From an uncultured Roseburia sp. (GTDB taxonomy: Bacteria > Bacillota > Clostridia > Lachnospirales > Lachnospiraceae), in NCBI GenBank assembly GCA_947567625.1, contig CANONN010000034.1, positions 1 to 37,040 on the forward strand: a DNA stretch of 37,040 nucleotides, in the 5' to 3' direction. This document shows positions 1-37,040 of this stretch, in pieces; the stretch's first letter is position 1; the number at the start of each line of letters is the position of its first letter. The notes under the pieces were generated by a model. That model made no database searches. It was not told the origin of the DNA and worked only from the letters and a program-made list of their open reading frames with translations. A program made the translations under genes and the position numbers.

Positions 1-71
1 GGCTCTTTGTCGAAGACAAACTTTAAATGAGACGGATTCCGTAACTATGAAGCCGTAGGCGGAATAGTTAC
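1..71 (+). mobile_element. Partial copy (right half) of 146-bp MITE, cut by window edge
   Basis: Bases 1-71 match the last 71 bases of the complete MITE copy at 80-225, including the terminal GTAACTAT...ATAGTTAC hairpin and the closing GTTAC. It shares two private variants with its neighbour (GAGAC instead of GAGCC; GCCGTAGGC instead of GCCGAAGGC). It is followed by CTGCTATA, the same 8 bases that follow the next copy. The shared variants favour a tandem duplication of a 154-bp unit (146-bp element plus 8-bp target sequence) over two independent insertions. The left half lies outside the window. Confidence 0.85.
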
Positions 72-79
72 CTGCTATA

Positions 80-225
80 GTAACAGTCCAGCTCAGGACT
101 TTGCACTCGCTGCAAAGTCCGTAAGAACGCGTATATCTAGCCAAGCGGGAATCCGGCTCTTTGTCGAAGACAAACTTTAAATGAGACGGATTCCGTAACT
201 ATGAAGCCGTAGGCGGAATAGTTAC
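80..225 (+). mobile_element. 146-bp MITE, copy next to the spoIVA stop codon
   Basis: Non-coding 146-bp element starting GTAAC and ending GTTAC, flanked on both sides by CTGCTATA (72-79 and 226-233), read as an 8-bp target-site duplication or the junction of a tandem unit. The right-hand 8-mer contains the spoIVA stop codon (229-231). Three hairpins are visible: a 10-bp stem GGACTTTGCA/TGCAAAGTCC with a 5-nt loop; a long GGAATCCGGCTC-type stem enclosing TTTGTC-GAA-GACAAA; and a terminal GTAACTAT/ATAGTTAC stem. GTAA ends and 8-bp duplications are what I recall of the IS66 family, so mobilisation by an IS66-type transposase is inferred. No transposase is encoded here. Confidence 0.85.
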
Positions 226-228
226 CTG

Positions 229-1713
229 CTATATGATAATACAAACCATGCCGCCGTTGCTGTCATTGACAATTTTCTGCATCGTGTCCTGCAGCTTCAT
301 CTGGCACTCATCATCCATCATGGAGATTTTATTGCGAATCCCGTCCTCCATCAGCTCCCCGATGGATTTTCCAAAGATATTGGTCTCCCACGCGCCGGCG
401 TCACTCTGCTGCCCCTCTTTGATGTAGGCGATCAGATCGTTGGCCTGCTCCTCACTTCCCACAATCGGCGCAATTTCCGTCTCGATATTGGCCTTTATCA
501 TATGGATGGAAGGAGAAATCGCTTTCATCTTTACCCCAAACTTGTTGCCGTGTTTGATTAAGACAGGGTCCTCCATCTGAATATCTTTCAAACTGGGATT
601 TACCACGCCGTACCCTTTTTGCTGTACCGCGGCAAAAGCGTCCGCCACTTTCTCATAGGATTCTTTTAGCTCCGCCATCTCCTTTACCATGGAAATCAGC
701 TCATATTCGCCCTGAATCGGTACGCCGGCGAGCTCGCTCATATTTTCATAGTAGAACTGCTCTGCGATATCCATCAGCACTTTCACGCAGCCGCTCGCCA
801 GATCAATCTCATCGATCTTGACCTTCGAGAGAAACTGTTCCGGCACATATTCCTTGACGCCGGCGTCCTTTGCCTTCTTCATGTTTGCGAGAATATCGCC
901 CGCGGTCTTAATGATTTCCGCCTTGATCGGATGTGACGCGTCCAGCATTTCCGCCCATTTGGGAATATAGTATTCCACCCGCACAATGGGAAATTCATAC
1001 AGAACCTGCTCTAAGATCTGATAAATGTCTTCGCGCCGCAGCTGTTCGCAGTTGACCGGAACCACCGGCGTGCGATACTTCTCTTTCATCTCCCCGACCA
1101 GCTTCATCGTCTCCTCGCCGTAGGGCCTTACTGAATTAAGAACAATCACAAACGGTTTGCCGATGGAGGATAATTCGGCGATCGTGCGCTCCTCCGCCTC
1201 TATGTAGCTGCCGCGGTCCAATTCCCCGATACTGCCGTCCGTGGTAATCACGATGCCCAGGGTCGCGTGGTCTTTGATTACTTTTTCGGTCCCGATCGAC
1301 GCCGCCTCGGTAAACGGAATCTCCGCGTCAAACCAGGGCGTTTTCACCATCCGCTGTTTTCCCTCTTCCATATGGCCGTTGGCGCCGTCCACCATAAATC
1401 CCACACAGTCGATGAGGCGGACCTTAATTTTACTGCCGTCCTCTAACGCAATCTCCGCCGCGTCCTTGGGAATAAACTTCGGCTCGGTCGTCATGATCGT
1501 TTTCCCCTGTGCGGACTGGGGCATCTCGTCGATTGTGCGCTCCCTGCTATGTACATCTTCCATAAAAGGAATCACCATCAAATCCATAAAGCGCTTGATA
1601 AACGTTGATTTACCGGTGCGCACCGGCCCCACGATGCCAAGGTAAAACTCACCGCCTGTGCGGCCTGACAGATCTTTGTATAAATCAAACTCTTTTTTTG
1701 TATTTACCACCAT
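229..1713 (-). CDS. spoIVA: Stage IV sporulation protein A, spore coat morphogenetic ATPase
   Basis: 494 aa, the usual full length for SpoIVA. In the family, this cytoskeletal ATPase is made in the mother cell, polymerises on the forespore surface and forms the base layer on which the spore coat assembles. The N-terminus has the diagnostic P-loop GPVRTGKSTFIKRF at about residues 29-42, followed by the conserved DEMPQSAQGKTIMTTEPKF segment and a DCVGFMVDGA motif, as in TRAFAC-like GTPase-fold ATPases. The C-terminus GGMVCIII is the typical hydrophobic tail. The ATG at 1713 has AAGGGG 8 nt upstream. A sigma-E-like promoter lies about 25 nt further up, matching mother-cell expression. The gene stands alone and ends 3 bp from a MITE end. 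It is strong evidence that the host forms endospores. Confidence 0.97.
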   Translation of the reverse strand: MVVNTKKEFDLYKDLSGRTGGEFYLGIVGPVRTGKSTFIKRFMDLMVIPFMEDVHSRERTIDEMPQSAQGKTIMTTEPKFIPKDAAEIALEDGSKIKVRLIDCVGFMVDGANGHMEEGKQRMVKTPWFDAEIPFTEAASIGTEKVIKDHATLGIVITTDGSIGELDRGSYIEAEERTIAELSSIGKPFVIVLNSVRPYGEETMKLVGEMKEKYRTPVVPVNCEQLRREDIYQILEQVLYEFPIVRVEYYIPKWAEMLDASHPIKAEIIKTAGDILANMKKAKDAGVKEYVPEQFLSKVKIDEIDLASGCVKVLMDIAEQFYYENMSELAGVPIQGEYELISMVKEMAELKESYEKVADAFAAVQQKGYGVVNPSLKDIQMEDPVLIKHGNKFGVKMKAISPSIHMIKANIETEIAPIVGSEEQANDLIAYIKEGQQSDAGAWETNIFGKSIGELMEDGIRNKISMMDDECQMKLQDTMQKIVNDSNGGMVCIII

Positions 1714-1739
1714 AAAATAACCCCTTTCCTACTTAATTC

Positions 1740-1769
1740 ATAGTATGAGAGGGGTTATGATTTTATGAC
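1740..1769 (-). promoter_or_regulatory. Predicted sigma-E promoter of spoIVA
   Basis: On the minus strand GTCATAAA (1762-1769), a 14-bp spacer and CATACTAT (1740-1747) closely resemble the mother-cell sigma-E consensus (about kmATATT-N14-CATACAnT). The expected start site is about 20 nt before the spoIVA ATG, leaving a short leader that holds the AAGGGG ribosome binding site. The fit with the known regulation of spoIVA supports the call; it is unproven experimentally. Confidence 0.7.
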
Positions 1770-1832
1770 CGTTCCATCGCAATTATTTTGCTGTGCGTCT
1801 TATATTTTCGTCCCAGAAGCGGTCGGGCCGCC

Positions 1833-3395
1833 TTATGCTTTCTTCTTTGGCCTGCCATCCTTTTTCAATCCATCGGCTTTGTTTTTCTTTGTCTGCTCCT
1901 GTTTTTCGGCCAGTTCTATGGGCAGACGATTGCTCATTTTGGTATAGCGGTGTATCTTGTGCGCCAGCTTGCCCGTAAAATCCTCTGCAAGCGCGCGCCA
2001 TTCCCAGTTGCCGCCCAGCGTAGACGGCGTATTCATGCGCCCCTCGTCGCCAAGGCCCAGGATGTCCTGCATCGGCATGATCGCCAGGTTTGCGACAGAA
2101 TTCCACGCCGTGCGCATCACACCCCAGTGAATCCCTTCTTTTTTGCTCAAGTTCATATATGCTTTCGCGTATTTGCGCGTCTTACCGTCAGTGCCCTGAT
2201 ACCAGCTAAGCACCGTCTCATTGTCGTGCGTCCCAGTATAGACCACACAGTTTTTGTCGTAATTGTGCGGCAGGTAGGCATTATCCGGCGTATCGCCAAA
2301 GGCAAACTGCAATATCTTCATCCCCGGATAACCGGTCTGTTTTACAAGCTCCACGACAGACGGCGTCAAAAAGCCCAGGTCTTCGACGATGATATTGGGT
2401 CTGCCGATCGCCTCCTCAATGGCGTGAAAGAGCTCTATGCCCGGCCCCTTGCGCCATTCGCCGTTTCTGGCGGTCTCATCCTTACCGGGAATCGCATAGT
2501 AAGAGTCAAAACCGCGGAAATGATCGATGCGCACCACGTCATAAAGCTGGCATACCGCCCCAATGCGCTTAATCCACCAGCTATAGCCGTCCCTTTTCAT
2601 GACGTCCCAGCGAAACAGCGGATTGCCCCAGAGCTGGCCGTCCACAGAAAAAACATCCGGCGGGCAGCCCGCGACGTCGATCGGGTTAAGCTCCTTGTCG
2701 AGATAAAACTGCTTTGGATTGGCCCAGACATCGGCGCTGTCTCCCGCCACATAGATCGGCACATCGCCGATGATCTCGATGCCCAGGTCGTTGACATACG
2801 CCTTGAGACGCCGCCACTGCCTGTAAAACAGATACTGCAGCATCTGATAAAAGCAAATATCCTCTGCATATTCGGCTCTCGCCTTATCGAGCGCCCTCTT
2901 TTTTCGCGTCTTTAGCTCCGGCTCCCACAAAAACCAGGAATCCCCGCCGTGAGCGTCCTTTAGCGCCATAAACAGCGCATAGTCATCGAGCCACTCCGCC
3001 TCTTTTTCGCAGAACTCCGAAAAATCAGACGGCGTATGCTTGCGAAAACGCGCGTATGCTTTTTTTAGCAGAGGATAGCGCGACTCATACATCACGCCGT
3101 AATCCACATAACGCGGGTTCGTGCCCCACGGATAGCTCTCACACTCTTTCTTCGTCAGAAGCTTTTCCTCGCAGAGTGTCTCAAGATCAATAAAGTAGGG
3201 ATTGCCCGCGAAACTGGAAAACGATTGATAGGGGGAATCCCCATAGCTCGTCGGGCATACCGGCAGAATCTGCCAATACTTCTGCCCTGCCTTTTTCAGA
3301 AAATCCGCAAACTTTCTCGCCTCTTTCCCCATTGTGCCAATCCCGTAAGGTGACGGCAATGATGAGATATGCATTAAAACGCCGCTGCTACGCAT
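1833..3395 (-). CDS. malQ: 4-alpha-glucanotransferase (amylomaltase, GH77)
   Basis: 520 aa from the chosen start. Transfers alpha-1,4-glucan segments between maltodextrins, releasing glucose, in cytoplasmic maltodextrin and glycogen metabolism. GH77 landmarks in order: SGVLMHISSLPSPYGIG at the N-terminus, GDSPYQSFSSFAGNPYFIDL, DVPIYVAGDSADVWANP, the nucleophile region VVRIDHFRGFDSYYA, the acid/base region IIVEDLG, and YTGTHDNET. The open frame extends to 3440, but the ATG at 3395 (MRSSGVLMH) begins where homologues begin and has GGAGG 9 nt upstream. The last ~30 residues are Lys/Gln-rich and low complexity, probably a dispensable tail. It is monocistronic with its own promoter (3482-3510), and no adjacent maltose transporter is present. 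Confidence 0.95.
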   Translation of the reverse strand: MRSSGVLMHISSLPSPYGIGTMGKEARKFADFLKKAGQKYWQILPVCPTSYGDSPYQSFSSFAGNPYFIDLETLCEEKLLTKKECESYPWGTNPRYVDYGVMYESRYPLLKKAYARFRKHTPSDFSEFCEKEAEWLDDYALFMALKDAHGGDSWFLWEPELKTRKKRALDKARAEYAEDICFYQMLQYLFYRQWRRLKAYVNDLGIEIIGDVPIYVAGDSADVWANPKQFYLDKELNPIDVAGCPPDVFSVDGQLWGNPLFRWDVMKRDGYSWWIKRIGAVCQLYDVVRIDHFRGFDSYYAIPGKDETARNGEWRKGPGIELFHAIEEAIGRPNIIVEDLGFLTPSVVELVKQTGYPGMKILQFAFGDTPDNAYLPHNYDKNCVVYTGTHDNETVLSWYQGTDGKTRKYAKAYMNLSKKEGIHWGVMRTAWNSVANLAIMPMQDILGLGDEGRMNTPSTLGGNWEWRALAEDFTGKLAHKIHRYTKMSNRLPIELAEKQEQTKKNKADGLKKDGRPKKKA

Positions 3396-3481
3396 AGAAT
3401 TGTTCCTCCCAAAATTTTTGGTTTTGTCGCAACTTGCCACGATGTACTGCTTTTATTTAGAATATACACAACTTTTCGTTT

Positions 3482-3510
3482 ATTTTACCAGTATTTTTCT
3501 ATTTGTGCAA
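3482..3510 (-). promoter_or_regulatory. Predicted sigma-A promoter of malQ
   Basis: Minus-strand TTGCAC (3505-3510), 17-bp spacer, TAAAAT (3482-3487), with TGG before the -10 giving an extended -10. It lies about 90 bp before the malQ start, in the 145-bp divergent gap shared with the plus-strand ClC gene. No convincing promoter was picked for the ClC side. Confidence 0.6.
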
Positions 3511-3540
3511 GAATAGTATACGAAAGAGTTGTAAATTTCT

Positions 3541-4824
3541 GTGACGCGTGGTAATATTTTTTATATGAGAGATATCACAAAACATAAAATCAAACATAAT
3601 TTAAAGCGCGCCGAGACTTCATTGAAATGGGTTGTTTTTGCTATTTTGTCCGGTATTGTCGTCGGGCTGGCAGGCACTTTTTTCTCGTTTGGCATGTCCG
3701 TGGTCACGCTGATGCGCCTGAAGAATCCATGGCTGTTGTTTTTGCTGCCTTTCGGCGGATTGATCATAGTCGGAAGCTACCGATTGCTGCACGATGAAAA
3801 AGACACGGGAACCAATCTGGTGCTCTCGGCCATCCATTCCGGCAATGAGCTGCCGCTTCGGATGGCACCTCTAATTTTCCTTTCCACGCTCGTCACGCAC
3901 CTGTTCGGCGGTTCCGCCGGCCGTGAGGGCGCCGCCCTGCAGCTGGGCGGCAGCATCGGAAACGGGCTCGGTTCGCTGTTTCGCTTTGACGAGAAGGACA
4001 AGCACATTATGATTATGTGCGGCATGAGCGCGGCTTTTTCCGCGCTGTTTGGCACGCCCATGGCCGCCGCGATCTTTTCGATGGAAGTCGTGAGCGTAGG
4101 CATCATGCACTACGCCGCTTTGGTCCCGTGCGTCGTCTCCTCCCTGATTGCCAACGCCGTCGCCATGTCCTTCGGCGTCACCAAGGAGACCTTTTATCTA
4201 CAACACATCCCGGCTTTTACCGTCGGTTCCGCCGTGCAGGTTACCCTGCTTGCCGTCCTCTGTGCCTTGGTGAGTATTCTGTTTTGTATCCTGCTGCATC
4301 AGTCCGAACAGCTGTACAAAAAGTTCTTTCAAAACCCCTATGTCAGAGTGTTCGTCGGCGGATGTATTTTGATCGTCCTCACTCTGTTGGTGGGAAACCA
4401 GGACTACAACGGCACCGGCATGAATATCATAGAACAGTGCATGGAGGGCTCGGTGCGCCCGGAAGCCTTTTTCCTGAAAATGATTTTCACGGCGGTCACG
4501 CTCGGCGCAGGATTTAAGGGCGGTGAGATCGTCCCCTCGTTTTTTACCGGCGCAGCGTTCGGCTGTCTGTTTGGCAGCCTGACGGGCTTTTCCCCGACAC
4601 TCTGTTCCGCCGTCGGCATGACCGCACTCTTCTGCGGCGTCACCAACTGCCCGATTACCTCGCTGCTGATCAGTTTCGAGCTGTTCGGCTACGACGGGAT
4701 GCCCTATTTTTTGCTTGCCATCGCTTTCAGTTATATGCTGTCGGGCTATTACGGTCTCTATCACAGCCAGAAAATTATCTACTCCAAGTATAAAACCAAT
4801 TATATCAATAAAAAAACGCAGTGA
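3541..4824 (+). CDS. ClC-family anion channel/antiporter, possibly fluoride type
   Basis: 427 aa integral membrane protein of the ClC superfamily, the only plus-strand protein gene here. ClC motifs: SGREGAALQLG at about residues 125-135 with the gating glutamate, TPMAAAIFSMEV, and GAGFKGGEIVPSFFTGAAFG at about 320-340. About ten hydrophobic helices are visible. The family moves Cl- or F-, often in exchange for H+. The KDTGTNLVLSAIH segment in place of GSGIP and the FKGGE loop resemble, from memory, the CLC-F fluoride/proton antiporters more than chloride ClCs. No fluoride riboswitch was recognised upstream, so the ion is uncertain. The start is either GTG 3541 or ATG 3565; neither has a strong ribosome binding site. 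The gene ends at a terminator shared with the convergent operon. Confidence 0.85.
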   Translation: MTRGNIFYMRDITKHKIKHNLKRAETSLKWVVFAILSGIVVGLAGTFFSFGMSVVTLMRLKNPWLLFLLPFGGLIIVGSYRLLHDEKDTGTNLVLSAIHSGNELPLRMAPLIFLSTLVTHLFGGSAGREGAALQLGGSIGNGLGSLFRFDEKDKHIMIMCGMSAAFSALFGTPMAAAIFSMEVVSVGIMHYAALVPCVVSSLIANAVAMSFGVTKETFYLQHIPAFTVGSAVQVTLLAVLCALVSILFCILLHQSEQLYKKFFQNPYVRVFVGGCILIVLTLLVGNQDYNGTGMNIIEQCMEGSVRPEAFFLKMIFTAVTLGAGFKGGEIVPSFFTGAAFGCLFGSLTGFSPTLCSAVGMTALFCGVTNCPITSLLISFELFGYDGMPYFLLAIAFSYMLSGYYGLYHSQKIIYSKYKTNYINKKTQ

Positions 4825-4843
4825 AAGCGGAGCCGGACCGAAG

Positions 4844-4876
4844 AAAAACCGTCACCCTAACCGGATGACGGTTTTT
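4844..4876. terminator. Bidirectional intrinsic terminator between ClC gene and DUF1284/bioY operon
   Basis: AAAAACCGTCA ... TGACGGTTTTT hairpin with A-run on one side and T-run on the other, so it can terminate both convergent transcripts. It overlaps the last codons and the stop codon of the DUF1284 gene (stop at 4857-4859). Confidence 0.85.
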
Positions 4877-5297
4877 CCTGATTTACGCAGCGCGAGAGCT
4901 GTGCCAGCAAATCATCATAATTGCAAAGCCCCTGGGCCCGCCAGTCACATTTGCCGCAGAATTCCATAAAAACCTCGTGATTCATATGCTCCAGAGCGTG
5001 ACGGCAGAGCTCGCGGTAAGAGTATTGTTCCTTTTCTTTCAGATCAAAACGCTCCATCACCCTTCTGTCCTTTCCCACCACCTGATTGGCGTTGTGGGAA
5101 CAGGTTCCCTGAGACGTCTGATTCGGACAGTTCGCACAGATCATATCCGGTTCTGCCACGAGCACAAGGCGTCGGTCGGGCTCTTTCCGCAGTGCGGTCA
5201 CAATGCGGGTCATGTTCTCGCAAAAAGCACCGCTGTAACCTTTTCCCTCATAGAGCGAGGTACAGATAATATGGTGCGCCCGAAATTCATTTTCCAT
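4857..5297 (-). CDS. DUF1284-type cysteine-rich protein
   Basis: 146 aa. The N-terminal FRAHHIICTSLYEGKGYSGAFCENM pattern and spaced cysteines (CANCPNQ, GTCSHN, FCGKCDW, GLCNYD) match small DUF1284 proteins, which are predicted to bind a metal or Fe-S cluster. The function is not known. It follows bioY by 9 bp with a GAGG-type ribosome binding site, so the two are very likely co-transcribed from the BirA-type promoter. Biotin synthase is an Fe-S enzyme, but no biotin biosynthesis gene is present here, so a biotin link is only suggested by position. The final residues are encoded within the shared terminator. Confidence 0.8.
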   Translation of the reverse strand: MENEFRAHHIICTSLYEGKGYSGAFCENMTRIVTALRKEPDRRLVLVAEPDMICANCPNQTSQGTCSHNANQVVGKDRRVMERFDLKEKEQYSYRELCRHALEHMNHEVFMEFCGKCDWRAQGLCNYDDLLAQLSRCVNQEKPSSG

Positions 5298-5306
5298 GCC
5301 GATACC

Positions 5307-5888
5307 TCACCTTTCCGTCATCTTACCGGCCCTGACGCTTCCCGTGCGCTCCTCCGTCAGTATGCGCGCGGCGGACAGAGCCTTACGCACCGGCAGGGCA
5401 ACCAGAAAAGCGCCCACTACGGAAAGCACATCTTTGAGGATATAGGGAACGGAAACCGCCACAAAAGATACCGGGATGGAAGACGACGACACCATGCTAA
5501 ACTGAATCACGCCCAGTAAATGGCAGATTGCCAGTCCCGACAATCCAAGCAGCAGCCGAACGGCAATGTTTTTGCACAGCATGCCGACACCGCAGAGCGC
5601 CGAGAGAAATAAAAATCCCCACAGAAATCCGCCGCTGTAGCTCGCCAGCCACGAGGGGCCTCCCGTCATACCCGCAAATACCGGAACGCCCACGGTTCCG
5701 AGCAGAAGATAGATGACCGTGGAGCATAACCCCCGCTTCCAGCCAAGCACACACCCGCAGAGCGCTACGGCAAACGTTTGCAGCGTCACCGGCACCCCGG
5801 TAGGCATGGGGATGGTCAATATGGACAGCACACTCAATACCGCGGTAAACATTCCCACCATCACAATTGTTTTCGTTGAAATCTTCAT
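5307..5888 (-). CDS. bioY: Biotin transporter BioY, substrate-binding (S) component of ECF transporter
   Basis: 193 aa, six predicted membrane helices. BioY binds biotin and works with the shared ECF energy module (EcfA, EcfA', EcfT), which is not encoded here. Family features: an N-terminal VMVGMFTAVLSVLSILTIPMP helix followed by GVPVTLQTFAVALCGCVLG, YLLLGTVGVPVFAGMTGGPSWL, and a distal helix with PYILKDV. The ATG at 5888 has AAGGA 8 nt upstream. The promoter and biotin-repressor operator lie about 300 bp upstream, separated from the gene by tandem structured repeats, an unusually long leader. First gene of a two-gene operon with the DUF1284 gene. Confidence 0.95.
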   Translation of the reverse strand: MKISTKTIVMVGMFTAVLSVLSILTIPMPTGVPVTLQTFAVALCGCVLGWKRGLCSTVIYLLLGTVGVPVFAGMTGGPSWLASYSGGFLWGFLFLSALCGVGMLCKNIAVRLLLGLSGLAICHLLGVIQFSMVSSSSIPVSFVAVSVPYILKDVLSVVGAFLVALPVRKALSAARILTEERTGSVRAGKMTER

Positions 5889-5920
5889 CGTTTTCTTCCT
5901 TTCTTCTCTGTAAACATCAA

Positions 5921-6152
5921 ATCGAGTAAATAAGAATCACTTCGTGATTCTTTTGATGCATATGACGACGCAATTTCCTATAAATCGAGTAGGGAAGAGC
6001 CAGCTTCCCCTATTCGCCACGCGGGGTGCGTGCAGCAATGCTGCTAATTTTCTTACGCACCCCTGTGCAATCGAGTAGGAAAGATTTCCCCCCTACTCGC
6101 CACGCGGGGTGCGTGCAGCAATGCTGCTAATTTTCTTACGCACCCCTGTGCA
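5921..6152. repeat. ATCGAGTA-headed tandem structured repeats in the bioY leader
   Basis: Three successive units begin with ATCGAGTA at 5921, 5984 and 6070. The second (86 bp) and third (83 bp) are near-identical over their last ~55 bases and contain a 9-bp stem GGGGTGCGT/ACGCACCCC enclosing an inner GCAGC-AAT-GCTGC hairpin. Their heads form CGAGTAGG...CCTA(C/T)TCG hairpins whose arms vary in compensated fashion. The first unit instead carries AAGAATCAC-TTC-GTGATTCTT. All lie between the bioY promoter and start codon, so they would be transcribed as a folded 5' leader. No open frame is convincing. This accounts for most of the 375-bp gap 5889-6263. Confidence 0.85.
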
Positions 6153-6154
6153 TA

Positions 6155-6182
6155 AAGAAAAGGCCGCCTTTCGGCACGACCT
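6155..6182 (-). terminator. Candidate terminator hairpin after trpD, overlapping bioY transcription start
   Basis: On the minus strand a hairpin closed by a GCC-GAAA-GGC tetraloop is followed by TTTTCTTT. It may end the trp operon about 80 bp after trpD. Because the predicted bioY start site falls inside it, it could also shape the 5' end of the bioY transcript. The stem is imperfect. Confidence 0.45.
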
Positions 6183-6183
6183 T

Positions 6184-6236
6184 ATCTTACACATTTTGCA
6201 CTCAATTGTCAACCATTTTATGGAATTGGTTTACAT
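6184..6236 (-). promoter_or_regulatory. bioY promoter overlapping a BirA-type biotin operator
   Basis: Minus-strand TTGACA (6207-6212), exact 17-bp spacer, TAAGAT (6184-6189). Overlapping the -35 is an inverted repeat ATTGTCAACC ... GGTTTACAT (6206-6236, half-sites 13 bp apart), which closely matches the biotin repressor BirA operator of Firmicutes (TTGTTAACC-N13-GGTTAACAA as I recall it). BirA with biotinyl-AMP would therefore block RNA polymerase. The site lies 27 bp past the trpD stop and ~300 bp upstream of bioY. Confidence 0.8.
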
Positions 6237-6263
6237 TCAGAGACCCGTTCTCTTCCAAATCTT

Positions 6264-7277
6264 TTATCTGTTGGAGGCAGCGACCAATTCATCCAATTTT
6301 CTGATCGCATTTCCGCTGTCAATCGTCTCGGCCGCAAGGCTGATGCCCTCCTCGATCGAAGCGGCGATACCGCCGCAGTAAAGTGTAGCGCCCGCGTTGA
6401 GCAGAACAATATCCCGCTTTGCCCCCGTCATTTTCCCGGACAAGATCTCTTTGGCAATCCGGGCGTTCTCTACCCCGTCGCCGCCGAGCAGTTCGTTCGT
6501 CCCGCAGGCGGTCAGTCCAAATTGCTCCGGCGTTATGGTGTAAGTGGTAACTTCCCCCTCTTTGATCTCGGAGACGACGGTGGGACCGCCGAGCGTGATC
6601 TCATCCATATTATCCCGCTCGCCGCTGACAACCAGCGCTTTCTCTACGCCCAGACGGCTCATGGCGCGGGCGATATTTTCCGTGAGCGCCGGGCTGTACA
6701 CGCCGACCACCATATTCTTTGCCCGGGACGGATTCGCCAGAGGCCCTAAAATATTAAACACCGTGCGAATCCCCAGCTCATTTCGCACTTTCCCCACATT
6801 CTTCATCGACTGGTTAAACAGAGGGGCAAACATAAAACCGATGCCGATCTCTTCCACGCATTTTTGCACGTCGGCAGGCTTTGCCATGATATTGACGCCA
6901 AGCGCCTCGAGAACGTCCCCCGCACCGGATTTCGAGGAGATCGAGCGGTTTCCGTGTTTTGCCACCGGAAGTCCCGCCGCCGCCACCACGAAAGCGGAGG
7001 TTGTGGAAACGTTAAAGGTAAACGTCCCGTCGCCGCCGGTGCCGACCAAATCAATGTAATTGTCCACTTGCGGGGAGATGGTAGCCGCCTTATCCCGCAG
7101 TACGGAGGCAAACCCCACCAATTCATCTAATGTCTCTCCCTTCATGCGCTCGGTAGTGAGAAATCCGGCGATCTGCGCCGGCGTCGCCTCACCGCTTAGC
7201 ATAATATCCATCGCGCGGCGCGCCTCCTCCTGTGTCAAATCTTTCTTCTCAGCAATTTTTCCGATCAGATCTTTCAT
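6264..7277 (-). CDS. trpD: Anthranilate phosphoribosyltransferase
   Basis: 337 aa. Joins anthranilate to PRPP, the second step of tryptophan synthesis. Class signatures: GTGGDGTFTFNVSTTSAFV at about residues 77-95 (PRPP binding), KHGNRSISSKSGAGDVLEALG at about 104-124, GPLANPS and GERDNMDEITL. Two ATGs (7280 and 7277) follow AGGAG; the second has the better 7-nt spacing and is used. The gene is the last of the trp cluster, separated from trpA by a MITE with clear target duplications. Clostridial operons usually have trpD between trpG and trpC. No separate promoter is evident, so it probably depends on read-through across the MITE. Confidence 0.96.
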   Translation of the reverse strand: MKDLIGKIAEKKDLTQEEARRAMDIMLSGEATPAQIAGFLTTERMKGETLDELVGFASVLRDKAATISPQVDNYIDLVGTGGDGTFTFNVSTTSAFVVAAAGLPVAKHGNRSISSKSGAGDVLEALGVNIMAKPADVQKCVEEIGIGFMFAPLFNQSMKNVGKVRNELGIRTVFNILGPLANPSRAKNMVVGVYSPALTENIARAMSRLGVEKALVVSGERDNMDEITLGGPTVVSEIKEGEVTTYTITPEQFGLTACGTNELLGGDGVENARIAKEILSGKMTGAKRDIVLLNAGATLYCGGIAASIEEGISLAAETIDSGNAIRKLDELVAASNR

Positions 7278-7331
7278 CATGCAGCTCCTTTCTTCCCTGT
7301 CCATGTCAATTGGCTGTTATTGTGTTTAAAA

Positions 7332-7477
7332 GTAACCGTTCAGCTCAGGACTTTGCACTCGCTGCAAAGTCCGTAAGAACGCGTATATCTAGCCAAGCGG
7401 GAATCCGGATCTTTGTCGAAGACAAACTTTAAATGAGCCGGATTCCGTAACTATGAAGCCGAAGGCTGAATCGTTAC
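7332..7477 (+). mobile_element. 146-bp MITE between trpA and trpD, with 8-bp target duplication
   Basis: Complete 146-bp copy flanked by GTTTAAAA at 7324-7331 and 7478-7485, an exact 8-bp target-site duplication. Inverted ends are clearest here: left GTAACCGTTCAGC against right (reverse complement) GTAACGATTCAGC, 11 of 13 matching. The internal hairpins are as in the other copies. The right end lies 11 bp from the trpA stop codon. Transcripts from the trp promoter must cross three hairpins to reach trpD. GTAA termini and 8-bp duplications suggest an IS66-family parent element. Confidence 0.92.
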
Positions 7478-7488
7478 GTTTAAAATTG

Positions 7489-8289
7489 TCAGAGTGACGA
7501 TTGGTTGAGCGCCCTCTTAAACTCCCGGCAATAATCTTCGGCTATTTGCGGCGCAAAGTCGTTCTCGTCGAGCAGTCTGATCAAATGGCTTCCGACAATG
7601 GCGCCGTCGATCAAATTTTGAAGCGGTTTTACATCCGCCGCGGTGCGTATTCCAAATCCCATCATAACCGGAAGCTCGGTGGCGTCTTTTACCGTTCTCA
7701 AATACGGCTCCACCTCTTTGTGAAAATCTGCGCTCTGCCCTGTCACCCCCATGGAGGACACGCAGTATACGAACCCTCTCGCCTGTTCTAACAGCATTGG
7801 AATCCTCTCACCCGAAACCGGGGAAACCAGAGGAATTAAGATCGTTTGCTCCGTCACATCTAAAAATTGGCGAATCTCCTCCTGCTCCTCATAGGGCAGA
7901 TCGGGTATAATCAGTCCATCCACGCCCGCCTCGCCGCATCGCTTTACAAACGCTTCCACGCCGTAGTGGAGCACGGTGTTATAGTACAGCATAAATACGA
8001 TCGGCAGGGAAAGCCCCTCCGCGCGCGCCTCCTCCAACATGGAAAAAATACCTTTCACCGTGGCTCCATTGCTGATCGCGCGATAGGACGCCTCCTGTAT
8101 CACAGGCCCATCCGCAATCGGGTCCGAAAACGGAATCCCCAGCTCCACCACATCCGCGCCGCCTCTCTCCTGCGCCAGCAACAGTTCTTTGGTCGCCGCC
8201 AGATCGGGCAGTCCGGCTGTGATATAGGTAATAAACGCTTTTTCTTTTTTCTCTCTCAATTGTTTCATTCTCTCTTCGATACGATTCAT
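7489..8289 (-). CDS. trpA: Tryptophan synthase alpha subunit
   Basis: 266 aa TIM barrel. Cleaves indole-3-glycerol phosphate to indole and glyceraldehyde 3-phosphate; the indole is channelled to TrpB. Catalytic Glu in VVELGIPFSDPIADGPVIQ at about residues 47-65, catalytic Asp in GLIIPDLPYEEQ, and phosphate-binding loops near GVTGQ, GFGIRT and GAIVGSHL. Start ATG 8289 lies 27 bp after the trpB stop. The C-terminus is normal, so the MITE insertion just past the stop codon left the protein intact. Confidence 0.97.
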   Translation of the reverse strand: MNRIEERMKQLREKKEKAFITYITAGLPDLAATKELLLAQERGGADVVELGIPFSDPIADGPVIQEASYRAISNGATVKGIFSMLEEARAEGLSLPIVFMLYYNTVLHYGVEAFVKRCGEAGVDGLIIPDLPYEEQEEIRQFLDVTEQTILIPLVSPVSGERIPMLLEQARGFVYCVSSMGVTGQSADFHKEVEPYLRTVKDATELPVMMGFGIRTAADVKPLQNLIDGAIVGSHLIRLLDENDFAPQIAEDYCREFKRALNQSSL

Positions 8290-8316
8290 AGCACGCTTCC
8301 TCCTTCTCTCCTCCCG

Positions 8317-9528
8317 CTAATTGAGATAACCTTTGCCGGCCAGATAATCCGAAATGGTATTGACATCTTTATCACCGCGTCCCGACAGGCAGATCACCAT
8401 TACCTGCTGCGCCGCCTTTTGGGCGCCCAATTTTTCTCTCTGCCCACTCGCATATTTTAGGGCATATGCCACGGCGTGCGCACTTTCAATGGCCGGTATG
8501 ATACCCTCCACCCGGCACAGCTCCATGAGCGCATCCATCGCCTCCACATCGGTGACCGTCACATATTCCGCACGGCCGCAGTCGCGCAGGTAAGAGTGTT
8601 CCGGCCCGACGCCCGGATAATCCAAACCGGCGGAAATCGAATGTGCAAGCTGTATATTTCCGTCCTCATCCTGCAACAGGTACGAGCGCATACCGTGCAG
8701 TACCCCGGGCGTCCCCTTTGCCATGGCCGATGCGTGCTCCCCGGTCTCTATGCCCTTTCCTCCGGCCTCCACGCCGATCAGCTTGACGTCCTCCTCCCCG
8801 ATAAACTCGGCGAACATGCCGATGGCATTGGAACCTCCGCCCACACAAGCCATCACCACATCCGGAAGCCTGCCCTCCGCCTCCACGATCTGCCGCTTGG
8901 CCTCACGGCTGATGACGGACTGAAACTCCTTTACGATCTTGGGGTAGGGATACGGTCCCACCGCGGAACCGATCACATAAAACGTATCCTCGGCCGTCTT
9001 CGCCCATGTGCGGATCGCCTCGTTTGTCGCATCCTTTAAGGTATTGCTGCCGGAACGGACACTGACAACCGTAGCGCCCAACATTTCCATGCGCATCACA
9101 TTTAACGCCTGCCGTTTGATATCTTCCTCCCCCATAAAAATGGTACACTCCATGTCAAACAGCGCCGCTCCGGTGGCGGTCGCCACGCCGTGCTGCCCTG
9201 CCCCGGTCTCCGCGATCACCTTTTTCTTTCCCATGCGCTTCGCCAGAAGAATCTGACCGATCACGTTATTGATCTTGTGCGCGCCGGTATGGTTTAAGTC
9301 CTCGCGCTTAAAATATAGCTTCATGCCGTATTTTTCGCTGAGACGCTCCGCAAAATAGAGCGGCGTCTCGCGGCCCACATATTGTTTTAAGTAGTAGTGA
9401 TACTGTTTTAAAAACGCAGGATCGCGCACTGCCTGTTCATACGCCCGATCCAGTTCGTCTAACGTATTCATGAGAGATTCCGCCACATACTGTCCGCCAA
9501 ATGCTCCGTAATATGCCTTCTGATTCAT
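8317..9528 (-). CDS. trpB: Tryptophan synthase beta subunit
   Basis: 403 aa PLP enzyme that condenses indole with serine to give tryptophan, working as an alpha2-beta2 complex with TrpA. PLP lysine in [15 protein letters not shown] (about residues 82-96), the [11 protein letters not shown] loop, and the phosphate-binding [10 protein letters not shown]. This is the standard TrpB1 type that pairs with TrpA. The open frame runs to 9552, overlapping the trpF stop as ATGA. I chose ATG 9528 ([14 protein letters not shown]) because GGAGG sits 5-9 nt upstream and homologues begin there; ATG 9540 after GAGGAG is an alternative. The upstream ribosome-binding region belongs to a short hairpin repeat also found before deoC. 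Confidence 0.96.
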
Positions 9529-9546
9529 TTTTACCTCCATATTTCT

Positions 9547-9578
9547 CCTCATTTCTGCACCGCGAACGGCGTTCGCGT
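9547..9578 (-). repeat. Hairpin plus GCAGAAATGAGG repeat at the trpF/trpB junction
   Basis: On the minus strand CGCGAAC-GCC-GTTCGCG is followed by GTGCAGAAATGAGGAGAA. The same arrangement (TGCGAAC-ATA-GTTCGCA then ATGCAGAAATGGAGAGAA) stands before deoC at 36673-36703. Here the hairpin is translated as the last residues of TrpF (TPFAVQK), the TGA inside AAATGAGG is the trpF stop, and GAGGAG can act as a trpB ribosome binding site. Confidence 0.7.
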
Positions 9579-10271
9579 TTGCTCTTTACTTCGTACCGCC
9601 CGGACAAATTCTTCCAGCTTCCGCCGGCTCTTTCCCGCAAAGACCGCCGCATCCGCCTCCACACCGCTGCTGACGTCCACCACATCCGGGGAAAATTTGT
9701 GTATACCCTCCGCCACATTCCCGGCGTTTAAGCCTCCCGCCAGGACGAACAGAACGTTTCTTTCTTTCAAATCATCTTTTAATTTTTTTATGGTTTCTCT
9801 CCATTCGGCGCACTCGGCATCGACCATTTCCCATCCAAACGTCCTGCCGCCGCCGTATTCCCCCGCGTCCACGAGCACTGCCTGCACCGGTTCCATATCC
9901 CCGGATGCCCCCTGCCGGACTGCCGCGTCTTCTGCAAGCTTCGCCATGTCTGCGGCGTTTGTCAGATTGAGGGCCCGCCAGACCGGCAGCCTTATATGTC
10001 GGCTCGCCTCCTCACTGAGGCTCCCGTGCACCTGTAAAATATCAAAACCGACGTTCCCGAGCCGATCAATCTGTCGGGCATCCGGGGATACCACTACCGC
10101 GACTTTCTTTATATTTGCATTTAATTTCTTTATAATCTGTTCTGCATGGTTGATTGTCACATTGCGCCTGCTTTTCTCATAAAACACAAAACCGGCGTAG
10201 TCGACCCCCGCCTGATTCAGCCAAATGGCCTCCTCCTCGCGCGTGATGCCGCATATCTTAATCTGCGTCAT
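9549..10271 (-). CDS. trpF: Phosphoribosylanthranilate isomerase
   Basis: 240 aa. Converts phosphoribosylanthranilate to the carboxyphenylamino-deoxyribulose phosphate used by TrpC. TIM barrel with catalytic Cys in KICGIT (residue 7), [17 protein letters not shown], the Asp of [17 protein letters not shown], and the phosphate loops [12 protein letters not shown] and VDVSSGVE. It is slightly longer than the ~200-220 aa norm, because of an inserted charged segment at about residues 150-175 and a C-terminal tail (RTPFAVQK) encoded by a hairpin repeat. Starts 16 bp after trpC; its TGA lies inside the repeat that precedes trpB. Confidence 0.96.
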
Positions 10272-10287
10272 GCTACCACCTTCTTCC

Positions 10288-11067
10288 TTACGCTTCGACC
10301 CGCTTCCAGCGCAACACGGTCTGGGCCGGGTGTTTGGTCTCCATCAGGGCCCTGCCGATCAAAAATGCATCGACGCGGCACTGCTTTAAAAACCGCACGT
10401 CCTCCTCTGTGACAATGCCGCTCTCCGCCACAAACACCTTGTTCTCTGGCACCATGACAGACAGCCGCCTCGTGATGGACAGGTCGATCGAAAAATCCCG
10501 TAAATTGCGGTTATTGACGCCGACGATCTCCACATCCTCCCGCAGCGCACGCTCCATCTCCCGCTCATCATGTACCTCCACCAGAGCATCCAGCCCCAGC
10601 CCGGCAGACAACTGATAAAAATCGTGCAGCATAGCATCGTCCAGTATAGCGGCAATCAGCAGCACCGCATCTGCTCCGATCGCCTTTGCCTCGTAAAACT
10701 GATATTCGTCAATCATAAAGTCTTTTCTCAGTATCGGCAGCGGCGAGCGCGCGCGGATTTCTTTTAAATCATCGACGCTGCCGCAAAAGTGGTCTTCCTC
10801 CGTCAGACAGGAGATGGCATCCACAGAATCGTTGTACGCTTCTATCCTCTCACTTAAATTAATTTTGCTTTTAATTTCACCAAGGCTCGGCGACGCCTGC
10901 TTAAACTCCCCGATGATCGAGATACCGGGTTTCTTTAGCGCCTCTTTGAGGCTGTGAGGCGTCCCCCGCGTCTCTTCTGCCCGTCTTCTCATCTCGCCCG
11001 GCGTTATTTTGTTTTTATGTTCGATCAGCCGCTGTCGCTTGGCCTCCACAATCTCATCTAATATCAT
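10288..11067 (-). CDS. trpC: Indole-3-glycerol-phosphate synthase
   Basis: 259 aa TIM barrel that closes the indole ring with loss of CO2. Signatures: GISIIGEFKQASPSLGEI at about residues 47-64 with the catalytic Glu and Lys, ILRKDFMIDEYQFYEAKAIGADAVLL, EVHDEREME, IVGVNNRNLRDF, AESGI and FLIGRALM. The open frame begins at 11079, but ATG 11067 (MILDEIVEAKR) is preferred: ATGAGG lies 6 nt upstream and family members start there. The ribosome binding site is part of a structured repeat filling the 127-bp gap from trpG, the largest gap between the first five trp genes. Confidence 0.96.
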   Translation of the reverse strand: MILDEIVEAKRQRLIEHKNKITPGEMRRRAEETRGTPHSLKEALKKPGISIIGEFKQASPSLGEIKSKINLSERIEAYNDSVDAISCLTEEDHFCGSVDDLKEIRARSPLPILRKDFMIDEYQFYEAKAIGADAVLLIAAILDDAMLHDFYQLSAGLGLDALVEVHDEREMERALREDVEIVGVNNRNLRDFSIDLSITRRLSVMVPENKVFVAESGIVTEEDVRFLKQCRVDAFLIGRALMETKHPAQTVLRWKRVEA

Positions 11068-11073
11068 ATTTTG

Positions 11074-11180
11074 CCTCATTTCTGCGCGGCTTTATTGCGC
11101 AAAGCCATACATGGCTTACAAGTTTGTGGATGCCGCACAGACACAAACTTGCAGATTGAAAATCTAAATTTACAATCTTT
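11074..11180 (-). repeat. Structured repeat between trpG and trpC carrying the trpC ribosome binding site
   Basis: Reading on the minus strand: GATTGTAAATTTAGATTTTCAATC, a 9-bp stem AAGTTTGTG/CACAAACTT, AAGCCATGTATGGCTT, GGCTTT-GCGCAAT-AAAGCC, then GCGCAGAAATGAGG directly before the trpC ATG. The same modules (GATTGAAAAT stem, TTTGTGTCTG, AAGCCAT-x-ATGGCTT, GCGCAATAAAGC, GCAGAAATGGAG) recur in nearly the same order before deoC at 36673-36800. This marks a dispersed repeat rather than chance. The 3' module supplies the Shine-Dalgarno sequence. Confidence 0.7.
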
Positions 11181-11194
11181 TTCACATCTCCCGT

Positions 11195-11764
11195 CTAAAT
11201 GCTGCCGTCAAGAAAATTTTCGATCATTCGCTTCCCATGTTCCGTGTAAATGGATTCCGGGTGAAATTGCAACCCTGCCACCGGATATGTCCTGTGGCGC
11301 AGCGCCATGATCTCTCCGTCCTTTGTCTGCGCCGTTATCTCCAGGCAGTCCGGCAACCCTTCTCTTTTGACCGCCAGCGAATGGTAACGCGCCACGTTCA
11401 CCGGCGAATCAATGCCGCAAAAGATGCCGTCGCCCCGATGCGTGATCTCTGACTGTTTGCCGTGAAATAAGCTCGCCGCATAGCTGACGGTCGCGCCAAA
11501 CGCCTCGCCGATACACTGGTGCCCCAGACAAATCCCCAGTATTGGGATTTCTCTGTGACACGCCTTGACGACGTCTACACAGACGCCCGCCTCCTTCGGG
11601 CTTTTCGGGCCGGGGGACAGCACGATCTTTGCCGGATGTAGGGCGCGTATCTCATCGAGCGTCATCTCATCATTGCGTATCACTCTGATCTCGTCTGTGA
11701 AAGTTCCGATATACTGGTACAGATTAAACGTAAACGAGTCATAATTGTCAATCAGTAAAATCAT
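11195..11764 (-). CDS. trpG: Anthranilate synthase glutamine amidotransferase subunit
   Basis: 189 aa class I glutamine amidotransferase that hydrolyses glutamine and passes ammonia to TrpE. Starts MILLIDNYDSFTFNLYQYIG; oxyanion strand LSPGPKSP; nucleophile Cys in ILGICLGHQCIGEAFG (about residues 76-91); catalytic His-Glu in LQFHPESI near residue 170. It overlaps the 3' end of trpE by 17 bp, so translation is probably coupled. Length suits a dedicated TrpG. Because no pab genes are present, a shared role in p-aminobenzoate synthesis (PabA) cannot be excluded but is secondary. Confidence 0.96.
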   Translation of the reverse strand: MILLIDNYDSFTFNLYQYIGTFTDEIRVIRNDEMTLDEIRALHPAKIVLSPGPKSPKEAGVCVDVVKACHREIPILGICLGHQCIGEAFGATVSYAASLFHGKQSEITHRGDGIFCGIDSPVNVARYHSLAVKREGLPDCLEITAQTKDGEIMALRHRTYPVAGLQFHPESIYTEHGKRMIENFLDGSI

Positions 11765-13235
11765 AGTTATCTCCCTCCAGCAGCGTGCGCGAGAGCGCCA
11801 TCACTTTATTGCAGCACTCTCTGTACTCCAATTCGGGCACGGAATCGGCGACAATGCCGGCCCCTGCCTGCAAATATACGTTGTCACCCTTTTTTATCAT
11901 GGTTCGTATCGTGATGCAAAAATCCATGTCACCGGAAAAGTCGATATAGCCGGTGGCGCCGCCGTAGAGCCCTCGGCGCACCTCCTCCAATTCCTCAATA
12001 ATTTCCATGGCGCGAATCTTCGGGGCCCCGCTGAGCGTTCCCGCCGGAAGAAACGACGCCAACAGGTCAAACGGGTGAAAACACCCTTTCTTCCTGCCCT
12101 CCACCATTGATACTATGTGCATGACATGAGAATAATTGCGGACGCTCATAAAATCTGTCACTTTCACCGTTCCAAACTCACAAATGCGCCCCATATCATT
12201 TCGCGCCAAATCTACCAGCATTACATGCTCGGCGCGCTCTTTCTCATCCGCTAAGAGTTCTTCGGTAAGCTTCTTATCCTCCTCCGGCGTCCTGCCTCTC
12301 GGCCGCGTACCGGCGATCGGGCAGGTAAATACCTGTTTGCCCCGCTGCTTCACCAGCATTTCCGGCGAGCTGCCGATCACTTCAAATTCACCAAAATTAA
12401 AGTAGTAGAGATAGGGAGAGGGATTTAGGGCGCGGAGCTTTCGGTACAAATCAAATCCCGCCTCGCCGGTCTCCACCGTCCATCTCTGCGACAGCACCGT
12501 CTGAAAAATATGTCCCTCCCTGATGTAGTGTTTTATCTTTTCAACCTTCCTGCTGTATTCCTCCGGCGTATCCGATTTCTTTATAATCCGGCCGCGGTTT
12601 TCCCTCTGTTTTGCCGGCTCCTCTTCCCGCTGGCCAGCCCCCTCTTTGGCCTGCCGCTTTGCCGAAGGCGTCATAGCTCTTTTGATCAGTGCAGCCGCCC
12701 TCTCGCCTGCCTGTGCCCTTCCGGCCTCATCATCGTCTGCAAGCACGATCGCCGTCAGCGTCTCCGCCACATGATCGAGCACCAAAAATTCCTGCATCAG
12801 CATCAACTGAACGGTCTCGATACCGATCTCATCATCATTCTCCGCCGGAAGCCGCTCACTGTAGCGGATAAAATCATATCCCACATTTCCGACCAAACCG
12901 CCCGAAAACGTCAGCTCGTCGTTGTCCTTTCTGATTTCAAATTCGTCATAATATGCCTTAAGCAATTCCAGCGGATTTCCCTCTCTGCGCTCGGTGCCGC
13001 CGGAAACCCTGGCAATCAAAAGCGCCTCCCCATCGGAGGTGATGATCTCAGCCGGCTCGGCCCCCATAAAGGTAAAGCGGTCATAATTCTTATCATAGCT
13101 CTCCAGCAGAAATCCTTTCTTTTTGGCATCCTGCTCCCTGTCTCCGGTCATTCCCGTGAGATTTTCATAAAGTGCGGTAGATGTTTCATTTACGATGCTG
13201 ACCGTCTTTTTATATACCTTAAAAATTCGTTTCAT
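11748..13235 (-). CDS. trpE: Anthranilate synthase component I
   Basis: 495 aa chorismate-utilising enzyme making anthranilate with TrpG. The N-terminal domain holds FLLESYD at about residues 42-48; the LLES motif is the tryptophan feedback-binding element of TrpE, arguing against PabB. The C-terminal chorismate domain includes IFQTVLSQRW, SPEMLVKQ, CPIAGTRPRGRT, DLARNDMGRI, SHVMHIVSMVEG, FPAG-type LPAGTLSGAPKIRAME, GGATGYIDFSGDMD and QAGAGIVADSVPE. An acidic/basic low-complexity insert (about residues 185-215, rich in Lys, Glu, Arg and Gln) separates the domains. First gene of the operon, behind a tRNA-Trp T-box leader, so it is controlled by both charged tRNA and enzyme feedback. Confidence 0.97.
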   Translation of the reverse strand: MKRIFKVYKKTVSIVNETSTALYENLTGMTGDREQDAKKKGFLLESYDKNYDRFTFMGAEPAEIITSDGEALLIARVSGGTERREGNPLELLKAYYDEFEIRKDNDELTFSGGLVGNVGYDFIRYSERLPAENDDEIGIETVQLMLMQEFLVLDHVAETLTAIVLADDDEAGRAQAGERAAALIKRAMTPSAKRQAKEGAGQREEEPAKQRENRGRIIKKSDTPEEYSRKVEKIKHYIREGHIFQTVLSQRWTVETGEAGFDLYRKLRALNPSPYLYYFNFGEFEVIGSSPEMLVKQRGKQVFTCPIAGTRPRGRTPEEDKKLTEELLADEKERAEHVMLVDLARNDMGRICEFGTVKVTDFMSVRNYSHVMHIVSMVEGRKKGCFHPFDLLASFLPAGTLSGAPKIRAMEIIEELEEVRRGLYGGATGYIDFSGDMDFCITIRTMIKKGDNVYLQAGAGIVADSVPELEYRECCNKVMALSRTLLEGDNYDFTD

Positions 13236-13294
13236 ATTTCACCTCATTTTCTCCTGCCGCACAGCGGCATGTTTCCTCTGCACGGGGCTGTGCA

Positions 13295-13337
13295 TAAAAA
13301 ATCCCTGGCCAGATGCTTCTCTTCATCTGGTCAGGGA
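13295..13337 (-). terminator. T-box regulated terminator of the trp leader
   Basis: Minus-strand GTCCCTGACCAGATG-AAGAGAAG-CATCTGGCCAGGGA followed by six Ts, directly after the T-box core. The left arm overlaps sequence needed for the antiterminator, the standard T-box arrangement. It lies about 60 bp before the trpE start. Confidence 0.92.
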
Positions 13338-13345
13338 CGATCGGA

Positions 13346-13775
13346 TCGTGGTGCCACCCTTATTCTTTCTGCATAAACTTGCATGCCCGCCGGGACTTGC
13401 TGTTTGCATGGATGCGTCTGGCAATGCGGTTCCGCTACATCGAGTGGACGATCGTCTTCCTCCTCTGCCCGCCGCCCATACTTCAGCACCGATGCGCCTG
13501 ACGACGCAGTCTCCCGTAAAGCAAAAAAGGATATTTTCAGAATGAAAATATCCGCCATCAAACTATGCAAAAACTCTTTCGATACAGTCATAGACTATAT
13601 CTTACCTCTGTAACGTGAGGACACGGCTCTGCTACTAAGCGTCCGCTGTTCACTTCGCTCTCACAAATCCATTCCTTTCATAAGTTCCCACTTGTTCCCA
13701 CCAACCACAAGCTCTCTGTGCGGCTGCTTATGAAGTACTACTTTTGCTCACCGATTTCTCTGTATTAAAATGAAT
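13346..13775 (-). promoter_or_regulatory. T-box leader (tRNA-Trp specific) of the trp operon
   Basis: The T-box core AAGGGTGGCACCACG lies at 13347-13361. Stem I is visible upstream: CAGAGAAATC pairs with GATTTGTG, an AGTA motif sits at the 5' side, TTCATAAG pairs with CTTATGAA, and a distal CTTGT/ACAAG hairpin carries GGTTGGTGGGA. The specifier triplet following GGAA on the 3' side is TGG (13669-13671), the Trp codon. Uncharged tRNA-Trp would stabilise the antiterminator. The specifier-to-T-box distance is ~310 nt, much longer than usual, and the interval contains a further terminator-like hairpin (13523-13553). Confidence 0.9.
13523..13553 (-). terminator. Second terminator-like hairpin inside the trp leader
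   Basis: Minus-strand 11-bp perfect stem GGATATTTTCA-TTC-TGAAAATATCC followed by TTTTTT. It sits between stem I and the T-box. The stem is AU-rich, so efficiency may be modest. It is not a standard T-box element and would stop transcripts before the tRNA-sensing antiterminator is made. Confidence 0.55.
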
Positions 13776-13807
13776 ACCTTTTAATGAATACATTTTAAAT
13801 TTTACTT

Positions 13808-13837
13808 ACTATAACATACCATACATAGCTCTGTCAA
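13808..13837 (-). promoter_or_regulatory. Predicted sigma-A promoter of the trp operon
   Basis: Minus-strand TTGACA (13832-13837), 18-bp spacer, TATAGT (13808-13813). It lies about 40 bp before stem I of the T-box, giving a leader of roughly 565 nt before trpE. AT-rich flanks follow the chemoreceptor gene stop at 13869. Confidence 0.75.
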
Positions 13838-13868
13838 TATATTTTTTTAACTTTACCCACACTTAAGA

Positions 13869-15350
13869 TTATGAGGACTCCGTGAATTGATTGAGACGCT
13901 CGATATCGCCTTTCACCTGCTCGATCAACTGATTAATCTGCAAAATACTCTCATAGCTTTCCTCCGACTGTGTTCTCGTGAGGTCGGTTGAAGCCATAAG
14001 CTCCTCACTGAAAGAGGAAAGCCCCTCGATGCTGTTCATAATCTCCGTATTGGCACGGTTGATATCCGACATATGGTCAGACTGCCTGTGTATGCTCGCA
14101 GACAGATTGGTTATGCAGTGTCCCAGCATCGTAAAGCTATCGTTTACTTTCGCGATATAGGCCACCTGCTGGTCGGAAATCTCCACCATCTGATTGACGG
14201 AACGCGTTGTGTTCTGTGTCTCTCTTCCGAGCTCCAAGATAATTGTTTGAATATCCTCCACGGCCTCCTGGGTCTGGTCGGCAAGGCGGCGTATCTCCTC
14301 CGCCACAACAGAAAATCCCCTGCCCGCATCCCCTGCCCGCGCGGCCTCGATCGACGCATTCAAAGAAAGCATATCCGTCTGCTCCGCGATATTGGAAATC
14401 AGAGAGATCACACTCTCCACGGCTTTGGCCTTTTCCTCTAAAACGCTCATGGAAGTAACGACAATCCGGTTGTTGCTTCCCATCTCCTTAGAGCTCTCAA
14501 GCAGAACTTCCATATGGTCCATACCGTTTTTGATGTTATCGTTGGAATTGTCGCACTCTTTTAATACGACCGCGGTGATATCGTTCATATCTTCGATATA
14601 AGTTCCGATGTGGGATGTCATCTCCAACTGTTTTTGAATACTCTCCGCCGTCTCCACGGTGCCGTTGGCGATATTGTTGATGCTCTCCTTAGAGGTGGAC
14701 ACACCCTCGCCCGCTTTGCCGGATTCCTCGCTGATATTGCGGATGCTGATACCGATCTGCTCGGTCGATTTTAACACCGTATCCAACAGCCCCCTGTGGC
14801 TTTCCTCCTTATCCTTGACAATCGACAGCGACTGCTCGCTGATTTCCGTCAAAACCTTAGAAGTCAGGACCGCAAAATATGTCATAATAACCATAAGGGC
14901 AATGATAATCTCAAACTCCGTGATGTCGGCGGGCATCCGGGAAATCGTCATAACATAATATACTGCGTAGACAATATTGGCAAGTGTCATCACTATCCCA
15001 AAACGCATGATATACCGCCAGTCCCGGTAAAGCGTCAAAACGACCAGCATGGGAAGGATATAGACAAAGGTAATCTTTGTTGCGCCGGTCAGCAGCACAA
15101 ATATGTACACGATGCCATATCCACAGGGAACCAATTTTTTCATAAGATCGGTTTTTCTATCGCGCCTGAAACATAAAAACACAGCCGCAAATGGCAGCAA
15201 CAAAATCAAATCAAATAAAACGATATAACCAAAAGACCGATTACCTTTCACCAGTTCCAGCAGATAGGCTGCAAAAAGGATAAATGCCAGCGTCCCGTAA
15301 CACTTCAACACGGTTTTGTTGACACGCTCTTTTTCATTAAATCTTTTCAT
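13869..15350 (-). CDS. Methyl-accepting chemotaxis-type protein with six membrane helices
   Basis: 493 aa. Residues 1-170 contain about six hydrophobic helices joined by short loops, with no large extracellular sensor domain and no clear HAMP. The rest is a long coiled coil ending in the MCP signalling hairpin: [20 protein letters not shown] and [18 protein letters not shown] at about residues 335-375, the tip that contacts CheA and CheW. The likely role is sensing a membrane-linked cue and signalling to the chemotaxis kinase; no che or flagellar genes are nearby. It has its own promoter (15416-15444) and AAGGA before ATG 15350. A CheA-independent role is possible. Confidence 0.9.
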
Positions 15351-15415
15351 ATGATGTCATTCCTTCCATTTTTCTTTATGCAAGCTCATGGCATATTTTA
15401 TGTTCGCCAGTATTT

Positions 15416-15444
15416 AATATAACAGACGTCATACTGATTTTCAA
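15416..15444 (-). promoter_or_regulatory. Predicted promoter of the chemoreceptor gene
   Basis: Minus-strand TTGAAA (15439-15444), 17-bp spacer, TATATT (15416-15421) with TGT before the -10 (extended -10). About 65 bp before the start codon, in the gap after iorB. No flagellar sigma-D-type sequence was recognised. Confidence 0.65.
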
Positions 15445-15513
15445 TGGAACTTCTTTTTATTTACCCCTGTTTTAAGGCAATATTTCCCTGTCATCCCATG
15501 CACGGTCAAAAGG

Positions 15514-16083
15514 CTACTGTTCCCTTCCCAGCATAAACGCCTTTTGATTTAACTCCAGAAACTTCTCCGGCACACATTCGGCAATCGCCTTCTGCCATTT
15601 TTCCAGCGGAATATCAAAGTAATTGGATAATTTACCCATCAACACAATATTTACGGCCTTGGCGGAACCCGCCTCGTTAGCCAATGTCAGGCAATCCATA
15701 GCGTCCACGTTCACACCCTTTTGACGCATCTTCTCAATCAACTGCTCCGGGTAGGACGCCGCGCCGGTAATCACCGGCATCGGGTCGATCGTTTGCGTAT
15801 TCGTCACAATGCGGCCATCCGGCTTTAAAAATTCCAGATATCTTGCCGCCTCGAGCTGTTCAAAGGAGACAATAAAATCCGCCTCGCCTTTGTCAATCAC
15901 CGGAGAATACACTTTTTCACCGAACCTCACATAAGTCACAACGCTTCCGCCGCGCTGGCTCATACCGTGAACCTCGGATACCTTAACGTCATAGCCTTCT
16001 GTCAGCAGCAAATGGCCCAATAATTTGCTCGCAAGAAGCGAACCCTGCCCCCCGACACCGACAATCATGATATTCTTCGTCAT
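15514..16083 (-). CDS. iorB: Indolepyruvate:ferredoxin oxidoreductase beta subunit
   Basis: 189 aa gamma-type 2-oxoacid:ferredoxin oxidoreductase subunit, the usual IorB length. N-terminal IMIVGVGGQGSLLASKLLG followed by VSEVHGMSQRGGSV is the family hallmark. With IorA it oxidatively decarboxylates aryl pyruvates (indolepyruvate, phenylpyruvate, 4-hydroxyphenylpyruvate) to aryl-acetyl-CoA, reducing ferredoxin. It starts on the base after the iorA stop (16083/16084), so the pair is tightly coupled. Last gene of the paaK-ACT-iorA-iorB operon. Confidence 0.95.
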   Translation of the reverse strand: MTKNIMIVGVGGQGSLLASKLLGHLLLTEGYDVKVSEVHGMSQRGGSVVTYVRFGEKVYSPVIDKGEADFIVSFEQLEAARYLEFLKPDGRIVTNTQTIDPMPVITGAASYPEQLIEKMRQKGVNVDAMDCLTLANEAGSAKAVNIVLMGKLSNYFDIPLEKWQKAIAECVPEKFLELNQKAFMLGREQ

Positions 16084-17823
16084 CTACTGTACCTCCTGTG
16101 ATTGCAGCGCATCAAATTTGCACATCTGCTGACATACCCCGCATCCGACGCAGAGCGTCTCATCGATCACTGCTTTCTTGTTTTTTATGCTGATGGCAGG
16201 ACAACCCAGTTTCATACAGGATTTACAGCCCACACAGTTATCTTCTTCCACCTTAAGCGGTTTGTTGTGCTTTACATACTTCAACAGCGCACAGGGGCGA
16301 CGGCTGATAATCACCGAAGGCTCTTTTGCCGCAAGCTCTTCTTTTAACACGCGGTCGCAGGCCGCAAGATCATAGGGGTCGACCACGGCCACGCGGGCAA
16401 ATCCCATGGCACGGCAGAGCGCCTCCAGATCGATCTTACCGGCCGGGTCTCCCTTGATGTTATATCCGGTCGTCGGATTCTGCTGGTGGCCGGTCATGCC
16501 GGTAATGGAGTTGTCGAGAATGATCACCGTGGAATTGCTCTGGTTATACGCAATGTTTGCAAGGCCCGTCATACCGGAATGCATAAAGGTGGAATCTCCG
16601 ATGACAGCCACCGTCTTACCCTCGCTCTCTTCACCGAGCGCCTTGTTAAACCCGTGAATGGAGCTGACGGAAGCGCCCATACAAAGCGTCATTTCCATCG
16701 CGGATAGCGGAGCCACCGCTCCCAATGTATAACAGCCGATATCTCCCAAAACTGTACATTGATTCTTGGAGAGCGTATAGAAGAGGCCGCGGTGCGGACA
16801 GCCCGCACACATCACGGGCGGCCTTCCCGGCAGCGCCTCGTCCAATTTGACGCATGGCGCAGCCGCTGTCCCAAGCTTTTCTGCAACCAGATTCTGCGAA
16901 AACTCTCCCTCCAACGGGAAAATATCTTTGCCGGAAACAGTCAGCCCCAGCGTCTTGCAATGATTCTCAATGATGGGGTCAAGCTCCTCGATGATCACCA
17001 GCTTCTCAACCTTAGCGGCAAAATCCAGAATCAATTGTTCGGGAAGCGGATTGACCATACCGAGCTTTAAGATACTCGCCTTTTCGCCAAACACTTCCTT
17101 CGCGTACTGGTAACTCGTCGAGGAAGTGATAATGCCCAGCTTTGTGTCCCCCATCTCCACGCGGTTAAACGGACAATTCTCCGCGTAGGCGCGAAGTTTG
17201 CGGGTGCGCTCCTCCACGAACGGATGGCGGCGGATGGCGTTGGCCGGCATCATCACATATTTCGCAATGTTTTTCTCGTAGGGAATCGCATCCGGGCACA
17301 CGCGCTCCCCCGTCTCCACAACGCTCTGGGAATGGGCCACACGGGTGCACATTTTGATAATCACCGGCGTGTCAAACTCCTCCGAGAGTTCAAACGCCCG
17401 CTTGGCAAACTCACATGCCTCCGCAGAGTCGGACGGCTCAAGCATCGGAATCTTAGATGCGATGGCGTGATGACGGGAATCCTGCTCATTCTGAGAAGAA
17501 TGCATACCTGCGTCATCCGCCACACAGATTACCATGCCTGCGTTGACTCCCGTATAGGAACAGGTAAACAGCGGGTCCGCCGCCACATTCAAACCGACAT
17601 GTTTCATGCCGCAGAAGCTGCGCTTGCCTGCAAGGGAGGCGCCAAACGCTACCTCCATCGCCACCTTCTCATTCGGCGCCCACTCGCAGTAGATCTCGTC
17701 AAACTTGGCCGCTTCCTCCGTCACTTCGGTGCTCGGAGTTCCCGGATAGCTCGATACCACGCTACAGCCGGCCTCATAGAGCCCCCGCGCCAACGCCTTA
17801 TTTCCTAACATCAATTGTTTCAT
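16084..17823 (-). CDS. iorA: Indolepyruvate:ferredoxin oxidoreductase alpha subunit
   Basis: 579 aa. Order of domains: pyrimidine-binding region (SSYPGTPSTEVTEE near residue 25), transketolase-C-like middle, TPP domain (CPHRGLFYTL; GDIGCYTLGAVAPLSAME; VIGDSTFMHSGMTGLAN; the Mg/TPP segment ILDNSITGMTGHQQNPTTG), and a C-terminal ferredoxin domain with CVGCKSCMKLGCP and CVGCGVCQQMCK for two 4Fe-4S clusters. The open frame reaches 17883, but ATG 17823 (MKQLMLGNKALARG) matches family starts; AAGGA is 13 nt upstream, so translation may be helped by coupling to the ACT gene. Aromatic 2-oxoacids are the expected substrates. Confidence 0.95.
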   Translation of the reverse strand: MKQLMLGNKALARGLYEAGCSVVSSYPGTPSTEVTEEAAKFDEIYCEWAPNEKVAMEVAFGASLAGKRSFCGMKHVGLNVAADPLFTCSYTGVNAGMVICVADDAGMHSSQNEQDSRHHAIASKIPMLEPSDSAEACEFAKRAFELSEEFDTPVIIKMCTRVAHSQSVVETGERVCPDAIPYEKNIAKYVMMPANAIRRHPFVEERTRKLRAYAENCPFNRVEMGDTKLGIITSSTSYQYAKEVFGEKASILKLGMVNPLPEQLILDFAAKVEKLVIIEELDPIIENHCKTLGLTVSGKDIFPLEGEFSQNLVAEKLGTAAAPCVKLDEALPGRPPVMCAGCPHRGLFYTLSKNQCTVLGDIGCYTLGAVAPLSAMEMTLCMGASVSSIHGFNKALGEESEGKTVAVIGDSTFMHSGMTGLANIAYNQSNSTVIILDNSITGMTGHQQNPTTGYNIKGDPAGKIDLEALCRAMGFARVAVVDPYDLAACDRVLKEELAAKEPSVIISRRPCALLKYVKHNKPLKVEEDNCVGCKSCMKLGCPAISIKNKKAVIDETLCVGCGVCQQMCKFDALQSQEVQ

Positions 17824-17886
17824 AGTCGTTTCAAAATCCTTTCGTCTGTACATTATGCATATCCGCCCGCAGTGCGGCGGCACACG

Positions 17887-18318
17887 TTATAATTTCTCGA
17901 GTTCCTCCTGGCCGATCTGGCTGATGCCGTTTGTCGAGAGCAGCTCCACCGCCCGTTTGTTGTCCTCCACACGGAAAATCATATTTGCCGTCCCCTGTAT
18001 GCGTGTGGTAAAAGCATACATATATTCGACATTGATGCCATTTTTGCCCAACAGGTCCAGAACCTTAAATAAGCCACCCGGTTCATCCGGGAGCCGCACC
18101 GCCAGGACGTCTTTTATTGACGAAACATAGTTTGCTTCCCGAAGCACCGTCGACGTATTGTAGATATCGTCCACAATCAGACGCGCAATACCAAAATCAA
18201 CAGCATCCGCCAGATAAAGCGCGCGCAGATTGATCTTGTGCTGGGATAAAAGATCGGTCAATTCCGCCAGTTTCCCCGGCTTGTTCTCCACAAATACCGA
18301 AATCTGTTTTACTGCCAT
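17887..18318 (-). CDS. Tandem ACT-domain regulatory protein
   Basis: 143 aa, two ACT domains: ISVFVENKPGKLAELTDLL (residues 6-24) and VRLPDEPGGLFKVLDLLGKNGINVEYMY (about 74-101). ACT domains bind amino acids; stand-alone double-ACT proteins of this kind often sit beside iorA and paaK. Likely a sensor of aromatic amino acids or their keto acids that modulates the neighbouring enzymes; the target is not known. AGGAGG 7 nt before ATG 18318 makes the start secure. It follows a 103-bp tandem repeat separating it from paaK. Confidence 0.9.
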   Translation of the reverse strand: MAVKQISVFVENKPGKLAELTDLLSQHKINLRALYLADAVDFGIARLIVDDIYNTSTVLREANYVSSIKDVLAVRLPDEPGGLFKVLDLLGKNGINVEYMYAFTTRIQGTANMIFRVEDNKRAVELLSTNGISQIGQEELEKL

Positions 18319-18337
18319 ACTCTTACCTCCTATTTAA

Positions 18338-18554
18338 AGTTCCGTATCCGCTCTTCCAACGCCCTTTTGGCAGAACAAATCCTGTCTCTCCCATTCGACA
18401 CAATCTGTTCTGGGCGTTTTCTGAGCCGATACTGTTTTTTAGTTCCGTATCCGCTCTTCCAACCCCTTTTTGCAGAATAAATCCTGTCTCTCCCGTTCGG
18501 CACAATTTGTTCTGGGCGTTTTCTGAGCCGATACTGTTTTTTAGTTCCGTATCC
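18338..18554. repeat. Tandem repeat of about 103 bp between paaK and the ACT gene
   Basis: Two units beginning AGTTCCGTATCCGCTCTTCC (18338 and 18441; 103 and 102 bp), followed by the first 12 bases of a third (18543-18554). The units differ at about ten positions, mostly in the arms of a CAGAACAAAT...ATTTGTTCTG-type stem, which stays largely paired. On the minus (coding) strand they form hairpins within the operon's mRNA. A 60-codon open frame crosses them but has no supported function. Units show no spacer/repeat alternation, so this is not CRISPR. Confidence 0.85.
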
Positions 18555-18562
18555 CCCAGCCT

Positions 18563-19873
18563 CTATTTTTGCTGGTAGAGGTTACGTTTATCTATGATGC
18601 GCACCGCCTTGCCCTCACTTCTGGTAATCGACTTGGGCGCGACAAGCTTCACTTTTGCGTAGATTCCGAGCATCGCCTTTAAGGCATTGACGAGCTCACG
18701 CTCTTTCGCGGAAACCTCGCTCAAGTTGTCGGAGAACATCTCGGCCGTCATCTCCACCTGAACCTCAATCGTGTCGCTGTTGTTGACACGGTCCACAATA
18801 ATCTGATAGTTAGCCGGGTATCCCTTATTCATCAATACGGTCTCGATCTGGGACGGGAATACATTGACGCCCTTGACGATCAGCATATCATCGCTTCTGC
18901 CCAGCGGCTTCGTCATTTTTACATGCGTCCTGCCGCAGGAACATTTCTCCCTGCTCAAGATACAGATATCGCGCGTGCGGTAGCGAATCAGCGGGAACGC
19001 CTCCTTGGTGATGCAGGTAAATACCAGCTCCCCTTTCTCGCCGTCCGGCACGGGTTCGCCGGTGTTCGGATTGATCACCTCCGCGATGAAATGGTCTTCG
19101 TTGACATGCATACCGGTCTGCGCCGAACACTCAAAGGAAACACCCGGCCCGGAGATCTCCGTCAGCCCGTAGATATCATATGCTTTGATGCCAAGCTTTT
19201 CCTCGATATCGTGGCGCATCTCCTCCGTCCAAGCCTCCGCACCAAAGATGCCGGCTTTTAACTTGATACTGTCCCCTAAGCCTCTCTCCTGAATACTCTC
19301 TGCCAGATATGCCGCGTAGGACGGCGTACAGCAGAGTATCGTCGAACCCAGATCGGTCATAAACTGAATCTGGCGCTCCGTGTTGCCCGACGACATCGGA
19401 AGCGTCAGACACCCGACTTTGTGGGAACCTCCGTTTAGACCGGGGCCTCCGGTAAACAAGCCGTAGCCGTAGCAGACATGACAGACGTCGTCCTTCGTTC
19501 CTCCGGCCGCGACGATCGCCCGCGCACAGCAGTCTTCCCAGAGATCAAGATCATGCTGCGTATAAAAGGCGACCACACGCCTCCCGGTCGTCCCGCTCGT
19601 CGACTGAATACGCACACAATCGGCAAGCGGCCTTGCCAATAGCCCGTACGGATAACAGTTCTTCAGATCGTCTTTTGTGACAAACGGCAGCTTGTGAAGA
19701 TCATCGACAGACTTGATATCCTCCGGCGTGATACCGGCTTCCATCATTTTTTGCTTATAAAAAGGCACATTTTCCCAAACATTCTGTACCTGCTTGACGA
19801 GCCTCTCACTCTGCCACTGATGAATCTGCTCCCTGGACGCGGTCTCAATTTCCTCCTGATAGTATCGTTCCAT
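18563..19873 (-). CDS. paaK: Phenylacetate-CoA ligase family enzyme
   Basis: 436 aa adenylate-forming enzyme. Motifs: P-loop QSTSGTTGRRVVAFYT at about residues 88-103, YGYGLFTGG, YDIYGLTEISGPGVSFEC, RTRDICIL and the C-terminal lysine region SEGKAVRIIDKR. A Cys-rich CSCGRTH segment is typical of the PaaK family. In anaerobes next to ior genes it probably runs toward free aryl acetate, forming ATP from aryl-acetyl-CoA by substrate-level phosphorylation, or activates aryl acetates for the reverse reaction; direction cannot be read from sequence. Start ATG 19873 has GAGGTGG 6 nt upstream. First gene of the paaK-ACT-ior operon. Confidence 0.93.
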   Translation of the reverse strand: MERYYQEEIETASREQIHQWQSERLVKQVQNVWENVPFYKQKMMEAGITPEDIKSVDDLHKLPFVTKDDLKNCYPYGLLARPLADCVRIQSTSGTTGRRVVAFYTQHDLDLWEDCCARAIVAAGGTKDDVCHVCYGYGLFTGGPGLNGGSHKVGCLTLPMSSGNTERQIQFMTDLGSTILCCTPSYAAYLAESIQERGLGDSIKLKAGIFGAEAWTEEMRHDIEEKLGIKAYDIYGLTEISGPGVSFECSAQTGMHVNEDHFIAEVINPNTGEPVPDGEKGELVFTCITKEAFPLIRYRTRDICILSREKCSCGRTHVKMTKPLGRSDDMLIVKGVNVFPSQIETVLMNKGYPANYQIIVDRVNNSDTIEVQVEMTAEMFSDNLSEVSAKERELVNALKAMLGIYAKVKLVAPKSITRSEGKAVRIIDKRNLYQQK

Positions 19874-19909
19874 GTAATTCCACCTCGCTATGTAATTGAT
19901 AAAATACCG

Positions 19910-19935
19910 GCGGCCGCTCCTCGTCCGACGGCCGC
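19910..19935. other. GC-rich hairpin in the paaK leader
   Basis: GCGGCCGC ... CGGCCGC inverted arms with an ~11-nt loop, located between the predicted promoter and the paaK start. There is no T-run, so it is not an obvious terminator. It may stabilise the 5' end of the operon mRNA. Confidence 0.5.
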
Positions 19936-19953
19936 GAATATTTTGCTACTATT

Positions 19954-19982
19954 ACTATACCAGTTCCACGGCAAAATGGAAA
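19954..19982 (-). promoter_or_regulatory. Candidate promoter of the paaK-ACT-ior operon
   Basis: Minus-strand TTTCCA (19977-19982), 17-bp spacer, TATAGT (19954-19959) preceded by TGG (extended -10). The -35 is weak. Located 81 bp before paaK, just past the MATE gene stop. Confidence 0.5.
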
Positions 19983-20005
19983 CAAGAATTTTTTACATGC
20001 TCTTT

Positions 20006-21397
20006 CTAAATGTCCTCCACAATATTGTGAATCCAGACGCCTTTTTTCAGCAGGATAAGTCCCAATACCCCTTTTAAAATCTCCGCGCTCTGACAGATGA
20101 TATAGACCTCTGTCACCGGCAGAGACGTAAACCGGCTGAGCACAAAGGCGATCGGTATATTGATCACCCAGATATAACAGCTGTCAAACAAAAAGGTGAT
20201 CATCGTTTTTCCTCCGGTGCGCAGTGTAAAATAGGAGGCGTGGTAAAACGCATAGACCGGCATAAATACAGAGGAGACGCGGATTAAATAAGTGGCGGTA
20301 CGCCGCACCTCTTCTGTTGTATTGTAAATTTCCGGAAACAGCGGCGCCAGCACGCAAAGCAGCGCGCCGATAAAGATGCAGCTTGCGACCGAAAAAAAGA
20401 TCATTTTGCGGTCGGTCTCCACCGCGCGCTCCATCTCCCCGGCTCCGAGCTGCTGCCCCACTACAATTGAGATCGCGCTGCCGAGCGCGATAAACACAAT
20501 GTTAAAGAGATTGGAGACCGTCGTGGAAATATTTAACGCCGCCACAACGCTTAACCCGCGCAGCGAATAACACTGCACCATCACCGCCTGCCCGGCAGAC
20601 CAAAGCGTCTCGTTGGCCAAAAGCGGCATTCCCTTTTTGATAATCTCCCATACCAGCTTCCTTGGTATCCGCAGACTGCGATATGCGCCCTCGATAAACA
20701 GATAGCGCTTCCGGTGCGTATGCGTCCAGACTGCCACGATCGCCGTCTCACAGAATCTTGAGATCACGGTCGCAATAGCAGCTCCGTAAACGCCGAGCGC
20801 GGGAAAGCCGAATTTTCCGAAAATAAGCAAATAATTAAAAAACAGATTGACAAACACCGCCACAACACCCGAAATCATGGGCACGATCGTCTCCCCGACT
20901 TCGCGCAGGGTACTCGTATAAATCTGCGTCACCATATAGGGAATCACCCCAAGCATCATAATCCAAAGATATCCCATGCCCGCCTCGTGTGTGGCGGCGA
21001 TATTCCCCTGTCCGTTGTCGTGCAAAAACAGATCGATCAGCGAGCCGCCCGCCACGGCAAAAATAATCAGCCACAAAACCGCGAGGAGCCCGCAGGATAT
21101 CCATTTAAAGCGAAACGTATTGCGCACGCCCTCGTGGTTTCCCTGTCCGTAAAACTGGGCGCTGAAAATAGAGGCGCCCGATATTGCCCCGAAGATACAG
21201 ATATAAAAAATGTTGAGCAGCTGGTTTACGATCGCCACCCCGGACATCTGTTCTGTCCCCAGCTGCCCTACCATAATATTGTCGAGCAGACTCACAAAAT
21301 TTGTGATACCGTTTTGTATTAAGATCGGCAGCGCAATCACCAGTATCATATGATAAAATGCCCGATCTCCTATATACCTCTCCTTAAAACGCCTCAT
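20006..21397 (-). CDS. MATE-family multidrug/metabolite efflux protein
   Basis: 463 aa with twelve predicted membrane helices, the size of NorM/DinF-type MATE exporters. Starts with a basic cytosolic stretch, then PILIQNGITNFVSLLDNIMVGQLGTEQMSGVAIVNQL, the classical first-lobe signature; the second lobe begins near LLANETLWSAGQAVMVQCYS, and the internal repeat is visible. It exports cationic or other compounds using Na+ or H+; the substrate is not predictable. ATG 21397 follows AGAGG. It sits alone, with the terminator of the GGGtGRT operon upstream and the paaK promoter downstream. Confidence 0.93.
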   Translation of the reverse strand: MRRFKERYIGDRAFYHMILVIALPILIQNGITNFVSLLDNIMVGQLGTEQMSGVAIVNQLLNIFYICIFGAISGASIFSAQFYGQGNHEGVRNTFRFKWISCGLLAVLWLIIFAVAGGSLIDLFLHDNGQGNIAATHEAGMGYLWIMMLGVIPYMVTQIYTSTLREVGETIVPMISGVVAVFVNLFFNYLLIFGKFGFPALGVYGAAIATVISRFCETAIVAVWTHTHRKRYLFIEGAYRSLRIPRKLVWEIIKKGMPLLANETLWSAGQAVMVQCYSLRGLSVVAALNISTTVSNLFNIVFIALGSAISIVVGQQLGAGEMERAVETDRKMIFFSVASCIFIGALLCVLAPLFPEIYNTTEEVRRTATYLIRVSSVFMPVYAFYHASYFTLRTGGKTMITFLFDSCYIWVINIPIAFVLSRFTSLPVTEVYIICQSAEILKGVLGLILLKKGVWIHNIVEDI

Positions 21398-21513
21398 CCT
21401 ATACCTCTTTGAATTCTCACATTATGCATCACCATAATACGGACGGGTACGATCACCGTTGCCATATTGGTTGCTTTTATCTCATTTTATAAGCGGCCTT
21501 TGGCGCCACCACA

Positions 21514-21577
21514 CAAAAAAGCGGGCAGAACCCAGAACAAATCAAGGAAAAATCCTTTTTTGTCTGCTCCACCCGCC
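21514..21577 (-). terminator. Terminator downstream of the GGGtGRT gene
   Basis: Minus-strand hairpin GCGGG(TGG)AGCAGACAAA ... TTTGTTCTG(GGTT)CTGCCCGC followed by six Ts, starting about 85 bp after the GGGtGRT stop at 21662. It closes the two-gene operon. The rest of the 21398-21661 gap shows only a weak upstream region for the MATE gene. Confidence 0.75.
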
Positions 21578-21661
21578 TTACCATATAGCATTGATCAGAT
21601 ACTTTATCGAAAACACATTTTATGTATTGACTATAAACATATCATGACATGATCTTTTTGC

Positions 21662-22672
21662 TTAGCATTTCCCTGCCTTGTGTGCCTCCTCGATCGACAC
21701 TGCCACCGCAACGGTAGCGCCGACCATCGGGTTGTTGCCCATGCCGATTAAGCCCATCATCTCAACGTGAGCCGGCACGGAGGAGGAACCTGCAAACTGT
21801 GCGTCAGAGTGCATACGTCCGAGCGTGTCGGTCATGCCGTAAGAAGCCGGTCCTGCCGCCATATTGTCGGGATGTAAGGTACGTCCCGTACCGCCGCCCG
21901 ATGCCACGGAGAAGTATTTTTTGCCCTGCTCCACACACTCTTTTTTGTATGTACCTGCAACCGGATGCTGGAAACGTGTCGGGTTGGTGGAGTTACCGGT
22001 GATGGAGACACCGACGTTCTCCATGTGCATGATCGCAACGCCTTCCTGCACGTCGTCTGCGCCGTAGCATTTTACCGTAGCGCGAAGTCCTTTGGAATAT
22101 GCCTTTTCATATACGACATTTACTTTTGCCTCCTGGTAGTCATACTTTGTCTCCACAAAAGTAAATCCGTTGATGCGGGAGATGATCTGTGCAGCGTCCT
22201 TGCCAAGGCCGTTTAAGATCACGCGCAATGGTTTCTGACGCACTTTGTTCGCTTTCTCCGCAATACCGATCGCACCCTCCGCAGCCGCGAAAGACTCATG
22301 GCCTGCCAAAAAGCAGAAGCACTCGGTCTCCTCCTCGAGAAGCATCTTGCCGAGATTGCCGTGTCCAAGTCCCACTTTTCTGTGGTCTGCCACAGAACCC
22401 GGAATACAGAAAGCCTGGAGACCCTCTCCGATTGCGGCCGCTGCATCGGCAGCTCTCAGGGCGCCTTTTTTGATGGCGATCGCAGCGCCTACCGTATATG
22501 CCCAGCAGGCATTTTCAAAACAGATCGGCTGGATTTTTTTCACCTGCTCATACACGTCAAGTCCAGCATCTTTCGTGATCTTCTCAGCCTCTTCGATTGA
22601 GCTGATTCCATAGCTGTTTAACACAGCGTTAATCTGGTCAATTCTTCTTTCATATGATTCAAATAAAGCCAT
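21662..22672 (-). CDS. GGGtGRT family protein (function unknown)
   Basis: 336 aa. The segment SGGGTGRTLHPDNMAAG at about residues 255-271 is the motif that names the GGGtGRT family. The protein is soluble and glycine-rich, with NGLGKDAAQII, GNSTNPTRFQHPVAGTYKKEC and a C-terminal GMGNNPMVGATVAVAV. Several cysteines (about residues 51, 56, 89, 116, 118, 199) could bind metal but form no classic cluster motif. It follows the NifU-like gene by 23 bp with AAAGGAG upstream of ATG 22672. The two genes travel as a pair in anaerobes as far as I recall. No enzymatic role is assigned; a cofactor or Fe-S-related task is suggested only by the partner. Confidence 0.9.
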   Translation of the reverse strand: MALFESYERRIDQINAVLNSYGISSIEEAEKITKDAGLDVYEQVKKIQPICFENACWAYTVGAAIAIKKGALRAADAAAAIGEGLQAFCIPGSVADHRKVGLGHGNLGKMLLEEETECFCFLAGHESFAAAEGAIGIAEKANKVRQKPLRVILNGLGKDAAQIISRINGFTFVETKYDYQEAKVNVVYEKAYSKGLRATVKCYGADDVQEGVAIMHMENVGVSITGNSTNPTRFQHPVAGTYKKECVEQGKKYFSVASGGGTGRTLHPDNMAAGPASYGMTDTLGRMHSDAQFAGSSSVPAHVEMMGLIGMGNNPMVGATVAVAVSIEEAHKAGKC

Positions 22673-22695
22673 TGTCGTTCGTCTCCTTTCCTATC

Positions 22696-23388
22696 CTACT
22701 CTGCTCTCGGGTCGATAATCTTAGCGGCGTCATCAACACGTCCGTACTGGCCCTTTGCCTTCTCCCACGCCGTGTTCGGATCATCGCCTTTTTTGATGAA
22801 ATCTGTCATTTTCCCAAGAGAAACGAACTGATATCCGATAACTTCATCATCCTCGTCCAACGCTATTCCGGTGACATAGCCCTCTGCCATCTCCAGATAG
22901 CGAACGCCTTTTTCTTTGGTTGCGTACATGGTGCCAACCTGAGAACGAAGTCCTTTGCCCAAATCCTCGAGACCGGCGCCGATGGCAAGTCCGTCGTCGG
23001 AAAATGCGCTCTGTGTGCGGCCGTAGACGATCTGTAAAAATAATTCTCTCATCGCGGTATTGATCGCGTCGCATACCAGATCCGTATTCAACGCCTCGAG
23101 AATCGTCTTGCCCTGCAGAATCTCCGCCGCCATAGCCGCGGAATGGGTCATGCCGGAACATCCGATTGTCTCGACCAACGCTTCCTCAATAATACCGTTC
23201 TTTACGTTCAGCGAAAGCTTACATGCACCCTGCTGCGGCGCACACCAGCCCACACCGTGTGTAAAACCAGAAATGTCTTCAATTTTTTTGGAATGTACCC
23301 ATTTTCCTTCTTCCGGAATCGGAGCCGGCTCATGTTTCGCGCCCTTTGCCACCGGGCACATGTTTTCAACTTCCTTCGTGTAAATCAT
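22696..23388 (-). CDS. NifU-like iron-sulfur scaffold-type protein paired with GGGtGRT
   Basis: 230 aa. The central part resembles the IscU/NifU N-terminal fold: WCAPQQGACKLSLNV, then VETIGCSGMTHSAAMAAEIL (compare the GCGxxxASS element of IscU), then DLVCDAINTAMRELF. Thus Cys residues occur at the positions where IscU ligates a nascent cluster, although the spacing is not canonical. An N-terminal extension with MCPVAKGA and a C-terminal extension (GYVTGIALDEDDEVIGYQFVSLG ... GDDPNTAWEKAKGQYGR) are not part of IscU. No IscS/NifS gene is nearby. First gene of the pair; ATG 23388 has AAAGGAG 7 nt upstream. A promoter could not be fixed with confidence in 23389-23524. Confidence 0.8.
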   Translation of the reverse strand: MIYTKEVENMCPVAKGAKHEPAPIPEEGKWVHSKKIEDISGFTHGVGWCAPQQGACKLSLNVKNGIIEEALVETIGCSGMTHSAAMAAEILQGKTILEALNTDLVCDAINTAMRELFLQIVYGRTQSAFSDDGLAIGAGLEDLGKGLRSQVGTMYATKEKGVRYLEMAEGYVTGIALDEDDEVIGYQFVSLGKMTDFIKKGDDPNTAWEKAKGQYGRVDDAAKIIDPRAE

Positions 23389-23524
23389 TATAAGACTCCT
23401 TTCATTTAAAAAATGTTCATGTCAAAATTGCTTTAACATCGTACATTAGAGCACGCTCTGGTTATGATTGTCTCATATTTTTACAAATTTCACAAGTAGT
23501 TCCACAAAAAATTTCTAAATGTTA

Positions 23525-23550
23525 GTAACGATTCAGCCTTCGGTTTCTTA
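23525..23550 (-). repeat. Inverted remnant of the MITE end beside the third copy
   Basis: 23525-23547 matches, at 22 of 23 positions, the reverse complement of the right end of the 7332-7477 copy (GTAACGATTCAGCCTTCGG...). With the adjoining GTAAC of the complete copy it forms a 31-nt hairpin mirroring the element's terminal hairpin. It is either debris of a second, oppositely oriented insertion or the outer end of a longer ancestral element. The remaining gap 23389-23524 is AT-rich with only weak promoter-like hexamers. Confidence 0.65.
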
Positions 23551-23696
23551 GTAACAGTTTAGCTCAGGACTTTGCACTCGCTGCAAAGTCCGTAAGAACG
23601 CGTATATCTAGCCAAGCGGGAATCCGGCTCTTTGTCGAAGACAAACTTTAAATGAGCCGGATTCCGTAACTATGAAGCCGAAGGCGGAATAGTTAC
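23551..23696 (+). mobile_element. 146-bp MITE overlapping the stop codon of the beta-helix transferase gene
   Basis: Third complete copy, nearly identical to 80-225 and 7332-7477, with GTAAC and GTTAC ends and the same three hairpins. No 8-bp duplication: left flank GTTTCTTA, right flank GGCCGCTT. The terminal GTTAC supplies the TAA stop (23693-23695) of the minus-strand transferase gene, so the insertion or a later rearrangement redefined that protein's C-terminus. Confidence 0.9.
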
Positions 23697-24361
23697 GGCC
23701 GCTTCGCCGCGATCTCCCCCTGCTTTTTGTAAATGGAATTTGCAGCGATCACGCCGCGCACACTCGAGAGAGGATAGATGTTCGTATGTCTGCCGATCAC
23801 GCTGCCCGGATTGATCACAGAGCCGCAGCCGACCTCCACATAATCGCCGAGCATCCCGCCAAATTTCTTTAATCCTGTTTCAATTTTTTCATTTCCATCC
23901 TTTACCACCACGAGTGTCTTGTCGGATTTTACATTGGATGTGATCGAACCCGCCCCCATGTGAGATTTGTAGCCCAAAATGGAATCTCCCACATAGTTGT
24001 AGTGCGGCACCTGCACCGCATTGAACAGCACCACATTTTTTAGTTCTGTCGAATTGCCCACGACGGAACCCTTTCCGACAATCGCACTGCCGCGGATAAA
24101 GGCACAGTGCCGAATCTGTGCCTCCTCGTCGATGATCAAAGGCCCGTGAAGCGAGGCGGTCGGCGCCACCACGGCGCTTTTCGCCACCCAGATCTCATCG
24201 CCCCGCCGCTCATAGCGCGCCGCATCAAGAGATTCTCCCAGCGTCTTGATAAATGCACTGATTTTGGGCAGCGCCTCCCACGGATAGGTGAGACCCTCAA
24301 ACAACTCTGTCGCAATCGTCTGTGTCAGATCATATAAATTGACAATTTCTGCCTGTTCCAT
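23693..24361 (-). CDS. Left-handed beta-helix (hexapeptide) transferase, nucleotidyltransferase-like
   Basis: 222 aa. Residues ~60-205 are hexapeptide repeats: VAPTASLHGPLIIDEEAQIRHC..., VGKGSVVGNSTELKNVVLF, VGDSILGYKSHMGAGSITSNVKSDK, VEVGCGSVINPGSVIGRHTNIYPLSSVRGVI. The VPHYNYVGDSILGYKSHMGAG core resembles the acetyltransferase half of GlmU-like proteins, but no pyrophosphorylase domain is present. Likely acyl-CoA or nucleotide-sugar related transfer; the substrate is unknown. The frame opens at 24406, but ATG 24361 (MEQAEIVNLYDL) has AAGGAGG 8 nt upstream. The stop codon lies inside a MITE end, so a few native C-terminal residues may be lost or replaced after SIYKKQGEIAAKRP. Confidence 0.85.
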   Translation of the reverse strand: MEQAEIVNLYDLTQTIATELFEGLTYPWEALPKISAFIKTLGESLDAARYERRGDEIWVAKSAVVAPTASLHGPLIIDEEAQIRHCAFIRGSAIVGKGSVVGNSTELKNVVLFNAVQVPHYNYVGDSILGYKSHMGAGSITSNVKSDKTLVVVKDGNEKIETGLKKFGGMLGDYVEVGCGSVINPGSVIGRHTNIYPLSSVRGVIAANSIYKKQGEIAAKRP

Positions 24362-24505
24362 CGTGCGATCCTCCTTATTTCTTTTCTTGATATGCAGGTT
24401 CCACATAACACTGCTTCCCCTTTTCCCATTCCAAACTGACCTATATTTTTAACGTTCTAATGTACTGACCAGTTCATTTTCAGCCCAATGACGCAGAATG
24501 AATTT

Positions 24506-27500
24506 TCAATCCGCAAGGCGGCTGGATGAGGTGTGGGACATTTCCATGGTATCACTCACCGAATGATCGGGCCCGTACTCAGATTTCTTTGCCATATTTG
24601 GGGTTTTATCAAATTCAAATTTAATATTCCCATCCTCGTATTTCAGATAGGCGTCAAAAGCGTTCCCCTTTTTTGAGAGAAAACCCGTCACCCGCTCCTT
24701 TGTCTCCCCGGTCTCAAGCAATTCTTTGATCTGTTCCTCTTTGAGCGCGACCTTAGCGACCGTGTGCATCAGCTTAAACCCGCAATTACAGGTATAATGC
24801 CACTGTTCACGCATCAGCTTAAGGTGACAGCGCGGACAGTCGATCTGCGTGGCGATTGGCTTAGGCTTCTCGGGAAAATCAAAGGCAACGTCCCCCTCGG
24901 CGGTAAGCTTTAAGGGCGCGTCAAATTTCATGCCCGTTTTGGCGACGAATCCCTCGATCATGCCGGTCTTTTTGTTTGTCAAAAGCTCTTTTACCTGCGC
25001 CTCTTTCAATTTTACGCTGGCCACCCGGCCGATCATAAAACGGCAGCTTTGCGGATTGTCCTTCTCATAATTGGCACAGCCGTAGCCGAACGGCGTTTTT
25101 ATGATCTCGCCGCCGCATTTGGGGCAGACGACGCCCCTTAATTTCTGGGGGGCGATATCGTCAAAGTCAAAGCGCAGTCCTGTCACTTTGCCCTCTTCAT
25201 CCTTGGCAAGCGCAATCCGGGCGTCAAATTTTTTGCCGCCTTTCGACTGAAAGCCGCGAATCACGCCGCTTCTTCCATCGGTCAGCAGGTCTTTGATATT
25301 CGTCAGAGACAGAGATTTGCCCGCCATTTTCCCGACCGAGAAACGGCAGCTTTGCGGATTATCCTTCTCATAGTTGGCGCAGCCAAATCCAAAGGAAGTC
25401 TCCCGTATCGCCCCGCCGCAGATCGGGCAGGACACGCCCTCTATCGTTTCCGGCTCGTTTTTGGAAAAATCAAAGTTGATTTTAACTTCTTTTGCCCCCT
25501 CCTGCTCCATGGTCTCCAGCACCAGGGCCGCCTTAAACTTCTTTTTCTTTTTGGAGGTAAACCCGGAGAGCACCGGGGTCCTCCCCTCCGTGAGCAAAGC
25601 CCTGACCTCCTCGTCGCTCAAATCGCGCCCGGCGATCGTCCCGATCGCGAATCGGCAGCCGCCGCCTTCTTTTTTATAATTGCTGCACCCGTAGCCAAAA
25701 GGCGTCGTCTCGATCGTGCCGTCACAGACCGGGCAGGAAATGCCAAGGCTTCGCTTCGCCGCTACTTTTCCTTCTTTTCCCACAAACGGCAGTATCTTCT
25801 CGGCAATCTGTGATTTGAGATCTCTCTCGATCATGGAGACGGTCTCTTTGCGAATAAAGTCCTCGAGTTTTCCCCGGTAATCGTCCATCACCACCGTCCC
25901 GCGCGTGATGCCGTCAAGCCCCTTTTCCCAGGATGCGGTCATTTTGGGGTTTAACAGGGCCGGCACGGTAAGGTTCACCACCTCATATACCATCTCCCCG
26001 AGACGCTCCGGCGTCAGCACCTGCGTTTTTTTGTTGAGTGCGAGATATCCGATGCGCACCAGTTTTTTGATGATTTCCGCCCTCGTCGCGGAAGTGCCGA
26101 TGCCGGTGCTCTTTATCTGCTCTCTCAGCTCCTCCTCCTCGATCAGCTGTCCTGCGTTTTCCATGGCGAGCACCATGGAGCCGGACGTATAGCGTTTGGG
26201 AGGGGACGTCTTTCCCTCTTTGACCGCGTATCCGACCGTATGTAACAAATCGCCCTTTTTGACGGTCTCTGCCAGTGCAAACAGCGCTTTATTGTCGTTT
26301 TCCCCTTCTTCTCCCTTCTGCGCACCCGCACGCTCTCCGGGCAGTCCCGCCACTTCCAGATAACCGGGACTTTTGAGTGTCCGTGCAGACGCAAAAAACT
26401 TCTCCGTTTTCTCCGCTGCCAAAACATCCACCGTCAGCTTTGCAGTCCTATATTCGGCCGGAGGATAAAAAATGCTCAGGAAACGGCGCACAATCAGCTC
26501 AAAAATGCTGCGCTGCAACGCGGTGAGGCGCTCTAGCTCCGCAAGCTGCCCCGTGGGAATAATCGCGTAGTGGTCCGTGATTTTACTGTCGTCCGTATAC
26601 ATCGTCTTGGCGATATTTTTATATCTGCCCTCTTTGGCAATCGTTTCCGCGAAACGGGAAACGGGTGAAAAGTTCTTCAGCCCGCCGATGTTTTTGCCAA
26701 TCTCTTTTGCCACCGCCGACGAGAGCACGCGCGCGTCGGTTCTTGGGTAGGTCGTCATTTTTTTTTCGTACAGCTCCTGCGCTGCCGCAAGCGTCTCGTC
26801 CGGGCTGATCTTGAAACGCTTTGCGCACTCGGCCTGCAGCTCCGCCAGGTTAAAAAGCAGCGGCGCCCGCTTGCGGGCAGTGCCCTGCTCTATCGAAGAA
26901 ACCTCGGCCTGTCTGCCTGTAAGCGTCTTTATCAGTTCTCTGGCGCTCTCCTCTTTTTTAAAACCGTTCTCCCTGTACAACAGTGGAGATGCATAGTAGG
27001 CGGAACCCTCTACGGCCCTCCACTCGGCCTCGACTGCCTCCTTATTGTCCTGCGCGCGCGCAAAGCTTCCGATTACACGGTAAAACGGCGTCTCCGTAAA
27101 ATCGCGTATCTCCCGTTCGCGCATCACCACCATGCCCAGCACGCAGGTCATAACCCGGCCGACTGCGATCGCCGTATAATTTCTGGTTCCCGCCGCATCG
27201 TTGAGCAGCCTGCCGTACTTTACGGACATCACACGCGAGAAATTGATGCCCATCGCGTAATCTTCGATCGTACGCATCACGCCGGAATTGGCCAGATTGT
27301 CATACGCCGACATATCTTTGGCCTCGCGCATCCCGCGCTTAATCTCCTCCTCGGTCTGCGAATCAATCCAGACGCGAAGCTCCTTCATGCCCGGGCGGAC
27401 TCCTCCAAACCGGCGGATATTTTCCTCGATCGTCTGTCCCTCTTTCCCGGCGTCCCCGGCCCAGTATACCGTGTCAATATCCTCGCGGTGCAGCATACGG

Positions 27501-27766
27501 TTTACAATATCATATTGTTTTTTCACATTGTCAATGACATCATATTTGTATTCCCGCGGCAGAAAGGGTAAATCTTCCAGCCGCCATTTCTTATATTTTT
27601 CGTCGTACTGCTCTGGATACACCATCTCCACCAGATGTCCCACACACCAGGTGATCACATACTGACTGTTTTCGATATAACCGTCATTTCTCCCGGACAC
27701 GCCGAGAATACGGGCAAACTCCTGCGCCACGCTCGGCTTCTCCGTAATGACCAGTGACTTAGACAA
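24506..27766 (-). CDS. topB: DNA topoisomerase III (type IA) with four C-terminal zinc-ribbon repeats
   Basis: 1086 aa. Type IA topoisomerase that passes single strands and decatenates DNA. TOPRIM domain at residues 1-150 with KSLVITEKPSVAQEFARILG and YWAGDAGKEGQ (the second TOPRIM acid is Gly and the last Glu is Gln). Catalytic Tyr in MTTYPRTDARVLSS near residue 338. From ~675 come four tandem units of ~100 aa, each with a CPxC ... C zinc ribbon followed by a LLT(D/E)GR...GF-SK-KKF module. The reading frame can open at ATG 27781, but TTG 27766 has GGGAGG 7 nt upstream and gives LSKSLVITEK, the family start. It lies 37 bp after the ATPase gene, probably one operon. Confidence 0.94.
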   Translation of the reverse strand: MSKSLVITEKPSVAQEFARILGVSGRNDGYIENSQYVITWCVGHLVEMVYPEQYDEKYKKWRLEDLPFLPREYKYDVIDNVKKQYDIVNRMLHREDIDTVYWAGDAGKEGQTIEENIRRFGGVRPGMKELRVWIDSQTEEEIKRGMREAKDMSAYDNLANSGVMRTIEDYAMGINFSRVMSVKYGRLLNDAAGTRNYTAIAVGRVMTCVLGMVVMREREIRDFTETPFYRVIGSFARAQDNKEAVEAEWRAVEGSAYYASPLLYRENGFKKEESARELIKTLTGRQAEVSSIEQGTARKRAPLLFNLAELQAECAKRFKISPDETLAAAQELYEKKMTTYPRTDARVLSSAVAKEIGKNIGGLKNFSPVSRFAETIAKEGRYKNIAKTMYTDDSKITDHYAIIPTGQLAELERLTALQRSIFELIVRRFLSIFYPPAEYRTAKLTVDVLAAEKTEKFFASARTLKSPGYLEVAGLPGERAGAQKGEEGENDNKALFALAETVKKGDLLHTVGYAVKEGKTSPPKRYTSGSMVLAMENAGQLIEEEELREQIKSTGIGTSATRAEIIKKLVRIGYLALNKKTQVLTPERLGEMVYEVVNLTVPALLNPKMTASWEKGLDGITRGTVVMDDYRGKLEDFIRKETVSMIERDLKSQIAEKILPFVGKEGKVAAKRSLGISCPVCDGTIETTPFGYGCSNYKKEGGGCRFAIGTIAGRDLSDEEVRALLTEGRTPVLSGFTSKKKKKFKAALVLETMEQEGAKEVKINFDFSKNEPETIEGVSCPICGGAIRETSFGFGCANYEKDNPQSCRFSVGKMAGKSLSLTNIKDLLTDGRSGVIRGFQSKGGKKFDARIALAKDEEGKVTGLRFDFDDIAPQKLRGVVCPKCGGEIIKTPFGYGCANYEKDNPQSCRFMIGRVASVKLKEAQVKELLTNKKTGMIEGFVAKTGMKFDAPLKLTAEGDVAFDFPEKPKPIATQIDCPRCHLKLMREQWHYTCNCGFKLMHTVAKVALKEEQIKELLETGETKERVTGFLSKKGNAFDAYLKYEDGNIKFEFDKTPNMAKKSEYGPDHSVSDTMEMSHTSSSRLAD

Positions 27767-27803
27767 AATATTTCCTCCCATACCTTATACTAGACCGGAT
27801 GGC

Positions 27804-29168
27804 TTACAGCTCGTTCATGTCAACAAGAATATAACGCGAATCGGACTTTGCCAGCTCTCTTACCTCCGGGGCAAAATCTTTGGCGGAAAACAGGAAATAA
27901 TACTCCGCGCCGATATGGGCAAGCTTCATGTTCTCCTTGAGCTTTTGGCACATCGCAAGCGTCAGCTCCGATTGATTCCAATTGCAGATGCCGACCATAT
28001 TCTGGCGGATTTCGTTCTGGGCAATGATGTCAATATTGCCTTCCTTTCCGACCCAGGTGCCCATTTTTTTGATCGAGAGCGGCACCTTGTTGACGCGGTT
28101 GAGCAGCTCTAGGTATTCCATGCAGACTTCGCGGAAATAGCGTTCGAGATACTCATCCAGACCGTTTTCGATATATGTTTCGTAGAACACCTCCGGCGGC
28201 AATTTGTACAGCTCCGATAAGTTCGGATAGATGAAGCGGAACCAAAAATTGATAAAATTATCACGGATACGGTAAACTCCTTTTTTGGCGTTATCCCACC
28301 CGCCAGTCTCGAAAGACACCACTTTTTGTACGATATCAAACGCCGCCAGATTTTTCATGTACACGCTGATCTTGGCGCGGGCAAAACCGGTCTTTAAGTA
28401 GAGATCGTTTAATTTGTCGCAGCCGGACGCAATCGCCGCCAAAATCGTCTCATACACGGAAAGCTCCCGCAGTTCCAGACTGATCAGCTGTTCCGCCGCC
28501 CCAAACAGACAGCCTTCCTGCGAGAGGATATGCCGACAGATGTTGGTCTTAAGATCCGCTTTATGGTCCCAGCGATTGATATAACCGGCAACGCCGCCGA
28601 TCACGCCGTAAGTCTTGACACATTCGCTGACCGAATACTCCGGCAGCGCGCGCACCACTTCCAGGAAATTGAGATTGGTGATCTTGATTTTTCCGTCCAT
28701 CCGCTTCCTGCCGCTCTCGCCAAAACACGCGTCCACCTCTTTTTCGACCCAGGCCACAGCCGTTGAGCAGAGCAGCACCATAACCGGACCCGGATAGAGC
28801 TTTTTCATTTTCAGCTTGACGATCGCCTCGAGGAAAGCGGCGTCTTTTTTGGCGATCAGCTGAAACTCGTCGACCACCACCACCAGCTTGCTCCCGTCGC
28901 CGCTGCGGACACGCTTAAAATATTCCTCGTAATTGTGTTTGTTGATCGGCACCTGAAACTGTGCCGCAATCTCCCGCTCCATCATGGCCTGCTGCTCCTT
29001 TGGGGACGCCCATCTGGCACGGTAATAAAAAGACTTTTTATTTTTTAAAAAGGCGCGTATCAGATACTCTTTCTCGGAATCCGCCCTGCCATAGAGTACA
29101 TAGAGCTGGTTTCCCTCTTTTCGGTAACAATCTTCCAATGTCTTTAAGACCGATGTTTTTAAGACCAT
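27804..29168 (-). CDS. AAA-type ATPase with C-terminal DUF234-like region, degenerate Walker A
   Basis: 454 aa. Resembles the archaeal-type AAA ATPase/DUF234 family: N-terminal P-loop position LYVLYGRADSEKEYLIRAFL, Walker B LVVVVDEFQLI near residue 100, then a sensor strand VMVLLCSTAVAWVEKEV. A winged-helix region (about 245-300, YETILAAIASGCDKLNDLYLKTG) is followed by a DUF234-type nuclease-fold-like C-terminus with NFWFRFIYPN and WVGKEGNIDIIAQN. The P-loop reads GRADSEKE rather than GxxxxGK(T/S), so ATP hydrolysis is doubtful. ATG 29168 has CGGAGG 6 nt upstream; a strong promoter lies at 29233-29261. Probably co-transcribed with topB. Function unknown. Confidence 0.85.
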   Translation of the reverse strand: MVLKTSVLKTLEDCYRKEGNQLYVLYGRADSEKEYLIRAFLKNKKSFYYRARWASPKEQQAMMEREIAAQFQVPINKHNYEEYFKRVRSGDGSKLVVVVDEFQLIAKKDAAFLEAIVKLKMKKLYPGPVMVLLCSTAVAWVEKEVDACFGESGRKRMDGKIKITNLNFLEVVRALPEYSVSECVKTYGVIGGVAGYINRWDHKADLKTNICRHILSQEGCLFGAAEQLISLELRELSVYETILAAIASGCDKLNDLYLKTGFARAKISVYMKNLAAFDIVQKVVSFETGGWDNAKKGVYRIRDNFINFWFRFIYPNLSELYKLPPEVFYETYIENGLDEYLERYFREVCMEYLELLNRVNKVPLSIKKMGTWVGKEGNIDIIAQNEIRQNMVGICNWNQSELTLAMCQKLKENMKLAHIGAEYYFLFSAKDFAPEVRELAKSDSRYILVDMNEL

Positions 29169-29232
29169 GGCAATCCTCCGTATCACATGTTCATATATTT
29201 GCTCGAGCAGGCGTCATTTTTGCTTATAAAAT

Positions 29233-29261
29233 ATTATATCACCCTTTAATTTTCATGGCAA
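29233..29261 (-). promoter_or_regulatory. Predicted sigma-A promoter of the ATPase-topB operon
   Basis: Minus-strand TTGCCA (29256-29261), 17-bp spacer, perfect TATAAT (29233-29238). Located 65 bp before the ATPase start codon, directly after the kinase gene stop at 29295. Confidence 0.75.
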
Positions 29262-29294
29262 TATATTTTGCAAAATACTTCAAGTCCCGAATCG

Positions 29295-30605
29295 TTACTG
29301 TGAGCGGCCTTCCGGGCCGTCAACAGCAGCGGAACGGCATGATACGATCACATCCAGCACGAAGCTGCCCTCCTCTGTATAACAGAGCATATCCCCGTCC
29401 AATCGTTTCGCGGCCTCCCGCACGGTCGCAAGCCCGAATCCATGGTCAAATCCCGCTTTTTCCGAGGCGGGGAGCGTCCCTTTCTCCACAGATAGATCGT
29501 CCCGGCATCGGTTTTTCATCCGTATCATCAGATGATTGCGAGTATATTTCATCTGCACAAATACCTGCCTTTTGTCTGTTTCCAGCCCCTTGATTGCGTC
29601 GCACGCATTCTCCAGCCCATTGGAAACGATCTGGCACAATTCCATATAGGGAAGCTCCTGGGCGTCGGCCTGGATATCCATCTGACACTGCGCCTGCAAT
29701 TCCTCGAACTTCGCGCTATAGTGCACAAGCACCGCATTGAGATACGGATTGGCGCAATACTGCCCCAACACGGCATCCATTTCCGTCTCCACACCCTTTA
29801 GATACGCCAATGCCTCCTTTATCTTTCCGGCGGCGAGAAGCCCCGAGAGCGTGACCGTATGTCCTTTCATGTCGTGCTTCATCTTTCTGATGCGCTGCTG
29901 ATTCTCAAGCTGCGCCTCCAGCGTATTCTTCTGTTCCTGCAATAAACGCTCGCACTGCTGTCTGCGGTAAAGTAAGAGCTGCTGGTAGAGTGATATAAAA
30001 ATCGTCGCATAGTTAAACACCATCAAAACCAGAATCAGAATACACAAAAACATATCTTCCGGCCGCTCAATGATATTGTTGGGAAACTGTACCGCCACCA
30101 CCAGCAGAATATAATAGAGCATCGTCATCCCGGCAAAAACGCCCCACCCCTTCTCCACCGCTTCCTGTAGCTCAAGATAGGGCTTGCGCAGATAGCGCCA
30201 GATCAGATATTCCAAAAGCGGATAGAAAATCAGTCTGCTGACAAGCAGCAGCACATACTGCCCGCCCCCCAGGAAATAGTCAAGCAGACTTGTGGCCGCC
30301 ATAATCCACAGGCAGGTAGTATCTGCCAGGCAAAATGTGAGCAGGAAACGGAATCTCTTATCCGCGCTCATCACATAGAAAAAGATAAAACTGGGTATCG
30401 AGCAGGTAAACAAAAATAATTTTGACAGCATATCTATGCCGATCACCGCGAGAAGCGCTCCGTTTATCCCCATCAGGATGCCCATGCCGATCACCGCGGC
30501 CCAGATCGTCTTTTTTCTGGTATACCGCGACCGAAACAGCATAATAAAAAGGAAATAAACGTGAATCATTGCCCAGTATATTGATATATCGCGTAATATT
30601 GTCAT
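29295..30605 (-). CDS. Orphan GHKL-domain sensor histidine kinase (AgrC/CitA-like architecture)
   Basis: 436 aa. Residues 1-200 hold about seven hydrophobic helices. A coiled coil then leads to the phosphoacceptor box IRKMKHDMKGHTVTLSGLL, the N-box SNGLENACDAIKGL and the G-box GFDHGFGLATVREAAKRLDGDM. This layout is that of peptide- or metabolite-sensing kinases of the AgrC type. No LytTR or other response regulator is adjacent, so the partner is unknown. The frame opens at 30752, but a terminator-like hairpin at 30662-30702 lies inside that extension, so I place the start at ATG 30605, just after it, with AGAGGA 12 nt upstream (weak). The phosphorylated residue is inferred from position. Confidence 0.85.
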   Translation of the reverse strand: MTILRDISIYWAMIHVYFLFIMLFRSRYTRKKTIWAAVIGMGILMGINGALLAVIGIDMLSKLFLFTCSIPSFIFFYVMSADKRFRFLLTFCLADTTCLWIMAATSLLDYFLGGGQYVLLLVSRLIFYPLLEYLIWRYLRKPYLELQEAVEKGWGVFAGMTMLYYILLVVAVQFPNNIIERPEDMFLCILILVLMVFNYATIFISLYQQLLLYRRQQCERLLQEQKNTLEAQLENQQRIRKMKHDMKGHTVTLSGLLAAGKIKEALAYLKGVETEMDAVLGQYCANPYLNAVLVHYSAKFEELQAQCQMDIQADAQELPYMELCQIVSNGLENACDAIKGLETDKRQVFVQMKYTRNHLMIRMKNRCRDDLSVEKGTLPASEKAGFDHGFGLATVREAAKRLDGDMLCYTEEGSFVLDVIVSCRSAAVDGPEGRSQ

Positions 30606-30661
30606 CTCAGTCAGCTTCCTCTCACACCTTTGTACCATCAAACAAAGAATCATTGCCATTG

Positions 30662-30702
30662 CATAAAAACAAAGGCAGAACCAGAAAACAACCGGCTCTG
30701 CC
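30662..30702 (-). terminator. Terminator after asd
   Basis: Minus-strand GGCAGAGCCGG-TTGTTTT-CTGGTTCTGCC stem (two G-U pairs) followed by TTTGTTTTT, about 75 bp past the asd stop. It argues against the longest possible start of the downstream kinase. Confidence 0.75.
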
Positions 30703-30775
30703 CCTCGTCTATCATATCCCGTAACAACTGTGCGGCCCAAGACAGCAAACAATCAAGCCGCTTTATCATAAGCGA

Positions 30776-31867
30776 TTACTTTTTGGCAATATAGCCCTGC
30801 GCTTTGAGCAGCTCCGCACAGAGCACGGCGCCGCCGGCCGCGCCGCGCACCGTATTGTGTGATAAGCCCACAAACTTCCAGTCGTAAACGGTATCCTCCC
30901 GCAGACGTCCGACCGAGACGCCCATGCCATTCTCGTAATCCACATCCATCGTCACCTGCGGACGGTTATCTTCCTCCAGGTACTGGATAAACTGCTGCGG
31001 CGCGCTCGGCAGCTTCAACTCCTGCGGTACACCGCGGAATCCTTTCAGCGCCTCAAGAAGCTGCTCTTTGGTCGGTTTCTTTTTGAATTTTACGAAAACC
31101 GCCGCGGTATGTCCGTTCAGCACCGGCACGCGGATACACTGGCAGGTTATGATTGGAGACTCGGCCGGCACGATGCATTTCTTTTCGTCATCAATCCGTC
31201 CCCAGATGCGAAGCGGCTCTTTCTCCGACTTTTCTTCTTCGCCTCCGATATAGGGGATGATATTTCCGACCATCTCGGGCCAGTCTTTAAAGGTCTTACC
31301 CGCACCGGAGATCGCCTGATAAGTCGTAGCCACCACCTCATACGGCTCAAATTCTTTCCATGCCGTAAGCACCGGCGCGTAACTCTGAATCGAACAGTTG
31401 GGCTTTACCGCGACAAAACCGCGCTTTGTGCCAAGCCGTTCGCGCTGATATTTGATGACCTCCATATGCTGTGGGTTGACCTCGGGCACCACCATCGGCA
31501 CATCTGGCGTCCATCTGTGCGCGCTGTTGTTGGAGACGACCGGCGTCTCCGTCTTTGCATAGTCCTCCTCAATCTTCTTGATCTCTTCTTTCGTCATATC
31601 GACTGCCGAAAACACGAAATCCACCTGCGCGGCCACGCTCTCGACTTCATTGACATTCATCACACCAATCTTTTTAACCGCCTCCGGCATCGGAGTATCC
31701 ATCTTCCAGCGGCCTCCCACGGCATCCTCATAGGTCTTTCCCGCGCTTCTTTCGCTGGCTGCAATCGTCGTCACCTCAAACCACGGATGATTCTCCAACA
31801 GGGAGATAAATCTCTGTCCCACCATACCTGTGCCGCCAAGAATACCTACTTTTAATTTGTCGCTCAT
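30776..31867 (-). CDS. asd: Aspartate-semialdehyde dehydrogenase
   Basis: 363 aa. Reduces aspartyl phosphate to aspartate semialdehyde with NADPH, the branch point to lysine/diaminopimelate, threonine and methionine. GILGGTGMVGQRFISLL at residues 9-25 binds NADP; the catalytic Cys is in KPNCSIQSYAPVL near residue 155; SGAGK and a C-terminal GLSHNTVRGAAGGAVLCAELL with the active-site His complete it. The SHNTVRGAAGG form and length match the archaeal/fungal-like subgroup also common in Clostridia. ATG 31867 follows a GAGGAG site. Monocistronic: promoter at 31966-31994, terminator at 30662-30702. Confidence 0.95.
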   Translation of the reverse strand: MSDKLKVGILGGTGMVGQRFISLLENHPWFEVTTIAASERSAGKTYEDAVGGRWKMDTPMPEAVKKIGVMNVNEVESVAAQVDFVFSAVDMTKEEIKKIEEDYAKTETPVVSNNSAHRWTPDVPMVVPEVNPQHMEVIKYQRERLGTKRGFVAVKPNCSIQSYAPVLTAWKEFEPYEVVATTYQAISGAGKTFKDWPEMVGNIIPYIGGEEEKSEKEPLRIWGRIDDEKKCIVPAESPIITCQCIRVPVLNGHTAAVFVKFKKKPTKEQLLEALKGFRGVPQELKLPSAPQQFIQYLEEDNRPQVTMDVDYENGMGVSVGRLREDTVYDWKFVGLSHNTVRGAAGGAVLCAELLKAQGYIAKK

Positions 31868-31965
31868 TTGTCCAATCTCCTCGTCTTATCTCTTTTTCCA
31901 CAACGTCTGCGCACACGGCCACTCCATGTGTCCGTCCCACGCGAACAACTGTCTTTTCTGTAACT

Positions 31966-31994
31966 ATATTATGATATACCGCCAAAAAAAGCAA
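31966..31994 (-). promoter_or_regulatory. Predicted promoter of asd
   Basis: Minus-strand TTGCTT (31989-31994), 17-bp spacer, TAATAT (31966-31971). About 100 bp before asd, in the 209-bp gap after argH. No lysine riboswitch or T-box core was seen in the short leader. Confidence 0.55.
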
Positions 31995-32076
31995 TGCCCA
32001 TTTCGTAAAAAATTGTGTCCTTTTTTGCCGTTTCTTGGTCACTTTTCACACCCGGGCCAATCACTCCGCTCCTGGC

Positions 32077-33477
32077 TCAATGTTCCCCGAAATCCAGCCA
32101 GACCTTGGCCAGATACATCTCCTCCGTCTCGATTACCTTCTCCATCGCCTCCCTGCCCGGCGCGCCGACCGTCAGACGTTTGTCCACGCAGGTCTCCATA
32201 GAGATCGCATCATAGATGTCCTCCTCAAACGCGGGGCAGATTTCCTTTAATTCGGCAAGGCTCATATCGTCGATCGCCATATGTTTGTCGATACAGTAGA
32301 GCACGATACGCCCGACTATACTGTGGGCATCGCGGAACGGCACACCGTGTTTGACCAAATAATCCGCCGCGTCCGTGGCGTTGGTAAACCCGCCGTTGGC
32401 AGACGCGCGCATCTTATCTTTGCGAAAGCGCATAGTGGATAGCATGCCGCGAAACAGTGCGATACACCCCTTGACCGTATCCATCGCGTCGAACGACAGC
32501 TCTTTGTCCTCCTGCATATCTTTGTTGTAGGCAAGCGGGATGCCTTTCATTGTGGTGAGCAGCGCAAACAGCGCGCCGTATACACGCCCGGTCTTCCCCC
32601 TGACTAGCTCGGCGATATCCGGGTTCTTTTTCTGCGGCATGATGCTGCTGCCCGTGCTGTAGGCGTCGTCGATCTCCACAAACTGATATTCATTGCTGTT
32701 CCAGATAATGATCTCCTCCGAGAAACGTGACAGATGCATCATAATCGTGGCACAGGCGGACAAAAACTCGATCAGATAATCGCGGTCGGACACGCCGTCC
32801 ATGCTGTTTAGCGTCGGCCCGTAAAAATCCAGAAGCTCGGCCGTATAAGCCCGGTCGAGCGGATACGTCGTTCCCGCCAGGGCGCCGGAGCCCAGCGGGC
32901 AGAAATTCATGCGCTGATAGATATCATAAAGACGCAGTCTGTCGCGCTTAAACATCTCAAAATAGGCTCCCATGTGATGGGCCAGCGTGATCGGCTGCGC
33001 TTTCTGCAAGTGCGTAAAGCCCGGCATGATCGTATCTAAGTTTTCTTTCATAATCGTTAAAATGGTCTCTAACAGCTCCCTAAGCAGCCTGTCGGTCTCC
33101 ACCACCTGCTTCCTGGTGTAGAGGCGCATATCAAGCGCCACCTGGTCGTTTCTGCTGCGCCCGGTGTGCAGCTTCTTGCCGACATCCCCCAGGCGGTCAA
33201 TCAGCGTCGCCTCCACAAAGCTGTGAATATCCTCGTACGCGTCGGAAATCACAAGCGTCCCGCTCTCGACCTCCGCAAGGATATCCTTTAAGCATAACAG
33301 GAGCGCATCTTTCTCCTGTTCCGTCAAAATCCCCTGTTTTGCAAGCATCGTCACATGGGCCATGCTGCCCTCGATATCTTCCCTGTAAAACTTCTGGTCA
33401 AACGAGATTGACGCGTTAAAATTGTAAACCAGCTTGTCCGTCTCTTTGGTGAAACGTCCCCCCCATAATTGTGCCAT
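32077..33477 (-). CDS. argH: Argininosuccinate lyase
   Basis: 466 aa. Cleaves argininosuccinate to arginine and fumarate, last step of arginine synthesis. Family features: LWGGRFTKETD at the N-terminus, HTGRSRNDQVALDMRLY at about residues 110-126, THLQKAQPITLAHH with the catalytic His region, and the fumarase/aspartase signature GSSIMPQKKNPDIAELVRGKTGR at about 280-302. The frame opens at 33552, but ATG 33477 (MAQLWGGRF) has AGAGGA 6 nt upstream and is the family start. No argG or other arg gene is in the window; it is the last gene of a mixed operon after queH. Confidence 0.96.
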   Translation of the reverse strand: MAQLWGGRFTKETDKLVYNFNASISFDQKFYREDIEGSMAHVTMLAKQGILTEQEKDALLLCLKDILAEVESGTLVISDAYEDIHSFVEATLIDRLGDVGKKLHTGRSRNDQVALDMRLYTRKQVVETDRLLRELLETILTIMKENLDTIMPGFTHLQKAQPITLAHHMGAYFEMFKRDRLRLYDIYQRMNFCPLGSGALAGTTYPLDRAYTAELLDFYGPTLNSMDGVSDRDYLIEFLSACATIMMHLSRFSEEIIIWNSNEYQFVEIDDAYSTGSSIMPQKKNPDIAELVRGKTGRVYGALFALLTTMKGIPLAYNKDMQEDKELSFDAMDTVKGCIALFRGMLSTMRFRKDKMRASANGGFTNATDAADYLVKHGVPFRDAHSIVGRIVLYCIDKHMAIDDMSLAELKEICPAFEEDIYDAISMETCVDKRLTVGAPGREAMEKVIETEEMYLAKVWLDFGEH

Positions 33478-33572
33478 ACGGTATCCTCTCTTTCTGTCTG
33501 TAATTTTCGATAAACGTTTCCCGTGTGCTTCGCATTTGCAGCTTTCCCTCATTCTGTATTTATGTGAAAGCG

Positions 33573-34187
33573 TCAGCGCATACTAAAGATGCACCCGCAG
33601 TAATCCTGCCGGTACATGCCATATTCGGCCGACAGCTCCACGGAGCGCTTGTAGCCGTTTTTCTTTTTAAAGTCGGAATTCAGATAAGCGACGCCGTATT
33701 CGGCCGCAAGCCGCGCTCCGATCTCGTTTAATTTTTCCGCATTTTTGAGCGGACTGATCGACAATGTGGTCGTAAAATAGTCTTTGTGCAGCTTTCTTGC
33801 CATCTCTGCCGACTCCCGCAGCCGCAGCTCATAACACAGAAAGCAGCGCGCGCCGCCCTCCGGCACATGCTCCAGCCCCCTGGCCATCCGATAAAACCGG
33901 TCGGTATCATAAGCGCCCTCGAGAAACGTGATCGGATATTTGGCCGGCAATTGACCGATAAACCATTGCTGCTCGCGGACTCTCTTTTGATACTCTGTAT
34001 CGGGGTAGATATTGGGATTATAATAAAATACCGTGATCTCAAAGTAATCGGACAAATATTCCAGACAATAAGAGCTGCACGGGGCGCAGCAACTGTGCAG
34101 TAAAAGCGTCGGCGCCATCCCCCGCTCCTCGTTTTGGCGAATGGTCTCCTCAAGCACCTTCTGATAATTGATTTTATTCATAGACAA
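33573..34187 (-). CDS. queH: Epoxyqueuosine reductase QueH
   Basis: 204 aa. QueH reduces epoxyqueuosine to queuosine in tRNA, replacing the cobalamin enzyme QueG. Expected metal and cluster cysteines are present: LLHSCCAPCSSYCLEYL (about residues 29-45), ARCFLCYELRLRESAEMA, YFTTTLSISPLKN, and the C-terminal YCGCIFSMR. Start: TTG 34187 has GAGG with 7-nt spacing; ATG 34181, two codons on, is the alternative. Its start is one base from the stop of the upstream glycosyltransferase gene, indicating translational coupling. queA, tgt and precursor genes are not in the window. Confidence 0.94.
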   Translation of the reverse strand: MSMNKINYQKVLEETIRQNEERGMAPTLLLHSCCAPCSSYCLEYLSDYFEITVFYYNPNIYPDTEYQKRVREQQWFIGQLPAKYPITFLEGAYDTDRFYRMARGLEHVPEGGARCFLCYELRLRESAEMARKLHKDYFTTTLSISPLKNAEKLNEIGARLAAEYGVAYLNSDFKKKNGYKRSVELSAEYGMYRQDYCGCIFSMR

Positions 34188-34188
34188 C

Positions 34189-35409
34189 TTATTTCCTCAT
34201 ACAAACATCCCTGGAACGGTTTGCCATACTCTCTCTTTCACGCTCTGCCATCTCTGCCAGGCTTAAAATGGTCAGCGCCCGGTGTCTCCAGGTATGGCCC
34301 TGCAAAAATATCCGATACGCCCGCTCTTCGATCTCGCGGCGCATTAGCGTATCCCCCAGCAGCGCTTCCGCTCTCTCGCACATGGAGGTCATATCTGTCA
34401 GATCGTAAAAGCACAGCTCTCGTTGATCGCCAAACGCCCCGCGCAGATAATCGTTCTCCTCCGTCATCACAACGGTGCGGTTTGCCATGCCTGCCACAAC
34501 CCTGTCATGCATCCCCTGCGGGAAAAACGGCGTCACATTTAAGAGAAGCGGCGCCCGCGCAATGCGCTGAAAGGACAGGGCAAACGTCACTGCTTTCTCC
34601 GAAGTAAAAAAACGCTCTTCTTTGGCATGATACTTATACCATCCCTCCCCCACCGCTTTGACCGGTATCTGGCGCGCCAGCAGGGCATCCACCACCTTTT
34701 TGCGAAAATAGTCGCGCACATAGGCATCCACCGCATACATGCCGTTCATTTGCAGCGCAAACTGCTCCGGCGGCACCTGTTCCCCCCGCCTCTCTAAGAT
34801 CTTGCGATACGCCTCCTCCATGGGAAGCTTAGGCTCTGCGATGCGGCACTCGATCAGCTCCCGCATCACACCGGCTGCATCGGCCGGCGATCGGTCCACG
34901 ATATCCATGATATTGTCGGGTTCTTCATAAGTGCCCATAAAGAGCACATACCGTCCCTCCTTTTGGGCCGGCACAAATGCCTCGCAAGCCCCGAGCGGAA
35001 GCGTGTGGACTGATTGGACGGTCGGATAATAAGAGGCCACATAGCGCCTGTGGCTCTCATCGACCACCAGCACATGAAGATTCCCCGCGCGGCAGGTTAA
35101 GCCCGTATAATGAAACAGCGGATGGTCTAAGATGTAATCAAAAAACGGTCCCTGCAAATGATCGAGGTAGTAACTGCCGTCCTCCATCACCATCCGCGGC
35201 AGCATCGAGTTAAAATCGACAATCACGCGATATCTTTGCGCCAAGAGCGGTTCTAACTGCGCGTCGATATCCCGGTCTTTGGAAAATTCACAAAGTCTGG
35301 CCTCATATCCCAGCTCTTCATACGCCGCGGCCAGTCGGCTGGCAAAAAAATTGCCGGAAGAATAGCAGATATCCCTGGAACAAATGATCAATACGCGGTC
35401 ACGTTTCAT
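34189..35409 (-). CDS. CgeB-like glycosyltransferase-family protein
   Basis: 406 aa. N-terminal Rossmann-like half (VLIICSRDICYSSGNFFASRLAAAY ... RYRVIVDFNSMLPRM) and a C-terminal glycosyltransferase half with PVKAVGEGWYKY, APLLLNVTPFFPQGMHDRVVAGMANRTVVMTEENDYL and CFYDLTDM. The PxFxxGxHDRVxxAMAxG-type motif is that of CgeB/GT-B proteins that modify spore or cell-surface glycans; substrate unknown. The frame opens at 35439, but ATG 35409 (MKRDRVLII) has GGAG 9 nt upstream. Second gene of the operon led by the small membrane protein, overlapping regulation with queH and argH. Confidence 0.8.
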   Translation of the reverse strand: MKRDRVLIICSRDICYSSGNFFASRLAAAYEELGYEARLCEFSKDRDIDAQLEPLLAQRYRVIVDFNSMLPRMVMEDGSYYLDHLQGPFFDYILDHPLFHYTGLTCRAGNLHVLVVDESHRRYVASYYPTVQSVHTLPLGACEAFVPAQKEGRYVLFMGTYEEPDNIMDIVDRSPADAAGVMRELIECRIAEPKLPMEEAYRKILERRGEQVPPEQFALQMNGMYAVDAYVRDYFRKKVVDALLARQIPVKAVGEGWYKYHAKEERFFTSEKAVTFALSFQRIARAPLLLNVTPFFPQGMHDRVVAGMANRTVVMTEENDYLRGAFGDQRELCFYDLTDMTSMCERAEALLGDTLMRREIEERAYRIFLQGHTWRHRALTILSLAEMAERERESMANRSRDVCMRK

Positions 35410-35478
35410 CTCAAACAACTCCGATCTCTCGCACCTCAAATTTAAAACAATCTTAGAAAGCGGCTTTTGTCTCCTGGG

Positions 35479-35892
35479 TTAGTACATTTTACGCATAAAG
35501 CGGAACTCCACTACGGAAAGCAGATAGATCACCGTACACAGAAGCATAAAGACTGCTTTTTTCACGATAAAACCCGTAACGATCTCCACCGCCAAGACCA
35601 GCCCGTGAAGCCAGACCGGAACATCGCGAAGGCACAGCGCGATCGCCACATTCAGCGCGATCACGACGCACGCAGCCAAAACCGGCACATGAAATACCGC
35701 GATACTTAAGACAACGATTAAGATTGCCGCCACAATCGCGGCAAACAACACGAACGTGCAAATCGTCTCATGGTCTGACAAAATATCTTTTATTGTCTTT
35801 TCCTTTTTTCTCCTCTCCCGCAGTGAAATCCTGCCGCTCTCCTTTTTTTCAAAATCCTGAATCTCCTTCATCTCCGGTTCACTCATAGTCAT
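35479..35892 (-). CDS. Small four-helix membrane protein, unknown function
   Basis: 137 aa. The first ~45 residues are charged (EIQDFEKKESGRISLRERRKKEK); then come about four hydrophobic segments arranged as two close pairs (TFVLFAAIVAAILIVVLSIAV, VPVLAACVVIALNVAIALCL, WLHGLVLAVEIVTGFIV, VFMLLCTVIYLLSVVEF). No domain recognised. ATGs at 35898, 35892 and 35886 compete; 35892 has AAAGG 7 nt upstream. It heads the operon with a strong promoter (35967-35995) and precedes the glycosyltransferase gene by 69 bp. Confidence 0.7.
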   Translation of the reverse strand: MTMSEPEMKEIQDFEKKESGRISLRERRKKEKTIKDILSDHETICTFVLFAAIVAAILIVVLSIAVFHVPVLAACVVIALNVAIALCLRDVPVWLHGLVLAVEIVTGFIVKKAVFMLLCTVIYLLSVVEFRFMRKMY

Positions 35893-35966
35893 AACCATAC
35901 CTTTCTGAAACTAATTTACAGTGTCATCCTGCACTTTATAAAACATACTTCGTGAGCCTTTTTATC

Positions 35967-35995
35967 ATTATACCAAGTAATCCCCTGCGAGACAA
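35967..35995 (-). promoter_or_regulatory. Predicted promoter of the membrane protein-glycosyltransferase-queH-argH operon
   Basis: Minus-strand TTGTCT (35990-35995), 17-bp spacer, perfect TATAAT (35967-35972) with TGG giving an extended -10. Located 75 bp before the first gene, right after the deoC stop at 36022. Confidence 0.75.
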
Positions 35996-36021
35996 GTCTG
36001 TCAAAACCTGTTGCACAACAA

Positions 36022-36666
36022 CTATGACTGCTTTACTATGGCAAGTGTCGCGCTCGTGCCAAGGCGCGTCGCGCCCGCTTTTACCATCTCTTCCGCTTCC
36101 CTGGCGGTATGGATGCCCCCGGAAGCTTTTACACCCATGGTATCTCCCACAACAGACCTCATCAGCGCTACGTCCCTGGCATCCGCGCCGCCGTGCGAAA
36201 ATCCCGTCGAGGTCTTCACAAAATCCGCGCCGGCCCGCTTCGCCAGCCTGCAGGCCCTGATCTTCTCCTCTTCACTCAACAGACAGGTCTCGATGATGAC
36301 CTTCAACACCCGCTCACCGCAGAGCGCCTTAAGCGCCCCAATCTCCTCTGAGACGAGCGCATCTTCTCCGTCTTTGAGCGCCCCTACATTGATCACCATG
36401 TCAATCTCGTCTGCGCCGTCGGAGAGCGCCGCTTCTGTCTCTGCAAGCTTTACGCTGGATGGCGTCATACCGAGCGGAAATCCCACCACGGTACAAACTT
36501 TCACATCCGAACCTTTTAGCAGCTCTGCGGCGTATGAGGTGTAAAATCCGTTGACACACACGCAAGCAAACTGATATTGCATGGCTTCCTCACACAGCCT
36601 TTTGATCTGTTCCCTGGTTGCGTCCGGTTTTAACAGCGTGTGATCGAACATCTTTGTCTCTAACAT
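36022..36666 (-). CDS. deoC: Deoxyribose-phosphate aldolase
   Basis: 214 aa class I aldolase. Splits 2-deoxyribose 5-phosphate into acetaldehyde and glyceraldehyde 3-phosphate during deoxynucleoside use. Signatures: FDHTLLKPDATREQIKRLCEEA at the N-terminus, VCTVVGFPLG, EIDMVINVGALK with the proton-relay Asp, the Schiff-base Lys in ADFVKTSTGFSHGGA, and the second Lys in GVKASGGIHT. The frame opens at 36765, but ATG 36666 (MLETKMFDHTLLKP) has GGAG 6 nt upstream, inside a structured repeat. No other deo genes are nearby. Confidence 0.95.
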   Translation of the reverse strand: MLETKMFDHTLLKPDATREQIKRLCEEAMQYQFACVCVNGFYTSYAAELLKGSDVKVCTVVGFPLGMTPSSVKLAETEAALSDGADEIDMVINVGALKDGEDALVSEEIGALKALCGERVLKVIIETCLLSEEEKIRACRLAKRAGADFVKTSTGFSHGGADARDVALMRSVVGDTMGVKASGGIHTAREAEEMVKAGATRLGTSATLAIVKQS

Positions 36667-36672
36667 AATTCT

Positions 36673-36800
36673 CTCCATTTCTGCATTGCGAACTATGTTC
36701 GCATTAGCTTTATTGCGCATATCGAGTTTGTGTAAGCCATAAATGGCTTTGCAGCGCGCAGACACAAATCTCGCGATTGAAAATTTTAATTTTCAATCTT
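36673..36800 (-). repeat. Structured repeat upstream of deoC carrying its ribosome binding site
   Basis: Minus strand: perfect GATTGAAAAT-TAAA-ATTTTCAATC hairpin (36775-36798), TTTGTGTCTG, AAGCCATTTATGGCTT, GCGCAATAAAGC, TGCGAAC-ATA-GTTCGCA, then ATGCAGAAATGGAGAGAA just before the deoC ATG. It shares its modules with the trpG/trpC repeat (11074-11180) and its last part with the trpF/trpB repeat (9547-9578). Confidence 0.7.
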
Positions 36801-36925
36801 TGCCCTCCTGGCATGGATTTGGACTACTTGCATTGCTGGATGCCAATTGCGCAGCAGGTGCGCAGTTGCAGGCTGAGCGGTTACGAATTCTTCCATGCAA
36901 CAGAAACGCAGTTTCCGATAATGTG
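36801..36925. other. Non-coding stretch between deoC repeat and tRNA terminator
   Basis: No gene, promoter or RNA was recognised. A CTGAGCGGTTAC string near 36866-36877 resembles the left end of the MITE (reverse complement CTGAGCTGAACGGTTAC) with five bases missing; too short to call. Confidence 0.3.
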
Positions 36926-36971
36926 AAAAACAGCAACAATCTGTGCAATGTCACACAAACCGTTGCTGTTT
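36926..36971 (-). terminator. Terminator downstream of tRNA-Thr
   Basis: Minus-strand AACAGCAAC ... GTTGCTGTT with an inner TGTGTGACATTGCACA hairpin, followed by TTTTTC. It begins about 15 bp after the tRNA 3' end. Confidence 0.75.
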
Positions 36972-36986
36972 TCTCCCTCTTTTACA

Positions 36987-37040
<54 letters not shown>

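Follow-up and report, generated by a model that had tools for sequence, protein, structure and literature searches.

A 146-bp MITE family in a Roseburia-group bacterium, very probably moved in trans by an IS66-type transposase

Introduction

Among the closest described systems is ISDge4 of Deinococcus geothermalis, an IS66 element of the ISBst12 group with ends GTGACTACTCAGCA/GTAACTGCTCAGCA, one gene, an 8-bp repeat and reported activity (PMC12898284). For classical IS66 and the passenger-bearing tIS66, the published ends of ISPa75 and ISPsy43, GTAAGCGTCC... and GTAACCGTCCGGGCA, start with GTAA or GTAAC, and the same source describes a 161-bp miniature inverted-repeat transposable element (MITE) that lies within an IS66-related region but has a 4-bp repeat (PMC12888890). 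An IS66-derived MITE was not found in the searched literature by title, start of abstract or passages, and the available portions of PMC12888890, PMC3189936, PMC9769881, PMC6053426, PMC12898284 and PMC8024623 mention none.

The stretch of DNA analysed here (the window; 37,040 nucleotides) is one whole contig (C34) of a draft genome of an uncultured Roseburia sp. (3.42 Mb, 110 contigs, 93% complete). A preliminary description had noted three 146-bp repeats in it and proposed that they are IS66-derived, given that IS66 elements start with GTAA and make 8-bp duplications; both traits agree with the published ends and with the 8-bp repeat of the ISBst12 group.

Results

Element copies in the window

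The window was found to contain the following features:

1–71, plus strand: 3′ part of a fourth 146-bp copy (element positions 76–146), cut by the contig start
72–79: 8-bp spacer CTGCTATA, common to the cut copy and copy 1
80–225, plus strand: copy 1, complete, 146 bp
226–233: target duplication CTGCTATA, containing the stop codon of spoIVA (229–1713, minus strand)
7324–7331: left target duplication GTTTAAAA
7332–7477, plus strand: copy 2, complete, 146 bp, between trpA (7489–8289, minus strand) and trpD (6264–7304, minus strand)
7348–7372, plus strand: hairpin 1 of copy 2, 10-bp stem
7400–7446, plus strand: hairpin 2 of copy 2, GGAATCCGG / CCGGATTCC plus an inner stem; absent from the consensus fold
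7447–7477, plus strand: terminal palindrome of copy 2 (31 bp, hairpin 3), related to the IS66 tip; absent from the minimum-energy fold
7478–7485: right target duplication GTTTAAAA
23525–23555, minus strand: inverted 31-bp terminal palindrome, a remnant, whose last five bases (GTAAC) are the start of copy 3
23551–23696, plus strand: copy 3, complete, 146 bp, without target duplication

The repeats were confirmed as described: the three complete copies are nearly identical, are 146 bp each, run from GTAAC to GTTAC and carry no gene. The description of their inverted ends as imperfect and up to 13 bp long was fair, since the first 13 bases and the inverted last 13 agree at 9, 11 and 9 positions. 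Exact 8-bp repeats flank two copies, as had been stated (CTGCTATA at 72–79/226–233 and GTTTAAAA at 7324–7331/7478–7485), and copy 3 has none, which may be because its start lies within the inverted 31-bp terminal palindrome. The end of copy 3 supplies the TAA stop of an ORF at 23693–24406 (minus strand). Two features had been overlooked: the fourth copy at bases 1–71, chained to copy 1 through the common CTGCTATA, and the inverted palindrome at 23525–23555.

Copy number, families and target duplications

When the genome and its relatives were searched with the element, it proved to be multicopy in its own genome, with matches in genomes of the same genus. A 25-bp core was matched at 84 places of the own genome (≤3 mismatches; 65 exact) against 0 for the reversed pattern, and exact GTAACNGTTCAGC occurred 75 times against 0 in the control, which excludes chance. 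The 146-bp query gave at least 47 matches there, after scoring of 40 out of the 146 candidates from the first look. A second, related family of 143 bp (family B; the first is family A) gave 53 matches in the own genome, cross-matches to family A counted. With copy 2 as query, 7 of 60 other genomes had a match, all seven in the same genus. No DNA similar to the element was found on plasmids, and the A/B core pattern was not found in viral contigs.

The fetched stretches comprised 238,937 bases with 149 element matches, in which one deleted copy can count twice. Among 59 complete copies in them with readable flanks, the 8-bp duplication was exact in 35 and had one mismatch in 17, two in 1 and three or more in 6; when flanks from different copies were paired as a control (n=3422), 2 were exact and 9 had at most one mismatch. 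Thus the possibility that copies lack duplications throughout did not hold, as most complete copies have them. The six with three or more mismatches include copy 3 of the window and two chain members (C66, C97) that are one base out of register. The duplication was exact in 26/39 copies of the more uniform family A and 7/17 of the more diverged family B, as expected if B is the older family. Inverted ends reach 14/14 in several family B copies (for example C1:95020–95162). Exact duplications have 34% G+C, compared to 38% in the 60-bp flanks and 48% in all fetched stretches, so the AT-richness is mostly that of the neighbourhood.

An empty site in relatives

The target site between trpA and trpD was found to be empty in nine other species of the genus, as an insertion there predicts. 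Joined flanks of this site had some match in 34 of 63 searched genomes (own included) and gave an unbroken alignment to nine other genomes (G032, G008, G035, G075, G064, G019, G026, G020 and G030); on re-alignment six of these were in one piece across the junction and three in two pieces. The filled window was split against all nine, with a gap of 19–111 bases in the relative and 225–277 in the window, and the relatives' gaps therefore leave no room for a 146-bp element. This between-species comparison covers one site, and the relatives are other species of the genus rather than sister strains. Within the own genome, a nested copy (C10:39498–39643) interrupts the tip of another MITE and is flanked by the duplication ACAGTTTA.

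IS66 elements with matching ends

Elements of 1.82–1.84 kb that encode an IS66-type transposase were found in relatives, and their ends are identical or nearly identical to those of the MITE (GTAACAGTTCAGCC). The element of R. inulinivorans, the one that was read gene by gene, is 1829 bp long, bounded by GTAACNGTTCAGCC ends, and holds one 485-aa ORF (ORFs ≥100 aa counted). Its product matches PF03050 with 69.1 bits (cut-off 23.1) and NCBIfam NF033517 with 132.9 bits, under the cut-off of 180. An identical transposase is present in Roseburia inulinivorans DSM 16841, together with a cut copy on another contig. Exact GTAACNGTTCAGCC ends occurred in 17 of 41 genomes of the genus, with G026 accounting for 273 occurrences; a single occurrence of the reversed pattern was seen in all of them. 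A transposase protein match was obtained in 12 of 63 genus genomes, mostly at 26–37% identity. In the own draft genome (93% complete) no IS66 transposase was found by the PF03050 profile (0) or by protein search (0).

The scan of named genomes gave 19 IS66 loci, nine of which had both ends and flanks readable (L206–L210, L213, L217, L222 and L223). Five of the nine carry an exact 8-bp duplication, four full-length (L207–L210) and one of 936 bp (L222); L206, L213, L217 and L223 are without an exact duplication of their own. The L207–L210 proteins are 69–71% identical to the R. inulinivorans transposase. The ends of these IS66 elements begin with GTAA and vary somewhat, being GTAACTATTCAGCC at both ends of L209 and GTAACAGTTCACCC at one end of L210.

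In the best own-genome cases the MITE tip equals an IS66 tip over 17 bp (family B to L208, L210 and L222; A2 to L209); copy 2 of the window matches the L209 tip at 16 of 17 positions, and one G029 element has a tip identical to an IS66 tip over 19 bp. Homology is confined to the tips, over about 14–30 bp. We also considered the IS66 body as the source of the MITE body, and rejected it: among the matches listed none beyond the tips was better than chance (best inner E 0.038). The proposed IS66 origin thus held for the ends and the 8-bp duplication, which match those of relatives' IS66 elements, but not for the body, which is not IS66 sequence in the matches listed. Likewise, matching IS66 ends are present in relatives, but the own draft genome yielded no transposase to go with them. 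Taken together, the IS66 reading of the 146-bp family is supported by these sequence comparisons.

A composite, chains and deleted forms

In R. inulinivorans an IS66 element and a 163-bp MITE bound one 5.9-kb unit (L158, 4082–9953), which reads IS66, an Rrf2-type regulator, an acyl-CoA dehydrogenase/ETF/rubredoxin fusion, a flavodiiron-type protein and the MITE. The sequence atttgcat at the left flank of the IS66 element recurs past the far end of the MITE, and the IS66 within the composite has no duplication of its own. This common duplication is a strong indirect indication that an IS66 transposase moves MITE ends. L210 has an additional MITE-like end, which comes after the IS at the duplication of the IS.

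Neighbouring copies less than 16 bp apart formed 25 pairs, of which 12 were spaced by 6–10 bp (one single deleted copy left out; C35 is ambiguous). Mixed chains, in which A or A2 is joined to B across a common spacer, were found at C66, C80:5532–5824 and C97, and weaker cases with decayed spacers at C18 and C27. Half elements of 64–68 bp that are without hairpins 2 and 3 and have exact duplications were present at C1, C3, C4 and C37. One-ended transposition was a first impression for these, and was set aside as deletion fits better; in these elements hairpins 2 and 3, which abut, would have been lost precisely.

Solo 31-bp tips

In a survey with two patterns (≤2 and ≤1 mismatches), the 31-bp tip was found with both its flanks in 100 distinct contexts. 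Seven of the tips stood alone within exact 8-bp duplications, in four species and two genera; since the loci had been chosen for carrying the tip or the ends, such counts are not rates:

C73:10826–10856, own genome: solo tip L072, exact duplication
G032: solo tips L269, L287, L289 and L290, exact duplications
G062: solo tip L279, exact duplication
G360, another genus of the family: solo tip L334, exact duplication

Four more have one mismatch in the duplication (L261 in the own genome, L288 in G032, L323 and L327 in G360) and L275 (G032) has two; the other 88 contexts have three or more and are mostly tips of longer or cut copies. A further solo tip of the own genome, at C19, is offset by one base. 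Of 392 genomes of the order, 3 (own included) contain a similar tip pattern with one mismatch.

Hairpins and fold

Copy 2 folds as RNA with −51.7 kcal/mol (z −4.8 against shuffles). In its minimum-energy fold hairpins 1 and 2 form, and the two ends pair together in place of hairpin 3; this end-to-end pairing competes with hairpin 3 in single-sequence folds, and hairpin 3 is missing from many minimum-energy folds. We aligned nineteen elements from eleven genomes, picked for diversity. Their consensus fold has hairpins 1 and 3, not 2, with 21 pairs, 8 of them changed on both sides. Pairs of hairpin 2 were added from the own copy to give 30 pairs in total, and 91.7% of cells pair, with hairpin 2 lowest (83.1%). 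Both-side changes were seen at 15 pairs in 57 cells, compared to a shuffled mean of 17.6 cells (0/500 as high) and 4–10 cells in slid controls, and because the elements are related the shuffles overstate this significance. Further pair types are a weaker measure, with 34/500 shuffles as high.

Among own copies, variation is slightly lower in stems (family A 80/3326 versus 94/2908 in the rest; family B 109/1662 versus 158/1448). Wobble changes numbered 13 G–T versus 11 A–C in family A and 15 versus 34 in family B (ten of the 34 at one pair), and therefore indicate no clear transcript strand. By crude ORF calls, 58 of 61 copies judged were intergenic (8 more at edges left out), with no simple bias in orientation to genes; two of the 58 lie between convergent genes. 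No Rfam family reached its gathering score on the elements (window plus 12 loci; one tRNA was hit in each search).

Of the three hairpins in the earlier proposal of a folded RNA, 1 and 2 are in the minimum-energy fold of copy 2, and hairpin 3 is not. The stems are conserved by paired change between species, which fits RNA and DNA hairpins alike.

Discussion

The repeats very probably form a non-autonomous MITE family, hosted by a Roseburia-group bacterium, which depends for its movement on a single-gene, ISBst12-type IS66 transposase acting in trans. The family is short, non-coding and multicopy, with inverted ends, target duplications and an empty site; an autonomous partner in the own genome is the one usual MITE trait that was not found. 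Also speaking against this reading, the transposase protein was matched in 12 of 63 genus genomes whereas 17 of 41 have exact ends, four of the nine readable IS66 loci have no exact duplication of their own, and six of the 59 complete MITE copies show three or more mismatches. The transposase would bind the 14-bp ends (GTAACAGTTCAGCC) and join them to a target whose strands are cut 8 bases apart. Insertion beside the end of a resident copy would give chains of elements with one common duplication between them. In the own species the transposase may have been lost, or it may lie in the unassembled part of the genome. The three-hairpin body probably does not come from IS66, and its paired changes raise a second question, whether its stems are kept by selection on the fold or by copying of one arm from the other.

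REP and BIME repeats are short palindromes in intergenic DNA that also occur in series, and REP elements are not known to make an 8-bp target duplication. The present elements might accordingly be seen as REP-type or other structured repeats, functional as RNA or DNA hairpins and spread by a non-IS66 agent such as a REP-associated tyrosine transposase: they are palindromic, of many copies, mostly intergenic (as counted above), and have stems with paired changes between species. Unlike REP/BIME repeats, however, the window family has exact 8-bp duplications and IS66 ends. The exact duplications largely refute such a reading, and the trpA–trpD empty site, the IS66-like ends and the IS66–MITE composite also speak against it, which leaves it very improbable. 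Slippage or unequal crossing-over would account for chains of like with like (window 1–233, C59 and the A–A step at C66), but doubling of one element cannot yield the mixed chains at C66, C80:5532–5824 and C97, where the repeats are moreover shifted by 0–2 bases. We therefore judge it an unlikely source of the shared spacers, and the clear mixed chains point to insertion beside a resident end.

The solo 31-bp tips allow two readings, which we regard as rivals of equal standing. Tentatively, the terminal palindrome, in which a 3-bp loop joins two 14-bp ends, may be a mobile unit itself; its mobility would then give a reason for the near-palindromic tip of the parent IS. To our knowledge such a unit, if mobile, would be among the smallest moved by any DDE transposase. 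There is about an even chance, on the other hand, that full-length copies were deleted in place, from the GTAAC at position 1 to that at 116 (113 in family B). The two motifs form a direct repeat of 5 bp or more, and a deletion between them would not affect the target duplication; the solo units of the own genome and of G062 resemble the tips of local long copies, and other recurrent deletions are known here (89-bp and 64–68-bp forms). Against deletion, though not decisively, solo units occupy 6 of the 10 31-mer places in G032 (duplications four exact, one with one mismatch and one with two), and the G360 tip L327, with one mismatch in its duplication, is a full palindrome that does not resemble the remaining G360 tips observed.

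Because gut bacteria have the autonomous partner alongside gene-less derivatives, solo tips and insertions that are nested or chained, direct tests become feasible of trans-mobilisation, of how ends are recognised and of how small a transposon can be. Across species the MITEs preserve a hairpin architecture in spite of sequence change.

Compared to known systems, the ends here (GTAACAGTTCAGCC) resemble the GTAACTGCTCAGCA/GTGACTACTCAGCA ends of ISDge4 and the ISBst12 group, as do the 8-bp repeat and the single gene of the R. inulinivorans element (PMC12898284). Unlike ISBst12-group IS, the window elements are gene-less and have the tips alone in common with them. Classical IS66 has three genes (TnpA, TnpB and the DDE transposase), whereas the R. 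inulinivorans element has one transposase gene between its ends. The R. inulinivorans composite resembles tIS66 in the capture of a passenger gene (PMC12888890). MITEPsy1 and MITEAba12 are, in the passages available, similarly short, non-coding and multicopy with inverted ends, and differ in that their parents are other or unknown elements and neither is IS66-derived; the present family shares their form, and its ends and 8-bp duplication resemble those of relatives' IS66 elements.

Partial copies and half elements

When partial MITE copies were examined in the draft genome of the uncultured Roseburia sp., we found that 32 of the 74 lay at the edge of the sequence stretch analysed, and in the cases inspected (the starts of contigs C59, C82 and C7, and the end of C49) this edge was the contig end. 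The assembly seems to have been broken by the MITEs, so that copy counts in this genome are lower bounds.

The same genome contained half elements of 64–68 bp that lacked hairpins 2 and 3, the second and third stem-loops of the MITE body, and stopped where hairpin 2 would begin or close to that point. Each of the following was flanked by an exact 8-bp duplication:

C1:13355-13422 (locus L098), half element
C4:57633-57699 (locus L107), half element
C37:10724-10787, half element
C3:86458-86522, half element

In the window, the end of MITE copy 3 (23551-23696) contributed the TAA stop of an ORF on the minus strand (23693-24406), whose product is a sugar-nucleotide acyltransferase-like protein. 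Two close direct repeats were found outside the MITE copies:

6007-6152, 63 bp, 98% identity
18362-18554, 91 bp, 95% identity

Related elements in other genomes

The 2.4-Mb genome of another member of the genus (G026; for example loci L169, L170 and L302-L304) carried 273 exact GTAACNGTTCAGCC ends, which belonged to a different hairpin MITE type; 85-bp and 164-bp units with exact duplications were observed. By-eye inspection revealed a second MITE type, found in several species, whose members share a motif like GCCCGATTATGAGCAAA between hairpins:

L171, L172 and L304
L158, 9791-9953
L210, 4009-4149

In Roseburia inulinivorans (G034), an IS66 element and a 163-bp MITE formed a 5872-bp composite (L158, 4082-9953), with a Rrf2 regulator, an acyl-CoA dehydrogenase/ETF/rubredoxin fusion and a flavodiiron-type protein as its cargo. 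A single 8-bp duplication was common to the IS66 element and the MITE.
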